Shown here in pieces: positions 1 to 64,000 of a stretch of 64,000 nucleotides of DNA. Each line of letters opens with the position of its first letter. Within the stretch, counting starts at the first letter, position 1. Source of the DNA: Agromyces sp. Leaf222 (lineage in GTDB: Bacteria > Actinomycetota > Actinomycetes > Actinomycetales > Microbacteriaceae); contig NZ_LMKQ01000001.1 in the NCBI RefSeq assembly GCF_001421565.1, positions 1,797,651 to 1,861,650 of the forward strand, in the 5' to 3' direction. The notes under the pieces are model-generated. The model worked only from the letters and a program-made list of their open reading frames with translations. It did not search any database and was not told the origin of the DNA. A program made the position numbers and the translations under genes.

Positions 1-606
1 GGGCGGCGACCATCGGCCCTCGACGTGCCGCCCGCGCAGCTGGAGGCGCTCCGCGACCTCGACTACGCCGCCTACGAGTACGTCGCGGCCCACCGCCGGG
101 CGATCGGCATCCCGGCGGGCGTGCCGTTCACGGTGCTCCCGCGCATCGACGCGACGAAACGGGTCGGACCGGCCCAGGTGCCGCCCCAGCGCGAGCTGCT
201 CGTGAAGGTGGCATGGGACCGACTGCCGGAGGCCCGCGGCGACGGCACCCGCGGTCGCCCGGTGCCGGTCGGGGCGACGGTGAGTCTGCGCTGGGAGGAC
301 GGACGGTGCCTCGCCCTCGTGCGGAGCCTCGCGGCCGAGCGCAGCGGTTCGGCTCCTGGTTCGGCTCGCGGCAGTGCGGTGCCGCAGCCGGCCGAGGTGC
401 TGGTCGCGGCCCTCGGAGCGGATGCCGCGACGACCGACGTGCACGGCGCCCCGCCCGCCGGGGCGGCCGCGCCCGCCCGCTCGGTTCGCTCACCGTCCTC
501 GGCCGGTGCCGGCGCCGCCCGCCCGCTCGCCCCGCCGCCGCCGGGGGTGGATCCGGGTGCGTTCTTCGACCTCGTGCGCGCCCGCGGGGCCCTCGGCCGC
601 GCATGA
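1..606 (+). CDS. C-terminal part of an unrecognised protein (5' end outside window)
   Basis: The frame is open from the first base and ends at a TGA at 604-606. A GTG at 25 exists but has no clear ribosome site, so this is probably the tail of a longer protein. The first ~110 residues look folded (an Arg/Tyr-rich helix, then a beta-rich segment). The last ~80 residues are low-complexity Ala/Pro/Ser sequence with a short hydrophobic end. I do not recognise the family and assign no function. Codon use matches the neighbours. Confidence 0.6.
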   Translation, partial: GRRPSALDVPPAQLEALRDLDYAAYEYVAAHRRAIGIPAGVPFTVLPRIDATKRVGPAQVPPQRELLVKVAWDRLPEARGDGTRGRPVPVGATVSLRWEDGRCLALVRSLAAERSGSAPGSARGSAVPQPAEVLVAALGADAATTDVHGAPPAGAAAPARSVRSPSSAGAGAARPLAPPPPGVDPGAFFDLVRARGALGRA

Positions 607-630
607 CCGGATGACCGCCCACCCGTCCGC

Positions 631-636
631 TACGGT
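631..636 (+). promoter_or_regulatory. Putative -10 box of cutC (leaderless)
   Basis: TACGGT lies 3 nt before ATG 640 and 6 nt before an in-frame GTG at 643. The 6-nt spacing to the GTG matches a pattern seen at many genes in this window, so GTG 643 may be the true start of a leaderless transcript. Confidence 0.35.
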
Positions 637-639
637 GTC

Positions 640-1389
640 ATGGTGCCGAATCAGCTGCAGGTCGAGATCGCCGTCCAGGATGTCGCGGGGGTCCGCATCG
701 CCCTCGAGCAGGGGGCCGCGCGCGTCGAGCTCTGCCAGGCGCTCGGGCTCGGCGGCCTCACGCCGTCGGCCGGGCTGATCGAGGCGGCTGTCGCGGCCGC
801 CGCCGATGCATCGACGCCGGGGTTCGTGCACGTGCTCGTTCGGCCCCGCGGCGGGGGATTCGTCTACGACGCCGACGAACTCGACACCATCGCGCGCGAC
901 ATCCGCCTGGCCGGCGGCCTCGGCGCCGACGGCGTGGTCGTCGGTGCATTGACCGAGACGGGAGCGCTCGACGAGCGAGCGATCGCCGCGTTCGTCGCCG
1001 CGGCCGACGGCATCGACGTGACCGTGCACCGAGCGGTCGATGCGAGTGCCGACCCCGTGGCCTCGGTGCTGGCGCTCCCCGGGCTCGGGGTGCGCCGCGT
1101 GCTCACCTCCGGCGGCGGCGTCGACTGCCGTGCCGGCCTTCCCGCGCTCGAGCGCATGGTCGCCGAGGTCGGCGGGCGTCTCGAGGTCATGTCCGGCGGC
1201 GGGGTTCGCGTGCCCGACATCGGCGACCTCGCCGCGGCAGGCGTCGACGCGGTGCACCTCTCGGCGAGGGGCCGAGACGAGCGCGGCGGTGCGAGCGGCC
1301 CCGGCGGCGGCGTCGACGGATTCGACGTGACCGATGTCGTGCTCGTGCGCGCCGCGGTGGCGGCCGCGCGAACGGTCCGCGCCGACTGA
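640..1389 (+). CDS. cutC: CutC-family copper homeostasis protein
   Basis: This is a 249-residue TIM-barrel protein of the CutC family, linked historically to copper tolerance; the biochemical role in bacteria is unsettled. Family signatures are in order: an EIAVQD start, HVLVRPRGGGFVY near residues 63-75, HRAVDA near 130 and MSGGGV near 184. The length is normal. The start could be ATG 640 or GTG 643; a -10-like box at 631-636 fits leaderless initiation at 643. It follows the truncated gene by 33 bp and is followed on the same strand by two small membrane protein genes. Confidence 0.9.
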   Translation: MVPNQLQVEIAVQDVAGVRIALEQGAARVELCQALGLGGLTPSAGLIEAAVAAAADASTPGFVHVLVRPRGGGFVYDADELDTIARDIRLAGGLGADGVVVGALTETGALDERAIAAFVAAADGIDVTVHRAVDASADPVASVLALPGLGVRRVLTSGGGVDCRAGLPALERMVAEVGGRLEVMSGGGVRVPDIGDLAAAGVDAVHLSARGRDERGGASGPGGGVDGFDVTDVVLVRAAVAAARTVRAD

Positions 1390-1405
1390 AGCACCGGCGC
1401 GTCGG

Positions 1406-1411
1406 TAGGCT
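1406..1411 (+). promoter_or_regulatory. Putative -10 box (leaderless) for the 1419 gene
   Basis: TAGGCT ends 7 nt before ATG 1419, the expected distance if transcription starts on the start codon. No Shine-Dalgarno sequence is visible between them. Confidence 0.5.
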
Positions 1412-1418
1412 TGACGGC

Positions 1419-1964
1419 ATGACGCGCGAGACCGAGGACGACGCCCTGCGCTGGGAGGGCGACGACGATCCGACGCTCGCTCCCGGCTGGAAGACGGTCG
1501 GTCCGCCTGTCGCGGCGACCGCCGGCGGAGCCGGTTCCGCCGCGGCATCCGACGCCCCTGGCGAAACCGCTGCCACCGCGGCAACGGCTGCCACGGCCGC
1601 CGAGGTCGGCGCCGCCGACACCGCCGCCGACACCGACGTGGACGCCGACGAAGCCGATGACGACCGGGCCGCCCCGGCACCGCAGACCGGCTCGGTCGAG
1701 CTCGTGGTGCTCGGCATCCTCGCGGGCGTCTACCTGCTCTACACGATCGGTTGGCTCATCACCGCGCTGCGCACCTCGGCGCCGGGCGTGAGCATCGTGA
1801 GCGATGCGATGTACGCGCTGGGTCTCTGGCTCGCCGTGCTCGCGGCGCCGTGCTGGTTCGCGCTCGCGCTCCGCGCGGGCGGGCGCCGTGCCCGACTGGC
1901 CTGGCTGATCGTCGGTGTCGTCGTGCTCGCGCCGCTGCCGTTCGTCCTGGGGGTCACCGCATGA
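1419..1964 (+). CDS. Small membrane protein with disordered acidic N-terminus
   Basis: 181 residues. The first ~95 are Ala/Asp/Thr-rich and likely disordered; the rest forms about three transmembrane helices (near residues 100-120, 130-150 and 160-178). I recognise no catalytic motif. It overlaps the next gene by ATGA (1961-1964), so the two are probably translationally coupled. A -10 box directly upstream without a ribosome site suggests a leaderless mRNA. Function unknown. Confidence 0.75.
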   Translation: MTRETEDDALRWEGDDDPTLAPGWKTVGPPVAATAGGAGSAAASDAPGETAATAATAATAAEVGAADTAADTDVDADEADDDRAAPAPQTGSVELVVLGILAGVYLLYTIGWLITALRTSAPGVSIVSDAMYALGLWLAVLAAPCWFALALRAGGRRARLAWLIVGVVVLAPLPFVLGVTA

Positions 1965-2371
1965 GCACCGTTCCCGTCGCCCCCGAACCCGGTGTGCCGG
2001 CGTCGAGGGATGCCGCCACCGGCGCCTCGGCCGACGACACCGCCGCGACGCGCGGCCGTTCGCTGCCCACCTGGCTCGACGTGAGCCTCGCCGTGCTGTT
2101 CGGACTCTTCTACGCCTACGACGTGTGGGAGGTCGTCGAGTCGATCGTGCAGCTGCTCGGCCTCGGCCTCTCGTTCAGCGGTGCGGGCTGGGCCGTGATG
2201 ATCGCCGCCCTCGTGGCGCCGCTCGCCTGCTTCGCCGCGGCGTTCGCGCTCGGGCGGCGTCGTGGGGTGCTCGGGCGCATCGCGCTGTACTTCACCGGGC
2301 TCGCCGTCTCGGCGGTGCTGTTCCTCAGCCTCACCGTGCTGCTCGGGCAGATCGGCGGGGTCGTCGTCTGA
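1961..2371 (+). CDS. Small three-helix membrane protein
   Basis: 136 residues from the ATG that overlaps the previous stop codon (ATGA). After a ~35-residue polar N-terminus come three hydrophobic segments (around 42-62, 70-90 and 103-125) separated by a short Arg-rich loop. It is probably a partner of the preceding membrane protein, given the coupling and matching topology. I do not recognise the family. A longer reading beginning at 1751 in this frame would overlap the upstream gene and is not supported. Confidence 0.75.
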   Translation: MSTVPVAPEPGVPASRDAATGASADDTAATRGRSLPTWLDVSLAVLFGLFYAYDVWEVVESIVQLLGLGLSFSGAGWAVMIAALVAPLACFAAAFALGRRRGVLGRIALYFTGLAVSAVLFLSLTVLLGQIGGVVV

Positions 2372-2448
2372 CCCGCGCCACGACCGTCGTGCGACACCGT
2401 GTCCGGCCGCGCGTCGTCATACGGACGAAACACGGGTCGCGCCTGAAG

Positions 2449-2454
2449 TAGGCT
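2449..2454 (+). promoter_or_regulatory. Putative -10 box of serA
   Basis: TAGGCT lies ~90 nt before the serA start, the same hexamer used before several other genes here. It implies an untranslated leader of about 80 nt. No convincing -35 element is seen. Confidence 0.35.
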
Positions 2455-2542
2455 GAGCGGGTTGCGCCCCCGACGGCGTGTGGCGCATCCCACCCAACAC
2501 AGTGCTGCGCCTTCGTGCGCGCAAGACCCGAAGGAACCATTC

Positions 2543-4132
2543 GTGTCAAAGCCGGTCGTGCTGATCGCCGAAGAACTCTCGCCCGCCACCGTCGACGCCC
2601 TCGGGCCCGACTTCGACGTCCGCAACGTCGACGGCACCGACCGGGCGGCGCTGCTGTCAGCGCTCTCCGACGCCAACGCGATCCTGGTGCGCTCCGCCAC
2701 CAAGGTCGACGCCGAGGCCATCGCCGCGGCGCCGAAGCTGAAGGTCATCGCCCGTGCGGGCGTCGGCCTCGACAACGTCGACATCAAGTCCGCCACCACG
2801 GCGGGCGTCATGGTCGTGAACGCGCCGACGTCGAACATCATCTCGGCGGCCGAGCTCACGGTCGGCCACATCCTGAGCCTGGCGCGGCACATCCCGGCGG
2901 CGCACTCGGCGCTCGCGCAGGGGGAGTGGAAGCGGTCGCACTACACGGGCACCGAGCTCTACGAGAAGACCGTCGGCATCATCGGCCTCGGTCGCATCGG
3001 CGCGCTCATCACGGCCCGCCTGCAGGCGTTCGGCGTCGAGGTCATCGCCTACGACCCCTACATCACGGCCGCTCGCGCGCAGCAGCTCGGCGTGCAGACC
3101 GTCTCGCTCGACGAACTGCTCGAGCGCAGCGACTTCATCACGATCCACATGCCGAAGACGCCCGAGACGACCGGCATGATCTCGACCGAGCAGCTCGCGA
3201 AGATGAAGCCGTCGGCCTACATCGTCAACGTCGCCCGCGGCGGGCTCATCGACGAGGACGCGCTGCACGAGGCGCTCGTCGCCGGCACGATCGCCGGAGC
3301 CGGCCTCGACGTGTTCGTCACCGAGCCGCCGCGCGAGTCGCCGCTGCTCGCCCTGCCGAACGTCATCGTCACCCCGCACCTCGGCGCATCCACCGACGAG
3401 GCCCAGGAGAAGGCGGGCATCTCGGTCGCCAAGTCGGTGCGCCTCGCGCTCGCCGGCGAGCTCGTGCCCGACGCGGTCAACGTCGCGGGCGGTGTCATCG
3501 ACCCGTACGTGCGCCCCGGCATCCCGCTCGTCGAGAAGCTCGGCCAGCTCTTCTCGGGCCTCGCGCAGGGCGCGCTCACGAGCCTCGACGTCGAGGTGCA
3601 CGGCGAGCTCTCCGAGTACGACGTCAAGGTCCTGAAGCTCGCGGCACTCAAGGGCGTCTTCACGAACGTCGTGAGCGAGTCCGTCTCGTACGTGAACGCA
3701 CCGCTGCTCGCCGAGCAGCGCGGCATCGACGTGCGCCTGATCGTCGACGCCGAGTCGGCCGAGTTCCGCAACGTCATCACGCTGAGCGGTGCGCTCGCCG
3801 ACGGCCGCCAGATCTCGGTGTCCGGGACGCTGACCGGCACGAAGCAGGTCGAGAAGCTCGTCGGCATCAACGGCTACGAGCTCGAGGTGCCGATCGCCGA
3901 CATCCACATCGTCATGGAGTACGCCGACCGCCCCGGCATCGTCGCGGTCTACGGCCGCGAGTTCGGCGAGGCCGGCATCAACATCGCCGGCATGCAGATC
4001 GCGCGCCGCGAGGCCGGCGGCAGCGCGCTCAGCGTGCTCACGGTCGACTCGCCCGTTCCCGCCGACGTGCTCGAGCGCGTGCGCGAGGCGATCGACGCGT
4101 CGGTGTTCGTCGAGATCGACATCACCGAGTAG
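2543..4132 (+). CDS. serA: D-3-phosphoglycerate dehydrogenase
   Basis: Catalyses the first step of serine synthesis, oxidising 3-phosphoglycerate with NAD+. At 529 residues it is the long actinobacterial type: substrate/NAD domains (1-~310), an intervening ASB domain, and a C-terminal ACT domain from about 456 (MEYADRPGIVAVYGREFGEA) that normally mediates serine feedback. The NAD-binding GLGRIG lies near 148. The catalytic Arg (NVARGGLID), Glu (TEPPRE) and His (TPHLGAST, near 278) are present. The start is GTG 2543, preceded by AAGGAA at 2531-2536; an in-frame ATG at 2462 would add an unrelated 27-residue extension. A strong hairpin follows the stop. Confidence 0.97.
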   Translation: MSKPVVLIAEELSPATVDALGPDFDVRNVDGTDRAALLSALSDANAILVRSATKVDAEAIAAAPKLKVIARAGVGLDNVDIKSATTAGVMVVNAPTSNIISAAELTVGHILSLARHIPAAHSALAQGEWKRSHYTGTELYEKTVGIIGLGRIGALITARLQAFGVEVIAYDPYITAARAQQLGVQTVSLDELLERSDFITIHMPKTPETTGMISTEQLAKMKPSAYIVNVARGGLIDEDALHEALVAGTIAGAGLDVFVTEPPRESPLLALPNVIVTPHLGASTDEAQEKAGISVAKSVRLALAGELVPDAVNVAGGVIDPYVRPGIPLVEKLGQLFSGLAQGALTSLDVEVHGELSEYDVKVLKLAALKGVFTNVVSESVSYVNAPLLAEQRGIDVRLIVDAESAEFRNVITLSGALADGRQISVSGTLTGTKQVEKLVGINGYELEVPIADIHIVMEYADRPGIVAVYGREFGEAGINIAGMQIARREAGGSALSVLTVDSPVPADVLERVREAIDASVFVEIDITE

Positions 4133-4150
4133 GCACGAGCCCGAGCCACG

Positions 4151-4193
4151 CGGATGCCGCGTGCGACCCGATCGCGGTCGCACGCGGCATCCG
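4151..4193 (+). terminator. Perfect 18-bp hairpin after serA
   Basis: Arms 4151-4168 and 4176-4193 are exact inverted repeats with a 7-nt loop. There is no T-tract, as is common for actinobacterial terminators. Each arm contains one copy of the over-represented word GGATGCCGCG. It separates serA from the convergent tetR-type gene and could end transcription from both sides. Confidence 0.7.
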
Positions 4194-4298
4194 TCGTCTC
4201 GAGGGGTTCGCCGGCGCGCGGCGCGTGGGGGAGGCCGGCCGCCGCGCGGCAGAGCGCGGGTGGGCGCGACCGGATCCGGACGGCGGCGCGAAGGCGGT

Positions 4299-4862
4299 TC
4301 AGCGCCCGGTGGCGGCGAGCCGCTCGAGCAGGGCGACGAGCGCGTCCATCTGCTCGGGGCTGAAGGAGCCGGCGGTCGAGGCGTCGTCGACCGCTTCGGC
4401 GCGCAGGGCGGAGTGGTAGTACAGGCCGTCGCCGATGAGCGTGATCGCGATGGCGAGCGCCGGATCGTCGACGTGGCGGCCGAGCTCGACGAGCCAGCGT
4501 TCGCGCACCTCCTCGATGGCGCGTCCGGCATCGCGGTCGCCGCCCTGCGCGAGGCGCACGGTAGTGATGAAGCTGCGGTCGAGGGCGGTCTCGATCTCGA
4601 GCGACGAGCGCACGAAGTAGGCGATGGGCCCCTCTGGCGCTTCGTCGATGCGGGCGACGTCGTCGTCGACGAGGCGGTGCAGGCGCTCGATGAGCCCGGC
4701 GATGAGCGCCTGGCGCGAGCCGAAGTGGTAGAGCAGCCCGCCCTTCGAGACGCCGGCCTCCCTGGCCGTCGCGTCGAGGGTCGCGGCGCGTTCGCCGTCG
4801 GCGATGATCAGCCGTTCGAAGGCGTCGAGGACCGCTTCGCGGGCGGCGGGTGGACGGCTCAT
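4299..4862 (-). CDS. TetR-family transcriptional regulator
   Basis: 187 residues. The N-terminal HTH (about 28-53, with AREAGVSKGGLLYHFGSR) is typical of TetR repressors; the C-terminal helical part is the ligand-binding/dimerisation domain. It is divergent from an MFS drug-efflux gene, and the 117-bp spacer contains a near-palindromic operator at 4923-4950, so it most likely represses both itself and the pump until a toxic ligand binds. The ligand cannot be inferred. Confidence 0.93.
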   Translation of the reverse strand: MSRPPAAREAVLDAFERLIIADGERAATLDATAREAGVSKGGLLYHFGSRQALIAGLIERLHRLVDDDVARIDEAPEGPIAYFVRSSLEIETALDRSFITTVRLAQGGDRDAGRAIEEVRERWLVELGRHVDDPALAIAITLIGDGLYYHSALRAEAVDDASTAGSFSPEQMDALVALLERLAATGR

Positions 4863-4922
4863 GAACCCATTGTGGCGGAGAACGGGCGCGGGGCCGGAGA
4901 TGGCAGGCGGTGCGACATCCTG

Positions 4923-4950
4923 TTACTATACCAACTGGACGGTACAGTAA
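4923..4950. promoter_or_regulatory. Putative TetR operator between divergent genes
   Basis: TTACTATACC (4923-4932) and GGTACAGTAA (4941-4950) are inverted repeats with one mismatch and an 8-bp spacer. On the minus strand the site includes a TATAGT -10-like hexamer, and on the plus strand TACAGT. It therefore overlaps likely promoters for both the regulator and the efflux gene, the usual arrangement for TetR control. Confidence 0.75.
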
Positions 4951-4979
4951 TCCGTCGCTGACACAGAACGAGCGAACGC

Positions 4980-6569
4980 ATGACCGAGAACACCACGACC
5001 CCCGCGAACCCCGCGACGAGCGCCGGGCAGGAGTCCATCCGCGAGCCGGCCGTGCCCGTGGCGACCACGACGCGCGCCCCGCGCCGCGCCTGGTTCGCCC
5101 TCGCCGTGCTCATGCTGCCCGTGCTGCTCGTCTCGATCGACAACACGGTGCTGAGCTTCGCCCTGCCCGAGATCTCGCTGGCGCTCGCGCCCACCGCGGC
5201 CCAGCAACTCTGGATCATCGACGCCTACCCGCTCGTGCTCGCGGGCCTGCTCGTGGCCATGGGCAGCGCCGGCGACCGCTTCGGCCGCCGCCGCATGCTG
5301 CTCATCGGCTCGGTCGGCTTCGCCGTCGTCTCGATCGGCGCGGCGTTCGCGCCCACCGCCGAGGCCCTCATCGCCGCGCGTGCCGCGCTCGGTTTCTTCG
5401 GCGCGATGCTCATGCCCTCGACGCTCTCGCTGCTGCGCACGGTCTTCACCGACCGCGAGCAGCGCCGTCTCGCGATCGCGATCTGGGCCACGGGCTTCGC
5501 GGCCGGCAGCGCCTTCGGGCCGATCGTCGGCGGCCTGCTGCTCGAGCACTTCGCGTGGGGCTCGGTGTTCCTCCTCGCGGTGCCCGTGCTCGTGCCGCTC
5601 ATCATCCTCGTGCCGCTGCTGATCCCCGAGAGCCGCGACCCGTCTCCCGGACGCATTGACGTCATCAGCATCGTGCTCTCGCTCGCGGCCATGGTGCCGA
5701 TCGTGTTCGGCATCAAGTCGATCGCGACCGACGGCCTCGGCGGCATCGGCGTGCAGGCGATCCTGTTCGGAGTCTTCTGCGCGATCTGGTTCGTGCGGCG
5801 CCAGCTGCGGAGCGAGTCGCCGATGCTCGACGTGCGCCTCTTCACGAAGGGGTCGTTCGGCGGCGCGGTGCTCGTGAACCTGTTCAGCGTCATCGCGCTG
5901 GTCGGCTTCCTCTACTTCGTGTCGCAGCACCTGCAGCTCATCGCCGGCCTCAGCCCCGTCTCGGCAGGGCTCGCCCTGCTGCCCGGGCTCGTCGCGATGA
6001 TCATCGCGGGTCTCGCGGTCGTGCCGATCGCCAGGCGCGTGCGCCCTCGAGTGCTCGTGCCGGTGGCGCTCACGCTCTCGGCCGCGGGCTACCTCGTGAT
6101 CGCACTGATGACGGATGCCGCGTCGATCGCCCCGATCGTCGTCGCGTTCGTGCTGCTCGGCGTGGGCATCGGGGCGGCCGAGACCGTCTCGAACGAGCTC
6201 ATCCTCTCGAGCGCTCCGCCGGCGAAGGTCGGAGCCGCGTCCGCCGTCTCCGAGACGGCGTACGAGCTCGGCGCCGTGCTCGGCACCGCGGTGCTCGGCA
6301 GCATCCTCGCGGCCCACTACCGGTCGGCGCTCGTGCTCCCGGCATCGCTCACCGACGCCCAGGCGCATGCCGCGCGCGAGACGCTCGCCGGCACCACCGC
6401 GGTCGCCGACCAGCTGCCGACCGGAGTCGCCGACGACCTGCTCGCCTCGGCTGCAGCGGCGTTCGACGGCGGTGTGGTGCTCACCTCGCTCATCGGCGTC
6501 GCCCTCATGCTCGGCGCTGCCGTGATCGCGGCGGTGACCCTGCGCAACCCCGCAGCGACGCGCGACTGA
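4980..6569 (+). CDS. MFS multidrug efflux transporter (DHA2, 14-TM type)
   Basis: A 529-residue proton-driven drug exporter of the QacA/Smv-like DHA2 group in the cytoplasmic membrane. Visible signatures are the SIDNTVLSFALP segment in helix 1, motif A GSAGDRFGRRR near 94-104, and the antiporter motif C GFAAGSAFGPIVGG near 171-184. Length and hydrophobic pattern suit 14 helices. The first ~35 residues are polar and cytosolic. It starts 29 bp after the operator and is presumably induced when the divergent TetR regulator binds drug. Substrate unknown. Confidence 0.93.
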   Translation: MTENTTTPANPATSAGQESIREPAVPVATTTRAPRRAWFALAVLMLPVLLVSIDNTVLSFALPEISLALAPTAAQQLWIIDAYPLVLAGLLVAMGSAGDRFGRRRMLLIGSVGFAVVSIGAAFAPTAEALIAARAALGFFGAMLMPSTLSLLRTVFTDREQRRLAIAIWATGFAAGSAFGPIVGGLLLEHFAWGSVFLLAVPVLVPLIILVPLLIPESRDPSPGRIDVISIVLSLAAMVPIVFGIKSIATDGLGGIGVQAILFGVFCAIWFVRRQLRSESPMLDVRLFTKGSFGGAVLVNLFSVIALVGFLYFVSQHLQLIAGLSPVSAGLALLPGLVAMIIAGLAVVPIARRVRPRVLVPVALTLSAAGYLVIALMTDAASIAPIVVAFVLLGVGIGAAETVSNELILSSAPPAKVGAASAVSETAYELGAVLGTAVLGSILAAHYRSALVLPASLTDAQAHAARETLAGTTAVADQLPTGVADDLLASAAAAFDGGVVLTSLIGVALMLGAAVIAAVTLRNPAATRD

Positions 6570-6572
6570 CCT

Positions 6573-6836
6573 CCCGGTCGATCGAGTCGAGTCCGGCGCG
6601 CTCGTCTCGTCGCGGCGCACCTGCGTGCCGGTCGACGGGTCGACGCTCGTCTGCGACGTCGAGATCGTACGGCGGCGACGTGCCAGCAGCACGATGCCGA
6701 GCACGACGACCAGTGCGCCGGCGCCCATGAGGATGTAGCCGACCGTGCTGAGGTCGATCCAGTCGAGCGTGACCTCGACCGCGAAGGCGAGGATCGCGCC
6801 GATGACGAACAGGACGATTCCGAGTCCGATGCTCAC
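6573..6836 (-). CDS. DUF6458-like small membrane protein, 3' end unresolved
   Basis: From GTG 6836, preceded by GGAGG five bases upstream, the frame encodes two membrane helices (about residues 2-22 and 30-52) followed by LARRRR and [15 protein letters not shown], the pattern of the short (~80-90 aa) actinobacterial DUF6458 family. The frame then has no stop until 4926 and would run antisense through the whole efflux gene. Either the native stop was lost, or the sequence carries a frameshift near 6600. The end given here is only the edge of the efflux gene. An upstream in-frame ATG at 6848 is less likely because the ribosome site lies after it. Confidence 0.55.
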
Positions 6837-6927
6837 GTGTACCTCCAACCATGCGGGGCGGCCGGATGCCGCGCCCGAGCAGGGGCCGCGTGGCCCCGTA
6901 CGTGGTCAGGCTAGCCGTGCGAGCCAC

Positions 6928-6933
6928 TACGCT
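6928..6933 (+). promoter_or_regulatory. Putative -10 box of leuB
   Basis: TACGCT lies 28 nt before ATG 6962 and leaves room for a short leader carrying the GAAGGGA ribosome site. Confidence 0.35.
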
Positions 6934-6961
6934 GAGAGGGCTGGCGCACGAAGGGACGTTC

Positions 6962-8023
6962 ATGGTACGCACGGTCAAGCTCGCGGTCATTCCGGGTGAC
7001 GGCATCGGTCCGGAGGTGGTCTCCGAGGCCCTGAAAGCACTCGAGGCGGCGGTGCGGGGCACCGATCTCGCCATCGAGCAGACGCCGTACTCGCTCGGCG
7101 CGGCACGCTATCTCGAGACCGGCGACGTGCTGACCGACGACGACCTGAGCGCCATCAAGGCGCACGACGCGATCCTGCTCGGAGCCGTCGGCGGCACACC
7201 GGGCGACCCCCGCCTGGTCGGCGCGAACATCGAGCGCGGCCTGCTGCTGAAGCTCCGCTTCGAGCTCGACCACTACGTGAACCTCCGGCCGACGGTGCTG
7301 CACCCCGGCGTCGTGAGCCCGCTCTCGAACCCGGGCGAGGTCGACTTCGTCGTCGTGCGCGAGGGCACCGAGGGCCCGTACGTCGGCAACGGCGGCGCGA
7401 TCCGCACCGGTACGCCCGCCGAGGTCGCCAACGAGGTGTCGGTGAACACCGCCTACGGCGTCGAGCGCGTGGTGCGCTACGCGTTCGCCGCGGCATCCGC
7501 CCGACCGCGCAAGAAGCTCACCCTCGTGCACAAGACGAACGTGCTCGTGTTCGCCGGCTCGCTGTGGAAGCGCACGGTCGACGCCGTCGCAGCCGAGTTC
7601 CCCGAGGTCGCCGTCGACTACCTGCACGTCGACGCCGCGACGATCTTCTTCGTCACGGATCCTGCTAGATTCGACGTCATCGTCACGGACAACCTCTTCG
7701 GCGACATCCTCACCGATCTGGCCGGCGCGATCAGCGGCGGCATCGGGCTCGCAGCCTCGGGCAACATCAACCCCGACGGCCGATTCCCCAGCATGTTCGA
7801 GCCGGTTCACGGTTCCGCACCCGACATCGCCGGGAAGGGCATCGCCGACCCCACTGCCGCGATCCTCTCCGTCGCCCTCCTGCTTCACCATCTCGGTGAA
7901 GCGGATGCCGCGGCCGGGGTCGAGCGTGCGGTCGCCGCCGACATCGCCGAGCGCGGCGACGCGACCCGTTCGACCTCCCAGGTCGGCGACGCGATCGCCG
8001 CTCGTATCGGCTCACTCGACTGA
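6962..8023 (+). CDS. leuB: 3-isopropylmalate dehydrogenase
   Basis: A 353-residue NAD-dependent decarboxylating dehydrogenase of leucine biosynthesis. It begins [12 protein letters not shown], has the substrate-binding stretch [14 protein letters not shown], and [15 protein letters not shown] (from about 240), which supplies the metal-binding Asp residues. [14 protein letters not shown] near the end is typical of the actinobacterial LeuB subgroup. ATG 6962 is chosen because GAAGGGA precedes it; the open frame extends upstream to 6851 without family similarity. ilvE follows after 22 bp, so two branched-chain amino acid genes form a unit, while leuCD lies 37 kb away. Confidence 0.97.
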
Positions 8024-8045
8024 CTCATCGATCGAAGGACCCATC

Positions 8046-9161
8046 ATGACGATCAACCTCCCGCTCCAGGCTCCGTCTCCCGCAGGGCTCATCTGGCAGA
8101 CCGTTCGCAACGAGCAGGCGAAGTCGCCTGAGGCGCGCGCCGAGATCCTCGCCGACCCCGGCTTCGGCAACCACTTCACCGACCACATGGTCGATGTCTG
8201 CTGGTCCGAGAAGGGCGGCTGGCACCGTCCGCGGGTCACGCCCTACGGCCCGATCTCGCTCGACCCGGCCGCCGCGGTGCTGCACTACGCGCAGGAGGTC
8301 TTCGAGGGCATGAAGGCCTACCGTCACGCCGACGGCTCGATCCGCACGTTCCGCCCCTACGAGAACGCGGCGCGCATGCAGCGCTCGGCGAGGCGCCTCG
8401 CGTTGCCCGAGCTGCCGAGCGAGATCTTCATCGAGTCGCTGAAGAAGCTCATCGCCGTCGACGCCGAATGGGTGCCCGGCGCCCCCGAGACGAGCCTGTA
8501 CCTCCGCCCGTTCATGTTCGCGAAAGAGGCGTTCCTCGGCGTGCGGCCGGCGAAGAAGGTCGCGTACTACGTGATCGCGAGCCCCGCGGCCGCGTACTTC
8601 CCCGGCGGCGTCGCCCCCGTGAACATCTGGCTGTCGACCACCTACGCCCGTGCGGGCAAGGGCGGCACCGGGGCGGCGAAGACCGGCGGCAACTACGCGT
8701 CCAGCCTGCTGCCGCAGGCCGAGGCCTACGAGAAGGGCTGCCAGCAGGTCGCGTTCCTCGACGACGAGGGCAACCTCGAAGAGCTCGGCGGCATGAACGT
8801 CGTGATCGTCAAGCGCGACGGCACGCTCATCACGCCCGAGTCCGACTCGATCCTCGAGGGCATCACGCGCGACTCGATCCTGCAGCTCGCGGCCGATCGC
8901 GGCCACGTGGTCGAGCGGCGCCACGTGTCGATCGGCGAATGGCGCGCCGGCGTCGAGTCCGGCGAGATCGTCGGCGCGTTCGCCTGCGGCACGGCCGCGG
9001 TCGTCGTGCCGATCGGCCGCCTGCTGGCCGACGACTTCGAGATCGTGCACGCGCACGCCGAGGCATCCGACCTCGCCCTGTCGCTGCGCGAAGAGCTGAC
9101 CGACATCCAGTACGGGCGCCGCGAAGACCGCCACGGCTGGATGCTGCGCCTCGACGCGTGA
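8046..9161 (+). CDS. ilvE: Branched-chain amino acid aminotransferase
   Basis: A 371-residue PLP enzyme (fold type IV) performing the last step of Leu, Ile and Val synthesis. Family marks include EVFEGMKAYRH near residues 85-95 and the catalytic lysine (about K211) in AAKTGGNYASSLLPQ. EELGGMNVV and ITPESDSILEGITR are also characteristic. The start is ATG 8046 with GAAGGA seven bases upstream. It lies downstream of leuB and overlaps the acetyltransferase gene by GTGA (9158-9161). Confidence 0.97.
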   Translation: MTINLPLQAPSPAGLIWQTVRNEQAKSPEARAEILADPGFGNHFTDHMVDVCWSEKGGWHRPRVTPYGPISLDPAAAVLHYAQEVFEGMKAYRHADGSIRTFRPYENAARMQRSARRLALPELPSEIFIESLKKLIAVDAEWVPGAPETSLYLRPFMFAKEAFLGVRPAKKVAYYVIASPAAAYFPGGVAPVNIWLSTTYARAGKGGTGAAKTGGNYASSLLPQAEAYEKGCQQVAFLDDEGNLEELGGMNVVIVKRDGTLITPESDSILEGITRDSILQLAADRGHVVERRHVSIGEWRAGVESGEIVGAFACGTAAVVVPIGRLLADDFEIVHAHAEASDLALSLREELTDIQYGRREDRHGWMLRLDA

Positions 9162-9619
9162 GCGACGCCGTCATCGACGACGTGACGGCCGGGTCCTGGC
9201 GGATCCGGCCGTTCGCCGTCGCGGACACCGAGCCGGTGGTCGCCCTCTGGCGCGCGGCCGGTCTCGTCGTGCCGTGGAACGACCCGTACCTCGACATCGA
9301 GCGCAAGCTCACCGTGCAGCCCGAGCTCTTCCTCGTGGGGGAGTCCGACGGCGTGCTCGTCGCGACCGCGATGATCGGCTACGACGGGCACCGCGGATGG
9401 GTGAACTACCTCGCGGTCGACGGATCCCGCCGCGGCGAGGGCCTCGGCGCTCGCCTCATGGCCGAGGCCGAGCGCCTGCTCGCCGAGCGCGGATGCCCGA
9501 AGCTCAACCTCCAGGTGCGCTCGACGAACGCCGGGGTCATCGCGTTCTACCGCAGCCTCGGATACCGGGTCGACGACGTCGCGAGCCTCGGCAAGCGGCT
9601 CATCCCCGACGCGCCGTAG
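9158..9619 (+). CDS. ypeA: GNAT acetyltransferase, YpeA type
   Basis: 153 residues. The GNAT acetyl-CoA loop is seen as RRGEGLGARL. The long conserved strings LWRAAGLVVPWNDPYLDIERK and GCPKLNLQVR, with a C-terminal YRVDDVASLGKRLI, match the YpeA family of E. coli and actinobacteria. The natural substrate is not established. It starts with a GTG overlapping the ilvE stop, so it is translationally coupled to ilvE. Confidence 0.88.
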   Translation: MSDAVIDDVTAGSWRIRPFAVADTEPVVALWRAAGLVVPWNDPYLDIERKLTVQPELFLVGESDGVLVATAMIGYDGHRGWVNYLAVDGSRRGEGLGARLMAEAERLLAERGCPKLNLQVRSTNAGVIAFYRSLGYRVDDVASLGKRLIPDAP

Positions 9620-9622
9620 GCT
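9617..9622 (+). promoter_or_regulatory. Putative -10 box (leaderless) for the 9629 gene
   Basis: TAGGCT, sharing its first three bases with the stop codon of the upstream acetyltransferase gene, ends 6 nt before ATG 9629. There is no ribosome site between them. Confidence 0.5.
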
Positions 9623-9628
9623 TGGGGC

Positions 9629-10399
9629 ATGAAGATCGCGCGCTTCTCGCATGGTGAGACCATCTCGTTCGGAATCGTCGACGAAGAGGAGCACGAGCTC
9701 GTCGTCCTCAAGTCCGACCCGATGTTCGCGGGCTACGAGCCGACGGGCGAGCGGGTGGCGCTGGCGGCCGCGACGCTGCTGGCACCCGTGATCCCGCGGT
9801 CGAAGATCGTGGCCGTCGGCAAGAACTACCGCGAGCACGCGGCCGAGATGGGCGGAGAGGCCCCGAGCGAGCCGTTGCTGTTCCTCAAGCCGAACACGTC
9901 GGTGATCGGACCGTCCGACGTCATCGTGCTGCCGCCGCAGAGCGAGCGCGTCGAGCACGAGGGCGAGGTCGCCGTCGTCATCGGCCGCATCGCGAAGAAC
10001 GTCGCAGAGGCCGACGCCGCGAGCGTCATCTTCGGCTACACGATCGCCAACGACGTGACGGCCCGCGACCTGCAGCAGCGCGACGGGCAGTGGGCTCGAG
10101 CCAAGGGCTTCGACACGTTCTGCCCGCTCGGCCCGGTGATCGACACCGAGCTCGACCTCGAGCACGGCACGATCGAGACGAGCGTGAACGGCGAGCGTCG
10201 CCAAGAGGGGCGCCTCGCCGACATGGTGCACTCGATCCCGGCGATCATCGCGTACGCGTCGAGCGTGTTCACGCTGCTTCCCGGCGACGTGATCCTCACC
10301 GGCACCCCCGCCGGCGTCGGTCCGATCGTCGACGGCGACACGGTCGAGGTCTCGGTCTCCGGGCTCGGCACGCTCTCGAACCGGGCGCGCCGGGCGTAG
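9629..10399 (+). CDS. Fumarylacetoacetate hydrolase (FAH) family protein
   Basis: 256 residues. It has the FAH-fold metal-binding core: [12 protein letters not shown] near 70-81, [11 protein letters not shown] near 110-120, [20 protein letters not shown] near 136-155, and the hallmark [16 protein letters not shown] near 216-231. Such proteins act on 2-oxo acids (acylpyruvate hydrolase, oxaloacetate decarboxylase or 2-hydroxyhepta-2,4-diene-dioate isomerase); the sequence does not decide which. Likely leaderless. It converges on the aminotransferase gene at 10452. Confidence 0.9.
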
Positions 10400-10451
10400 A
10401 TCCCGGCCTGCGGCGTCGGCCGACCCGGCCGGCCGGGCTCGACCTCGCGCT

Positions 10452-11510
10452 TCAGCGGTGCGAGGGAACCCGGGAGCCGCTCGGCCGCAGGGCGTCGGCC
10501 GCGAGCTCGACGTCCTCCTCGTCGTTCCAGAGGTGGAACGCGACGCGCGCTCGTCCGGCCCGCCCCGAGGCGGTGATGCCGGCGGCCGTGAGGGCGGCGA
10601 GGTCGCAACCGGTGGGGTCCTCCCACGTCACGATCGCGCTGTCGGATGCCGCGAGTCCGAGCCGTTCGCGGAACGCGTTCGCGAGGGCGAGGTCGTCGCG
10701 GCGCACGGCGTGCAGGTCGAGCGAGGCGGCGAATCCGAGTGCGGCCTCGGCTCCGGCCCAGGCGTGCCAGGCGGGGGAGACGTCGAAGCGCGTGGCATCG
10801 GGGGCGAGGTGCAGGCCCGGGCCGTAGCACGAGGTCCACGGGTCGGCACCCGAGTACCAGCCGGCCGTGAAGGGGGTGAGCTCGTCGACCGCGCGGTCCG
10901 AGAAGGCGGCGAAGGCGGCGCCGCGCGGGGCGCCGAGCCACTTGTAGGCGTGGCAGACGACGAGGTCGGCGTCGAGGTCGTCGGTCGGCATCCACCCGGT
11001 CGCCTGCGTCGTGTCGATGAGGGTGAGCGCGCCGGCGTCGCGCGCGGCCGCGGCGACGGACGCGGCATCCGCGAGCGCTCCCGTGGCCGACTGCACGAGC
11101 GACGCGGAGACGAGCCAGGTGTCTGGGCGGATCTCATCGGCGAGCGCGTCGAGCGGCACATGTCGCACGCGCAGGTCGGCGCGTGCGAGGAACGGCGCCA
11201 CGATCGACGAGAAGTCGCCGTCGACGCAGAGCACCTCGGCGCCGGAGGGTGCGGATGCCGCGACGAGACCGGTGAACACCGACACCTGGGATCCGGTGGC
11301 GACCTGCTGCGGCTGCGCGCCGAGCAGGGTCGCCGCGTGTCCGCGTGCGCGCTCGAGCGCCGCGGAGTAGTCGCCGGCCGACGCGGTTCCGGCGGCCCAC
11401 GCCTCGAGGTCGCGCAGCACGGCGGCGCGCGTCACGTCGGCGGGCAGGCCGAGGGTGCAGGCGGCGAGGTAGCCGCGGCCGGCGAGGTAGCGCGATCGTT
11501 CGTGGTGCAT
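10452..11510 (-). CDS. Class V aminotransferase (PLP fold type I)
   Basis: 352 residues. The PLP-anchoring lysine is in CHAYKWLGAPRG (about K190), preceded by LIDTTQATGW, with the Asp that contacts the PLP ring nitrogen. The arrangement resembles kynureninase, isopenicillin-N epimerase and cysteine desulfurase relatives. The substrate is unknown. I start at ATG 11510 (MHHERSRYLAGRGYL); an upstream in-frame ATG at 11543 lies beyond the putative operator. It is divergent from a LysR-type regulator with an 81-bp spacer, so that regulator probably controls it. Confidence 0.88.
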   Translation of the reverse strand: MHHERSRYLAGRGYLAACTLGLPADVTRAAVLRDLEAWAAGTASAGDYSAALERARGHAATLLGAQPQQVATGSQVSVFTGLVAASAPSGAEVLCVDGDFSSIVAPFLARADLRVRHVPLDALADEIRPDTWLVSASLVQSATGALADAASVAAAARDAGALTLIDTTQATGWMPTDDLDADLVVCHAYKWLGAPRGAAFAAFSDRAVDELTPFTAGWYSGADPWTSCYGPGLHLAPDATRFDVSPAWHAWAGAEAALGFAASLDLHAVRRDDLALANAFRERLGLAASDSAIVTWEDPTGCDLAALTAAGITASGRAGRARVAFHLWNDEEDVELAADALRPSGSRVPSHR

Positions 11511-11537
11511 GGTTCCAGCCTCGACCCGAACAACCCA

Positions 11538-11551
11538 TTGCACAACGGCAA
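11538..11551. promoter_or_regulatory. Putative LysR-type binding site
   Basis: TTGC-N6-GCAA is a short inverted repeat in the divergent spacer between the aminotransferase and lysR-type genes. LysR regulators usually bind imperfect dyads of about this size upstream of the gene they control. Confidence 0.45.
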
Positions 11552-11579
11552 CTGATCAATCGAAGACATGCTGCCGCGT

Positions 11580-11585
11580 TATGAT
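11580..11585 (+). promoter_or_regulatory. Putative -10 box (leaderless) of the lysR-type gene
   Basis: TATGAT ends 6 nt before ATG 11592. This placement argues for the MTDDTS start rather than ATG 11568, which would lie upstream of the box. Confidence 0.55.
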
Positions 11586-11591
11586 TCCTCC

Positions 11592-12554
11592 ATGACGGAC
11601 GACACCTCGATCGAAGACCTGGCCGGGGCCATCGACCTGCAGACCGTGCGCGTCGTCGGGCGCATCGCCGAGCTCGGCTCCCTCACGGCCGCCGCCGCGT
11701 CCCTCGGCTACAGTCAGCCCGCCGTCAGCCAGCAGGTGCGTCGCTTCGAGCAGCGCACGGGCATCGCGCTCGTCGAACGCGCGGGCCGCGGCATCCGCCT
11801 CACCCAGTCGGGCCGGGTGCTCGCCAGGCATGCGAACGCGGTCGCGACCGCGCTCGAGGCGGCCGCGGGCGAGCTCGCCGAGATCCGCGGGCTGCGGGCA
11901 GGGCGGGTGCGCCTGGCCGCGTTCCCGTCGGCGTCGGCCACGCTCGTGCCCAGGCTCATCGCGGGCCTCGCGGCGCGGCATCCGGGCGTCACGGTCACCT
12001 ACGTCGAGGCCGAACCGCCCGAGGCCGTCGCGGCGGTCCGCGCCGACCGCGCCGACCTGGCCATCACGTTCAGCTATCCGGGCGACCGCCACGACCCGCA
12101 CACCGAGAGCGCACGCGGACTCGACGTCCGGTCGATCGGCGTCGAGCCCATGCGACTCGTGCTGCCCGAGGCGCACCCGGCCGCGGCATCCGAGATCGTC
12201 GACCTGGCGCAGCTCGCAGACGAGGCCTGGATCGCCGGGTGCCCGCGCTGCCGCGGCCACCTGCTCGAACTCACGACGAAGGCCGGATTCCGACCCCGAA
12301 TCGGCTTCGAGACCGACAACTTCGTCGCCGTGGAGTCGATGGTCGCGCAGGGCCTCGGCGTCGCGCTGCTGCCCGAGCTGGCGCTGGCGGCCTCGCCGAG
12401 GCATCCGGGCGTCGTGACCCGCTCGACCGCCGGAGCCGACGTGCGCTCGCTGCACCTCGTGACGGCGCGCGGGGGAGCGCGGGTGCCCGCCGTCGCGGCG
12501 GCGATCGCCGTGCTCGAGACGCTCGCGCCGAACGCGCATCCGCCGCGCCGGTGA
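11592..12554 (+). CDS. LysR-family transcriptional regulator
   Basis: 320 residues. The winged HTH is at about 20-70 (SLTAAAASLGYSQPAVSQQ), followed by the two-lobed periplasmic-binding-protein-like effector domain. It is divergent from the class V aminotransferase gene with a dyad in between, so that gene is the probable target; this is inferred from layout. gltX follows 27 bp downstream but has its own -10 box. The effector domain contains a CPRC pair near residue 218, which could be structural. Confidence 0.92.
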   Translation: MTDDTSIEDLAGAIDLQTVRVVGRIAELGSLTAAAASLGYSQPAVSQQVRRFEQRTGIALVERAGRGIRLTQSGRVLARHANAVATALEAAAGELAEIRGLRAGRVRLAAFPSASATLVPRLIAGLAARHPGVTVTYVEAEPPEAVAAVRADRADLAITFSYPGDRHDPHTESARGLDVRSIGVEPMRLVLPEAHPAAASEIVDLAQLADEAWIAGCPRCRGHLLELTTKAGFRPRIGFETDNFVAVESMVAQGLGVALLPELALAASPRHPGVVTRSTAGADVRSLHLVTARGGARVPAVAAAIAVLETLAPNAHPPRR

Positions 12555-12568
12555 CGACGCGCGCTCGG

Positions 12569-12574
12569 TACGAT
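12569..12574 (+). promoter_or_regulatory. Putative -10 box (leaderless) of gltX
   Basis: TACGAT ends 7 nt before ATG 12582, with no ribosome site in between. Confidence 0.5.
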
Positions 12575-12581
12575 TGACGGG

Positions 12582-14096
12582 ATGTCTGAGACAACCCACC
12601 CCACGACCACCGCCACCGGCAGCGACGTCCGCGTGCGCTTCTGCCCGTCGCCCACCGGCACGCCGCACGTCGGCCTCGTTCGCACCGCCCTGTTCAACTG
12701 GGCGTACGCGCGCCACACGGGCGGCACGTTCGTGTTCCGCATCGAGGACACCGACGCCGCTCGCGACAGCGAGGAGAGCTTCGACCAGATCATCGACGCG
12801 CTCACCTGGCTCGGCCTCGACTGGGACGAGGGCGTCAACAAGGGCGGCCCCAGCGAGCCCTACCGCCAGTCGCAGCGCAGCGACATCTACCAGGACGTCA
12901 TCGCCCGGCTGAAGGCCGCCGGCCACCTCTATGAGTCGTTCTCGACGGCCGAGGAGATCGACGCGCGCAACCTGGCGAACGGTCGCCCGAAGCAGCTCGG
13001 CTACGACAACTTCGACCGTGACCTCACCGACGAGCAGAAGGCGGCCTTCCGCGCCGAGGGCCGCGAGCCCGCGTTGCGCCTGCGCGTGCCCGAGACCGAC
13101 CTCGGCTTCGACGACCTCGTGCGCGGCCGCATCGACTTCCCGGTGGGCTCCACGATCGACTTCGTGCTCGTGCGCCCGAACGGTGCGCCGCTGTACACGC
13201 TCGTGAACCCGGTCGACGACGCGCTCATGGGCATCACGCACGTGCTCCGCGGTGAAGACATCCTGAGCTCCACGCCGCGCCAGATCGCGCTGTACCACGC
13301 GCTCATCGACATCGGCGTGACCACCTTCGTGCCGCGCTTCGGCCACCTGCCCTACGTCATGGGCGACGGCAACAAGAAGCTCTCGAAGCGCGACCCGGAG
13401 TCGAACCTCTTCCACCACCGTGATCGCGGCTTCATCCCCGAGGGCCTGGTCAACTACCTCGCCCTGCTCGGCTGGGGCTTCTCGGCCGATCGCGACGTGT
13501 TCAGCCGCGACGAGTTCGTCGCCGCGTTCGACGTCGCGAACGTGAACCCCAACCCGGCGCGCTTCGACCAGAAGAAGGCCGAGTCGATCAACGGCGACCA
13601 CATCAGGCTGCTCGAGACCGCCGACTTCGCGGCGCGCACCGTTCCGTACCTCGAGGCGGCCGGCGTGCTCACCGCCCCGCTCTCGCCCGCTCAGGCCGCG
13701 ATCCTGGCCGAGGCCGCGCCGCTCGTGCAGGAGCGCATCGCCCTGCTCGGCGAGGCGCCCGGCATGCTGGGCTTCCTCTTCACCGATGCCGCGGGACTCA
13801 CGATCGACGACGACGCCCTGAAGGGGCTGCCCGCCGATGCCGCAGCGGTGCTCGCCGCCTCCCGCGAGGCGCTCGACCGCCTGCCGGCCGAGGAGTGGAC
13901 GCACGGGTCGATCGAAGAGGCCCTGCGCGGTGCGCTCATCGACGGGCTCGGGCTCAAGCCGCGCGTCGCGTTCGGCCCGGTGCGCACGGCGATCTCGGGT
14001 CGACGCATCTCGCCGCCGCTCTTCGAGTCGATGCAGATCCTCGGCAAGATCGACTCGCTCGCGCGGCTCGACGGGTTGGCCGCGAAGCTCGGCTGA
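12582..14096 (+). CDS. gltX: Glutamyl-tRNA synthetase
   Basis: A 504-residue class I aminoacyl-tRNA synthetase. The HIGH signature is HVGL (near 29-32, within [10 protein letters not shown]) and the KMSKS signature is KLSKR (about 266-270). In actinobacteria lacking GlnRS, GltX is non-discriminating and also charges tRNA-Gln for later amidation by GatCAB. The gene for tRNA-Gln lies 174 bp downstream, which suits that role. The first 15 residues are a polar extension. A perfect 12-bp hairpin follows the stop. Confidence 0.98.
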
Positions 14097-14108
14097 GTGC
14101 CTCGGCGA

Positions 14109-14139
14109 CGGATGCCGCGGCGCCCGCCCGCGGCATCCG
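14109..14139 (+). terminator. Hairpin terminator after gltX
   Basis: Arms CGGATGCCGCGG (14109-14120) and CCGCGGCATCCG (14128-14139) pair perfectly over 12 bp with a 7-nt loop and no T-tract. It is made of two inverted copies of the over-represented GGATGCCGCG word. Confidence 0.65.
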
Positions 14140-14207
14140 TCACCGCACTCCCGACCGGCGGTTCCGCCGCCTCCGGGCACGGCCGGCGATGGCGAGGCCG
14201 TCTCAGT

Positions 14208-14236
14208 TTGGAGGCAGCCGATCCATAGGCTAAAGT
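14208..14236 (+). promoter_or_regulatory. Putative promoter of tRNA-Gln
   Basis: A TTGGAG -35 (14208-14213, within TTTGGAGG) and TAAAGT -10 (14231-14236) are separated by 17 bp. The same TTTGGAGG block occurs before the tRNA-Glu genes. Confidence 0.45.
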
Positions 14237-14270
14237 CGTATCTCGGCGCGGAACACGGTTTCGAGGCCAT

Positions 14271-14342
14271 TGGGGTATGGTGTAATTGGCAACACGGCGG
14301 TTTCTGGTTCCGTTGTTCTTGGTTCGAGTCCAGGTACCCCAG
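14271..14342 (+). tRNA. tRNA-Gln (anticodon CTG)
   Basis: A cloverleaf can be drawn: acceptor TGGGGTA/TACCCCA, D stem GTGT/ACAC, anticodon loop TTCTGGT with CTG at 34-36, and T loop TTCGAGTC. The 72-nt gene does not encode CCA. Position 31/39 is a T-T mismatch, as seen in other actinobacterial tRNA-Gln. It lies directly downstream of gltX. Confidence 0.95.
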
Positions 14343-14347
14343 CAGTG

Positions 14348-14374
14348 AAAAACCCCCGGTTCGCCGGGGGTTTT
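14348..14374 (+). terminator. Rho-independent terminator after tRNA-Gln
   Basis: CCCCCGG-TTCG-CCGGGGG is flanked by an A-run and followed by TTTT. A UUCG-capped 7-bp GC stem with T-tract immediately after the tRNA is a classical intrinsic terminator, unusual here because most other hairpins lack T-tracts. Confidence 0.92.
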
Positions 14375-14427
14375 CGCGTTTCCGGGCGAACTTCGCCGAG
14401 CGTGTTCGCGACGGACTCCATCCGTTG

Positions 14428-14459
14428 TTACCAAAGGATATTCGAATATCCTTTGGTAA
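14428..14459. promoter_or_regulatory. Perfect 32-bp palindrome over the fic promoter
   Basis: The half-site TTACCAAAGGATATTC is followed immediately by its exact reverse complement, giving 32 bp of perfect two-fold symmetry with no spacer. It spans the -35 to -10 region of the Fic gene and ends three bases into the TAAGGT box. It is AT-rich compared with its surroundings. A likely ligand is the HTH domain at the C-terminus of the Fic protein itself (autoregulation), or an unlinked dimeric repressor. Confidence 0.8.
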
Positions 14460-14462
14460 GGT
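14457..14462 (+). promoter_or_regulatory. Putative -10 box (leaderless) of the fic gene
   Basis: TAAGGT ends 6 nt before ATG 14469, and its first three bases are the last three of the 32-bp palindrome. Confidence 0.5.
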
Positions 14463-14468
14463 CGACGA

Positions 14469-15671
14469 ATGGGCGATGATCGCACGATCGGCGGCTGGCC
14501 GCCCGTCGAGTTCGAGGACCGGCCATGGGAGCACGACCCAGAGGTCGCGGCCTCACGCCGCGCCCTGCGGCAGGCCCGCGGGCCGTATGCCGCCGCGGTG
14601 CCGCCGAGCATCGCGTCCGCGGTGCCCACGGTGTCGCCCGAGGTCGCCGCACTGGCCGACGACGCCACCGCCGAACTGGCGCGCTTCGACGCCGAGGTCG
14701 GCATGATCGCCGCGCCCTTCACGTCGATCCTGCTGCGCTCGGAATCCGCGTCGAGCTCGGAGGTCGAGCACCTCACCGCGAGCGCGAAGCAGGTCGGCCT
14801 GGCCGAGCTCGGTGCCGCGGCCTCGGTGAACGCACGCCTCGTGGTCGCGAACGTGCGGGCCATGCAGGCCGCCCTCGACCTCTCGGACCGGCTCGACGAG
14901 CCGGCGGTCATCGCGATGCACGACGCGCTGCTCCGCGACACGGCCCCGCAGTTCGTCGGAGGCTGGCGCGATCAGCAGGTGTGGATCGGCGGGGGAGCGG
15001 TCTCGCCGCACGCGGCGACCTTCGTGCCGCCGCACCACGAGCGTGTTCCGGGCCTCATGCGCGACCTCGTCGCCTTCGCCGAGCGCACCGACGTTCCCGT
15101 GCTCGTGCAGGCGGCCATCGCGCACGCCCAGTTCGAGACCGTCCACCCGTTCCCCGACGGCAACGGCCGCACGGGCCGGGCGCTGCTGCAGGGCATGCTC
15201 CGTCACGGGCGCATCACGCGCAACGTCACGGTGCCCGTCTCGGCCGGGCTCCTGCGCGACCCCGAGGGGTACTTCACGGCGCTCGGCGAGTACCGGGCCG
15301 GCCGCATCGACCCGATCGTCGCCGTGGTCGCCGACGCCTCGTTCGCGGCGGTGACGAACGGACGCACGCTGGTCGGCGACATCCGCTCCGCCGGCGAACG
15401 ATGGAACGGCGCCGTCCGCGCTCGCGTCGACTCGTCGGTGCACCGCCTGATCTCGTTCCTGCAGAGCCAGCCGGTCGTCAATGCGAAGACCGTCGCCGCG
15501 GCGCTCGAGGTCACCGAGGTCACGGCGCAGAACGGCATCGATCGGCTGGTCGAGGTCGGCATCTTGAGCAGGGCGACCGGCGGTGAACGCAACCGGATCT
15601 GGCACGCGACCGAGATCGTCGAGGCGCTCGATCGCTTCGCGGAGCGGGCGCGTCGGGGGCGCCTCGGATGA
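14469..15671 (+). CDS. fic: Fic-domain protein (predicted AMPylase) with C-terminal HTH
   Basis: 400 residues in three parts. An N-terminal Fic_N-like segment carries GPYAAAVPPSIAS near 37-49. The Fic core has the complete catalytic motif HPFPDGNGRTGR at 226-237 (His, acidic residue, Asn and both Arg present), so transfer of AMP from ATP to a target hydroxyl is predicted. A C-terminal winged HTH (about 335-375) holds AAALEVTEVTAQNGIDRLVE. An S-x-x-x-E inhibitory-helix-like stretch, SSEVEH near 96-101, lies before the core; it has His where Gly or Asn is usual. No antitoxin gene sits beside it. A perfect palindrome covers its promoter, suggesting autorepression. Targets are unknown. Confidence 0.92.
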   Translation: MGDDRTIGGWPPVEFEDRPWEHDPEVAASRRALRQARGPYAAAVPPSIASAVPTVSPEVAALADDATAELARFDAEVGMIAAPFTSILLRSESASSSEVEHLTASAKQVGLAELGAAASVNARLVVANVRAMQAALDLSDRLDEPAVIAMHDALLRDTAPQFVGGWRDQQVWIGGGAVSPHAATFVPPHHERVPGLMRDLVAFAERTDVPVLVQAAIAHAQFETVHPFPDGNGRTGRALLQGMLRHGRITRNVTVPVSAGLLRDPEGYFTALGEYRAGRIDPIVAVVADASFAAVTNGRTLVGDIRSAGERWNGAVRARVDSSVHRLISFLQSQPVVNAKTVAAALEVTEVTAQNGIDRLVEVGILSRATGGERNRIWHATEIVEALDRFAERARRGRLG

Positions 15672-15834
15672 GGGGGCGCACGACGCGCCCGCCCGTCGAA
15701 GCGGTCGTCGAACGTCTCGCGGAGCCGCGTTGCGGCGCGCCGTCCGCCGGGTGCTGGACATGCACCTCGACGTGATGTTCCATTGACATGACCGAGGTCG
15801 TTCGCCCTGCCGAACGCAGAGGTCGGCACTGGGG

Positions 15835-18276
15835 GTGAGCGTGACGGAACGCAATAGGCGCAATCGCGATTTCGCGGAGACGCGGACGCCGTTGGGCGTG
15901 CTCGGCGGGTTCCTCGGACTCGTCGTGGCGAGCGCGATGGCGGCCGCGCTCATCGTCGTCGGCGTGACGCCGGCGCTCGCGACGGTCGGCATGGCGGCAT
16001 CCGGAACGATCGACACGTTCGAGCGGCTGCCCGGCTACCTGCAGATCGGCGAGCTGTCGCAGAAGAGCAACATCTACGCGACCCGGAGCGACGGCAGCAA
16101 CGTGCTGCTCGCGTCGTTCTACGACCAGAACCGGGTCGAGGTCGACTGGGACCAGATCAGCCCGTTCGTGAAGGACGCGACCGTCGCGGGTGAGGACCCG
16201 CGCTTCTACGACCACGGCGGCGTCGACCTGCAGGGCACGATCCGAGCGGCCCTGACGACCGCGGCCGGGCGCGAGACCCAGGGCGGCTCGTCGATCGCCC
16301 AGCAGTACGTGAAGAACGTGCGCGTGCAGCAGTGCGAGCGCGAGGCCGATACGACCGCGTTCGAGGACATGGCCGACGACGAGGTCGCAGCCCTGACCGG
16401 AGACGAGCGGTTCGCGCTCATCGAGGAAGAGCGCCTCGCGTGCTACGACAGCGCCACCGAGACGAGCATCGACCGCAAGCTCAAGGAGATGCGGCTCGCC
16501 ATCGGCGTCGAGAAGCGGTACACGAAGAACGAGATCCTGCTCGGCTACCTCAACATCGCCGGATTCGGCGGCACGGTGTACGGCATCGAGGCCGCGGCCA
16601 GCTACTACTTCAGCACCAGCGCCGCGAAGCTCACGCTTCCCCAGGCGGCCTCCCTCGTCGCGATCGTCAACAACCCCGTGAAGTTCCAGCTCGACAAGCC
16701 CGACAGCACGACGAACGGCGTCGAGAACGGCTACGCGGCCAACCGCGACCGCCGCGACTACCTGCTGCGGCAGATGGCCCGCGAGAAGAAGATCACGACC
16801 GACCAGTACGAGGCCGCGATCGCGACCCCGGTCGAGCCGGTGCTCACCGAGCCGAGCACGGGGTGCCAGACCGCCGGCGGGTCCGCCTACTTCTGCGACT
16901 ACGTCAAGCACATCTTGCAGAACGACCCGACGTTCGGCGATGACGACGAGACCCGCATGCTGAACTTCCGTCGCGGCGGCTACCAGATCTACACGACGCT
17001 CGATCTCGACCTGCAGTACGCCGCCGAGAAGGCGATCACCGACAACGTGCCGTCGACCTTCCCCGGCTGGGATGTCGGCGGCGTCGTCTCGAGCGTCGAG
17101 GTCGGCACCGGCCGGGTGCTCGCGATGGCGCAGAACAAGCTCTACAGCCAGGACCCAGAGGTCGTGGCCGGCCACCCGTTCGTCACCGGGATCAACTACA
17201 ACACCGACTACGACTACGGCGGCTCCAGCGGATTCCAGCCCGGCTCGTCGTACAAGGTCTTCACCCTCGCCGAGTGGCTCGCCGAGGGCCATGCGCTGAC
17301 CGAGCGCGTGAACTCGAGCCGCAAGAGCAACTGGGGCGCGTTCAACGACAGCTGCCTCGGCACGCAGTACGCCGATGCGGGTTGGAACCCGCGCAACGAC
17401 GCCAACGAGCCGGGTGGCAACTACAGCGCCCTCGAATCGACGATCGGGTCGATCAACACCGGATTCCTCGGCATGGCCAAGCTCATCGACCAGTGCGGCA
17501 TCGCGAACAAGGCGAAGGCGTTCGGGGTGCACCGCGCCGACGGCAACCCGCTCGTGCAGTACCCGTCCGCCGTGCTCGGCATCAACGAGGTCGCACCGCT
17601 CAGCATGGCGGTCGCCTTCGCCGGCATCGCGAACGACGGTGTCGCGTGCACGCCGATCGCGATCGACCGCATCGTCGGCGCCGACGGCAAGGAGATCGCG
17701 CCGCCGAAGTCCGACTGCGAGGCCGCCGTGACCCCCGAGGTCGCCGGGGCGATGCACTACGCCATGTCCCGCGTGATGTCGAACGGCACGGGCCAGCAGT
17801 CGAGCAGCGCGACGTATCCATGGGTGCCGCTGATCGGCAAGACCGGAACCACCGACGGCGCGAAGGACACCTGGATGGTGGGTGCGAGCACGCGGGTCGC
17901 GACGGCGGTCGCCGTCGTGAGCGTGAACGGCGACGCCAACCAGCGCGGCATCGACTTCTTCTCCGGGTCGGCCGCCACCGCCCGTCACCGCATGTGGCCC
18001 ATCGTGATGTCCGCCGCGAACGCGAAGTACGGCGGTGGCGAGTTCCGCATGGACGGCCCTGGGCCGGTCGCGCCGTTCACCTCACCCGAGCCGTTCAACG
18101 ACGTGCCGCAGTACGTGCCGCCGCCTCCGCCCCCGCCGCCCGCGCCGGCACCCGCGCCGGCACCTGCTCCCGCACCCGATCCCGGAACCGGCGATCAGGG
18201 CGACGACGGTGGGCGCACGCTCGAGCCCCGAGACGACGACGGCCGCGGGAACGGCCCGAACCAGGGCGACGACTGA
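15835..18276 (+). CDS. Class A penicillin-binding protein (transglycosylase/transpeptidase)
   Basis: An 813-residue bifunctional peptidoglycan synthase. A membrane anchor (about 22-50) is followed by the GT51 domain, with catalytic Glu about 120 in EDPRFYDHGGVD and QGGSSIAQQYVKN. The transpeptidase has S471-S-Y-K474, S539-I-N541 and K669-TGTT, all intact. The tail after ~750 is a Pro/Ala-rich stretch with eight consecutive prolines and AP repeats, then an acidic Asp/Gly end, probably an extracytoplasmic linker. It starts at GTG 15835; a second GTG at 15841 is possible. Compared with classical enzymes it carries an insertion rich in Cys/Glu near residues 165-205. Confidence 0.93.
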   Translation: MSVTERNRRNRDFAETRTPLGVLGGFLGLVVASAMAAALIVVGVTPALATVGMAASGTIDTFERLPGYLQIGELSQKSNIYATRSDGSNVLLASFYDQNRVEVDWDQISPFVKDATVAGEDPRFYDHGGVDLQGTIRAALTTAAGRETQGGSSIAQQYVKNVRVQQCEREADTTAFEDMADDEVAALTGDERFALIEEERLACYDSATETSIDRKLKEMRLAIGVEKRYTKNEILLGYLNIAGFGGTVYGIEAAASYYFSTSAAKLTLPQAASLVAIVNNPVKFQLDKPDSTTNGVENGYAANRDRRDYLLRQMAREKKITTDQYEAAIATPVEPVLTEPSTGCQTAGGSAYFCDYVKHILQNDPTFGDDDETRMLNFRRGGYQIYTTLDLDLQYAAEKAITDNVPSTFPGWDVGGVVSSVEVGTGRVLAMAQNKLYSQDPEVVAGHPFVTGINYNTDYDYGGSSGFQPGSSYKVFTLAEWLAEGHALTERVNSSRKSNWGAFNDSCLGTQYADAGWNPRNDANEPGGNYSALESTIGSINTGFLGMAKLIDQCGIANKAKAFGVHRADGNPLVQYPSAVLGINEVAPLSMAVAFAGIANDGVACTPIAIDRIVGADGKEIAPPKSDCEAAVTPEVAGAMHYAMSRVMSNGTGQQSSSATYPWVPLIGKTGTTDGAKDTWMVGASTRVATAVAVVSVNGDANQRGIDFFSGSAATARHRMWPIVMSAANAKYGGGEFRMDGPGPVAPFTSPEPFNDVPQYVPPPPPPPPAPAPAPAPAPAPDPGTGDQGDDGGRTLEPRDDDGRGNGPNQGDD
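18115..18186 (+). repeat. Pro / Ala-Pro low-complexity tract in the PBP tail
   Basis: Successive CCG/CCC/CCT proline codons are followed by alternating proline and alanine codons. Such GC-rich simple tracts are prone to length change and encode an extended linker. Confidence 0.7.
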
Positions 18277-18351
18277 CCCGGCCACGACCGACCGGGCGAG
18301 GGTGACGTCGGCCATGCCCCGACGGAACGTCGTCGGTGCGGAGAGCGGATG

Positions 18352-18990
18352 TCAGAAGTCGAGCGTGTCGCCGGGTTCGAGCCTGACGTACTCGCCGCCC
18401 GACTGCTCGACGGCCCAGGCGAGCCGCGCGTGCGAGAGCTCCTTGCCGAACTGCGAGAGCACCATCTCGTGCGTCGCGAACGCACGCTTCGGGGCGACCG
18501 CGCGCACGTACTCCATCGACTCGGAGATCTTCATCCACGGTGCACCGGCCGGTGCGGCGAGCACGTCGACCGCGACGCCCTCGGGCACGACGAACGAATC
18601 GCCGGCGTAGGCGAACGCCTCGTTCACGATGACGCCGACGTTGTCGATGATCGGGATCGACGAGTGGATCTCCGCGTGCCGGCCGCCGAAGAAGCGCAGG
18701 CGGAACGGGCCGACCTCGACCTCGTCGCCGGCGGCGACGGTCTCGATCGGGAACTCGGATGCCGCGGTCGCGACGCCTGCCGGACCGAACAGCCGCACGT
18801 CGGGGTTCGCGTCGACGATGCGCCGCAACTGCTCGGGGCTCCAGTGGTCGGCGTGCTCGTGGGTGATCACGACCGCGACGGCGCCCGTGGCATCCGTGAT
18901 CGGCGTCGTGTAGTTGCCGGGATCGATGAAGAGCCGGTCGCCCGAGTCCTCGATCACGAGTGCGGCATGTTCGAGTTTCGTCAGGCGCAT
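18352..18990 (-). CDS. MBL-fold metallo-hydrolase
   Basis: 212 residues. The di-zinc motif THEHADH is at 43-49, with the first strand LVIEDSGDRLFIDPGNY and a late Asp (YAGDSF) and His (ATHEMVL) that complete a metallo-beta-lactamase-like site. It resembles UlaG/YtnP-like small hydrolases, but the substrate is not evident. I start at ATG 18990 (MRLTKLEHAALVIE); an in-frame ATG at 19026 would add a 12-residue unrelated extension. It is divergent from the lipid kinase gene with 64 bp between. Confidence 0.88.
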   Translation of the reverse strand: MRLTKLEHAALVIEDSGDRLFIDPGNYTTPITDATGAVAVVITHEHADHWSPEQLRRIVDANPDVRLFGPAGVATAASEFPIETVAAGDEVEVGPFRLRFFGGRHAEIHSSIPIIDNVGVIVNEAFAYAGDSFVVPEGVAVDVLAAPAGAPWMKISESMEYVRAVAPKRAFATHEMVLSQFGKELSHARLAWAVEQSGGEYVRLEPGDTLDF

Positions 18991-19054
18991 GGTTCGAGCA
19001 AACACCGTTCGGCTCGTGCGATGCAAGCCCTCGACGGCCTGTCAGAATCTCTGC

Positions 19055-19960
19055 ATGACTCGAAGTCCCAAGCGCGTGATCGTCGCGGTGAATCCGTCGG
19101 CCTCGTTCGGCCGCCACCGCGACGTCGGAGCGACCGCGGTCGCGCGTCTGGCCGAGGCCGGTCACGAGGTCACGCTGCTGCAGGAGGCGAACTTCGAGCT
19201 GCTCCGGCGCGAGACCGAGCACGCCTTCGAGCGCGGCACGGACGGGCTGCTCGTCGTCGGCGGCGACGGCATGGTCTCGCTCGCCGTCAACATCGTCGCC
19301 GGCACCGGGGTTCCCTTCGGCGTGGTCGCCGCGGGCACCGGCAACGACCTCGCGAGAGGGCTCGGACTCCCGTTCGAGGACCCGATCGCGGGCATCGAAG
19401 CGCTGCTCGAGGCGCTCGAACGCGAACCGCGCACGATCGACGCCGGGGTGATCCGGCGAAGCGATTCGGCGCCGGTGTGGTTCGCCGGCATCGCCTCGGC
19501 GGGGTTCGACGCCCTCGTCAACGATCGAGCGAACCGCATGACGAGGCCGCGGGGGCCGAGCCGGTACACGATCGCACTCGTGCGCGAACTCGCGACCTTC
19601 CGGCCCCGGGCCTACACGATCACGATCGACGGGGTGCGGCGCGAGCAGAAGGCGATGCTCATCTCGGTCGCCAACGGCAGGTCGATCGGCGGCGGCATGA
19701 AGCTCGTTCCGCACGCGGACATGTCAGACGGCCTGCTCGACGTGTTCATCGTGCATCCGATCTCTCGGGCACGCCTGATCGCGGTCTTCCCGAAGGTGTT
19801 CCGCGGTGAGCACACCGATCATCCCGCCGTCGAATTCGTCTCTGCGCAGCGGGTGACCCTCGACGCGAACGACGTCGTGGCCTACGCCGACGGGGAGCGC
19901 GTCGGGGCACTGCCGATCGACGTCGAGGTCGCCCCGGGGGCCCTCAGGGTCTTCGTCTGA
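19055..19960 (+). CDS. Diacylglycerol/lipid kinase family protein
   Basis: 301 residues. The family's nucleotide-binding signature GGDGM is at 69-73 with the glycine-rich GTGNDLA at 94-100. VNPSASFG near residue 12 and GGGMKLVPHADMSDGLLDV are also typical of DagK/YegS-type kinases that phosphorylate diacylglycerol or related lipids using ATP. ATG 19055 is chosen because a CAGAAT box ends five bases upstream and similarity begins there; the open frame extends upstream as antisense of the hydrolase. Confidence 0.9.
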   Translation: MTRSPKRVIVAVNPSASFGRHRDVGATAVARLAEAGHEVTLLQEANFELLRRETEHAFERGTDGLLVVGGDGMVSLAVNIVAGTGVPFGVVAAGTGNDLARGLGLPFEDPIAGIEALLEALEREPRTIDAGVIRRSDSAPVWFAGIASAGFDALVNDRANRMTRPRGPSRYTIALVRELATFRPRAYTITIDGVRREQKAMLISVANGRSIGGGMKLVPHADMSDGLLDVFIVHPISRARLIAVFPKVFRGEHTDHPAVEFVSAQRVTLDANDVVAYADGERVGALPIDVEVAPGALRVFV

Positions 19961-19998
19961 GGTCGGTCGTTTCGGAGGCGCACCGCCGGCCGCTCGAT

Positions 19999-20028
19999 TT
20001 GGAGGGCGCACTGAACGTGTGTCATACT
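19999..20028 (+). promoter_or_regulatory. Putative promoter of the tRNA-Glu pair
   Basis: TTGGAG (19999-20004, within TTTGGAGG) and CATACT (20023-20028) are 18 bp apart. The -35 block matches that before tRNA-Gln. Confidence 0.45.
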
Positions 20029-20045
20029 CTTCAAGTTGTCAGTTC

Positions 20046-20118
20046 GGCCCCATCGTTTAGCGGCCTAGGACACCGCCCTCTCACGGCGGCAGCGCGGGTT
20101 CAAATCCCGCTGGGGTCA
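20046..20118 (+). tRNA. tRNA-Glu (anticodon CTC), copy 1
   Basis: 73 nt. Acceptor GGCCCCA/TGGGGTC, anticodon loop CCCTCTCAC with CTC, T arm GCGGGTTCAAATCCCGC, and A as discriminator; CCA is not encoded. It is identical to the copy 151 bp downstream. Confidence 0.96.
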
Positions 20119-20145
20119 CGTTTCGTGAACTTGCTGGCAACACCC

Positions 20146-20175
20146 GGAATGCCTCCGCTTCGGCGGGGGCATTCC
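20146..20175 (+). terminator. UUCG-capped hairpin after tRNA-Glu copy 1
   Basis: GGAATGCCTCCGC and GCGGGGGCATTCC pair over 13 bp with one G-T wobble around a TTCG loop. There is no clear T-tract, so it may be a processing or partial termination structure between the two tRNAs. Confidence 0.6.
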
Positions 20176-20196
20176 GTCTATACACGTTGTCAGTTC

Positions 20197-20269
20197 GGCC
20201 CCATCGTTTAGCGGCCTAGGACACCGCCCTCTCACGGCGGCAGCGCGGGTTCAAATCCCGCTGGGGTCA
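20197..20269 (+). tRNA. tRNA-Glu (anticodon CTC), copy 2
   Basis: Exact duplicate of the upstream tRNA-Glu gene, with the same 11-base 5' flank. No separate promoter is apparent, so it is probably co-transcribed with copy 1. Confidence 0.96.
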
Positions 20270-20294
20270 CGCATCCGACTTCCTGACAACGCCT

Positions 20295-20324
20295 CGAATG
20301 CCCTCGCCTCGGCGGGGGCATTCG
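20295..20324 (+). terminator. Hairpin after tRNA-Glu copy 2
   Basis: CGAATGCCCTCGC and GCGGGGGCATTCG pair over 13 bp with one G-T wobble around CTCG. It resembles the hairpin after copy 1 and probably ends the tRNA transcript. Confidence 0.6.
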
Positions 20325-20453
20325 TCGTCTCCGCGGTGCGAAGACGCGTGGTCGCCGTCGCCCCGCCGCCGCATCGCCCCGCCGCCGCATTGCCGCGCTG
20401 CCACGTCATGGCCCCGCGTCGTCGGTGCCGCCGGCCAGTGCATCACGACGAGC

Positions 20454-20491
20454 GCGGCGGCGGCCGGGACGGATGCCCCGACCGCCGCCGC
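20454..20491 (-). terminator. GC-rich hairpin downstream of the heptad-repeat gene
   Basis: GCGGCGGCGG (20454-20463) pairs with CCGCCGCCGC (20482-20491), extended by CGGG/CCCG inside the loop. It lies just past the minus-strand stop at 20509 and is a likely terminator for that gene. Confidence 0.5.
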
Positions 20492-20508
20492 TGCGACGCG
20501 TCTGCAGG

Positions 20509-22488
20509 TCAGGCCGGCAGCATCTCGCGCCGCGCATGGCGAACGCGGTGCGCGATCCAGAAGGCGACGACCGCGGCGATCACGCCGAGCACCACGAGCA
20601 GCCACGGCACCAGCGTCGCGGGGGAGACCCCCGCGGCACCGTCGGCCAGGGTCCGGCTTCCCGTGGCGAGCTCGCCGCTGCCGTCGGCGAGGGCGGCCGT
20701 GCCATCGGCGAGCGTGGTCGCGCCGTCGGCGAGCTTCGTGGTGCCCTCGGCCAGGCTCGCGGATCCGTCGGCGAGCGTGGTGGCGCCGTTCGCGAGCGTC
20801 TTCGTGCCGGTCGCGAGGCTCGCCGCTCCGGTCGACAGTGCAGAGGTGCCGGTCACGAGCTCATCGGCACCCGCCTTCAGCTCGAGGGTGCCGTCGAGGG
20901 AGCGCTCGAGCCCGGCGGCGATCCGCTCGTTGCCGGCGACGAGTCCGTCGACCTTCTGGTCGAGTGTCGCCGTGCCACCGGCGACTTGCGCGGCACCGTC
21001 GACGAGGGCGCCCGACTTGCCGGAGAGCGTCGCGGTGCCCGCGGTGAACTCGCCGAACTTGCCGAAGAGGGTGCCCGCGCCCACGGCCAGCTCGCCGGAC
21101 CTGCCGGCGAGGGTGCCCGTGCCGATGGCGAGTTCGCCCGACTTGCCGGCGAGGGTGCCGGTGCCGATGGCGAGTTCGCCCGACTTGCCGGCGAGGAGGT
21201 TCGTGCCGGCGGCGACCGTGCCGGCACCGCTCGCGAGGGAGCTCGCGCCGGTGGCGACCGTCAGGGCACCCGCGGCGAGCGGTTCGGTTCCCTCGACCGT
21301 GAGCTGCGTGAGGCCAGACGAGAGCGAGGCCGCTCCGGTCGCAAGTGCATCGGCACCGGTTCTCGCGTTCGCGATGCCCGCGCTCAGCGTGCCGGCTCCG
21401 GCCGCGAGGCCGGTCGCCCCCGCGCTGAGACCGGTGGCGCCGGCACTGGTCGCATCGGCGCCCGCACGGAGCTCGGCGACCTGGGCGAGCAGCTCGGGCG
21501 GCAGGCCGCTCGCGGTGAGCACCTGTTCGAGGTTCGCGAGTCCGGCTGCGACTCCCGCTGCACCGCCGGCCACGCTCGCCGCACCCGCCTTCGTCGCCGC
21601 GGCTCCTGCTGCGACGGCATCGCCGCCGGCCTTCAGCTCGGCCAGCCCCGTCGCCAAGGTCGTCGCACCGCCGGCGACGGAGCCGCCGCCCGCGGAGAGG
21701 AGCTTCGCGTTCTCGTGCACGGCCGTCGCGCCGGCAGCCAGATTCTGGGCGCCACCGGCCAAGGAGGTCGCGCCGGATGCGAGCGCCGCGGCGCCGGTGT
21801 TGACGGCGCCAGCACCCGCGGCGAGTTCGGTCGCTCCGGTGTTGAGGCGTCCGGCTCCGGCGCTGAGCTCGGTCGCTCCGGTGTTGAGGCGTCCGGCTCC
21901 GGCGCTGAGCTCGGTCGCTCCGGTGTCGAGGCGTCCGGCTCCGGCGCTGAGCTCGGTCGCTCCGGCGTCGAGGCGTCCGGCCCCGGCGCCGAGTTCTGCG
22001 GCGCCGTTCGCGACGCGCGCAGCACCGGCCGCGGCCCGGGTGATGCCGTCCGAGACCTGCACCGCGCCGGCGGCGGCGTCGTTCGCGCCCGCCGAGAGCT
22101 CGGTGGTGCCGTCGACGCTCCGCCCCAGGCCGTCGGCGACCTTGATCGTGCCGGCCGCGGCACGTTCGGCGCCCGCCTTCAGGCGCTCGGCGCCGCCCGC
22201 CGCCGTCGTCGCGCCGGCCTCGAGCTTGATCGCGCCCGCGGAGAGGTCGCTCGACCCGTCCTGGGCCGTGCCGGCGCCGGATGCCAGGTCGGAGGCCCCA
22301 TCGGCGATCCGGCTCGACCCGTCGCCCGCGGTTCCGGCGCCGTCGGCGACCAGGCCGGCGCCGTTCGCCAGCTTCGAAGTGGTGAGGAAGAAGAACACGA
22401 TCGCGGCGATGAGGGCGATCGTCAGGGCGACTGCCGCGACCTTCAGCCCGGTTCCGTGGCGGTGGGGAGGTGCGTCGATTCTCGTCAT
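20509..22488 (-). CDS. X-X-X-Leu-X-X-Gly heptad-repeat membrane protein
   Basis: 659 residues. One membrane helix at each end (about 15-36 and 627-648) brackets about 580 residues built almost entirely of seven-residue units of the type xxxLxxG (LADGATT, LADGTAA, LATGSRT). Heptads of this kind are known from the YhgE/Pip family, but the ABC-2-like membrane part of YhgE is missing here. The only non-repeat interruption is near residues 330-350 (TASGLPPELLAQVAELR). The start is ATG 22488, preceded by GGAG. The predicted form is a long extracytoplasmic helical rod tethered at both ends. Function unknown. Confidence 0.85.
   Translation of the reverse strand: MTRIDAPPHRHGTGLKVAAVALTIALIAAIVFFFLTTSKLANGAGLVADGAGTAGDGSSRIADGASDLASGAGTAQDGSSDLSAGAIKLEAGATTAAGGAERLKAGAERAAAGTIKVADGLGRSVDGTTELSAGANDAAAGAVQVSDGITRAAAGAARVANGAAELGAGAGRLDAGATELSAGAGRLDTGATELSAGAGRLNTGATELSAGAGRLNTGATELAAGAGAVNTGAAALASGATSLAGGAQNLAAGATAVHENAKLLSAGGGSVAGGATTLATGLAELKAGGDAVAAGAAATKAGAASVAGGAAGVAAGLANLEQVLTASGLPPELLAQVAELRAGADATSAGATGLSAGATGLAAGAGTLSAGIANARTGADALATGAASLSSGLTQLTVEGTEPLAAGALTVATGASSLASGAGTVAAGTNLLAGKSGELAIGTGTLAGKSGELAIGTGTLAGRSGELAVGAGTLFGKFGEFTAGTATLSGKSGALVDGAAQVAGGTATLDQKVDGLVAGNERIAAGLERSLDGTLELKAGADELVTGTSALSTGAASLATGTKTLANGATTLADGSASLAEGTTKLADGATTLADGTAALADGSGELATGSRTLADGAAGVSPATLVPWLLVVLGVIAAVVAFWIAHRVRHARREMLPA
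21112..21196 (-). repeat. Second 42-bp tandem repeat tract in the same gene
   Basis: A 42-bp unit encoding two heptads (LAGKSGE plus LAIGTGT) occurs twice with very few differences, and a more diverged copy lies next to it. Confidence 0.75.
21830..21997 (-). repeat. Four tandem 42-bp repeats inside the heptad-repeat gene
   Basis: Units begin at 21830, 21872, 21914 and 21956. The first three are nearly identical and the fourth has diverged. Each encodes 14 residues, two heptads. The near-identity suggests recent expansion within the gene. Confidence 0.9.
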
Positions 22489-22837
22489 TGAGGCTCCATC
22501 GGATGCGGGCGCGGCGAAGGCGCCCGGGAGGGGTGATTGCGGGTCCACTCGCCGACGCCGGTGCGGGGCGTCGGGTGCGCGGCCGCCGTGGGCGGGCCGA
22601 GCGCCACCGGGACGCCGTGCCGGCCCAACCTCGTTGTCGGTTTCCGGCGGCTCGTCGTCCCTGAGAGTCGGTCGAAGCTAACAGCGGTGGAGGATTCCCC
22701 GACGAGTGCTCATCATTTCCTGTGCGAACATCCAAGGGCTCGCGAGCACAGGACGGCCCGGCTTGTCGATGCCCCACAGACACGAAATGCCACGCCGAGG
22801 AGACGCCAGGGGGTACGGGTCCGGGCATCGCACCCGA
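22489..22837. other. Non-coding stretch upstream of the riboswitch
   Basis: Between the minus-strand heptad-repeat gene and the terC leader I see no ORF with family similarity, no tRNA and no strong hairpin. It presumably carries the promoter of the heptad-repeat gene. Confidence 0.5.
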
Positions 22838-22843
22838 TAGACT
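22838..22843 (+). promoter_or_regulatory. Putative -10 box of the terC transcript
   Basis: TAGACT lies immediately before the first paired base of the riboswitch, placing the transcription start at its 5' edge. Confidence 0.55.
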
Positions 22844-22970
22844 CCCGAGAGCGAAGGGGAGTATCCCGCGAGGCGTTCACACGCATCGAGCCACGATCGT
22901 CAGTACGAGCGCCGAAGACGCCGCTCCGGGCGTGGCGGCGCACGAGTGCGCACTGGGAGAGACTTTCGGG
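22844..22970 (+). promoter_or_regulatory. yybP-ykoY (Mn2+) riboswitch upstream of terC
   Basis: P1 is formed by CCCGAGAG (22844-22851) and CTTTCGGG (22963-22970), with one G-U pair. Inside it are the conserved AAGGGGAGTA at the 5' side and GGGAGAGACTTTC at the 3' side, the two halves of the yybP-ykoY core that binds Mn2+, plus a GC-rich internal arm near 22912-22945. This class commonly precedes TerC/YkoY-type membrane proteins and Mn exporters. It ends 34 nt before the start codon, so it could act on translation through the GAAAGG ribosome site or on transcription. Confidence 0.85.
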
Positions 22971-23004
22971 TTCCGCCCTACCCAAATTCTTCGAAAGGCC
23001 GCAC

Positions 23005-24030
23005 GTGCTGCAGCTTCCCGCCTGGTTCGAAATCGGATCCCTCGTGGTCCTCACCTTGATCCTCGTCGCCGACCTCCTCCTCGTCGTCAAGCGACCGCAT
23101 GTGCCGTCCTTCCGCGAGTCGACGCTCTGGGTCGTCTTCTACGTCGCGCTCGCCCTCATCTTCGCGCTGCTCATGTACCTGCTCGGCGATGCCGAGCACG
23201 CCGGCCAGTTCATCGCGGGTTGGCTCACCGAGTACAGCCTGTCGATCGACAACCTGTTCGTGTTCGTGATCATCATGGCCAGGTTCGCGGTGCCGAAGAA
23301 GCTGCAGCAGGAGGTGCTCATGGTCGGCATCATCCTGGCCCTGATCTTCCGCGGCATCTTCATCCTGCTCGGCGCGCAGCTCATCGAGAACTTCAGCTGG
23401 ATCTTCTACATCTTCGGCGTCTGGCTCGTCTACACGGCCTACCAGCAGGCGTTCGTCGAGCACGACGACGACAAGGACAACTTCCTCGTGCGCATCCTGC
23501 GCAAGCGGGTGAAGATCTCCGACGACTACGACGGCATCAAGATCCGCACCGTGATCGGCGGGCACCGCGTGTTCACGCCGATCCTGTTCGTCTTCATCGC
23601 GATCGGCACGACCGACCTGCTCTTCGCGCTCGACTCGATCCCGGCGATCTTCGGCATCACGCAGAGCCCGTTCATCGTGTTCACGGCGAACGTGTTCGCG
23701 CTCATGGGCCTGCGCCAGCTGTACTTCCTCCTCGGCGGCCTGCTCGAGCGCCTCGAGTACCTCAAGTACGGCATCGCGTTCATCCTCGCGTTCATCGGCG
23801 TGAAGCTCGTGCTGCACGCGATGCACGTCAACGAGCTGCCGTTCATCAACGGCGGCGAGCACATCGAGTGGGCGCCCGAGATCTCCACCTGGATGTCGCT
23901 GGGCGTCATCATCGCGGCGATGGCCGTCGCCACCGTGGCGAGCGTCATCAAGGCGAACGTCGACGCGAAGCGCCGCGGCCACACCCTGATGGAAGAGGTC
24001 CCGCACTTCACCGACGACGACGCCCGCTGA
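23005..24030 (+). CDS. terC: TerC-family integral membrane protein, probable Mn2+ exporter
   Basis: 341 residues with about nine membrane helices. Family signatures include EYSLSIDNLFVFVIIMARF near 73-91 and GTTDLLFALDSIPAIFG near 202-218, both with the conserved membrane Asp residues. TerC homologues were first linked to tellurite resistance; several are now known to export Mn2+, and the yybP-ykoY element upstream supports that role. The start is GTG 23005 with GAAAGG seven bases upstream; the open frame extends further upstream only as riboswitch sequence. Confidence 0.93.
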   Translation: MLQLPAWFEIGSLVVLTLILVADLLLVVKRPHVPSFRESTLWVVFYVALALIFALLMYLLGDAEHAGQFIAGWLTEYSLSIDNLFVFVIIMARFAVPKKLQQEVLMVGIILALIFRGIFILLGAQLIENFSWIFYIFGVWLVYTAYQQAFVEHDDDKDNFLVRILRKRVKISDDYDGIKIRTVIGGHRVFTPILFVFIAIGTTDLLFALDSIPAIFGITQSPFIVFTANVFALMGLRQLYFLLGGLLERLEYLKYGIAFILAFIGVKLVLHAMHVNELPFINGGEHIEWAPEISTWMSLGVIIAAMAVATVASVIKANVDAKRRGHTLMEEVPHFTDDDAR

Positions 24031-24134
24031 CCTGCGAGTCGGCGAGACGTCCCGGGTGTTGCTAGTTTTGGTGGGCGGCGCACGGGGTGCGGCGTCCCGG
24101 TTCCCACCGGTGAAGAACGGCGACGAGGAGCACC

Positions 24135-25019
24135 GTGTCCCCTGATGGCGAAGACGTCGTCGAGCTCGATCGCGGAGCGGCGGTGATCGCGCACAGTGCT
24201 CGAACGGATGTCGGGCGCGTGCGCAGCATGAATGAGGACGCGTTCCTCGCCGAGGCGCCCGTCTTCCTCGTGGCCGACGGCATGGGCGGCCATGCCCGCG
24301 GCGACGTGGCGAGCCGCACCGTCGTCGAGACGTTCCGTCGGCACCTGGCGCCGGGCGGCCCGTCGTCGCCGGAGCAGGTGCTCGACGCGATCCACTCGTC
24401 GAACGACGCCGTTCGCGCGCTCAGCGGCGAGGGAGACGAGGGCACGGCGGTGGCCGGCACGACCCTCGCGGGCGTCGCACTGGTCGATGCCGGCGACGGG
24501 GCGGGATTCCACTGGATGGCCTTCAACGTCGGCGACTCGCGCATCTACTCGTGGAACGGGCGCACGCTGAGCCAGCTGAGCGTCGACCACTCGGCCGTGC
24601 AGGAGCTCGTCGACGCCGGACTCATCCGGCCCGAGGATGCCGAGCGGCATCCAGACCGCAACGTGATCACGCGGGCGATCGGAGCCGACGACGTCGTCGA
24701 TCCCGACGTGTGGCTGATCCCGGCAGCAGGGCGTCAGGTCTTCCTCATCTGCTCCGACGGGCTCAGCAAGGAGGTCGACGACGAGTCGATCGCCCGGGTG
24801 CTCGTGGGCGACACGGGCCACGCGGCCGGGCTGGCCGGCGAACTCGTCGACCTCGCGCTCGAGCACGGCGGCCGTGACAACGTCACGGCGGTCGTCGTCG
24901 AGTCCGAGCTCGGCGCCCTCGACGACGAGACCACCAAGGATCGTGCGGCCACGGTGTCGGCGATCGAGGACACCACCCCGCGAACGAACGGAGGCGCCGG
25001 TGGCGACGTACACGGCTGA
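24135..25019 (+). CDS. PP2C-type Ser/Thr protein phosphatase
   Basis: 294 residues. All metal-binding PP2C motifs are visible: RSMNEDAF at 30-37, VADGMGGHARGD at 46-57, NVGDSRIY, CSDGLSKEVDD and GGRDNVTAVVV. It should dephosphorylate the products of the kinase two genes downstream (PstP/Stp role). It starts at GTG 24135 after GAGGAG. It is the first gene of a ten-gene co-directional run reaching to 44859 and overlaps the FHA gene by 20 bp. Confidence 0.95.
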   Translation: MSPDGEDVVELDRGAAVIAHSARTDVGRVRSMNEDAFLAEAPVFLVADGMGGHARGDVASRTVVETFRRHLAPGGPSSPEQVLDAIHSSNDAVRALSGEGDEGTAVAGTTLAGVALVDAGDGAGFHWMAFNVGDSRIYSWNGRTLSQLSVDHSAVQELVDAGLIRPEDAERHPDRNVITRAIGADDVVDPDVWLIPAAGRQVFLICSDGLSKEVDDESIARVLVGDTGHAAGLAGELVDLALEHGGRDNVTAVVVESELGALDDETTKDRAATVSAIEDTTPRTNGGAGGDVHG

Positions 25020-26262
25020 CCCGTCGGGGGAGCACCTGGCGGTCGTGCGCGGCGGCGTCGTGCTCATGCTGCCCGCCGCATCCGCCGGGCTCGTGGGCGA
25101 CCTGTGGCCGCGGCTCGTCGAGGCCGACCCGGTGCGTGCGGTGCTCGACCGCCTGACGGTCGACGGCCTCTCGGCGACGCCGTCGTTCGGCCTCGTCGTG
25201 CGCGCCGACGACGATGCCGTCGTGCGCATCGTCGTTCGCGGCGGGTTCTCGGTGCGCCTGGCGGGCGAACAGCTCACGGGCGAGGGCGTGTCGACCTGGG
25301 TCGAGCGTGCGATCGAGGGGTCGGCGGTCGAACTCGGTGCGACGGATGCCGCGGCGACCCCGGCTGCGGTCGCGCTGCCGATCATCGAGGGCGTCGTGTT
25401 CGCGGCGTCCGTCGACTCGGAGTCGATCGAGCCGGTCGCGGCGCCGGCCGAGCCGGTGCCGGTCGCGCCTGAGGAACGACAGGAGCCGACCGCCGGTGCC
25501 GAGCCGGAGCCCGCCGCCGACCCGTCCGCCGCCGACCCGTCCGCCCTGGACCTGCCCACCCCCGCCACGCCGGCTCAGCCGCTCTCGGCGCCGACGGCCT
25601 GGACTCCGCCCGCGATCGGGCACACCGGTCCCACGATCCCGGGCCCACCGGCCCCGCCGACCCCCGCACGGGCGTTCGACGCGATCGACGACTCGACCGT
25701 CGTCTCCCCGGTGACGGCCTCCATCGCACCGTCGTCGTCATCGACCGCCGGCACCGAGCAGACGATCGTCCCGCCCGGCGACACCCTCTCCGGCGACCAC
25801 GACGGCTTGACCATCGTCGGCGGCGACGTGCAGCGCCTGCGCGCCGAGCGCGACGCACGCCGAGCCGAGCAGTCGGCGTCGGGCGAGCAGGGCCGGCCCG
25901 CGGCATCCGCTGCCGTCGCCTCGCCGAGGCTCAGCCTGCGCATGCCCGACGGATCCCTCGAGCCGGTGACCCACGAGGTGCTGCTGGGGCGCGCGCCGAG
26001 CGTCAGCCAGGTCTCCGGCGGGCGCCTGCCGCGCGTGGTCGCGATCGGCGCAGGCGACCAGGACATCTCGCGCAATCACGTGCGCGTCACCGTCGAGGGG
26101 GACACCGTCGTGATCACCGACCTGCACTCGCGCAACGGCACGCATGTCGCGCAGCCGGGCAAGGCGCCCGTTCGCCTCCGCGCGGGCGAGCCGACGCCGG
26201 TGCTCGTGGGCACGGTCGTCGACCTCGGCGGCGGTTGGACCATCCAGGTGGTCGCCTCCTGA
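25000..26262 (+). CDS. FHA-domain protein with long Ala/Pro linker
   Basis: 420 residues. An N-terminal domain (about 1-125, starting ATYTADPSGEHLAVVRGGVV) is followed by a disordered Pro/Ala/Glu linker (~150-300), and then an FHA domain (~315-415) with the phosphothreonine-binding residues intact: LLGRAP, ISRNHVRV and LHSRNGT. It probably docks on threonine-phosphorylated partners, such as the neighbouring kinase. The start is GTG 25000, with GGAGG six bases upstream; the longer upstream frame overlaps the phosphatase. It joins the kinase gene through TGATG (26260-26264). Confidence 0.9.
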   Translation: MATYTADPSGEHLAVVRGGVVLMLPAASAGLVGDLWPRLVEADPVRAVLDRLTVDGLSATPSFGLVVRADDDAVVRIVVRGGFSVRLAGEQLTGEGVSTWVERAIEGSAVELGATDAAATPAAVALPIIEGVVFAASVDSESIEPVAAPAEPVPVAPEERQEPTAGAEPEPAADPSAADPSALDLPTPATPAQPLSAPTAWTPPAIGHTGPTIPGPPAPPTPARAFDAIDDSTVVSPVTASIAPSSSSTAGTEQTIVPPGDTLSGDHDGLTIVGGDVQRLRAERDARRAEQSASGEQGRPAASAAVASPRLSLRMPDGSLEPVTHEVLLGRAPSVSQVSGGRLPRVVAIGAGDQDISRNHVRVTVEGDTVVITDLHSRNGTHVAQPGKAPVRLRAGEPTPVLVGTVVDLGGGWTIQVVAS

Positions 26263-28013
26263 TGCGCCGCGCGACCTCCACCCCGCCCGAACTGCCGGGC
26301 TACACCCCGCAGGGCCTGCTCGGCTCCGGCGGCTTCGCCGACGTGTTCCTCTACGAGCAGCGGCTGCCACGGCGCAGGGTCGCCGTGAAGGTGCTCCTCA
26401 CCGAAGAGCTCGGTCGCGACACGCGCGCCCAGTTCGTCGCCGAGGCCAACCTGATGGCCCAGCTGTCGACGCACCCCTACATCGTCACGATCTTCCACGC
26501 GGATGTCTCGGCCGACGGCCGGCCCTACTTCGTCATGGAGTACTGCTCGGGTCCGAGCCTCGCCGAGCAGTACAAGCGCGCGCCGTTCGCCGTCGAGGAC
26601 GCCCTTCGCACGGGCGTGCGAATCTCGGGCGCGGTGGCCACGGCGCACGCGGCCGGCATCCTGCACCGCGACATCAAGCCCGCGAACGTGCTCACGAACG
26701 ACTACGGCTGGCCCGCGCTGACCGACTTCGGCATCTCGTCGAACCTCGACGGCGAGCTGCCGATGCACACGATGACGGTGCGCCCCGGCGACCAGGCGAC
26801 CGGAACCTCCGGCTCCGGCAGCACGGCCGCGGTCGGCATGAGCGTGCCGTGGTCGCCGGCCGAGATGTTCGAGGACGACCCGAGCCCCGACCCCCGCAGC
26901 GACGTCTTCTCGCTGGCCGCGACGGTGTACACGCTCCTCGCGGGGCGCTCGCCGTTCGAGATCCCCGGGCGCTCGAACGGCACGCTCGACCTCATCGGCC
27001 GCATCGAGCGCGGGGCGATCACGCCCATGGATCGCGCCGACCTGCCGCGCAGCCTCCAAGCGGTGCTCGCCAAGGGCATGGCGACCTCGCGCGACGACCG
27101 GTATCCGAGCGCGGTCGAGTTCGCCCGCGCCCTGCAGCGCGTCGAGCTCGAACTCGGCTACTCGGCGACCACGATCGAGGTGCCGAACCTCGCGGTCGTC
27201 GAGGAGCGCGGCACCGAAGACGCCGCGGATGCCACCAGGGCCCGCGCCGTGCGCACGATCGACGCGCAGGCCGCACCTCCCGCCGCGGGAGCCGGCGCCG
27301 CCACGGCACGTGCGGTCGGCGCACCCCCGAGCGCGCCGACCCCGACGGGGGCCGACGCGACCGTCGCGCGTGCGCCGCAGCCGGTCGCCGCGCAGCCGCC
27401 ACTGCCCGACGCCACGATGATGCGACCCGGCCGTCAGGCTCCGGTCGCCGATGCGCGCGGCTCCGCCGCGGTCGGCGCCGCCGCCGAGCCCGTCGATGAC
27501 GGCACGATCGTCAGGCCCACGGGCGCCGCCCGCGGCGACGCACGCGCCGCGAACGATGCGACGCAGGCCGCGGCATCCGTCACCGAGGTCGAGGCGCCGG
27601 CTCGGCGTTCGAGGGTCGGCCTCATCGTCGGCATCGCCGCCGGCGCCGTCGTGGCCGTCGCGGTCGTCGCCGCCATCGCCCTCTCCGGTGCGCTGCCGAA
27701 GCCCGAGGCCGAGGCACCCGTCAAGTCCGCGAGCCAGGACGCCGTCGCCGAGGCGACCGTCCCGGTTCCCGTGGTCGAACCCGGCGTGCCCTCCGCCGAC
27801 GGCACGAGCGTGTCGTTCGAGGTCTCGCTCGACGAGCCCGAAGAGGGGGACCGGTTCCGCTGGAAGCGCTCCGACGGCAGCGGCACCGTCGAGGTCGCCG
27901 ACGCGTCGCCGATCGTCGTCGCGGGAGTCGCGGCGGGGCAGACCGTCTGCATCGACGTGCAGACCCAGCGGGGCAGCCGCACCTCCGAGCCGGCGAAGGG
28001 GTGCACGCCGTGA
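26262..28013 (+). CDS. Transmembrane Ser/Thr protein kinase (PknB-like)
   Basis: 583 residues. Kinase domain ~13-275 with glycine loop LGSGGFADVF, K43, E61, H135-R-D137, N142 and D155-F-G all present, so it should be active. The activation segment is long and Gly/Ser/Thr-rich (about 158-198) and ends VPWSPAE instead of the usual GTxxYMAPE. A Pro/Ala juxtamembrane linker leads to one helix at ~453-475 and a small ~110-residue extracellular beta-type domain with two cysteines; it has no PASTA repeats. Context (phosphatase, three FHA proteins, giant surface proteins) implies control of the surface system. It overlaps the next gene by GTGA. Confidence 0.94.
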   Translation: MRRATSTPPELPGYTPQGLLGSGGFADVFLYEQRLPRRRVAVKVLLTEELGRDTRAQFVAEANLMAQLSTHPYIVTIFHADVSADGRPYFVMEYCSGPSLAEQYKRAPFAVEDALRTGVRISGAVATAHAAGILHRDIKPANVLTNDYGWPALTDFGISSNLDGELPMHTMTVRPGDQATGTSGSGSTAAVGMSVPWSPAEMFEDDPSPDPRSDVFSLAATVYTLLAGRSPFEIPGRSNGTLDLIGRIERGAITPMDRADLPRSLQAVLAKGMATSRDDRYPSAVEFARALQRVELELGYSATTIEVPNLAVVEERGTEDAADATRARAVRTIDAQAAPPAAGAGAATARAVGAPPSAPTPTGADATVARAPQPVAAQPPLPDATMMRPGRQAPVADARGSAAVGAAAEPVDDGTIVRPTGAARGDARAANDATQAAASVTEVEAPARRSRVGLIVGIAAGAVVAVAVVAAIALSGALPKPEAEAPVKSASQDAVAEATVPVPVVEPGVPSADGTSVSFEVSLDEPEEGDRFRWKRSDGSGTVEVADASPIVVAGVAAGQTVCIDVQTQRGSRTSEPAKGCTP

Positions 28014-28723
28014 GGCCGCTCCAGCCGCTCAAGGTCGAGTACTGCGGCGAGTGGTACACCGTCGACGAGGGCCGCACGTTCACGATCGGCCGCGAGTCCG
28101 ACCTCACGATCGACGAGAACCCCTACCTGCACCGCACGTTCCTCACCCTGAGTTCCGAGTTCGGCCTGTGGTGGCTCTCGAACGTCGGCCAACTGCTCTC
28201 GGCCACGGTGTCGGATGCCACGGGCAGCGTGCAGGCGTGGGTCGCGCCGGGTGCGAAGCTGCCGCTCGTCTTCCAGCAGGTGCAGGTGCTCTTCAGCGCG
28301 GGCGCGACGACCTACGAGTTCTCGATCCACGCCGAGGAGGACTTCTACAACACCTCGCTCACGGCCACCCCGGCCGACGGCGGCACCACGATCATGCCCG
28401 TCACGCTGACCTCGAGCCAGCGGCTGCTCGTGGTCGCCCTCGCCGAGCGCGTGCTCGTGCAGCCGTCAGCCGGGCGCGCGACGGTGCCCACCTCGGCCGA
28501 GGCCGCCGCTCGTCTCGGCTGGAGCATGACGACCTTCAACCGCAAGCTCGACAACGTCTGCGAGAAGCTCGATCGCCTCGGCGTCGACGGGCTCCGCGGC
28601 GGGCGCGGCAAGCTCGCGACGAACCGGCGCATGCGACTCGTCGAGTACGCCGTCGCGACGCGGCTGGTGAGCGTCGACGACCTCCTCCTGCTCGACCGCG
28701 CTGCGGCGGAGCCCGAGGAGTGA
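28010..28723 (+). CDS. Divergent FHA-like domain fused to a helix-turn-helix
   Basis: 237 residues. The N-terminal ~110 residues resemble an FHA sandwich (FTIGRESDLTI, then LHRTFLTLS and LSNVGQLLS), but the conserved Ser of the binding loop is replaced and the NG turn is altered, so phosphothreonine binding is doubtful. The C-terminal half has a sigma-4/LuxR-like HTH (SAEAAARLGWSMTTFNRKLD). It could be a phosphorylation-linked transcription regulator of the cluster. The GTG start overlaps the kinase stop (28010-28013). An earlier GTG at 28001 is possible. Confidence 0.75.
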   Translation: MRPLQPLKVEYCGEWYTVDEGRTFTIGRESDLTIDENPYLHRTFLTLSSEFGLWWLSNVGQLLSATVSDATGSVQAWVAPGAKLPLVFQQVQVLFSAGATTYEFSIHAEEDFYNTSLTATPADGGTTIMPVTLTSSQRLLVVALAERVLVQPSAGRATVPTSAEAAARLGWSMTTFNRKLDNVCEKLDRLGVDGLRGGRGKLATNRRMRLVEYAVATRLVSVDDLLLLDRAAAEPEE

Positions 28724-28748
28724 CACCGCTGACGCTGCTCGTTCCGCA

Positions 28749-31700
28749 GTGCTGAGGCGGCTCCTCGGCACGCGTCCGCGCGAGGTCGCCGCCCTCGTCG
28801 TGCTCGCGACGATCGTCATCGTGCCGGTCGGCGTTGCGGTGCTGCATCCCGGATATCCCGTGGTCGACGTCGACCTCGACGCCCGAGACGTGTGGGTCAC
28901 CAACGGCGACGAGCTCCTCGCCGGCCGACTCAGCAAGCCCATCGCCGAGCTCGACGGTGCCGTGAACACCACCTCGCGCGACATCGACGTGTTCCAGCAC
29001 GGGGAGGAAGTCTTCCTCCACGACCGTTCCTCAGGCACGGTGCAGCGCATCGATCCGTCGTTCACCACCCTGACCGAGGCGATGAGCGTCCCGCTCGACG
29101 CGGAGATCGCCTACGGCGGCGACGTGCTGGCGATCATGGATCCCGGTTCCGGATCGGTCTGGACGGTCGATGCGGCGCTGCCGCTCGCCTTCGACGCGGC
29201 GACGGCGCAGCCGCTGACGAAGGTCGGTCCGGGCGGTCATGTCGCCGTCTCCGACGACGGAACGGTGTTCGCGACCTCCCCGCGCGATCGCGAGCTCGTG
29301 CGCATCGAGCCGGGTGCCGAACCCACCGCCTCGGCGCTGCCTCGTCTCGGCGACCATCAGGTGACCGCGGTCGGCCGGACCCCGGTCGTGCTCGATCTCG
29401 AGGACGACCGGCTGCTCGTCGGAGCCGACGAGATCGACCTTCCCGCGCACGCGCTGCGCCTCCAGCAATCCGGTCCCGCCGACGACTCGGTGCTCGTGGC
29501 GACCGGATCGGCGCTGCTCGACGTGCCCTTGACGGCCGGGGCCGCGGTGGAGAGCATCGACCCCGGGTTCTCGGGATCGTTCGATGACCCCGCCGACGTC
29601 TCGGCGCCGGTGCGGCTCGAGGGCTGCGCACACGCGGCCTGGGCGGGTGCGGCCAGGTACCTCCTCGCCTGCGACGGCGTCGACCCCCGCTCGGTCGACC
29701 TCGACCGGCAGACGCGCGGGTCGACCCTCGAATTCCGGGTCAATCGCAGCGTCATCGCGCTCAACGACCTGACCACCGGCAACACCTGGCTGCTCGACGA
29801 CGACCTGCGTCTCGTCGACGACTGGGAGCAGGTCACCCCGCCCGAGGAGGAGGACGCCGAGGACGGGGAGGAGACCGCCTCCACCGAGAGCTTCGAGGAC
29901 ACCCTCGCCCAGCGCACCGACGAGAACCGTGCGCCGACCGCTCGCGACGACGAATTCGGCGTGCGTCCCGGACTCACGACCGTGATTCCCGTGCTCGACA
30001 ACGACACCGACCCCGACGGCGACGTGCTCACCATCTCGGCCGTGCCCGAGGTATCGGCCTCGCAGGGCAGCCTCCAGCTCATCGACGGCGGTCGCGCGCT
30101 CCAGTTCACGCCGGCAGAGGGGCTCTCCGGCTCCCTCTCGTTCAGGTACACGGCCAACGACGGGCGACCGGGCGGGGTCGCGGAGGCGCTGGCGTCGATC
30201 TCGGTGCATCAGGCGGACGTCGACGAGCCGCCGGTCGCGCGCAGGGAGACCGTCACCGCCGTCGAGCAGGGCGGATCCACCACGGTCAACGTGCTGCAGG
30301 ACTGGATCGATCCCGATGGCGACGCCGTCTTCCTCGTCTCTGCGACGCCGAAGTCCGGCGATCGTGCGAGTGCCGCCCCCGACGGCGAGCTGACCTTCGA
30401 GCACACCTCCGCCGAACTCGGGTCGAAGGAGGTCGTGTACGTCGTCTCCGACGGACACGGCACCGCGAGCGGCGTGCTCACCGTCGACGTCGAACCCGCC
30501 GGCACCTTGGCGCCGATCGGCACGCCCGACCACGTCCAGACCTTCGCCGGCCGAACGGCGGACATCCAGCCGCTCGGCAACGACGCGAGCCCGTCCGGTG
30601 CCCCGCTCGCCCTCATCGGCCTCGAAGAGGTGCCCGACGGCGTCGAGGTCGAGCCGAACCTCGAGCGCGGCTCGATCGGGTTCACGGCGGCGGAGCCGGG
30701 TTCCTACGAGGTGATCTACACGGTCGGCGCCGGCACGGAGACGAGCGTCGGCCTCGTCAGGGTCGATGTGCTCGAACCGCCCGACGGGGCACCCCCGCCG
30801 ATCGCGGTCACCGACATCGCGTACCTGCGACCGGGGGAGCCACTCTCGATCCCGGTGCTCGCGAACGACGTCTCGCCGAGCGGCGACGTCCTCGCGGTGC
30901 AGTCCGTGCAGACCGACGGCCTCGACATCGCGCTGACGGTCGAGATGCTCGGCAACGCCGTCGTGCGTGCGACGCCGTCGTCGGCGCTCGTCGAGCAGAC
31001 GCAGTTCCACTACACCGTGAGCGACGGGACGTCGACCTCGACGGCCGGCATCACGGTGGTGCCCGTGCCCCCGCTCGTGAAGCACCAGCCGCCGGTCGCG
31101 GTCGACGACTCCGCGCGGGTGCGTGCCGGCGACATCGTCACGGTGCCGGTGCTCGACAACGACCGTCATCCCGATCGAGCCCCGCTCAGCGTCGATCCCG
31201 AACTCGTCGTTCCCGATGGCACGCCCGGCCTGGCCTTCGTGAACGCCGACACCGTGCGCTACCAGGCTCCGGCCGAGCCCGGCGTCTACAGCATCGACTA
31301 CCGGGTGGTCGATCCGTACCGCGAGAGCGCGGTCGCCACGGTGCAGTTCGTCGTGGTCGGCCAGGCCGGGGAGAACCTGCCGCCCGTCGCGGTGCCGGCG
31401 ACCTCGCGACTGTTCGCCGACTCCACGGTGAAGATCCCGGTCGCGCTCGACGGCCTGGACCCCGACGGGGACTCGGTGGTGCTCCGGAGCATCACGACGT
31501 CGCCCAAGCTCGGGCGCATCGTGTCGACCGATGCCGGCACCATCGAATACCAGGCGTATCCGGGCATGGCGGGAACCGACAGCTTCGCGTACGAGGTCGA
31601 GGACACCGCGGGGGCGACCGCCGAGTCGACGATCAGGGTCGGGGTCGTTCCACGGCCGGCGACCGATTCACCGCCGAACGCCGTCGACGACACGGTCGAG

Positions 31701-33998
31701 GTTCCGCCCGGGCGGGTGGCGTCCGTGCCGGTCTGGCGCAACGACTCCGACCCGAACGGCTACAAGCTCACCGTCGCCGACGACCTGCTCGAGGTCGACG
31801 ACGGCATCGAGGCATCCGTCGTCGACGATCGGGTCGTGGTCGAGGCGCCCGACGAGGAGGGAGCCTTCGCGATCCGCTACCAGGTCGAGAACGGGCACGG
31901 CGGCGTGGACTCCGCATTCCTGCACGTGCTCGTCACGACCGATGCGCGGCCGGTGCCTCCGACGTCCGTCGACCAGTTCGTCTCGATGGAGGATCTCGCG
32001 GCATCGCCGTCGGTCGAGGTCGACGTGCTCGACGGGGCGGAGAACGTCGGTGGACGCCTCGGCGACCTCGAACTCTCCCTCGTCGGCCCCAACCGCGACG
32101 CGGCCGAGGTCGTCGGTGCCTCCGAGGTGCGGGTGCGTGCGACCTCGTCTCGAACCACCATCGCGTATCGCCTCGCGAATCGCGACGGCCTCACGACGAC
32201 CTCGTTCATCATCGTGCCGCCGCTCCCCGATGCGGCCGCGCACCAGCAGCCCCCGCTTCCGTACCTGAAGGACCTGCCTCCGCAGCAGACCGACCTGGAC
32301 ACGCCGATCGAGTGGGCGGTCGACGACCTCGTGGAGGTGCCGTCGGGACGACCGGCGCTGATCCTCAGCGCGTCGGCGACGAACGGCGACGGGTCCGCGG
32401 TGCGTGTGGACGGCGAGACGCTCCGATACACGCCGGCGCGCGGGTACCGCGGCCCGGCCTCGGTGAGCTTCCTGGTGACCGATGGCCGCTCGGAGTCGGA
32501 CCCCACCGGGGCGAAGGTGCTCCTGACCCTCGCCGTCACCGTCGGCGATCCCGACCTCGAGGACGTGGCGCCCAAGTTCACCGCGCAGTCGGTCACCGTC
32601 GAGGCCGGCGAGGATCCTCAGGAGGTCGATCTCCTCGCGTCCACCTCCCATCCCAATCCCGCCATGCTCGAGCGAGTGGTGTTCTCGGGTCTGGCCGGAG
32701 CGAACTCCGACATCAGGGCCGGTCTCGCCGGCGCCGCGTTGACGATCGTCGTGCCGCGTGGCGTCCAACCGGGCGCTCGGGCGACCCTGACGTTCGACGT
32801 CGCATTGAACGGGCTCACGGTGCCGGGCGAGGTCGAGGTCACCGTCGTCTCCTCGACACGGCCGCTGGCCATGCCGGCAGACGATCCGTCATCGGCCGAG
32901 AACTCGACCTACCGGCCCTCGCAGACGGTCACGCTCGACGTGCTCTCGAACGACATCAACCCGTTCGAGGCCGAAGGCGAGCCGCTTCGCGTGGTCGGTG
33001 CACTGCTCGATCAGGCGGGCGCAGGGGCGAGCGCATCCATCTCCTTCACCGATGAGACCGTGACGATCCGCACGGGTGCCTCAGCGACCGGAACACTGAG
33101 CGCCGTGTACGTGGTGCAGGATGCGACCGACGATCGCACGCGTCGGGTGCAGGGGCGGATCCTGCTGTCGATCGTCGACGTGCCGGATGCGCCGCAGGCT
33201 CCCGCGGCCGTCGAGGGCGACGGCACGGCGAGCGTCACCATCTCCTCGACCGCGTCGAACAATTCGCCGATCCTCGACTACACCGTGACGTGGCCCGGCG
33301 GTAGCCTCACCGTGCCGACCGAGGGCACGTACACCGTCGGCGGCCTCCAGAACGGCACCGCCTACGCCTTCAGGGTCTCCGCGCGCAATGCGGTCGGCGA
33401 TTCGCCCGCATCGCCCGAGAGTGCGACGGTGCGCCCGTACGGCGTTCCCGGAGCGCCCGCCGCGGCATCCCTCACTGCGACGTCGAACGGCACCGGCGAC
33501 ATGACCCTGCTCTGGTCCCCACCGGTGGCCGACGGCGGTCGCGGCATCTCGCACTACGTCTGGCGCGAAGTCGGAGTCGGCGGCACGACGCAGACCGGCG
33601 CCACCGCGGTGAACCTGCGCCGAACGGTGGGCACGACCTCTTCGTTCGAGGTTCAGGCGTGCAACGCGCGCGGATGCGGCGCGTGGACACGCTCGAACGC
33701 CGCCACGCCGTCCGCCCCGCCGCCCTGGACGCCGACCCGCTATCCGACGACGATCACGGCGACGACCTGCCCTGAGCCGAACTCGGCCTATCCGTCCGGA
33801 CCGTGGAACGGCGACAGCGGCTGCTCGTTCCAGCCGCAGGGCGCACTCGGGGCCGGAACGGTCATCGATGCGGTCTGCTACTCGCAGCGGAACGGTCAGC
33901 CCTGGCTGTACTTCACCTCGGAGGTCGGCGTGTACGACGGATGGTTCGTCCGGGCCGACGACACGAGCAGGCCCGGGAGGTCGATCCCCGACTGCTGA
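28749..33998 (+). CDS. Giant Ig-like / FnIII repeat surface protein, paralogue 1
   Basis: 1749 residues. A short cytoplasmic N-terminus and one membrane helix (about 13-33) are followed by a ~330-residue N-terminal domain with WD/propeller-like strand pattern, an acidic linker (~368-395), then about ten Ig-like (Big_9/cadherin-like) units of ~90-100 residues marked by VLDNDTDPDGD-type motifs. Two FnIII domains occupy ~1478-1660, and a cysteine-bearing tip (four Cys, SH3-like AVCYSQRNGQPWLYF) ends the protein. There is no LPxTG signal; anchoring is by the N-terminal helix. Calcium binding by the DPDGD turns is plausible. GTG start. Confidence 0.88.
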   Translation: MLRRLLGTRPREVAALVVLATIVIVPVGVAVLHPGYPVVDVDLDARDVWVTNGDELLAGRLSKPIAELDGAVNTTSRDIDVFQHGEEVFLHDRSSGTVQRIDPSFTTLTEAMSVPLDAEIAYGGDVLAIMDPGSGSVWTVDAALPLAFDAATAQPLTKVGPGGHVAVSDDGTVFATSPRDRELVRIEPGAEPTASALPRLGDHQVTAVGRTPVVLDLEDDRLLVGADEIDLPAHALRLQQSGPADDSVLVATGSALLDVPLTAGAAVESIDPGFSGSFDDPADVSAPVRLEGCAHAAWAGAARYLLACDGVDPRSVDLDRQTRGSTLEFRVNRSVIALNDLTTGNTWLLDDDLRLVDDWEQVTPPEEEDAEDGEETASTESFEDTLAQRTDENRAPTARDDEFGVRPGLTTVIPVLDNDTDPDGDVLTISAVPEVSASQGSLQLIDGGRALQFTPAEGLSGSLSFRYTANDGRPGGVAEALASISVHQADVDEPPVARRETVTAVEQGGSTTVNVLQDWIDPDGDAVFLVSATPKSGDRASAAPDGELTFEHTSAELGSKEVVYVVSDGHGTASGVLTVDVEPAGTLAPIGTPDHVQTFAGRTADIQPLGNDASPSGAPLALIGLEEVPDGVEVEPNLERGSIGFTAAEPGSYEVIYTVGAGTETSVGLVRVDVLEPPDGAPPPIAVTDIAYLRPGEPLSIPVLANDVSPSGDVLAVQSVQTDGLDIALTVEMLGNAVVRATPSSALVEQTQFHYTVSDGTSTSTAGITVVPVPPLVKHQPPVAVDDSARVRAGDIVTVPVLDNDRHPDRAPLSVDPELVVPDGTPGLAFVNADTVRYQAPAEPGVYSIDYRVVDPYRESAVATVQFVVVGQAGENLPPVAVPATSRLFADSTVKIPVALDGLDPDGDSVVLRSITTSPKLGRIVSTDAGTIEYQAYPGMAGTDSFAYEVEDTAGATAESTIRVGVVPRPATDSPPNAVDDTVEVPPGRVASVPVWRNDSDPNGYKLTVADDLLEVDDGIEASVVDDRVVVEAPDEEGAFAIRYQVENGHGGVDSAFLHVLVTTDARPVPPTSVDQFVSMEDLAASPSVEVDVLDGAENVGGRLGDLELSLVGPNRDAAEVVGASEVRVRATSSRTTIAYRLANRDGLTTTSFIIVPPLPDAAAHQQPPLPYLKDLPPQQTDLDTPIEWAVDDLVEVPSGRPALILSASATNGDGSAVRVDGETLRYTPARGYRGPASVSFLVTDGRSESDPTGAKVLLTLAVTVGDPDLEDVAPKFTAQSVTVEAGEDPQEVDLLASTSHPNPAMLERVVFSGLAGANSDIRAGLAGAALTIVVPRGVQPGARATLTFDVALNGLTVPGEVEVTVVSSTRPLAMPADDPSSAENSTYRPSQTVTLDVLSNDINPFEAEGEPLRVVGALLDQAGAGASASISFTDETVTIRTGASATGTLSAVYVVQDATDDRTRRVQGRILLSIVDVPDAPQAPAAVEGDGTASVTISSTASNNSPILDYTVTWPGGSLTVPTEGTYTVGGLQNGTAYAFRVSARNAVGDSPASPESATVRPYGVPGAPAAASLTATSNGTGDMTLLWSPPVADGGRGISHYVWREVGVGGTTQTGATAVNLRRTVGTTSSFEVQACNARGCGAWTRSNAATPSAPPPWTPTRYPTTITATTCPEPNSAYPSGPWNGDSGCSFQPQGALGAGTVIDAVCYSQRNGQPWLYFTSEVGVYDGWFVRADDTSRPGRSIPDC

Positions 33999-34177
33999 AC
34001 GGGCTCCGGATCAGCCGCACGCATGCGGAGGTCCCCCTCCGTATCGCTTGGACATCGAAGTACCATGGGAAGCCCTGCCCATTCGGGCGTGCTCGCCGAC
34101 CGTGTTAGCGTGGGCCGCGGTCCGCCGAGCAGGCGACCCCCGCCGCCCATACCGACGGATGCAACGAGGAGTAGAGA
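33999..34177. other. Spacer between the two giant genes
   Basis: 179 bp with no ORF of note and no strong terminator. It is the longest gap in the cluster, so an internal promoter is possible, but I find no convincing -35/-10 pair. GAGGAG at 34165-34170 is the ribosome site for the TTG start that follows. Confidence 0.5.
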
Positions 34178-37100
34178 TTGGCCGGCTTCACCTCGTGGTT
34201 GCGTGCGCGAAAGACGCTCGCCTCGGGCGTCGCGATCGCCGTGCTCGTCGGCGCACCGGTCACGGTCGCGGTGCTGCACCAGGGCTTCCCGGTGACCGAT
34301 CCCGACCTGCGCGCACGTGACGTCTGGGTGACCAATGCCGAAGAGCTGCTCGCCGGGCGCCTGAACCGCCAGATCGAAGAACTCGACGCCGCGGTGTCGA
34401 CCGCGTCGAACGAGACCGATGTGTTCCAGAACGGTGACGACGCGTTCGTCTACGACCCCGCGGTCGGCTCGATCGAGCGCATCGACCCCTCGTTCACGAC
34501 CCTCTCGCAGCGCATCGACGTGCCGCCGGCATCGAAGGTCGCCTACGGCGGCGACGTGATCGCCGTGCTCTCACCGGCCGGTGAGCTGTGGAACGTGCAG
34601 GCCGGCGCCGAGCTCCAGTTCGATTGGCGCGGCACCGACCCCATCGCGAAGCTCGGCGAAGACGCCGAAGTCGCGGTCTCCGACACCGGGACGATCTTCG
34701 CGACGTCGATCGCCAAGGAGCGCGTGCAGCGGTTCGAGCGCGGCAAGGCCGATGCGCCGCAGACCACGAAGATCGCCGATCTCGGTGAACACCAGATCGC
34801 GGCGATCGGCGAGCGCGCGGTCATCTTCGACGAGGAGCGCAACGCCGTCATCGTCGACGGTCGGGTCACCGAACTCGACGATGCCGGTCTGAGGCTGCAG
34901 CAGTCGAGCGCAGAGAACGACACGGCCTACGTCGCGACCGCGACCGGTCTCGTCGCAGTCCCGCTCGACGGTGGCAAGGTGCGCGAACTCGACGCCGAGG
35001 CGGCCGTCGGATCGGCAGGGGCGGCGGACGTCGCGGCACCGGTCTGGCTGAACGGCTGCGTGCACGGCGCCTGGGCCGAGGCCGGCCGCTACCTCGCGTC
35101 GTGCGACGGAGAGAAGCCGCGCCTGCTCGACATCGACCAGCCCACGGCCGCGGCACGACTCGAGTTCCGGGTCAACCGCGACGTGATCGCGCTCAACAAC
35201 CTCACCAACGGCAACGCCTGGCTCGTCGACTCCGATCTCCGGCTCGTCGACAACTGGGAAGAGGTGACGCCGCCAGAGGAGAGCGATGAGCTCGAGGGCG
35301 ACGAGAAGAGCGCGCAGCAGACCTTCGAGGACACGATCGCCGAGCGCACCGACCAGAACCGGCCGCCCGTCGCGCGTGAAGACGACTTCGGGGCGCGCCC
35401 GACGCGCACCACGATCCTCGAGGTGCTCGAGAACGACACCGACCCCGACGGCGACGTGCTGACGGTCTCATCCGTCACTGGCATCCCCGAGTCGATGGGG
35501 CGCATCGAGCAGATCGACGGCGGTCGCGCGCTGCAGTTCTCGCCGGCCGAGGGTGCCGCCGGCACGGTGTCGTTCCGATACTCGGTCGATGACGGCCGTG
35601 GCGGCGTCGCCGAGGCATCCGTCAACGTGCGCGTCGTGCCCGAAAGCGAGAACACCGCGCCCGTCTCGGTGCGCTCGGGGGCGATCAGCGTCGAGCAGGG
35701 GCAGCAGGTCTCGTACAACGTCGTGACCGACTGGATCGACCCCGACGGCGACGACCTCTACCTCGTGAACGCCTCCCCGGTCGGCGGCGACTCCGTGCGC
35801 TTCAGTCCCGACGGCAACCTGACGTTCCAGCACAAGTCGGCTGAGCTCGGCCAGAAAGAGGTGCAGTTCACGGTCTCCGACGGGCAGACGGCCGCGACCG
35901 GCATGCTCACGGTCGAGGTCAAGCCGTCGGGATCCCTGAACCCGATCGGCACGCCCGACTTCACGAGGGTGTTCGCCGGCGAGAAGACGCTCATCGAACC
36001 GCTCGTGAACGACGTCTCGCCGTCTGGTGCCCCGCTCTCCCTCCTCGGCATCGAGGAGGCTCCCGAATCGGCCGAGATCACGCCGAACCTCGAACGGGGA
36101 TCGATCACGTTCTCGAGCTCCGAGGTCGGCGACTACGTGTTCGTCTACAACCTCGGGGCGGGCGCGACGGTCAGCGTCGGGCTGATCCGCGTGCAGGTCG
36201 TCGAAGCCCCGGCCGAGGCGTTGCCGCCCATCGCGGTGAAGGACACCGCGTACCTGCGCCCCGGCGAGCCGTTGTCGATCCCCGTGCTCGCCAATGACGT
36301 CTCGCCCTCGGGTCGGGTGCTCGCGGTGCAGTCCGTCGACGACACGGCGACCGACGGGCTCGTCTCCGTCGAGCTCCTGACCAACACGGTCGCTCGCGTC
36401 ACGGCCTCCGCCGCGCTCGATCGACAGCTGCAGTTCGCGTATACGGTCTCCGACGGCGTCGGCACCGCCACGACGACCGTCACCGTGGTTCCGGTGCCGC
36501 CGCTCGTGAAGAACCAACCGCCGGTCGCCACCGAGGACACGGCGATTGTCCGGGCAGGCGACATCGTCACGGTGCCGGTCACGAGGAACGACTTCCACCC
36601 CGACGCCGCCGCGTTCCACGTGCTGCCCGAACTCGCGTTCGGCGACGACTTCAAGGGCCTGGCGTTCGTCGACGACGACACGGTGCGCTACCAGGCGCCA
36701 GAGGAAGCCGGTGTCTACAGCCTCTCCTACGCGATCGGCGACGACCACGAGCAGACGGCCAAGGCGAAGCTCACGATCACGGTCGTCGGTCGGGGCAGCG
36801 AGGGCAATCGAGCACCGCTGCCGACGCCGATCACCTCGCGAACCTTCGAGGGCTCCGCCGTGAAGATCGACATCCCGCTCGACGGTCTCGACCCCGACGG
36901 CGACTCCGTCACGCTCACCGGCATCTCCAGCACGCCGTCCCTCGGCCGCGTCGTCGAGCGCACGAGCACGAGCCTCACCTACGAGGCGCTGACCGGTTCG
37001 GCAGGTACCGAGACCTTCACCTACGAGGTGCGCGACACCTATGGTGCGAGCGCCACCGGCACCATCCGCATCGGCGTCATCCCGAGGCCCGTGGTGCAGC

Positions 37101-39556
37101 TGCCGCCGAGCGCGGTCGACGACTCGATCGAGATGAAGCCCGGTCGCACGGCGTCGGTCGAGGTCCTGCTCAACGACTCCGACCCGAGCGGCTACAGCCT
37201 CCGGGTCGAGAGCCTGCCCGATGTCGACGAGGGGCTCGAGGCCGAGATCCGCGACCTCCGACGCGTCGTCGTCAAGGCGCCCGACCAAGAGGGCGCCTAC
37301 ACGATCCGCTACGAGATCTCGAACGGCCATGGCGGTGCGGACGCCGCATTCCTCCAGATCGCGGTGACCGACGACGCGGTGATCCTCCCGCCGACCGCCG
37401 AAGACCAGGTGATCGAACCCGAAGAGGTGCTCGACGGCGAAGACGTGACCGTCACGCCGCTCCGCGATGCGACGAACCCGGGCGGGCTCGTCGAGGACCT
37501 CGTCGTCACCGTCGAGGGTCCCAATGCCTCGAAGGCCGAGGTCGACTCCGACGGTCGCATCACGGTGAAGCCCGGGCGCGATCGGTATGCCGTCGCGTAC
37601 CGGTTGACGAACGACCTCGACGACCTCTCGGCCATGGCCTTCGTCATCGTGCCGCCCGTACCCGCCGGCGACGACGCCGTCGAGGAGACGCAGCGGCCTG
37701 AGGAGACGCCGAAGCCGAAGACGCCAGAGGAGCTGCAGGCCGAGGAGAAGGCGAAGTTCCCGGCGCCGTACCTGAAGGACCTCGATCCGATCATCGTGCC
37801 CATGAACGGCCGCATCGCGTGGAGCGTCAACGACCTCGTCGAGGTTCCCTCGGGCAACCCGGCGCTCATCCTGACGGCGAACGCGAGCGCCACCGACGAT
37901 GAGGTCCTCGTCGACGGCACGCACCTGCAGTACATCCCCAGGCAGGACTTCCGCGGCTCAGCCTCCCTGACGTTCCAGGTCACCGACGGCAAGAGCGCAG
38001 ACGACCCGATCGGCCGCACCGCGATCCTGACGCTGCCGATCACCGTCGGCGACCCCGACTTCAACGACACGCCACCGAGCTTCACGCCGCGGTCGGAGAC
38101 CATCGAGGCAGGCGAGGCGGCGCGTACCGTCGACCTCCGGCAGTCGAGCGACCAGCCGAACCGCGACAACATCGAGCGGTTCACCTACACGAACCTCGGC
38201 GGTACGTCCGAGGACATCCAGGCCGAGATCATCGACGGCGCGACGCTCTCGTTCAAGGCACCGCTCGGGGTGCAGCCCGGCACCGAGGCGAGGCTCACCT
38301 TCGACGTGAACTTCAACGACTTCACGGTGCCCGGCTACGTCGACGTGAAGGTCGTCTCGTCGACACGGGCGATGCCGCGCACCGTCGACGACGGCCCGTT
38401 CGAGATGAATCGCAGCGACGCGAAGCTCATCGACGTGCTCGGCAACGACTTCAACCCGTTCGAGCAGGACGGCGTGCCGCTGCGGGTGGTCGGAGCCGAG
38501 ATCGATCAGGTCTCCGTCGGCTCGACCGCCTCCGTCTCGTTCACCTCGACCGACATCACGGTGCGCACCGGCGCGGCCTTCACCGGCACGGTGAGCGTGA
38601 TCTACCGCATCGAGGACGGCACGAAGGACCCGTTGCGTCAGACCACCGGTCGCGCCACCGTGATCGTGCGCGCGCCACCCGACCAGCCGAACAGGCCTGC
38701 AGCGAGCGCTTCGGATGCCGCGGCCACCGTGCGGTGGAACGAACCGGCCACGAACAACTCGCCCATCACCGGCTACGAGGTGCAGTGGGACGGCGGCAGC
38801 AGGTCGTTCGGCGCTGGTGCGGCCGGATCGGACCAGCCGATCACCGGGCTGACCAACGGCACCACGTACACGTTCCAAGTGCGTGCTCAGAACGAGAAGG
38901 GCTGGGGCGAGTGGTCGTCGGCCAGCGCTGCGGTGACCCCGTACGGCACCCCGTCCGACGTCCCGTCGGTCAGCGCGTCGCCTCGCGGCTACGGACCGAC
39001 AGCGGTCGACTTCTCGTGGGGGGCTCCGAACATCAGCGGCGGCGGTTCGATCCACTACCAGATCAACCTCGACAACGGCGGCTGGTCCGACATCGGCGGT
39101 GGGCGCTCCCACGCCATCGGCGGCATCGGCGTCGGCACGCACAACGTCCAGGTCCGCGCGGTCAACGACGGCAGCGGTCGGGCGGGAGGCGCGGCATCGC
39201 GCAACTTCACCGTCGAGCAGCAGCCGCCGCCGGTCCCGTCGGGCCGGATCGGCAAGGGGCCGAGCCGGTCGTGCGACAGCGGTGGCGGCGGCTGCGCCGA
39301 GGTCCGCATCACGTGGTACGACATGGCGCCCGGGCGCTACAAGGTGTTCGCGACGGTGAACGGCGCCTCGTGCTGCAGTTACCAGCAGACCGTCGACATC
39401 GGAGCGAACGGCCAGTTGCAGCTGCTGAACCACCTCGGTCGCCGCAGCGAGAACATCGCCGTGCGGTTCGAGGCACAGGGAGGCGGCGCCGTCTCCAAGA
39501 CCCTCGGCGAGATCAGCGGGTCGACGTGGAACAACATGGGATACAACACGTGGTGA
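34178..39556 (+). CDS. Giant Ig-like / FnIII repeat surface protein, paralogue 2
   Basis: 1792 residues, with the same architecture as the preceding protein and clear end-to-end similarity up to the FnIII region: membrane helix (about 15-35), N-terminal domain starting ARDVWVTNAEELLAGRL, acidic linker, and about ten NDTDPDGD-type Ig-like units. It differs by a charged Glu/Lys/Pro-rich linker near residues 1168-1195 and by its last ~105 residues, a distinct domain with four cysteines (SRSCDSGGGGCAEV and NGASCCSYQ). The start is TTG 34178, supported by GAGGAG eight bases upstream; no ATG/GTG lies nearby in frame. Confidence 0.88.
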   Translation: MAGFTSWLRARKTLASGVAIAVLVGAPVTVAVLHQGFPVTDPDLRARDVWVTNAEELLAGRLNRQIEELDAAVSTASNETDVFQNGDDAFVYDPAVGSIERIDPSFTTLSQRIDVPPASKVAYGGDVIAVLSPAGELWNVQAGAELQFDWRGTDPIAKLGEDAEVAVSDTGTIFATSIAKERVQRFERGKADAPQTTKIADLGEHQIAAIGERAVIFDEERNAVIVDGRVTELDDAGLRLQQSSAENDTAYVATATGLVAVPLDGGKVRELDAEAAVGSAGAADVAAPVWLNGCVHGAWAEAGRYLASCDGEKPRLLDIDQPTAAARLEFRVNRDVIALNNLTNGNAWLVDSDLRLVDNWEEVTPPEESDELEGDEKSAQQTFEDTIAERTDQNRPPVAREDDFGARPTRTTILEVLENDTDPDGDVLTVSSVTGIPESMGRIEQIDGGRALQFSPAEGAAGTVSFRYSVDDGRGGVAEASVNVRVVPESENTAPVSVRSGAISVEQGQQVSYNVVTDWIDPDGDDLYLVNASPVGGDSVRFSPDGNLTFQHKSAELGQKEVQFTVSDGQTAATGMLTVEVKPSGSLNPIGTPDFTRVFAGEKTLIEPLVNDVSPSGAPLSLLGIEEAPESAEITPNLERGSITFSSSEVGDYVFVYNLGAGATVSVGLIRVQVVEAPAEALPPIAVKDTAYLRPGEPLSIPVLANDVSPSGRVLAVQSVDDTATDGLVSVELLTNTVARVTASAALDRQLQFAYTVSDGVGTATTTVTVVPVPPLVKNQPPVATEDTAIVRAGDIVTVPVTRNDFHPDAAAFHVLPELAFGDDFKGLAFVDDDTVRYQAPEEAGVYSLSYAIGDDHEQTAKAKLTITVVGRGSEGNRAPLPTPITSRTFEGSAVKIDIPLDGLDPDGDSVTLTGISSTPSLGRVVERTSTSLTYEALTGSAGTETFTYEVRDTYGASATGTIRIGVIPRPVVQLPPSAVDDSIEMKPGRTASVEVLLNDSDPSGYSLRVESLPDVDEGLEAEIRDLRRVVVKAPDQEGAYTIRYEISNGHGGADAAFLQIAVTDDAVILPPTAEDQVIEPEEVLDGEDVTVTPLRDATNPGGLVEDLVVTVEGPNASKAEVDSDGRITVKPGRDRYAVAYRLTNDLDDLSAMAFVIVPPVPAGDDAVEETQRPEETPKPKTPEELQAEEKAKFPAPYLKDLDPIIVPMNGRIAWSVNDLVEVPSGNPALILTANASATDDEVLVDGTHLQYIPRQDFRGSASLTFQVTDGKSADDPIGRTAILTLPITVGDPDFNDTPPSFTPRSETIEAGEAARTVDLRQSSDQPNRDNIERFTYTNLGGTSEDIQAEIIDGATLSFKAPLGVQPGTEARLTFDVNFNDFTVPGYVDVKVVSSTRAMPRTVDDGPFEMNRSDAKLIDVLGNDFNPFEQDGVPLRVVGAEIDQVSVGSTASVSFTSTDITVRTGAAFTGTVSVIYRIEDGTKDPLRQTTGRATVIVRAPPDQPNRPAASASDAAATVRWNEPATNNSPITGYEVQWDGGSRSFGAGAAGSDQPITGLTNGTTYTFQVRAQNEKGWGEWSSASAAVTPYGTPSDVPSVSASPRGYGPTAVDFSWGAPNISGGGSIHYQINLDNGGWSDIGGGRSHAIGGIGVGTHNVQVRAVNDGSGRAGGAASRNFTVEQQPPPVPSGRIGKGPSRSCDSGGGGCAEVRITWYDMAPGRYKVFATVNGASCCSYQQTVDIGANGQLQLLNHLGRRSENIAVRFEAQGGGAVSKTLGEISGSTWNNMGYNTW

Positions 39557-39617
39557 ACGCGAGCCGCGTCAGGGACATGAACGGCGCCGACCCCGGCCCG
39601 GAGATCAAGGAGCACCA

Positions 39618-40586
39618 ATGGCAGTAACGCAGGAGCAGGCGCAGTGGTTCCAGGACGCCTTCTCGAAGCTCGTCGACAACATCGACCAGGCGATCCTCGG
39701 CAAGCGCCATGTGATCGAGCTCGTCGTCACGGCGCTCCTCTCCGACGGGCATGTGCTGCTCGAGGACTTCCCCGGCACGGGTAAGACCGTGCTCGCGAAG
39801 GCGCTCGCGAACACGCTCGACGGCACGCACTCGCGCATCCAGTTCACGCCCGACCTGCTGCCGTCCGACGTCACGGGTGTCACGATCTTCGACCAGGGCA
39901 AGGGGCACTTCGAGTTCCACCGCGGCCCGATCTTCGCGTCGATCGTGCTCGCCGACGAGATCAACCGCGCGAGCCCGAAGACCCAGTCGGCGCTCCTCGA
40001 GGTCATGGAGGAGGGTCGTGTCACGGTCGACGGCGTCGGCTACGAGGTCGGCAGCCCGTTCATGGTCATCGCGACGCAGAACCCGGTCGAGCAGGCCGGA
40101 ACCTATTCGCTTCCCGAGGCGCAGCTCGACCGCTTCCTCATCAAGACGTCGCTCGGATACCCCGACCACGAGACCGCCGTCACGCTGCTGCTCGACTCGG
40201 CCAACCGCGCCCGTGCCGGCAAGGTCACCCCGATCATCGCGTCGAGCTCGGTGACCACCATGGCCCAGCTCGCGTCGGAGGTCTACGTCGACGCCTCGGT
40301 GCTCTCCTACCTCAACGAGCTGGTCACCGGAACGCGCGAGCACAAGGACTCCGCGCTCGGCGTCAGCATGCGCGGCGCGCTCGCGCTGGCCCGTGCGACC
40401 AAGACCTGGGCCATCGCGCACGGCCGCACGTACGTCACGCCCGACGACGTGCGCGAGCTCGCGGTGTCGGTGCTCGCGCACCGCATCATCGTCGACCCCG
40501 AGGCCGAGTTCGCCGGCGCCACCGCCGAGGACATCGTCGCCTCGGTGATCGTCGACGTCGCCCCGCCCGCCTACCGCGCCGCATGA
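39618..40586 (+). CDS. MoxR-family AAA+ ATPase (cluster copy)
   Basis: 322 residues. Walker A GTGKT at 53-57, Walker B LADEINRA at 111-118, sensor 1 ATQNPVE and an Arg-containing sensor 2 (SMRGALALARA) are intact. MoxR ATPases act as chaperones for maturation or insertion of partner proteins, usually with a DUF58 protein, which follows here in ATGA overlap. The start ATG 39618 has AAGGAG just upstream. In this context it may mature the giant surface proteins. Confidence 0.95.
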   Translation: MAVTQEQAQWFQDAFSKLVDNIDQAILGKRHVIELVVTALLSDGHVLLEDFPGTGKTVLAKALANTLDGTHSRIQFTPDLLPSDVTGVTIFDQGKGHFEFHRGPIFASIVLADEINRASPKTQSALLEVMEEGRVTVDGVGYEVGSPFMVIATQNPVEQAGTYSLPEAQLDRFLIKTSLGYPDHETAVTLLLDSANRARAGKVTPIIASSSVTTMAQLASEVYVDASVLSYLNELVTGTREHKDSALGVSMRGALALARATKTWAIAHGRTYVTPDDVRELAVSVLAHRIIVDPEAEFAGATAEDIVASVIVDVAPPAYRAA

Positions 40587-41881
40587 GCGCCGAGCCGCGC
40601 GCGCCCCGACCCCCGTCGCAGGCGCGCATCGCTGCACGGGCCGTCGGGCGTTCGCTCGCGGCATCCGCTCGCTCGGCGCAGGGGGGCGTCGCTCGCGGCG
40701 CCCGTCGGGTCGCCGACTGGGCCGCGCCGGTCACCGGCGTGATCTCGGTCACCGGATGGCTCGTGCTGCTCGCCTCGCTCGTCTCGTTCATCGTGGCCTG
40801 GGCGCTCGGCTGGATCGAGCTCGCGTTCCTCGGGGCGACCCTGCTCGCCGCGATGCTCGTGAGCGTGCCGTTCACGCTCGGCCGAATGCACTACCGCGTC
40901 GAGGTCGCCCTGCAGCCGACGCGCGTCGTCGCCGGGGAACGCGCCTTCGGTCGTCTCGCGGTCACGAACACGGGCGCGAAGACGTCGATCCCGTCGCGAC
41001 TCGAGCTGCCCGTCGGCGCCGGTCTCGCCGAGTTCATCGTGCCTGCGCTGCCGGCCGACGACGAGCACGAGGAGCTCTTCGCCGTGCCCACCAACCGCCG
41101 CGCGGTCATCGTCGCCGGGCCTGCGGTCTCGGTGCGCGGCGACCAGCTCGGCCTGCTGCGCCGCATCGTGCGCTGGAGCGAGCCCGTCGAGCTCTTCGTG
41201 CACCCCGTGACCGCACGCCTCAAGCCGTCGGCGGCGGGGCTCGTGCGCGACCTCGAGGGCGAGGTCACGAAGACCATCACCGACAACGACATCTCCTTTC
41301 ACGCCCTGCGGGCGTACCAGCCCGGCGATGCGCTCCGCAACGTGCACTGGCGCACCTCCGCGCGCACAGGCCAGCTCATGGTGCGCCAGTACGAGGAGAC
41401 CCGCCGATCGCAGCTCGCGCTGCTGCAGCGCACCGAACGGGCGAACTACGCCTCCGACGAGGAGTTCGAGCTCGGCGTCTCGGTGCTCGCCTCGCTCGGC
41501 GTGCAGGTGATCCGCGATGCGACGCGCGTCGACGTGCTCACCGAGGAGCTCAGCCTTCGCACGGCGACCCCGACCGCGCTGCTCGACGACACGAGCCGCA
41601 TCGCCGCGGCATCCGGAGCCTTCGACTCGATGCGGTCCTTCGTGCGCGATCGCACCAAGCGGCTGTCGCCGCCGAGCGTCGCGATCATCGTCGCCGGCTC
41701 GATGGTGCCGCTGGCCGAGTACCGGTCGGCTGAGACCGTCTTCGGGGCCGACACGCAGACCCTGGGCTTCCGCGTCGAGCTCGGCGCGACCTCGCGCATC
41801 GCGAAGGTCGCCGGAACCACCGTCGTCACGGTCGGCGCCCTGTCCGACCTCTCGCGCCTGGTCGGGAGGGTGCGCCCGTGA
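40583..41881 (+). CDS. DUF58-domain membrane protein (cluster copy)
   Basis: 432 residues. Two adjacent helices (about 51-96) are followed by a beta-rich domain and the DUF58 core YQPGDALRNVHWRTSARTGQLMVR near 249-272. DUF58 proteins have a VWA-related fold and partner with MoxR. The start overlaps moxR by ATGA, and the end overlaps the next gene by GTGA, so the three are translationally coupled. Confidence 0.92.
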   Translation: MSAEPRAPRPPSQARIAARAVGRSLAASARSAQGGVARGARRVADWAAPVTGVISVTGWLVLLASLVSFIVAWALGWIELAFLGATLLAAMLVSVPFTLGRMHYRVEVALQPTRVVAGERAFGRLAVTNTGAKTSIPSRLELPVGAGLAEFIVPALPADDEHEELFAVPTNRRAVIVAGPAVSVRGDQLGLLRRIVRWSEPVELFVHPVTARLKPSAAGLVRDLEGEVTKTITDNDISFHALRAYQPGDALRNVHWRTSARTGQLMVRQYEETRRSQLALLQRTERANYASDEEFELGVSVLASLGVQVIRDATRVDVLTEELSLRTATPTALLDDTSRIAAASGAFDSMRSFVRDRTKRLSPPSVAIIVAGSMVPLAEYRSAETVFGADTQTLGFRVELGATSRIAKVAGTTVVTVGALSDLSRLVGRVRP

Positions 41882-44169
41882 ACCGCATTCCGCGTACCGC
41901 CGTGACCGACCTCGTCGTGCTGTCGGTGCTCTCGCTGCTCGCCGTGCTCGGCTACGAGACGAGCTTCGGCGACCTCGACTTCCTGCTCGCGGCCGTCGCG
42001 GGCCTCGTCGTCGGCACGGCCGCCGCGCTCCTCGGCACCGTCCTGCGGCTGGGCGTGCTGACCACGGTCGTGCTCGGCCTCGCCATGTACTTCGTGCTCG
42101 GCACGCCGTTCACGATGCCGGAGTCGGCGATCTTCGGGGTGCTGCCGAGCCTCACCTCGCTCGCCGGCCTCGCGATCGGCGCGGTCTACGGCTGGGCCGA
42201 CATCCTGACGATCGGCACGCCGGTCGAGGCTCCCTACTACGTGGCCGTGGTGCCGTACGTCGCCGCATGGGCGGTCGCCCTCGTCGGCTCGATGCTCGTG
42301 CTGCGCTGGCTGCCGAAGCGCCGAACCGTCGCCCGCAGTGCCGTGATCCTCATCGGCCCGGTGCTGCTGTTCATCTCCGGCATCCTCCTCGGCACCGACG
42401 AGGCGTTCTACGCCGGGGTGCGCGGAGTGGCGTTCGCCGTGATCGCGCTGGTCTGGCTCGCCTGGCGACGGGGATCGGATGTCGAGACCGACGCAGCCGG
42501 CGCGCGACGGCTCCGGGCGCAGAAGGTCCGCGGATCCGCCGTGGTCGTGGCGGGCGCCGTCGCGATCGGCGCCGTGGCCGGGCTGGCCGTCGCCCCGATC
42601 GCGCCGGAGCGTTTCGTGCTTCGCGATCAGGTCGTGCCGCCGTTCGACCCGCTCGAGTTCTCGAGCCCGCTCGCCGGGTTCCGCAACTACACGAAGGACC
42701 TCGCCGAGGAGCCGTTGTTCACCGTCACCGGGCTCGAACCCGGCGACATCATCAGGCTGGCCTCGATGAACTCCTACACGGGCCGGCTCTGGAACGTCGC
42801 CGGCCCGGGCGACTCCGACGACGACGGCGGCTACGCCATCACCGGACCGACGCTGCCGCAGCCGCCGCTCGCGACGCTCGGCAGCACGCGCTCGATCGAG
42901 CTCGACGTGTCGGGGTACGACGACGTCTGGCTCCCGACCGTCGGATACGGCACCGAGCTGAAGCTCGACGACACCGGCAGCGCCGGCCGTTCGGGCGACC
43001 TGCGCTACAACGCCGCGGCGGGCACGGCCGTGCTGACGAGCGGCGTCGGCGAAGGCACCCGCTACCGGCTCGACTCGCGCATGCAGGTCGAACCGAGCGA
43101 CGAGGACCTCGCCGACGTGCCGGTCGCCACGATCGAGCTCCCGCCGGTCGAGAACGTTCCCGACGTCGTCACGGCGAAGGGCGAGGAGTACGCCGGCGAC
43201 GCGACCACGCCGATCGAGCAGCTCCGCAACATCGAACGCGGCCTCAAGACCAACGGATTCCTCAGCCACGGTCTCGCGTCCGACTCGATCGCCTCGCGAG
43301 CAGGCCACGGTGCCGACCGGCTCATCGAGCTCTTCACGCGGTCCTCGATGGTCGGCGACGAGGAGCAGTACGCCTCGGCGATGGCCCTCATGGCTCGTCA
43401 GCTCGGGTATCCGTCGCGCGTCGTCATGGGCTTCGCACCCGAGGTCGGAGAAGACGACGATTCCGTCGAGGTGGTCGGCGAAGACGTCACGGCCTGGGTC
43501 GAGGTGCCGTTCGAAGGGGTCGGCTGGGTCTCGTTCCGGCCGACGCCCGACCAGGTCGACGCACCGCAGGACCAGACGCCGAAGCCGAAGTCCGAACCGC
43601 AGCCGCAGGTGCGCCAGCCTCCGCGCGCCGAGCACGTCGAGGACGACCTGCTCTCGACCGTCGAGATCGACGACACCGACGACGAGGACAAGGACCGCCC
43701 CTTCCGGATTCCGGGCTGGGTGTGGGTCACGGCGGCATCGCTCGGCATCCCGGCCGCGATCGTGTTCCTTCCGATGCTCTTCGTCGCGATGGCGAAGGAG
43801 CGGCGTCGCCGCCGCCGTCGTGGCCGCGGCAACGAGATCGCGGCGGCCGCGGCCTGGGACGAGCTCATCGACCGCTACGCGGAACTCGGCTTCGAACCGC
43901 CCGAGCGCTCGTCGCGGCTGCAGACCGCACGCGCGCTCGAGCACCAGGCGGTCGAGCAGGGGGTCCTGCCGAACTCGGATCCGGGCTCGCTCCGGCTGAC
44001 CGCACTCGCGGCGAGCGTCGACCGCGACGTCTTCGACGGCCAGCAGGTCGCCTCCGAGACCGTCGTGAAGCGATGGAGCGAAGCGGATGCCGCGGCAGCC
44101 GTCGTATCGGCGGCAGTCGGGCGCTCGCGCCGGCTCATCGCCCGATACCGCATGCGCCGACGTCGGTAG
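41878..44169 (+). CDS. TgpA-like transglutaminase-fold membrane protein lacking Cys and His
   Basis: 763 residues: a multi-helix N-terminus (about 8-225), an extracellular transglutaminase-like domain (about 430-560), a Pro/Lys/Gln linker, one helix near 613-640 and a cytoplasmic tail. Aligned to the second copy at 61879, the catalytic Cys is Glu at about 495 (GDEEQYASAMAL versus GYCVHFASTMAV) and the catalytic His is Thr at about 538 (DVTAW versus DLHAW). It is probably an inactive pseudo-enzyme with a structural or binding role. The start is GTG 41878 in the GTGA overlap. Confidence 0.9.
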   Translation: MNRIPRTAVTDLVVLSVLSLLAVLGYETSFGDLDFLLAAVAGLVVGTAAALLGTVLRLGVLTTVVLGLAMYFVLGTPFTMPESAIFGVLPSLTSLAGLAIGAVYGWADILTIGTPVEAPYYVAVVPYVAAWAVALVGSMLVLRWLPKRRTVARSAVILIGPVLLFISGILLGTDEAFYAGVRGVAFAVIALVWLAWRRGSDVETDAAGARRLRAQKVRGSAVVVAGAVAIGAVAGLAVAPIAPERFVLRDQVVPPFDPLEFSSPLAGFRNYTKDLAEEPLFTVTGLEPGDIIRLASMNSYTGRLWNVAGPGDSDDDGGYAITGPTLPQPPLATLGSTRSIELDVSGYDDVWLPTVGYGTELKLDDTGSAGRSGDLRYNAAAGTAVLTSGVGEGTRYRLDSRMQVEPSDEDLADVPVATIELPPVENVPDVVTAKGEEYAGDATTPIEQLRNIERGLKTNGFLSHGLASDSIASRAGHGADRLIELFTRSSMVGDEEQYASAMALMARQLGYPSRVVMGFAPEVGEDDDSVEVVGEDVTAWVEVPFEGVGWVSFRPTPDQVDAPQDQTPKPKSEPQPQVRQPPRAEHVEDDLLSTVEIDDTDDEDKDRPFRIPGWVWVTAASLGIPAAIVFLPMLFVAMAKERRRRRRRGRGNEIAAAAAWDELIDRYAELGFEPPERSSRLQTARALEHQAVEQGVLPNSDPGSLRLTALAASVDRDVFDGQQVASETVVKRWSEADAAAAVVSAAVGRSRRLIARYRMRRRR

Positions 44170-44172
44170 ACT
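44167..44172 (+). promoter_or_regulatory. Putative -10 box (leaderless) of the last FHA gene
   Basis: TAGACT includes the stop codon of the preceding gene (44167-44169) and ends 6 nt before GTG 44179. Confidence 0.45.
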
Positions 44173-44178
44173 GCCTGC

Positions 44179-44859
44179 GTGGTCGCACCGGAGTTCATCG
44201 TCCCGCCGCCCGGGTTGATTCCCGAGGTGCCGAAGCCAGACGCGCCGAAGCCGGACGCGCCGATCGCCGGAGCGCCGACCGCTGACGTGCCGATCGTCGA
44301 CGCGCCGATCGCCGGCGTGCCGATCGCCGATGCGCCCGGTGCAGTCGGCCTCACCCGACCGCCGGCGGAGCGCGCCGACCAGGGCGACCACACCGTGCGC
44401 GCGCTGCCAGGGCGCGCATTGCCAACGTTCACGCCGTTGCCGAGCGGCCCGCCCGCGGCATCCCTCGCAATGCCGCAAGCGCTTCGGCCTGCCATGCCGG
44501 AGTCCGCGGCCGCAACGTCGTTCAGCCTCACCTCTGCGGCGGGCGAGACGGTCGAGATCGTGGGCCGCGTCGTCGTCGGGCGCAACCCGACGATCGGCGC
44601 CGACCAGGTCGGTGCCACCCCGATCGCGCTCATCGACCCCACCCGCACGGTGTCGAAGACGCACGCGCTCATCGAGGTCCGAGGGGGACAGGTCGTGATC
44701 ACCGACCTGCACTCGACGAACGGCGTCGCGGTGCAGGCGGGCGGCGGCGAGCTCACCGTGCTCGACCCCGGAGCACCCGCCGAACTCGAGGTCGGGGCGA
44801 CCCTGCGACTGGGCGACCTCGCGCTGACGCTGCGCCGGACCACCAGCGGCACGGTGTAG
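44179..44859 (+). CDS. FHA-domain protein with pentapeptide-like Pro/Ala repeats
   Basis: 226 residues. The N-terminal ~55 residues are a five-residue periodic Pro/Ala/Asp tract ([20 protein letters not shown]). The C-terminal ~110 residues are an FHA domain with [17 protein letters not shown] and LHSTNGV intact, so phosphothreonine binding is expected. It closes the ten-gene cluster, and the leuC leader begins nine bases after its stop. A -10 box suggests it can also be transcribed separately from GTG 44179. Confidence 0.88.
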
Positions 44860-44862
44860 CCT
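44857..44862 (+). promoter_or_regulatory. Putative -10 box of the leuC leader transcript
   Basis: TAGCCT overlaps the stop codon of the FHA gene and ends 6 nt before the ATG of the leader peptide, implying a leaderless leader ORF. Confidence 0.5.
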
Positions 44863-44868
44863 GTGACC

Positions 44869-44922
44869 ATGCGCGCCACACGACGTCTTCTCCTTCGGTG
44901 CCGCGGCGGGGCCTCGTTCTAG
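44869..44922 (+). CDS. leuL: Leucine leader peptide upstream of leuCD
   Basis: A 17-residue [20 protein letters not shown], ends with TAG 60 nt before leuC. It has three consecutive leucine codons, CTT CTC CTT; CTT is rare in this GC-rich genome, so ribosome stalling under leucine shortage is plausible. CCGCGGC (44901-44907), inside the leader, can pair with GTCGCGG (44932-44938), and GGCCGTTCCC is repeated at 44922 and 44949, offering alternative structures. This is the layout of a transcription or translation attenuator. The exact terminator/antiterminator pair is not resolved by eye. Confidence 0.75.
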
Positions 44923-44981
44923 GCCGTTCCCGTCGCGGAGTCCGTCGTCGGCCGTTCCCTGTTTCCGAGGAAGACGAACGC

Positions 44982-46427
44982 ATGAACAACAACATCGCAA
45001 CTGCACGCCCGCGCACACTGGCCGAGAAGGTCTGGGACGCCCATCTGGTGAAGAAGGGCGAAGACGGCACGCCCGACCTCATCTACATCGACCTCCACCT
45101 CGTGCACGAGGTGACGAGTCCGCAGGCCTTCGACGGCCTGCGCCTGGCGGGTCGCCCGGTGCGTCGACCCGATCTCACGATCGCGACCGAAGACCACAAC
45201 ACGCCGACCCTCGCGATCGACAAGCCGATCGCCGACCTGACGAGCCGGACGCAGATCGAGACCCTCCGCCGCAACGCGGCCGAGTTCGGCATCCGCCTGC
45301 ACTCGCTCGGCGACAAGGAGCAGGGCATCGTGCACGTCGTGGGCCCGCAGCTCGGACTCACGCAGCCGGGCATCACGGTCGTCTGCGGCGACTCGCACAC
45401 CTCGACGCACGGCGCGTTCGGTGCCATGGCGTTCGGCATCGGCACGAGCGAGGTCGAGCACGTGATGGCCACGCAGACGCTGCCGCTGAAGCCGTTCAAG
45501 ACCATGGCGATCAACGTCGAGGGCGCGCTGCGACCCGGCGTGACCGCGAAGGACATCATCCTCGCCGTCATCGCGAAGATCGGCACCGGCGGCGGGCAGG
45601 GCTACGTGCTCGAGTACCGCGGCAGCGCCATCCGCGCCCTCTCGATGGACGGCCGCATGACGATCTGCAACATGTCGATCGAGGCGGGCGCCCGGGCGGG
45701 CATGGTCGCGCCCGACCAGACGACCTTCGACTACCTCGAGGGTCGTGCCCACGCGCCGCAGGGCGACGACTGGATCGCCGCCGTCGACTACTGGAAGACC
45801 CTCGCCACCGACGAGGGCGCCGAGTTCGACGCCGAGGTGTTCGTCGACGCCGACGACCTCGAGCCGTTCGTCACCTGGGGCACGAACCCGGGGCAGGGCG
45901 TCTCGCTCTCCGAGAACGTGCCCGACCCGGCGGCCATCGAAGACCAGCACGAGCGGGCCGCCGCCGAGCGGGCGCTCGAGTACATGGACCTCGAGGCGGG
46001 CACGCCTCTGAAGGACATCCGCGTCGACGCCGTCTTCATGGGCTCATGCACGAACAGCCGCATCGAGGACCTCCGTGCGTTCGCCTCGATCATCGAGGGC
46101 AAGCAGAAGGCCGACGGCGTTCGCGTCATGGTCGTTCCCGGCTCCGCCCGGGTTCGGCTCGAGGCCGAGGCCGAGGGGCTCGACAAGGTCTTCGAGGCGT
46201 TCGGTGCCGAATGGCGCTTCGCCGGCTGTTCGATGTGCCTCGGCATGAACCCCGACCAACTCGCCCCCGGTGAGCGCTGCGCGTCGACGTCGAACCGCAA
46301 CTTCGAGGGACGTCAGGGCAAGGGCGGCCGCACGCACCTCGTGTCGCCGCTCGTGGCCGCGGCCACCGCGATCCGCGGCACGCTCTCGAGCCCGTGGGAT
46401 CTGCAGACCGAAGGAGAGGCGAGCTGA
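44982..46427 (+). CDS. leuC: 3-isopropylmalate dehydratase large subunit
   Basis: 481 residues, aconitase family. It isomerises 2- to 3-isopropylmalate in leucine synthesis together with LeuD. The [4Fe-4S] ligands are C356 ([14 protein letters not shown]), C416 and C419 ([10 protein letters not shown]). [28 protein letters not shown] is highly conserved. The start is ATG 44982 with GAGGAAGA 8-15 bases upstream; the frame runs further up through the leader without similarity. It overlaps leuD through TGATG. Confidence 0.98.
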
Positions 46428-47047
46428 TGGAGAAGTTCACGACCGTCACGGGCATCGCGGCGCCCCTGCGCCGCTCGAACGTCGACACCGACCAGATCAT
46501 CCCCGCCGTCTTCCTGAAGCGCGTCACCAAGACGGGCTTCGAAGACGCCCTCTTCTCCGCGTGGCGGCAAGACCCCGAGTTCATCCTGAACCAGCAGGCC
46601 TATCAGGGCGCCCGCGTGCTCATCGCCGGACCCGACTTCGGCACCGGCTCCAGCCGCGAGCACGCCGTCTGGGCGCTGCGCGACTTCGGCTTCGACGTCG
46701 TCATCAGCTCGCGCTTCGGCGACATCTTCCGAGGCAACTCCGGCAAGCAGGGCCTGCTCGCCGCACAGGTCGCCTACGAGGACGTCGAACGACTGTGGGA
46801 GGTCATCGAGGCCCAGCCGGGAATAGCGGTGACGGTCGATCTGGTTGCTCGTACGGTCAGCGTCGGAACGCTGACGGTGTCGTTCGACATCGACGACTAC
46901 ACTCGGTGGAGGCTTCTCGAAGGGCTCGATGACATCGGGCTCACCCTGCGTGACGAAGCGGCGATCGCCGAATTCGAGACGCATCGAGAGGCCTGGCGGC
47001 CGAAGACACTCCCCATCCGGGAGCCGGCGGAATCAGGAACTCTGTGA
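46427..47047 (+). CDS. leuD: 3-isopropylmalate dehydratase small subunit
   Basis: 206 residues. [16 protein letters not shown] near 18-33 and [17 protein letters not shown] near 68-84 are the family signatures of the swivelling domain that completes the LeuC active site. It starts at the ATG overlapping the leuC stop, with AAGGAGAGG upstream. It ends in a GTGA overlap with murA, so leucine and cell-wall genes are translationally linked. Confidence 0.98.
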
Positions 47048-48414
47048 ACACACTCGGGCAGGATGCCAAGAACCACGCTTCTGCGGTCGGACTCAATGTC
47101 GACCGCATCACGATCAACGGCGGCAAGCCGCTGGTCGGGCGCATCGAACTGAAGGGCGCGAAGAACCTCGTCACCAAGGCGATGGTCGCAGCGATCCTCG
47201 GCGATGGGCCGAGCGTGCTGAAAGACGTGCCGAACATCAGCGACGTGCGCATCGTGCGCGGGTTGCTCGAGGTGCACGGCGTGACGGTGACCGACGGTCC
47301 CGTCGAGGGCGAGCTCATCCTCGACCCGACCGCCGTCGAGACGGCGCACATGGCCGACATCGACGCGCACGCCGGCTCGAGCCGCATCCCGATCCTGTTC
47401 TGCGGTCCGCTCCTGCACCGCCTCGGCGAGGCGTTCATTCCCGACCTCGGCGGGTGCCGAATCGGCGACCGCCCCATCGACTACCACCTCGAGGTGCTGC
47501 GCAACTTCGGCGCCATCGTCGAGAAGCTCCCGAGCGGCATCCGCATGTCGGCGCCCGACGGGCTGCACGGAGCCAAGGTGGCGCTGCCGTACCCGAGCGT
47601 CGGTGCGACCGAGCAGGTGCTGCTGACCGCGGTGCTCGCCGACGGCATCACCGAGCTCTCGGGCGCGGCCATCGAGCCCGAGATCATGGATCTCATCAAC
47701 ATCCTGCAGAAGATGGGTGCGATCATCACGGTCGACACCGACCGCGTCATCCGCATCGAGGGCGTCGAGAAGCTCAGCGGCTACACGCACCGCGCGCTGT
47801 TCGACCGCAACGAGGCCGCGAGCTGGGCCGCGGCCGCGCTCGCGACCGAGGGCGACATCTTCGTCGGCGGCGCCCGCCAGGCCGAGATGCTGACCTTCCT
47901 CAACGTCTTCCGCAAGGTCGGCGGCGACTTCGACATCGAAGAGGACGGCATCCGCTTCTTCCACCCCGGTGGAGACCTGAAGCCGGTCATCATCGAGACC
48001 GACGTGCACCCCGGCTTCATGACCGACTGGCAGCAGCCCCTCGTCGTGGCGCTCAGCAAGGCGAAGGGCGTGTCGATCGTGCACGAGACCGTCTACGAGC
48101 AGCGCTTCGGCTTCGTCGACGCGCTCGTCGAGATGGGCGCGTCGATCGAGGTGCACAAGGAGTGCCTCGGCTCGGCGACCTGCCGGTTCGGCCAGCGCAA
48201 CTTCAAGCACTCCGCCGTGATCTCGGGCCCGACCCGGCTCACGGGCGCCGACATCGAGGTTCCCGACCTGCGCGGCGGCTTCAGCCACCTCATCGCGGCG
48301 CTCACGGCCGACGGCCGCTCGACGGTCTCGAACGTGGGCATCATCGCGCGCGGGTACGAGAACTTCATCACGAAGCTCGAGCTCCTCGGGGCGGACTTCG
48401 AACTCGACGCATAA
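47044..48414 (+). CDS. murA: UDP-N-acetylglucosamine 1-carboxyvinyltransferase
   Basis: 456 residues, EPSP-synthase fold. It catalyses the first committed step of peptidoglycan synthesis, transferring enolpyruvate from [21 protein letters not shown] carries the catalytic Lys/Asn pair, and the loop cysteine is present (C138 in [14 protein letters not shown]), so classical fosfomycin sensitivity of the enzyme would be expected. The N-terminus has an extra ~18 residues. GTG 47044 overlaps the leuD stop. Confidence 0.96.
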
Positions 48415-48415
48415 T
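48410..48415 (+). promoter_or_regulatory. Putative -10 box (leaderless) of plsC
   Basis: CATAAT spans the murA stop codon region and ends 6 nt before GTG 48422. Confidence 0.5.
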
Positions 48416-48421
48416 GGGTGA

Positions 48422-49198
48422 GTGCAACACGACGACGCGTCTCCCGTCCATCCTGTGAAGGCGCGTTCGGAGACCCGCCGCCCGTCGTTCTTCTGGCTCC
48501 TCGCCGTGCTGGTGCTGCCGATCCTGAGCCTGATGGTGCGGTTCCGCTTCCATCATCGCGATCGGATGCCGCAGGCCGGCGCCTTCGTGCTCGCGCCCAA
48601 TCACTACAGCGAGATCGATCCGGTGGTCATGGGCGCCGCGACCTGGAAGCTCGGGAGAGCACCCCGATTCATGGCCAAGGCCTCGCTGTTCAAGAATCCC
48701 GTGCTCGGGTGGCTCTTGCGCACGTCGGGGCAGATCCCGGTCGAACGCGCGGGCAGCAAGAGTCATGCGGCGCTCCGTGCCGCCGAAGAGCTGGTCGAGA
48801 AGGGGCGGATGGTGGTCGTGTATCCCGAGGGCTCCCTGACACGTGATCCCGATCTGTGGCCGATGCGCGGCAAGACGGGCGCGGTCCGCATCGCGCTCGA
48901 GCGGGACATCCCGATCGTGCCCGCCGCGCACTGGGGCACGCAGGAGCTCATGGGCCGCTACGGCAAGAAGCTGAAGCCGTTTCCGCGCAAGACGATCGAC
49001 GTCATCATCGGCGAGCCACTCGACCTCTCGGCGTACCGGGGCAAGCCGCTCGACCAGGCCTCGCTGCTGAAGGCGACGAGCGAGCTCATGGACGCCATCG
49101 CGAAGCTCCTCGCCGAGCTGCGTGGCGAGGAGGCGCCCGCCGAGCGGTGGGATCCCACCAAGCACGGCCAGAAGGAGACGGGGCGCCTCGATGGCTAG
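48422..49198 (+). CDS. plsC: 1-acyl-sn-glycerol-3-phosphate acyltransferase
   Basis: 258 residues. It acylates lysophosphatidate to phosphatidate at the membrane. The H-x4-D catalytic pair is H61-YSEI-D66 and the glycerol-phosphate-binding motif appears as VVVYPEGSLTRDP. One N-terminal hydrophobic segment lies at about 22-40. The GTG start is placed just after a -10-like box. It overlaps gpsA by 8 bp, grouping two steps of phospholipid synthesis. Confidence 0.92.
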   Translation: MQHDDASPVHPVKARSETRRPSFFWLLAVLVLPILSLMVRFRFHHRDRMPQAGAFVLAPNHYSEIDPVVMGAATWKLGRAPRFMAKASLFKNPVLGWLLRTSGQIPVERAGSKSHAALRAAEELVEKGRMVVVYPEGSLTRDPDLWPMRGKTGAVRIALERDIPIVPAAHWGTQELMGRYGKKLKPFPRKTIDVIIGEPLDLSAYRGKPLDQASLLKATSELMDAIAKLLAELRGEEAPAERWDPTKHGQKETGRLDG

Positions 49199-50324
49199 GG
49201 CGGTCAAGACCGGGCGCGGAGCCCGCGTCGCCGTGCTCGGCGCGGGCAGCTGGGGCACGACGTTCGCGAAGATCCTCGCCGATGGCGGCGCCGACGTCGT
49301 CATCTGGGCCCGTCGTCCCGAGCTCGCCAAGGAGATCAACGAGGGCAAGCGCAACAGCGACTACCTCCAGGGCGTGAACCTGCCATTGGCGCTGCGCGCC
49401 ACGAGCCGCCTCGACGAGGCGCTCGCGGGCGCCGAGCACGTCTTCGTGTCGGTCCCGAGCCAGACGCTGCGCGAGAACCTCATCGCGGCAGAGCCGTTCC
49501 TGCCGGCCGGCGCGACGATCGTCTCGCTCATGAAGGGCGTCGAGAAGTCGACGGGCCTGCGCATGAGCGAGGTCATCGCCGACGTGCTGCCCATCGACCC
49601 GTCGCGCATCGCCGTGATCTCGGGCCCGAACCTCGCGCTCGAGATCGCGAAGGAGCAGCCGACGGCGGCCGTCGTCTCGTCATCGAGCCTCGAGACGGCG
49701 CAGGCCGTGGCATCCGTCGCCCGCAACCGCTACTTCCGCTCGTTCGTGAACACCGACGTGATCGGCACCGAGTTCGGCGGCGTGCTGAAGAACCTGATCG
49801 CGGTCGCCATCGGCATCGTCGACGGCGTCGGCTACGGCGAGAACACGAAGGCGTCGATCATCACGCGCGGCCTCGTCGAGATGACCGACTTCGCCGTCGC
49901 GTACGGCGCCCAGGGCGAGACGCTCTCGGGGCTCGCCGGCCTCGGCGACCTCATCGCGACGAGCCAGTCGCCGCTCTCGCGCAACAACACCGCTGGGCGC
50001 CTGCTCGGTCAGGGCTACCACCTCGCCGACGTCGTGAACCAGATGAACCAGACCACCGAGGGCCTGGCATCGGTCGGCCCCGTGCTCGAACTGGCGCGCG
50101 CCAAGGGCGTCGAGATGCCGATCGTCGAGCAGGTGCGCCAGGTGCTCGCCGGCACGCTCGAGCCGCGCGACCTCGCCCCTCACCTCACGACCGATGACGA
50201 GCCGCAGGGCGAAAGGACGATGGATGGACAAGCTCAGGGTGGTTCTGCTCTTCGGAGGGCGTTCAAGCGAGCATTCGATCAGCTGCGCGACGGCGGGCGG
50301 AGTTCTGGGCGCGATCGATCGTGA
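49191..50324 (+). CDS. gpsA: Glycerol-3-phosphate dehydrogenase [NAD(P)+]
   Basis: 377 residues. It makes sn-glycerol-3-phosphate for phospholipids. The NAD motif GAGSWGTTFAK is at 17-27, and FGGVLKNLIAVAIGI holds the conserved catalytic Lys. GLAGLGDLIATSQSPLSRN is typical. The family normally ends near residue 340; here the last ~35 residues (from about 343, Arg/Gly/Ser-rich) are read from the same DNA as the start of ddl in another frame, a 101-bp overlap, and look like a read-through tail. The start is ATG 49191. Confidence 0.95.
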   Translation: MARAVKTGRGARVAVLGAGSWGTTFAKILADGGADVVIWARRPELAKEINEGKRNSDYLQGVNLPLALRATSRLDEALAGAEHVFVSVPSQTLRENLIAAEPFLPAGATIVSLMKGVEKSTGLRMSEVIADVLPIDPSRIAVISGPNLALEIAKEQPTAAVVSSSSLETAQAVASVARNRYFRSFVNTDVIGTEFGGVLKNLIAVAIGIVDGVGYGENTKASIITRGLVEMTDFAVAYGAQGETLSGLAGLGDLIATSQSPLSRNNTAGRLLGQGYHLADVVNQMNQTTEGLASVGPVLELARAKGVEMPIVEQVRQVLAGTLEPRDLAPHLTTDDEPQGERTMDGQAQGGSALRRAFKRAFDQLRDGGRSSGRDRS

Positions 50325-51309
50325 CCGCTTCGAGGTGATCCCCGTCGGGATCACCCACGACGGCGCCTTCGTGCTCGAGAGCGACGATCCGACGCGCTTC
50401 GCCCTCGATCCGGGCCACCTGCCCGAGGTCGTCGACAACGGGTCGCGCGTGCGCTGGCCCGAGAGCGCGGCATCGCGCGAGCTCCGGGTCAGCGATGCCG
50501 CGGGCGAGCGTTCGCTCGGGGAGATCGACCTCGTCTTCCCGATCCTGCACGGCCGCTTCGGCGAAGACGGCACCGTGCAGGGACTGCTCGAGCTCGTCGG
50601 CCTGCCCTACGTCGGCAACGGCGTGCTGGCCTCGGCGCTCGGCATGGACAAGCACTTCACGAAGACCGCGCTCGAGGCGGCCGGCATCCCGGTGGCGCCG
50701 TGGGTCACGCTCTCGCGCGGCGCACTCGAGGCCGACGCCGAGCTGTGGAACCGTCGGGTTCGCGGCCTCGGGCTGCCGGTGTTCGTCAAGCCGGCACGGG
50801 CCGGATCGTCGGTCGGCGTGACGAAGGTCTCCGACTGGGCAGACCTCGAGGCCGCGCTCGAGGTGGCGTTCGCCGAGGACCGAACGGTGCTCGTCGAGCA
50901 GGCGGTGCCCGGTCGCGAGATCGAGATCGCGGTGCTCGAGGGTCGCGATGGGGTGCGCGTGAGCGTCGCCGGAGAGGTGGTCGTCACCGGCCGCGAGTTC
51001 TACGACTTCGAGGCGAAGTACCTCGACGCCCCTGGCATCGACCTGGTCTGCCCGGCCGACCTCGGCGACGGCGAGACGTTCGAGCTCGAGCGCATCGCCC
51101 GGCGCGCGTTCGAGGCGATCGGCGCCGAGGGCCTCGCGCGCGTCGACGTGTTCCTCGGCGACGAGGGCTTCGTCGTCAACGAGATCAACACGATGCCCGG
51201 ATTCACGCCCATCTCTATGTTCCCGACCTGCTGGCTCAACACCGGCCTCAGCTACCCCGAGCTCATCGCCGAGCTCATCGAGGTCGGCCACGCGCGCGGC
51301 GCGCGCTGA
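50224..51309 (+). CDS. ddl: D-alanine--D-alanine ligase
   Basis: 361 residues, ATP-grasp enzyme joining two D-Ala for the peptidoglycan stem peptide. LLFGGRSSEHSISC opens the protein, FPILHGRFGEDGTVQG and VKPARAGSSVGVTKV are conserved substrate/ATP loops, and VNEINTMPGFTPISMFP carries the metal ligands. The start is ATG 50224 (MDKLRVV) with AAAGGA upstream, inside the 3' end of gpsA; an ATG at 50194 in frame is less likely. A large hairpin follows the stop. Confidence 0.97.
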   Translation: MDKLRVVLLFGGRSSEHSISCATAGGVLGAIDRDRFEVIPVGITHDGAFVLESDDPTRFALDPGHLPEVVDNGSRVRWPESAASRELRVSDAAGERSLGEIDLVFPILHGRFGEDGTVQGLLELVGLPYVGNGVLASALGMDKHFTKTALEAAGIPVAPWVTLSRGALEADAELWNRRVRGLGLPVFVKPARAGSSVGVTKVSDWADLEAALEVAFAEDRTVLVEQAVPGREIEIAVLEGRDGVRVSVAGEVVVTGREFYDFEAKYLDAPGIDLVCPADLGDGETFELERIARRAFEAIGAEGLARVDVFLGDEGFVVNEINTMPGFTPISMFPTCWLNTGLSYPELIAELIEVGHARGAR

Positions 51310-51330
51310 CGCGGGCGGTCCACGATTCGG

Positions 51331-51370
51331 CGAACGGCGCCGGGATGCACCCGCATCTCGGCGCCGTTCG
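51331..51370. terminator. Large bidirectional hairpin between ddl and DUF3515
   Basis: Arms 51331-51348 and 51353-51370 pair over 18 bp with one G-T wobble around an ACCC loop. It is placed between converging genes, so it can serve both. Confidence 0.75.
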
Positions 51371-51428
51371 CGTCGCTCGGCGGCGTGCGGGTTCGCCGGG
51401 CACGGCCCATGCGACCCTGCGCGCCGTG

Positions 51429-51473
51429 TCGCGACATCCGGTCTCGCGACATCCGGTCTCGCGACGTCCGGGT
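51429..51473. repeat. Three tandem 15-bp repeats
   Basis: TCGCGACATCCGGTC occurs at 51429 and 51444 exactly and at 51459 with three changes. It lies in the 190-bp convergent spacer after the hairpin; function unknown. Confidence 0.85.
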
Positions 51474-51499
51474 TCTGCGACGACCTCGCGGGGCGGCGC

Positions 51500-52021
51500 T
51501 CAGTCCGTCGGCACCGCGTCGTCGACCGAGGTGCACGCGCCGTCGGACGGGATGACCGAGACCGCGGTCGAGAGATCGGTGATGACCGTCGTGCCCGAGA
51601 CGACCTCGCTGTCGATGAACACCTCGACGGCCGGCGTGCGGCCGAACGTGGTGAACCGGTAGTTGGGCTTGTCGGAGTCGTCCATGATCCAGTCGACGTC
51701 GTTGACGCTGTAGCAGGGGTCCGTGGTGGGTCCGGGGGTCGGCACGCCGCAGCGCAACAGCACGGATGCCGGGTCGCCCCACGCCCCCGTGCCCTGCGCG
51801 TCGGTCTCGCGTTGCGGCTGCTCGGCGACCTCGTCGGGAAGGCGCACGCTGAGTTCGGCGCAGGAGACGTCGATCGCCTCGGGGGCCGGCTGCATGTTCA
51901 CGATCGGGGTGCAGCCCGTGAGGGCGGCGCCGGTCAGGGCGGCCAAGGCGACGAGCGCAGAGCGGATGCCGGTGGCCCGGGTACGACGGCGGCGCGGCGG
52001 CGTGACGGGGTGCTGAGACAT
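51500..52021 (-). CDS. DUF3515 lipoprotein
   Basis: 173 residues. A short basic N-terminus (RRRRTRATGIR) is followed by a hydrophobic stretch ending in the lipobox LTGC (Cys about 37), so lipid anchoring outside the membrane is predicted. The mature part has conserved cysteines (VSCAEL, LLRCGVP, DPCYSV) and DVDWIMDD, matching the actinobacterial DUF3515 family that is commonly found beside ddl and thiL. Function not known. I start at ATG 52021 (MSQHPVTPP); the frame is open to 52096. Confidence 0.85.
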   Translation of the reverse strand: MSQHPVTPPRRRRTRATGIRSALVALAALTGAALTGCTPIVNMQPAPEAIDVSCAELSVRLPDEVAEQPQRETDAQGTGAWGDPASVLLRCGVPTPGPTTDPCYSVNDVDWIMDDSDKPNYRFTTFGRTPAVEVFIDSEVVSGTTVITDLSTAVSVIPSDGACTSVDDAVPTD

Positions 52022-52100
52022 CCGCTCCAGCGTACCGTGCGGGCCCTGGCGGTTCGGACGGCGGCTCAGCGCGCAGGCGCGGATGCGCGCCTTCACGGGA

Positions 52101-53846
52101 TCAGCAGTTCGGCCGGCAGGATCGCTGCGACAGGGCGTCGGTGAGCACGGTCTTCAGGTCTTCGGGGCGCTGGGCCGAGTACGCGGCCCCGCCGGTGGCC
52201 TCGGCGATGAGGCGCATCGACTCGATATCGGTGTCGGGGCCGATGCCGACCAGCACGACGGGCACCTGCTCGCCGTCTTCGGCCATGGCGGCGAGTTCGT
52301 CGAGCAACTGGTCGCGGCTGATGCCGTTCTCGTCCTCGTTCTTGCCGTCGGTGAGCAGCAGCACCGAGTTCACGGTCTCGGGGTCGTACGCCGAGCGCAC
52401 CTGCTTCACGGCGGCGAGCGTCGTGTCGTAGAGCCCGGTCGCGCCGCCGAGCCTGGCGGGCAGCGAGGCGAGCACGTCGAGCACCTGCGTGCGGTGGGCC
52501 TCGTCGGCGAGCGGCTCGATGGGGGAGAGGTCCTCCCAGTCCTGGTCGCCGATCCGGGTGGTCGAGAATGCCCACACGCCGACGTCGACGGCCTCGGAGA
52601 GCTGCGAGATCGTGGTCGACGCGGCCTGCTGCAGCAGGTCGATGCGGCGGAGCCCGGTGATCGTGGGCTCCTCCATCGAACCTGAAACGTCGATGACCGA
52701 GAGGATGCGCGAGCGCAGGCTCACGACGCCCCAGGTGCGCAGGATCGAGACCTGTGCGGATGCCGCGGCCGACCCGACCTCGGTCGCGTCGGCGAGGACG
52801 CCGTCCTGCTTGAGCTCGCCGCCGCCGGTGCCGTCGCGGAATCCCTCGGCGGCGAACCGGTCGGAGGCGTCCCACAGAGCGATCTTCAGGGCGTCGAGTT
52901 GTTGGGCGCGCAGCTCGAGCTCGGCACGGGCGGCGTCGTCGCCGGTCGGTTCGCCTTCGGCGTCGAGGTTCTTGGCGAGTTCGGACTCGTCGAGCATGCG
53001 GAGGAACGGGAATTGCAGCGCGAGGGTGCCGTCGGAGGGGTAGAGCGCGAGCAGGGGCGTCGACGCATCGTCGTGGTTGTGCATCGCGACCTGCTGCTCG
53101 CTCGCGATGGCGACCGTGCCGGGCGGGCTCACGGCGAGCGAGCCGAATGCGGCGTCGACGCGTGCGGGTGCACCGTCGCTCAACCGGATCATCGCGTTCT
53201 GGAACTGCTTGGCCTGGCCGATGGGTGCGGCCCGCTCCATGGCCTGTAACCCGTTGAGGCTCGCCGACGAGGCCTCGGGGTCGGCGAGGAGGGTGGGCAG
53301 GTCGCCCGAGAGCACGTCGGTCCAGCTGAGCGTGCGGCCCGCGAGGGCCTTGGCGCCGCTCACCGGTGCGGCGAACACGACGGGGCTCGAGGCGATCGAG
53401 CGCTCGAGGGCGAGGTCCGGCACGTCGCGGCCGAGCGACCTCGCGCTCGCGGCCATGCGCACGAGCCACACGGGGGAGTCGGGGATCCAGGCGTCGATGT
53501 CGGAGCCGTTGCCCGAGGCGAGCAGGGCCGCCGTGTCGGCGCTGTCCTGCGCGACGACGTCGGTGCGCGAGCACGCGTCCTCGCGTGCGTCGTACTCGGC
53601 GGCGATGGCCTTGACGGGCCGGGCGATCGCCGTGTCGGCGACCACGGTGAGCTCGATGGGCTCGCCGCAGACGGGGCCCCCGGCGAACCAGGCGCTCAGC
53701 GAGCCGCTCGCCCAAGCCGTGCCCGCGCCGCCGACGAGGGCCACGCCGACGACGCCCGCGGCGATCATCATGACCACGCGGCGGTGGTGGCGGCGCGATT
53801 GCTCGCGTTCGGCTCGTTCGCTTCGTCGACTCACTTGGGGCTCCAT
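52101..53846 (-). CDS. Solute-binding-like domain fused to von Willebrand A domain
   Basis: 581 residues. A signal/anchor helix at about 22-45 is followed by a ~300-residue type 2 solute-binding-like domain (ELTVVADTAIARPVKAIAAEY onward) and a C-terminal VWA domain (about 378-575) with the complete MIDAS motif DVSGSM and later TGLYDTT and LLTDGKNED. Such fusions are surface or membrane proteins that bind a ligand or metal and a protein partner; the ligand is unknown. ATG 53846 is chosen for MEPQVSRR, although no strong ribosome site is visible. It ends with a CRPNC cysteine pair. Confidence 0.85.
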   Translation of the reverse strand: MEPQVSRRSERAEREQSRRHHRRVVMMIAAGVVGVALVGGAGTAWASGSLSAWFAGGPVCGEPIELTVVADTAIARPVKAIAAEYDAREDACSRTDVVAQDSADTAALLASGNGSDIDAWIPDSPVWLVRMAASARSLGRDVPDLALERSIASSPVVFAAPVSGAKALAGRTLSWTDVLSGDLPTLLADPEASSASLNGLQAMERAAPIGQAKQFQNAMIRLSDGAPARVDAAFGSLAVSPPGTVAIASEQQVAMHNHDDASTPLLALYPSDGTLALQFPFLRMLDESELAKNLDAEGEPTGDDAARAELELRAQQLDALKIALWDASDRFAAEGFRDGTGGGELKQDGVLADATEVGSAAASAQVSILRTWGVVSLRSRILSVIDVSGSMEEPTITGLRRIDLLQQAASTTISQLSEAVDVGVWAFSTTRIGDQDWEDLSPIEPLADEAHRTQVLDVLASLPARLGGATGLYDTTLAAVKQVRSAYDPETVNSVLLLTDGKNEDENGISRDQLLDELAAMAEDGEQVPVVLVGIGPDTDIESMRLIAEATGGAAYSAQRPEDLKTVLTDALSQRSCRPNC

Positions 53847-53913
53847 TGCGGCACGGTGAGCAACGTCTGAGCCACCGCGGTTCGGGTATCGCGGCCTGGG
53901 GGGAGGCCTGTTC

Positions 53914-53942
53914 AGCGTACGGCAGGTGCACCGGATTTGTAA
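53914..53942 (-). promoter_or_regulatory. Putative promoter of the VWA fusion gene
   Basis: On the minus strand, TTACAA (53937-53942) and TACGCT (53914-53919) are 17 bp apart, about 70 bp before the start codon. Confidence 0.4.
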
Positions 53943-54012
53943 GTATCCGTTACTTGCCCGACATGTGCCCCGCTCGGGGGACACGCGGAATCACGCGGAA
54001 GTTCGGCTGTCC

Positions 54013-54018
54013 TAGGCT
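54013..54018 (+). promoter_or_regulatory. Putative -10 box (leaderless) of thiL
   Basis: TAGGCT ends 6 nt before GTG 54025. Confidence 0.5.
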
Positions 54019-54024
54019 TGCCAC

Positions 54025-55086
54025 GTGCCCGCCTCACCCGAACCCGTGTCCGCAGATCGAGCGGATGTCGCGAGCGACGTCGAGGGCGCACGCGGGCCCG
54101 GTGAGCCGACGACCGGCGAGCTCGGCGAGATCGCGGTGCTCCGCCGCATCCTGCCTCGACTCGAATCCGGCAGGCACGCCCTGCTCGGCCCCGGCGACGA
54201 TGCGGCCCTGGTCGCGGCGGCCGACGGCCGGTTCGTGGTCACGACCGACCTGCTCGTGCACGGCCCCGACTTCCGCCTCGCGTGGTCGACGCCGTTCGAG
54301 CTCGGGTGGAAGGCGGCGGCGACGAACCTGACCGACGTCGCGGCGATGGGGGCGAACCCGACGGCACTCGTCGTCGCGATCGCCGCGCCGCCGTCGACGG
54401 GCGTCTCGGTGCTCGAGGGCATCGCCGACGGCCTGCGCGAGGGGCTCGCCGCGCTCGCGCCCGGCGCCGGCGTGGTCGGCGGCGACCTCTCCGCCTCGTC
54501 GGTGCTCACTATCGCGGTCACGGCGTTCGGCGACCTCGAGGGTCGTGCCCCGGTGCTCCGCTCAGGAGCCCGCGTCGGCGACGTGATCGCGCACGCCGGT
54601 CAGCGTGGTGACGCCGCGCGCGGCCTCGCCCTGCTGTTCGAGGAGGCGACGGATGCCGCGGGCGAGCCCGATGCCGAGCTCGCCGCCGCACTGCGCGAGC
54701 GCGAGCCCGACCTGCTGCGGGCCCAGCTCGCGCCGAGCCCGCCGGTGCACGCCGGCATCATCGCGGCGAAGGCCGGGGCGACGTCCATGCTCGACGTGTC
54801 CGACGGACTCGCGCGCGACGGGCGCCGGATCGCCGAGGACAGCGGGGTCGCGTTCGACTTCGACTCGGCGGCGCTGGGCGACGACGTCGAACGGGTGCGG
54901 CTCGCGCTCGCGGGCGGCGAGGATCACGGCATGCTCGCGACGTTCCCGGCCGGCGGCGACATCCCCGAACCGTTCGAGGCCATCGGCCGCGTGGTCGAAG
55001 GTGCCGGGCGCGTGCTGCTCGACGGTCGTGACATCGCGGCCGACGGGTGGGACCCCTACTCCGGCTGGGACGGCCGAACGGGCTGA
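54025..55086 (+). CDS. thiL: Thiamine-monophosphate kinase
   Basis: 353 residues. It phosphorylates thiamine phosphate to the active cofactor thiamine diphosphate. LLGPGDDAALV (metal-binding Asp pair), TTDLLVHGPDFRLAW, NLTDVAAMGANPTALVVAIA, GGDLSAS and MLDVSDGLARDGRRIA are in the expected order. The N-terminal ~30 residues are a polar extension. It converges with rsmD, 19 bp apart. Confidence 0.96.
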   Translation: MPASPEPVSADRADVASDVEGARGPGEPTTGELGEIAVLRRILPRLESGRHALLGPGDDAALVAAADGRFVVTTDLLVHGPDFRLAWSTPFELGWKAAATNLTDVAAMGANPTALVVAIAAPPSTGVSVLEGIADGLREGLAALAPGAGVVGGDLSASSVLTIAVTAFGDLEGRAPVLRSGARVGDVIAHAGQRGDAARGLALLFEEATDAAGEPDAELAAALREREPDLLRAQLAPSPPVHAGIIAAKAGATSMLDVSDGLARDGRRIAEDSGVAFDFDSAALGDDVERVRLALAGGEDHGMLATFPAGGDIPEPFEAIGRVVEGAGRVLLDGRDIAADGWDPYSGWDGRTG

Positions 55087-55105
55087 TCGACGCCGCCCGC
55101 GCTTC

Positions 55106-55741
55106 TCAGGCGACCGGTTCGTCGGCTGCGGGCTCGGCGGCTGCGAGCGCGTCGGCTGCCGGTTCGTCGGCCGCCGGGTCTGCCGTGGTCGCCCACCAGA
55201 GGGTCGTCTCGCCGTAGTCGCGGCGCCGCTCGAGCTCGATGCCCGATGGCCACGCGGGTTCGGGCGAGCGAGCGCTGCGTTCGACGACGACGAGCGCTTC
55301 TGCATTGAGGAGCGGGGCGAGCAGGGCGAGGTCGCGCGCGACCGCCGCCTCGTCGAGGTCGTACGGCGGATCGATGAACGCGAGGTCGACGCCGGCGGGC
55401 GCGGTCTCGAGATAGGCGGCCACGGGCTTCACGACGACGCGGATGCGCGCGGCGCCGCGACCGATCGCCCGCGTGACCGCGTCGGCGTTGCGCCGGCACA
55501 CGTCGGCGGCCGGCTTCGCGCGCTCCACGAGCACGACCTCGACCGCACCGCGGCTGGCGGACTCGAGCCCGAGCGCGCCGGAGCCGGCGTAGAGGTCGAG
55601 CACGACCGACCCGTCGATCGCGTCGCGAGCCTCGAGCGCCGAGAAGATCGCCTCGCGCACGCGGTCGCTCGTTGGCCGCGTGCCGGATCGCGGCACGGCG
55701 AGGGAGAGGGAGCCGGCGGCGCCGGCGATGATGCGCGTCAT
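55106..55741 (-). CDS. rsmD: 16S rRNA (guanine(966)-N(2))-methyltransferase
   Basis: 211 residues. The SAM-binding LDLYAGSGALGLE near 48-60 and the N-methyltransferase motif DPPYD near 122-126 match RsmD. The early TRPTSDRVREAIFSAL is characteristic. A tail of Ala/Asp/Glu/Pro repeats (ADEPAAD, AAEPAADEP) extends beyond the usual domain and is probably disordered. A TAGGCT box lies on the minus strand at 55751-55756, nine bases before the start. Confidence 0.93.
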   Translation of the reverse strand: MTRIIAGAAGSLSLAVPRSGTRPTSDRVREAIFSALEARDAIDGSVVLDLYAGSGALGLESASRGAVEVVLVERAKPAADVCRRNADAVTRAIGRGAARIRVVVKPVAAYLETAPAGVDLAFIDPPYDLDEAAVARDLALLAPLLNAEALVVVERSARSPEPAWPSGIELERRRDYGETTLWWATTADPAADEPAADALAAAEPAADEPVA

Positions 55742-55805
55742 GCTGCTGGCAGCCTACCGGGACGTCGCGCGTCGTCGAGGGCGTGACCGGGCCGGCCTCC
55801 GCTGC

Positions 55806-55811
55806 CATGAT
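55806..55811 (+). promoter_or_regulatory. Putative -10 box (leaderless) of the 55818 gene
   Basis: CATGAT ends 6 nt before GTG 55818, supporting that start over the upstream open frame. Confidence 0.4.
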
Positions 55812-55817
55812 GGGAGC

Positions 55818-56630
55818 GTGGATGCCCCTACCTCCCGTGATCGCGTCGACCCGGTCCGCCTCGAGCCCGTCGATCAGGCGCTCATCGACCGGCTGTGGGA
55901 CTTCGGCGATGCCGAGTCGAGTGCCGAGCGGTTCCGTGCCGCGGCTGACGCCGCCGGCGCCGCAGGCACCCCGCACGAGCAGGCGGTGATGACCACCCAG
56001 CTCGCCCGTGCACTCGGCCTGCAGGAGCTCGCCGAGGAGGCGACCGACGTGCTCGACGGCGTCGCCGCGATCTTCGACGGTGCAGGGCACGACGAGGTTC
56101 CGGCCGAGGTGCGGGCCAGGGTCGCGATCGAACGTGGCCGGCTCCTGGCGGCCGATGACCGCCCGACGCAGGCCGTGCCCGAGTTCACGCTCGCCGTGCG
56201 CGAGGCGGCGCAGGCGGGTTCGGCGTTCCTGGTGCTCGACGCGCTGCACATGCTCGCCCTGAACGACGCCGGGCACGAAGAGGAGTGGGCGGCCGAGGGC
56301 ATCGACCTGCTCGAGGGCCGGCGCGACCCCCGCACCCTCCGCTGGGGCATCGCGCTGCACCACAACCTGGGCTGGGTCAAGCACGACGGCGGGCGGGCGG
56401 GCGCTGCACTCGTCGAGTTCGAGCGCGCCGTCGAGATCGCCGACCGGTACGGCTCGAGCGAGCAGCAGCAGGTCGCACGCTGGTCGGTCGCGCGCTGCCT
56501 GCGCACGCTCGGTCGCACCGACGAGGCGCTCGAACTCCAGCTCGCACTGGCCGGGCTCCGGCCCGACGACCCGTACGTGCAGGCCGAGATCGAGGCGTTG
56601 ACGGCGGGGCGGCCTACGATCGACGCATGA
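55818..56630 (+). CDS. TPR-like helical repeat protein
   Basis: 270 residues from GTG 55818 (VDAPTSRDRVDPVRLE). Repeated helix pairs of TPR type are visible, e.g. TQLARALGLQELAEEATDVL, HNLGWVKHDGGRAGAALVEFERAVEIA and WSVARCLRTLGRTDEALELQ. No catalytic domain is seen; a protein-binding role is likely. It overlaps recG by ATGA, so the two are coupled, but a functional link to recombination is unproven. Confidence 0.8.
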   Translation: MDAPTSRDRVDPVRLEPVDQALIDRLWDFGDAESSAERFRAAADAAGAAGTPHEQAVMTTQLARALGLQELAEEATDVLDGVAAIFDGAGHDEVPAEVRARVAIERGRLLAADDRPTQAVPEFTLAVREAAQAGSAFLVLDALHMLALNDAGHEEEWAAEGIDLLEGRRDPRTLRWGIALHHNLGWVKHDGGRAGAALVEFERAVEIADRYGSSEQQQVARWSVARCLRTLGRTDEALELQLALAGLRPDDPYVQAEIEALTAGRPTIDA

Positions 56631-58861
56631 CCGCCGACTCGCCAGACGACTCCGCAGCCGTCGGCCGGTACACGCTCGACTCGCGCCTCACCGGGGCGCT
56701 CGGCGGCCGCACGGCCCAGGCCCTCGAGCGTGCGTTCGGCTACCGAACGGTCGGCGACCTCCTCTCGCACTATCCGCGTCGCTACGCGCTCCGCGGCGAG
56801 CTGACGGCGCTCGCCAGCCTGCCGCTCGACGAGAACGTCACGATCGTCGCCGAGGTCATCGAGGTGCGCGAGCGCACGATGAAGTCTCGGCGCGGGTCGA
56901 TCCTCGAGGTGAAGATCTCCGACGGCACGGGCATCCTCACGCTCACCTTCTTCAACCAGGCGTGGCGTTCGCGGGAGCTCGTGCCGGGTGCGCGCGGCAT
57001 CTTCGCGGGCAAGGTCGGCGACTACCGGGGTGCCCGCCAGCTCGCCCATCCCGACTACGAGCTCTTCGACGACGCGACGCCGAGTTCGCCGACCGACCCC
57101 TCGGTCAAGCGCTGGGCCGAGGCCCCGATCCCGATCTACCCGGCGACGGGCGCGCTCGCGAGCTGGCAGTTGGCGAAGGCGATCGCGCTGCTGCTCGACG
57201 GCCTCGAGACGACCGATGCCGCCGGCGACCCGATCCCCGAGTCCGTGCGCGCCGCTCGCGGCCTCATCGCCCAGCGGCAGGCGCTCGAGAAGGTGCACCG
57301 GCCCGAGGTCGAGTCCGACTGGAAGACGGCCAGGCGCACGCTCCGGTTCACCGAGGCCCTCGTGCTGCAGACGGCGCTGCTGCAGCGCAGGGCCGAGCTC
57401 AGGGCGCACGCGACGACCGCGCGGCATCCGGCCGCCGGCGGCCTCCTCGAGCGCTTCGACGCGTCGCTGCCGTTCGAGCTCACGGGCGACCAGGTCGAGG
57501 TCGGGCGCGCGATCGCCGACGACCTCGGCGAGCCCGTGCCCATGAACCGGCTCGTGCAGGGCGAGGTGGGGTCGGGCAAGACCGTGGTGGCGCTGCGCGC
57601 GATGCTCGCCGTCGCCGACTCCGGCGGACAGGCCGCGCTCCTCGCGCCCACCGAGGTGCTCGCGGCGCAGCACTTGCGCTCGATCGTGCGCATGCTCGGG
57701 CCCGAGCTCTCGGCGACGCTCGTGCCCACCCTGCTCACGGGCCAGCTGCCCGCCGCCGAGCGGCGCAAGGCCCTGCTGCGTGCGGCAGCCGGGCAGTCGC
57801 GCGTCGTCGTGGGCACGCACGCGCTCATCGGCGAGAACGTCTCGTTCGCCGACCTCGGGCTCATCGTGGTCGACGAGCAGCACCGGTTCGGCGTCGAGCA
57901 GCGCGAGGCGCTGCGGCTCAAGGGCCGGCAGCCGCCGCATGTGCTCGTGCTCACCGCCACGCCGATCCCGCGAACCGTCGCGATGACCGTGTTCGGCGAT
58001 CTCGACATCTCGACGATCCGCGAGCTGCCGGCCGGGCGCGCCGGCATCGAGTCGTTCGTCGTGCCGCTCGCCGAGCGCCCGGGGTGGCGTTCCCGCGTGT
58101 GGGAGCGCCTCGCAGAAGAGGTGGCTGCCGGCCGCCAGGGGTTCGTCGTCTGCCCGGCGATCGAGGCGCGCGTCGCCGAGGAGGCCGATCCCGTCGGCCC
58201 CGCCGATGCCGGCGGCGAGGGCGCGGGGGCGGATGCCGCGGCTCGCCCCGTCGCATCCGTCGCGTCGGTGTCCGCCGAGCTCGCCGAGCTGCCCGCGTTC
58301 GCCGACATCCGCGTGGCCCAGCTGCACGGACGCATGTCCGCCGACGAGAAGGATGCGACGATGCGCGCCTTCGCGGCGGGGGAGATCGACGTGCTCGTGG
58401 CGACCACGGTGATCGAGGTCGGCGTCGACGTGCCCAATGCGAGCGCGATGGTCGTGGTCGACGCCGACCGCTTCGGCGTCTCGCAGCTGCACCAGCTGCG
58501 CGGGCGCGTCGGTCGAGGCGGCCTGCCTGGGCTCTGCCTGCTCGTCACGGCCGCCGATCCCGGTTCGCTCGCGCGGCAGCGCGTCGAGGCCGTCGCGGCC
58601 ACGCTCGACGGCTTCGAGCTCGCTCGCGTCGACCTCGAGCTCCGCCAAGAGGGCGACGTGCTCGGCGCCACCCAGTCCGGCGGCCGATCGTCGTTGAAGC
58701 TGCTGCGCGTGGCCCGCGACGGCGATGTCATCGCCGATGCGAGGGCCGTCGCCGGCGAGGTGCTCGAGGCCGACCCGTCGCTGCAGCGGCATCCGGCGCT
58801 CGCGGCCGAGGTGCGTCGCCGTCTCGACGACGACGCGACCGGATTCCTGAGCAAGGGCTGA
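56627..58861 (+). CDS. recG: ATP-dependent DNA helicase RecG
   Basis: 744 residues. It remodels stalled replication forks and branched DNA. The N-terminal wedge/OB domain (LTALASLPLDENVTIVAEV onward) is followed by helicase lobes: GEVGSGKT at 312-319, VDEQHRFG, LTATPIPRT, ATTVIEVGVDVPNA and QLRGRVGRGG. A ~25-residue Ala/Gly-rich insertion lies near 525-550. ATG 56627 overlaps the upstream stop and sits 6 nt after a TACGAT box (56615-56620). Confidence 0.97.
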   Translation: MTADSPDDSAAVGRYTLDSRLTGALGGRTAQALERAFGYRTVGDLLSHYPRRYALRGELTALASLPLDENVTIVAEVIEVRERTMKSRRGSILEVKISDGTGILTLTFFNQAWRSRELVPGARGIFAGKVGDYRGARQLAHPDYELFDDATPSSPTDPSVKRWAEAPIPIYPATGALASWQLAKAIALLLDGLETTDAAGDPIPESVRAARGLIAQRQALEKVHRPEVESDWKTARRTLRFTEALVLQTALLQRRAELRAHATTARHPAAGGLLERFDASLPFELTGDQVEVGRAIADDLGEPVPMNRLVQGEVGSGKTVVALRAMLAVADSGGQAALLAPTEVLAAQHLRSIVRMLGPELSATLVPTLLTGQLPAAERRKALLRAAAGQSRVVVGTHALIGENVSFADLGLIVVDEQHRFGVEQREALRLKGRQPPHVLVLTATPIPRTVAMTVFGDLDISTIRELPAGRAGIESFVVPLAERPGWRSRVWERLAEEVAAGRQGFVVCPAIEARVAEEADPVGPADAGGEGAGADAAARPVASVASVSAELAELPAFADIRVAQLHGRMSADEKDATMRAFAAGEIDVLVATTVIEVGVDVPNASAMVVVDADRFGVSQLHQLRGRVGRGGLPGLCLLVTAADPGSLARQRVEAVAATLDGFELARVDLELRQEGDVLGATQSGGRSSLKLLRVARDGDVIADARAVAGEVLEADPSLQRHPALAAEVRRRLDDDATGFLSKG

Positions 58862-58899
58862 GACTCTCCGCGACCCCTTTCGCCGCCAGCGCCGAGCAC

Positions 58900-58905
58900 T
58901 ACGCT
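58900..58905 (+). promoter_or_regulatory. Putative -10 box (leaderless) of coaD
   Basis: TACGCT ends 7 nt before ATG 58913. This helps choose ATG 58913 over GTG 58907. Confidence 0.5.
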
Positions 58906-58912
58906 GGTGCGT

Positions 58913-59404
58913 ATGCAGCGGATCGCCGTCGTTCCCGGTTCCTTCGACCCCGTCACCAGGGGTCATCTCGACGTCATCGAGCGGGCGGCCGGCATCTTCG
59001 ACGAACTGCACGTCGTGGTCGTGCACAACCCCGACAAGAACGCCCTGCTGCCCATCGCGCAGCGCGTCGCCCTCATCGAGCGCGCCATCGCCGATGCCGG
59101 CATCGAGGGTCGCATCGTGGTCGCGTCGTGGAGCATGGGCCTGCTCGTCGACTACTGCAGCGACGTCGGCGCCACGGTGCTCGTCAAGGGCGTGCGCTCG
59201 CAGATCGACGTGGCCTACGAGACGCCGATGGCGATCGTGAACCGTCATCTCGCGGGCGTCGAAACCGTCTTCCTGTTGCCCGATCCCGGCAATGCGCACG
59301 TGTCGAGTTCGCTCGTCCGCCAGGTTGCGGCGCTCGGCGGCGACGTCGCCCCCTACGTTCCCCCGGCCGTCGCCGAGTACCTCCAAGCGGCGATGACCTC
59401 GTGA
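58913..59404 (+). CDS. coaD: Phosphopantetheine adenylyltransferase
   Basis: 163 residues. It catalyses the penultimate step of coenzyme A synthesis. The nucleotidyltransferase motif [11 protein letters not shown] is at 8-18, with [18 protein letters not shown] and [21 protein letters not shown] also conserved. The start [13 protein letters not shown] aligns with other CoaD proteins. It overlaps the following moxR gene by GTGA. Confidence 0.97.
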
Positions 59405-60501
59405 GCGAGGCATCCGTGAGCCGGGCGCCCGCAGCGCAGACCGACACCGCGCAGACCGACACCGCGCAGATCGACCCCGCGCACCCGGGCATCGTGCTCG
59501 ACGAGGTCGACGACGCGGCATCCGTGATGTCGATCGACGAGGTGGGGGTGCTGGCCGCCCGCATCGTGACGAACGTCGAGACCGTCATCGCGGGCAAGCG
59601 CGACGCGATCACCGCGGCCCTGACCGTGCTGCTCGCCGAGGGCCACCTGCTCATCGAAGACGTTCCGGGCGTCGGCAAGACGATGCTCGCGAAGGCGCTG
59701 GCCCGCTCGGTGGGCAGCAGCGTGAGCCGCATCCAGTTCACCCCCGACCTGCTGCCGAGCGACGTGACCGGGGTCTCGGTCTTCGACCAGGCGAGCCGAC
59801 GCTTCGAGTTCAAGCGCGGTCCGGTGTTCTCCAACATCGTCATCGGCGACGAGATCAACCGTGCGAGCCCGAAGACGCAGGCCGCCCTGCTCGAGTGCAT
59901 GGAGGAGCGCCAGGTCACGGCCGACGGCACGACCTACCTCCTCGACCTGCCGTTCACCGTGGTGGCCACGCAGAACCCCGTCGAGATGGAGGGCACGTAC
60001 CCGCTGCCCGAGGCGCAGCGCGACCGCTTCATGGCCCGGGTGTCCATGGGGTACCCCTCAGCGGTCGACGAGCTCGCGATGCTCTCCACGCGCGAGACGT
60101 CCAGCCCGCTCGACAGCCTCGAAGAGGTCGTCTCGGTCGACGAGCTGCGGGCGATGATCCGCGCCGTGCGGCACGTGTTCACGTCGCAGCCCGTCAAGGA
60201 GTACGCCGTCGAGCTGGCGAGGGCCACTCGCGAGGACCGCCAGCTCCGGCTCGGCGCGAGCCCTCGCGCCACGCTCCAGCTCATCCGCGCGGCGAAGGCC
60301 CACGCGGCCATGCACGGTCGCGAGTTCGTGCTTCCCGACGACGTCGACGCCCTGGCGGTCGCCGTGCTCGCCCACCGGCTCGTGCCGACCAGCCGGGCCG
60401 TCGGCTCGCACGATCGCGACAGCGGGCCGCTGATCGACGCCATCGTCGGTCGCATCATCGCGCAGACGCCCGTGCCCGTCGGGAGCGCTCGAAGGAACTG
60501 A
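59401..60501 (+). CDS. MoxR-family AAA+ ATPase (second copy)
   Basis: 366 residues. After a ~45-residue extension with a repeated TDTAQ stretch come Walker A PGVGKT near 89-94, Walker B IGDEINRA, sensor 1 ATQNPVE and [13 protein letters not shown]. It resembles the copy at 39618 in the core but has a different N-terminus. It starts at GTG 59401 over the coaD stop and heads a MoxR-DUF58-transglutaminase cassette. Confidence 0.95.
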
Positions 60502-60503
60502 TC

Positions 60504-61889
60504 ATGGCCCGCAACCGCCTGCGCTCGCTGTCGTGGCCGCGCCTCACCCGCCGTGGCATCGCGCTCATCGTGGTCGGAGCCGTGCTCGTGGGCATCTCGC
60601 TGTGGTTCGACCTCCGCGACATCCTCCTGCTCGCGTTCGTGGGCCTCGCGATGCCGATCGTCGCCGCCGCGTTCGTGGCGCTGCGGCGCCCGAGCCTCGC
60701 CGTGCAGCGTTCCTTCGCCCCCGCCGTGGTCTCCGCGGGCGAAGCCACGCGGGTCGCGCTGGTCGTCGTGAACCGCGGACGGCGAACGCTCGACGGCGCG
60801 CACTGGCGCGATCGTGCCCCCGAGGGCACCGTCGGTCCACCGTCGGCGCTGCTGCCCGCCCTCGGACCGCACGAGATCGTGCTGCCGTCGGGCGACGATC
60901 GCGTCAGGATCGAGTATCGACTTCGGATGCCGCGACGCGGCGTCTTCCCGGTCGGCCCGTTGCGCATCGGGGTCACCGACCCCTTCGGCCTCGCGAACGT
61001 CGAGCGCGAGGCCGGCGCACCGCACGAGGTCGTGGTCACCCCGCGCGTCACGCCGCTGGCCGAGGCGCTGGCCACCGCGGCCAGCATCGACGGCGTCGTG
61101 CACGGCCTGCAGCGCCGCACGCATCCGAACTCCGATGAACTCATCGCCCGCGAGTACCGCTACGGCGACCCGTTGCGACGCGTGAACTGGCCGGCGACGG
61201 CGCGGCGCGGCGAGCTGATGGTGCGCGAGGAGGAGCAGCGGGGCGACCCGGAGGCGCGCATCCTGCTCGACCTGCCGGGCGAGGGGCGTCATGGTCTCGC
61301 GGTGCACCGCGAACGCGACGACCTCGTCGACGAGCGCGTCGAGCTCGCGATCGAGGTCGCCGCGTCGATCGGGGTGCACCTGCTCGAGAACGGGTTCCGG
61401 TTGCGCTGCACCGGCATCGCCGACCCCGAGCAGGGGCTCGTACCGACGGCGCCCTACGGAGGCGAGTACCGCATGCCGGGCGGCGACCACCAGTTGCTCG
61501 AGGACCTCGCGAGGACGAATCCCGCAGGCCGCCGCGAATCCGCCCGACGCGAGGCCGGGCGGCATGATCAGGGTCGCCACGACCACGGGCGACACGGCTC
61601 CGACGATCGGGGCTCATGGGCAGAGCTCCGCTCGAGGGGTCGCGACGCCCGAGAACCCGGCTTCGCGGTGCTCGTCGACCCCGGGCAGGCAGAGGCCGCC
61701 GCCCTCGTCGCGCTCCGCGCCGGGTTCGAGCCGGCCGTCGCGTTCGTGACGGCGTCGGTGACCTCCGGTGTGCGTCGCATGCTCGAAGACGCGGACTGGC
61801 ACGTGGTCGACGTCCGTCGTGCCGTCGAGATCGGCGGGGCCTGGTCGGCCGTCGCCACGAAGCCGACGGCGGTGCACGATGCATCCTGA
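60504..61889 (+). CDS. DUF58-domain membrane protein (second copy)
   Basis: 461 residues. Two N-terminal helices (about 17-60) and the DUF58 core REYRYGDPLRRVNWPATARR near 213-232 are present. A hydrophilic insertion at about 335-365 is rich in His, Arg, Asp and Gly (GRHDQGRHDHGRHGSDDRG), which could be disordered or bind metal. ATG 60504 follows GAAGGA. It overlaps the transglutaminase gene by 11 bp. Confidence 0.92.
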   Translation: MARNRLRSLSWPRLTRRGIALIVVGAVLVGISLWFDLRDILLLAFVGLAMPIVAAAFVALRRPSLAVQRSFAPAVVSAGEATRVALVVVNRGRRTLDGAHWRDRAPEGTVGPPSALLPALGPHEIVLPSGDDRVRIEYRLRMPRRGVFPVGPLRIGVTDPFGLANVEREAGAPHEVVVTPRVTPLAEALATAASIDGVVHGLQRRTHPNSDELIAREYRYGDPLRRVNWPATARRGELMVREEEQRGDPEARILLDLPGEGRHGLAVHRERDDLVDERVELAIEVAASIGVHLLENGFRLRCTGIADPEQGLVPTAPYGGEYRMPGGDHQLLEDLARTNPAGRRESARREAGRHDQGRHDHGRHGSDDRGSWAELRSRGRDAREPGFAVLVDPGQAEAAALVALRAGFEPAVAFVTASVTSGVRRMLEDADWHVVDVRRAVEIGGAWSAVATKPTAVHDAS

Positions 61890-64000
61890 TGCGGCGCTGA
61901 CGAAGCGCGGGCGGCTCACCCTCACCGCGGCGTCGTTCCTGCTGATGGTCGTGGCGACGATGTCGCTCGGCCCCCTGATCGCGGGCGGCGGCTGGTGGTG
62001 GCTCTGCGCGTTCGTCTCGGCGGGCGTGTTCTTCGGCGGCACCGGGCTGCGCGCCCTGCGGGTTCCGTCGGGGCTCGTGCCGGTGCTCGAGGGCGTCGTG
62101 CTCCTGCTGCTGCTGACGGTGCTGTTCGGCGGGGCGACGGCGATCGCGTTCATCGTGCCGACGCCGGACACCTTCGCACTGTTCGGCGAGCTCTTCACCG
62201 GCTCGCAGCGCACGATCGCGCAGCAGACGGTGCCGGCGGTCGCGGTGCCCGCCCTCACGTTCGCCCTCGCGCTCGGGGTCGGCACGCTCTCGATCCTGCT
62301 CGACGTGTTCGTGCAGATCGCGCGGGCCCCGGCGCTCGCGGCCGTTCCGGCCTTCGTGCCCGTGCTCATCCCCGGCTTCCTCGTCGAGGACGGCGTCGAC
62401 ATCCCGGTGCTCGTGGCGACGGCTGCGGCGTACCTGTTCCTCCTGCGCGTCGACGTGCGGGTGACGCGGCGCGCCCGCATCGCGCGTGGCGATGACGACG
62501 AGGTCGCGACGGTCGCCGCGCCGAAGCGGGTGCCGGTCGCGTCGACCCTCGGGGCCTCGCTCGGTGTCGCCGTCACGGGGCTCATCGTCGCGTCGCTGCT
62601 CACCGCCTCGACCCCGAGCATCTCGACCAGCCTGCTCCTCGGCAACGGGTCGCAGGGCGCACTCTTCGCGCGCGGGGTGAGCCCCTTCCTCGACCTGGGC
62701 CGCGACCTGCGTCGGCCAGAGGCGAGGCCGGCGTTCCGCTACCTGGCGCGCGACGGCGATCGCCCCAACTTCACGCTGCTGACGCTCGACCGGTTCGAGG
62801 GAGACGTGTGGGCGGTGACCGAGAGCCCGGTCGACGGCGACAACACGGTCGATGCACTCGGTGCGCCCGAGGGCCTGGGCGCCGACGTGCAGACCTCCGA
62901 GCATCCGATTGACGTGCTGGTGAACGAGGTGCGCACCACCTGGCTGCCGGTGCCCTACCCGTCGACGCGCATCGACGGGCTCTCCGGGTCCTGGTACTGG
63001 GACGACGGCGCACTCACCGTGCGCAGCGTCGACACGAACACCGCCGGCCAGCGGTACGAGGTGACCAGGCTCGAGGTCGAGCCCACGGTCGATCAGCTTC
63101 GGGCCGCAGGGCCCCCGAGCGCGGCGGATCCGCAGTTCCTCGAGCTGCCCGACGAGGTGCCCGAGATCATCACCGCGACGGCCTCCGAACTGGCGGGGTC
63201 GGCGGCGACCCCGTACGACGCGGCGGTCGCGATCCAGGCGTACCTCCGCTCGGCCGACTTCGAGTACTCGACCGATGCCCCCGTCGAGGAGGGCTACGAC
63301 GGCGGCGGATTCGAGGTCATCGCCGCGTTCCTCGAGGCGAAGAGCGGGTACTGCGTGCACTTCGCATCCACGATGGCGGTGCTGGCCCGTGAGGCGGGCA
63401 TCCCGTCGCGCATCTCGGTCGGGTACACCTCCGGCACCCCGACCACCGAGCGGGTCGACGGCGTGCAGCGCGTCGAGGTCGACTCGCACGACCTGCACGC
63501 CTGGCCCGAGCTCTACTTCGAGGGCGTCGGCTGGGTGCCGTTCGAGCCCACCCCCGGTCGTGGAACCGTGCCCGAGTACTCGCGGCCCGGTGCGGGACAG
63601 GCGCAGACGTCGGTGCTGCCTGCGGCCCCGTCGTCGACCGCGCCGGCGACCGGTCGCCCCGAGGTCGACCCCGATCGCGGCCTCGCGGGCGGCGCCGTCG
63701 GTTCGCAGCAGAACGACGCGGCGATTCGGGCGGCCGCGCTGCTGCTCGCCGTGCTCGCGCTGCTGCTGCTGCCCGCGGGGCTGCGCGTGCTCCAGCGTGC
63801 GACGCGACGCCGCCGCATCCGCCTCGGTCAGGGTCCTGCGGATGCCGCGTGGGACGAGCTGATCGCCACGGCGAGCGACCTCGGCATCGAAGGGGTCCAG
63901 GCCACGCCGAGGGTGTTCGCCGCGTACGTCGGGGCGCGACCGGGCTTCCGCGATCCTGCGACGCTCGACGCCCTCGTGCGCCTGCGTGATGCGGTCGAGC
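61879..64000 (+). CDS. TgpA-like transglutaminase membrane protein, catalytic residues intact (3' partial)
   Basis: The frame runs from ATG 61879 (MHPDAALTKRGRLTLTAASF) through the window edge; over 707 residues are seen without a stop. About six N-terminal helices (to ~235) precede an extracellular transglutaminase core with C492 in KSGYCVHFASTMAVLAREAG, H540 in DLHAWPELYFEGVGW and FEPTPG after it. A Pro/Ala/Ser linker, a helix near 614-634 and a cytoplasmic tail (WDELIATASDLGI) follow. The tail resembles the end of the cluster copy (WDELIDRYAELGF). Amide-bond transfer or hydrolysis on surface proteins is predicted. Confidence 0.92.
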   Translation, partial: MHPDAALTKRGRLTLTAASFLLMVVATMSLGPLIAGGGWWWLCAFVSAGVFFGGTGLRALRVPSGLVPVLEGVVLLLLLTVLFGGATAIAFIVPTPDTFALFGELFTGSQRTIAQQTVPAVAVPALTFALALGVGTLSILLDVFVQIARAPALAAVPAFVPVLIPGFLVEDGVDIPVLVATAAAYLFLLRVDVRVTRRARIARGDDDEVATVAAPKRVPVASTLGASLGVAVTGLIVASLLTASTPSISTSLLLGNGSQGALFARGVSPFLDLGRDLRRPEARPAFRYLARDGDRPNFTLLTLDRFEGDVWAVTESPVDGDNTVDALGAPEGLGADVQTSEHPIDVLVNEVRTTWLPVPYPSTRIDGLSGSWYWDDGALTVRSVDTNTAGQRYEVTRLEVEPTVDQLRAAGPPSAADPQFLELPDEVPEIITATASELAGSAATPYDAAVAIQAYLRSADFEYSTDAPVEEGYDGGGFEVIAAFLEAKSGYCVHFASTMAVLAREAGIPSRISVGYTSGTPTTERVDGVQRVEVDSHDLHAWPELYFEGVGWVPFEPTPGRGTVPEYSRPGAGQAQTSVLPAAPSSTAPATGRPEVDPDRGLAGGAVGSQQNDAAIRAAALLLAVLALLLLPAGLRVLQRATRRRRIRLGQGPADAAWDELIATASDLGIEGVQATPRVFAAYVGARPGFRDPATLDALVRLRDAVE

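Follow-up and report, generated by a model that had tools for sequence, protein, structure and literature searches.

A kinase, MoxR and giant surface protein cluster in Agromyces sp. Leaf222 as a probable relative of the Bifidobacterium PFNA operon

The 64,000-nucleotide stretch of the Agromyces sp. Leaf222 genome analysed here (the window) carries ten genes on its forward strand between positions 24135 and 44859, all of them present as the preliminary description had listed them. The set opens with a PP2C Ser/Thr phosphatase, the counterpart of prpC (24135..25019; PF13672, E 2.9e-13), FHA protein 1 (25000..26262; PF00498, E 4.5e-8), a Ser/Thr kinase with one transmembrane helix, the counterpart of pkb2 (26235 or 26262..28013; PF00069, E 6.9e-32), and an FHA-fold protein with a C-terminal helix-turn-helix-like part, recognised from an AlphaFold model and Foldseek (FHA-HTH; 28001..28723). 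Two giant proteins follow: giant 1, of 1749 residues and the counterpart of fn3 (28749..33998; Pfam, structure model, Foldseek and hydropathy), and its tandem paralogue giant 2, of 1792 residues (34178..39556; Pfam and blastp). The remaining genes encode a MoxR AAA+ ATPase, the counterpart of aaa-atp (39618..40586; PF07726, E 5.6e-62), a DUF58 membrane protein (40583..41881; PF01882, E 2.1e-11), a putative TgpA-like pseudo-transglutaminase, the counterpart of tgm and hereafter TGM (41878..44169; PF01841, E 4.1e-14; PF11992, E 1.1e-9), and FHA protein 3, which has an SKTH phospho-binding loop (44179..44859; PF00498, E 6.5e-9). Overlaps of 4-20 bp had been attributed to most junctions; overlaps do exist, but only at five of the nine (20, 1 or 28, 13, 4 and 4 bp), and at the remaining four the genes lie 25, 179, 61 and 9 bp apart. 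A simple consensus scan of positions 23900-43800 returned no promoter- or terminator-like sites, which says little at this G+C content. Outside the system, on the same strand, a MoxR-DUF58-TgpA set without a giant (59527..63996) serves as comparator.

In each giant, Pfam recognises seven stretches of Big_9 and one of fn3, all of which pass individually, and the two proteins share 48% identity over 1764 columns (blastp). Giant 1 begins with a transmembrane helix (residues 13-31) and a beta-propeller (about residues 47-356), followed by an Ig/Big_9 rod, FnIII and a Cys-containing end. The structure model with the propeller has a pLDDT of 89.4 and a pTM of 0.85, and the solved neighbours among the Foldseek matches listed are largely propellers.

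The window MoxR has both Walker A and Walker B. Its DUF58 partner has two transmembrane helices by hydropathy and, on inspection of the sequence, no DxSxS, so a metal site in this protein was rejected; the DxSxS string occurs anywhere in 11 of 56 DUF58 frames (56 frames of 54 loci, with MoxR motifs counted on 54 frames of 52 sequences). These details bear on the doubtful reading of the cluster as a MoxR-type conflict system, with the giant as effector against other cells and MoxR as threshold setter. MoxR-vWA ternary conflict systems have been described in Actinobacteria (PMC7159879), and the last tens of residues of the two giants, which do not align with each other, would suit such a role. 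Yet Pfam matched no toxin, nuclease or peptidase domain in the cluster, the giant carries a membrane anchor, the DUF58 protein without DxSxS does not make a vWA metal-site partner, and the main text of PMC7159879 does not name DUF58.

The preliminary description knew of no function for the whole assembly, a statement that must be given up, since its core corresponds to the PFNA operon of Bifidobacterium. The core order of kinase, fn3, AAA-ATPase, duf58 and tgm is found in the window, with the FHA-HTH gene and the second giant inserted. The window proteins also match, in order, a cluster of Bifidobacterium gallicum (L132), which was the homology comparator, B. longum being absent from the best 80 of 167 named loci. 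Giant 1 is homologous to the B. gallicum FN3 giant (31.7% identity over 1605 columns, E 6e-167); identity is 55% for MoxR, 30% for DUF58, 30% for TGM and 45% over 126 columns for PP2C, and the kinase matches over 46 columns only because the B. gallicum locus begins inside it. The operon has been stated to occur in Bifidobacterium only (PMC6803598, PMC10688814), and a mycobacterial moxR operon has been likened to it (PMC12067865). A giant profile built from four Agromyces rows finds matches in 51 of 99 genomes of the order (the best match is no better than 1e-16 only in G093 and G023), and clusters were found in other classes of the phylum too. Cellulomonas, Actinotalea and Flavimobilis are among the best 80 of the 167 named loci, a scan whose patterns contain GDSEQY or GWV[PA]F[YH]PT and are therefore biased toward Ser at the catalytic Cys position of the TGM. 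With this spread the restriction to Bifidobacterium falls and membership stands: we are nearly certain that the window cluster belongs to an actinobacterial module known so far as the Bifidobacterium PFNA operon. The open-access literature that we searched held no mention of a PFNA giant outside Bifidobacterium or of a missing triad.

The PFNA operon has been proposed to be a host-immune sensor, whose FnIII protein binds cytokines and whose kinase senses the host, and in B. longum FN3 fragments are reported to bind TNF-alpha, which is also reported to induce the PFNA genes (PMC10688814, PMC12607495). For the module as a whole we consider this role unlikely. Of 51 distinct giants from outside Bifidobacterium, 31 contain the WSxxS "cytokine receptor" string, compared with 10% in shuffles; the string is thus no mark of host contact. 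Further, the cluster is spread across the order and the window genome belongs to Agromyces, mainly a soil genus. Later co-option for host contact in gut species is possible.

The genes also form one conserved unit, as had been claimed. Of 55 giant loci, 51 have the full five-gene core of kinase, giant, MoxR, DUF58 and TGM, and two of the 51 are additional clusters in the Agromyces window genome. The count follows the merging of overlapping stretches (L055/L094 and L058/L059) and leaves out 11 short, contig-edge or weak giant-profile places (G043, G037, G066 contig 140 twice, G086, G093 twice, G023, and the second places of G056, G059 and G012). Giants do not regularly occur apart from the kinase or MoxR: a kinase lies near 53 of the 55 and MoxR near 52, L047 is the one orphan giant, and L049 and L061 have no adjoining MoxR. 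Twelve of the 55 have no PP2C and nine have no FHA, some of them being cut by contig ends. On this evidence, we think it quite unlikely that history merely placed two separate units, the phospho block and the giant-MoxR block, side by side. Depending on the family, the phospho block does lie upstream or downstream, and in their distances MoxR, DUF58 and kinase agree better with one another than with the giant, as separate units might. Yet the kinase stays near the giant despite this shuffling, and the three paralogous clusters of the Agromyces genome (that of the window and two more) each retain giant, MoxR, DUF58, TGM, kinase, PP2C and FHA. In B. longum, all eight PFNA genes are reported to be co-transcribed (PMC8430577).

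The transglutaminase-fold protein has the fold that had been assigned to it, with Transglut_core (PF01841) and TgpA_N (PF11992) domains, but it is no classical transglutaminase. Hydropathy divides it into an N-terminal transmembrane bundle, an outer domain (about residues 240-619), a transmembrane helix (620-638) and a basic tail. At the Cys-His-Asp positions of the TgpA-type triad it has Glu-Thr-Arg. Across the order, the set of 54 cluster "transglutaminases" retains the catalytic Cys in none, the His in ten and the Asp in 29. In Bifidobacterium neither Cys nor His is kept in any of 70 TGMs, and Ser replaces Cys in 63. These 70, from 75 strong matches (seven further genomes have weak matches only), were drawn by profile and so are free of Ser-favouring sequence patterns; a few of their genomes are common to the 54-locus set. 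Loci with MoxR-DUF58-TgpA and no giant, mostly the best PF01841 scorers and so a choice that favours intact enzymes, have the triad in 21 of 21. Like them, the set at 59527..63996 (also locus L095) keeps an intact GYCVHFA/HAWPE/FEP motif, its transglutaminase being encoded at 61825..63996. Cys, His and Asp were read by eye in control locus L099. Five non-cluster transglutaminases of the Agromyces genome that were not picked by score all have Cys and His.

We therefore consider it very likely, from the residues at these positions, that the cluster protein has lost transglutaminase catalysis. Our confidence was lowered slightly, from near certainty, because most Bifidobacterium loci have Ser at the Cys position; with this Ser, the Asp kept in 29 of 54 and the His in ten, residual chemistry is still possible on sequence alone. 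A surface layer of giant rods joined covalently by a transglutaminase, as the two Pfam matches and the in vitro activity of Pseudomonas aeruginosa TgpA (PMC3507681) might suggest, is extremely improbable given a Cys missing from every order and Bifidobacterium locus and a His kept in so few, and was set aside on the triad check.

PP2C has DGMGG and GGRDN, and scores 202 bits against the NCBIfam Stp1/IreP model, under its cut-off of 230. The kinase has VAVK, HRDIKPAN and DFG, a transmembrane helix at residues 463-481 (hydropathy) and an ectodomain of about 110 residues; of its two possible starts, the ATG at 26262 is likelier than 26235. A Pfam scan of the ectodomain to E 10 gave no convincing match and no PASTA, and a by-eye reading of it as FnIII-like was dropped for want of a match there. 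With 145 bits against PknB_PASTA_kin (cut-off 450), the kinase falls outside the PASTA/PknB family. Three kinases of family f19 have neither HRD nor DFG, which means that kinase control does not apply everywhere.

FHA protein 1 starts with a GTG 20 bp inside the PP2C gene and ends in an FHA domain with SRNH, preceded by a long Pro/Ala-rich linker with [DE]xT[IV]V motifs. The usual FHA phospho-binding loop is of the SRxH type. The preliminary description had phospho-signals read by three FHA proteins, but one of them, FHA-HTH (28001..28723), is altered at this loop: it reads DENPYLHR in the alignment, with GR retained and the binding Ser/His loop lost. FHA-HTH matches no Pfam family at E 0.01; its model (pLDDT 72, pTM 0.47) has the FHA fold by Foldseek (6ccd, E 3e-5; OdhI 4qcj, E 3e-4), and the solved structures near it include phospho-OdhI and DgcB with its own N-terminal peptide. 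It has a counterpart at 22 of 55 giant loci, and among 12 extra stretches eight hold kinase and FHA-HTH and four hold nothing. Ahead of FHA domains, [DE]xT[IVM][VIM] was observed 21 times, compared with 1.4-1.5 in shuffles, in linker segments cut from stop-to-stop frames that may hold residues upstream of true starts. Only 17 of 70 FHA proteins and five of 44 kinases carry this Thr motif; four of the five kinases are from Agromyces, and nine of the 17 FHA loci from the family of the window genome. Being limited by lineage, the motif counts, as a sequence pattern, as support and not as a defining feature.

The giant and the outer domain of TGM also diverge together. Given MoxR and kinase, the partial rank correlation of the giant propeller is 0.70 with the TGM outer domain, 0.56 with its membrane bundle and 0.32 with its tail, compared with 0.35 between giant and DUF58 and 0.05 between DUF58 and the TGM outer domain (42 of the 54 loci, those with every part inside the fetched stretch). 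None of 500 label permutations reaches 0.70; the weaker giant-DUF58 and giant-TGM tail pairs likewise lie above all 500, which leaves the difference in strength as the only informative part. The TGM outer domain thus follows the giant in its divergence more closely than it follows DUF58. Across 41 of the 54 loci, chosen in the same way, it correlates with the rod at 0.82 and with the propeller at 0.75, or 0.60 and 0.37 given each other. The propeller was withdrawn as a specific docking site, since the rod correlates as well, and the correlations point to no particular place of docking. The pattern could also stem from an extracellular pressure common to both proteins.

Building on the gene set and its spread, the triad loss, the propeller model, the motif enrichment and the co-divergence, we put at about even the chance that the cluster is a kinase-controlled MoxR machine, which acts on a surface rod by way of a transglutaminase-fold receptor that is not catalytic; we infer every functional step. 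The giant would be held in the membrane by its single N-terminal helix, with the propeller next to the membrane and the Ig rod, FnIII and variable end projecting. The TgpA-like protein, its catalysis presumably lost, may offer its outer domain as receptor or clamp for the giant, and DUF58 and the MoxR ring may assemble, release or reset the membrane complex from the cytosolic side. In B. longum, the MoxR encoded in the same operon as Pkb2 is reported to be phosphorylated by this kinase (PMC8430577). Kinase and PP2C could similarly set the state of the complex by modifying MoxR and the Thr motifs in kinase and FHA linkers, which FHA domains would read, and FHA-HTH perhaps passes this state on to transcription. 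Phospho-switch control of the giants' export or organisation, suggested earlier, thus remains something that we infer.

We speculate, at somewhat less than even confidence, that the PFNA operon is the gut branch of an actinobacteria-wide machine. A MoxR-DUF58-TgpA set may have lost its enzyme activity on gaining the giant rod, the dead transglutaminase becoming the rod's transmembrane receptor, with a kinase-phosphatase-FHA switch driving the MoxR ring in loading, holding or releasing it. On this view, the binding of cytokines by bifidobacteria is a side use that arose late. The host-immune role in the PFNA papers was built on two claims, a bifidobacteria-only operon and an encoded transglutaminase; in our sequence data the first does not hold, and for the second the catalytic residues are missing. 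Non-gut relatives are the place to seek the original function of the module. A genome with three paralogous clusters provides a built-in test of partner specificity, and the contrast within the window between an intact and a probably dead MoxR-DUF58-TgpA set bears on what MoxR-DUF58 pairs do.

Among known systems, OdhI and GarA have a Thr-containing acidic motif ahead of their FHA domain. The likeness of the OdhI/GarA and DgcB switches to the window lies in an FHA domain after such a motif; the proteins here are others, and FHA self-binding is putative. The MoxR-vWA ternary systems (VMAP, iSTAND, FtsH, beta-propeller) likewise join a MoxR AAA+ ATPase to partners, whereas the window has DUF58 instead of vWA, its propeller on the giant and no matched conflict effectors. 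P. aeruginosa TgpA is, like the window protein, a membrane protein with an outer transglutaminase-fold domain, but has the triad and in vitro activity (PMC3507681) where the window protein has Glu-Thr-Arg. The giant-free MoxR-DUF58-TgpA loci share the three families and their order with the window cluster, yet have no giant, PP2C or FHA match, and a kinase match (138-150 bits) in only three of 21. The PFNA operon itself (pkb2-fn3-aaa-atp-duf58-tgm, with prpC and fha in some species) has the same core genes and order and the same accessory PP2C and FHA, and cluster C of the Agromyces genome has nearly its gene order. Unlike PFNA, the window cluster has an upstream PP2C-FHA block, an added FHA-HTH gene and a tandem duplication of the giant, and is one of three clusters in a genome from another family of the order.

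The preliminary description placed ten same-strand genes at 24135-44859 of the window, and reading frames, Pfam and NCBIfam bear out this arrangement, here called cluster A: PP2C, FHA, kinase, FHA-HTH, two giants (large surface proteins with an Ig/Big_9 rod and FnIII domains), MoxR, DUF58, a TgpA-like transglutaminase-fold protein (TGM) and FHA. Five of its nine gene junctions overlap, by 20, 1 (or 28), 13, 4 and 4 bp, while gaps of 179 bp and 61 bp separate the giants from each other and giant 2 from MoxR. A TerC-family gene lies on the 5′ side, and an aconitase-family (leuC-like) gene, an EPSP-synthase-family gene and gpsA on the 3′ side. The FHA-HTH protein (28001-28723) is 97% identical to a protein of Agromyces sp. 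PvR057, which places the window in Agromyces (Microbacteriaceae). This protein has a model that fits FHA folds such as OdhI and an altered phospho-binding loop.

Each window giant has one hydrophobic helix, at its N-terminus. The domain that follows had no Pfam matches and was modelled as a beta-propeller (pLDDT 89.4, pTM 0.85). The solved neighbours listed for this model are largely propellers, the first being a surface-layer YVTN propeller that carries PKD domains and later ones including BamB; query TM-scores range from ~0.27 to 0.65 across the neighbours listed. Giants 1 and 2 share 48% identity over 1764 columns, with diverging ends. The TGM consists of a transmembrane bundle, an outer domain, a final transmembrane segment and an Arg-rich tail, which is predicted to face the cytosol from the positive-inside rule for membrane protein topology.

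The Agromyces genome itself carries three such clusters, A, B and C, which together hold four giants. All three have giant, MoxR, DUF58, TGM, kinase, PP2C and FHA genes. A profile built from the N-termini of these four giants (cut-off E 1e-3) found matches in 51 of 99 sampled genomes of the order; in 49 the match was at ≤1e-16. Near 55 giant loci (54 fetched stretches plus the three own clusters, two overlapping pairs merged), we found MoxR at 52, DUF58 at 54, TGM at 54, kinase at 53, PP2C at 43, FHA at 46 and FHA-HTH at 22. The core five genes (kinase, giant, MoxR, DUF58 and TGM) were complete at 51/55, and all seven at 43/55. Twelve further stretches, beside loci that ended early or had parts missing, held kinase and FHA-HTH in eight cases and nothing in four. 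One orphan giant (L047, contig C11 of genome G005) had no cluster genes within ~25 kb upstream or ~24 kb past its end (L047, L318, L319); the same genome has a cluster elsewhere (L053). Tandem giants also occur in a second family (L055/L094 of G081; L058/L059 of G038), and an FHA-HTH gene is present in all three tandem cases seen. Two genomes of the window's genus, G051 and G020, have one giant in the matching cluster against two in the window (28749-39556), which implies that the genus has seen the gain or loss of a giant.

In wider draws, the profile matched 37/148 genomes of the class and 22/197 of the phylum at 1e-3, many of these matches being weak or short. Among seven loci outside the order from the phylum draw, five (L311-L315) have giant, MoxR, DUF58 and TGM; L316 has the last three of these, and in L317 the sole match is a weak one to the giant. 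The L315 giant (5411-7768) is short, at 786 residues, and adjoins MoxR, DUF58, a Cys-less TGM and a kinase; by eye it comprises a transmembrane segment, a part resembling a propeller, an acidic linker rich in Pro, FnIII-like parts and an end containing Cys. The Ig rod of the giant seems to be replaceable.

Cluster TGMs very probably lack transglutaminase catalysis. At the Cys-His-Asp triad positions the window TGM has Glu-Thr-Arg, and across the order (n=54) Cys is kept in 0, His in 10 and Asp in 29. Two further sets, which partly overlap with each other and with the order set, come from a Bifidobacterium genus draw (n=70) and the best 80 of 167 named loci: Cys and His are both absent from the former, with Ser at the Cys position in 63, and Cys is kept in 0/79 TGMs resolved by pattern in the latter, the remaining one having Ser and Lys by eye. 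All six TGMs from outside the order (L311-L316) show an EQ[YF]A motif without Cys. In contrast, non-cluster transglutaminases have Cys and His in 33/34 by pattern, and in the last by eye, and the like-for-like control of giant-free MoxR-DUF58-TgpA loci keeps the triad in 21/21 (Asp or Glu allowed). Triad loss therefore goes with the giant. The window holds such a giant-free set at 59527-63996, ~15 kb from cluster A, with the catalytic motif GYCVHFA / HAWPE / FEP; a similar set lies close to the cluster of the relative G020 (L341).

The TGM outer domain has diverged together with the giant. In rank correlations of tree distances with MoxR and kinase removed (42 loci with all parts), the giant propeller scored 0.70 against the TGM outer domain, 0.56 against its membrane bundle, 0.32 against its tail and 0.35 against DUF58; DUF58 against the outer domain scored 0.05. 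None of 500 label permutations reached 0.70; the values for tail and DUF58 also exceeded all 500, and 0.05 did not. The outer domain outscored both tail and DUF58 in 300/300 subsamples, and with other Agromyces loci left out the outer domain, tail and DUF58 values were 0.76, 0.43 and 0.29. Over 41 loci the rod scored 0.82 against the outer domain and the propeller 0.75, indicating that giant and outer domain move together as wholes, which counts against a narrow reading. A shared extracellular pressure could also produce this co-divergence.

Other motifs are largely retained: MoxR Walker A and B in 54/54 frames, a DGMGG-type motif in 41/43 PP2C and an HRD-type pattern in 38/45 kinases. Three further kinases have close variants and four lack the pattern, one of these being cut by the locus end and three degenerate. 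These three, from a single family (L070, L085 and L092 of f19), keep whole-domain similarity without HRD and DFG and are candidate pseudokinases. The motif [DE]xT[IVM][VIM] was counted 21 times ahead of FHA domains, where shuffles give 1.4-1.5 (maximum 6), and eight times past the kinase domain, where they give 1.1-1.3 (maximum 5). Reversed, basic and Ala versions lie at, below or near the shuffled level, and Ser versions gave 1 against 1.8 and 2 against 0.8. Carriers number only 17/70 FHA proteins and 5/44 kinases, many from the window's family. Structural neighbours of the FHA fold include phospho-OdhI and DgcB with its own phosphorylated N-terminal peptide, which hints that similar binding may occur in the cluster. 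Directly after PP2C in cluster C, a one-transmembrane protein (L008, 4172-4909), with kin in L044 and L048, carries five DETIVVxR-like repeats that could form an array of FHA ligands. For the assembly as a whole we tentatively infer a working, slightly less likely than its converse, in which the pseudoenzyme TGM would serve as a receptor and MoxR would drive handling of the rod under control of a phospho-switch.

The preliminary description knew of no described function for the whole assembly; this does not hold, since its core genes are those of the Bifidobacterium PFNA operon. As described in PMC8430577, that operon comprises pkb2, fn3, aaa-atp, duf58 and tgm, to which some species add prpC, a hypothetical gene and fha; its genes are co-transcribed in B. 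longum GT15. Among the best 80 of 167 named loci nearly all are Bifidobacterium, alongside Cellulomonas, Actinotalea, Flavimobilis and one Cellulomonadaceae contig. The WSxxS string, which PFNA papers describe as a cytokine receptor motif, occurs in 31/51 distinct non-Bifidobacterium giants and 5/6 Bifidobacterium giants (10% in shuffles), and looks like a common trait of these giants rather than a sign of host contact. The window proteins match a B. gallicum locus in the same gene order, and cluster A is almost certainly a PFNA-type cluster.
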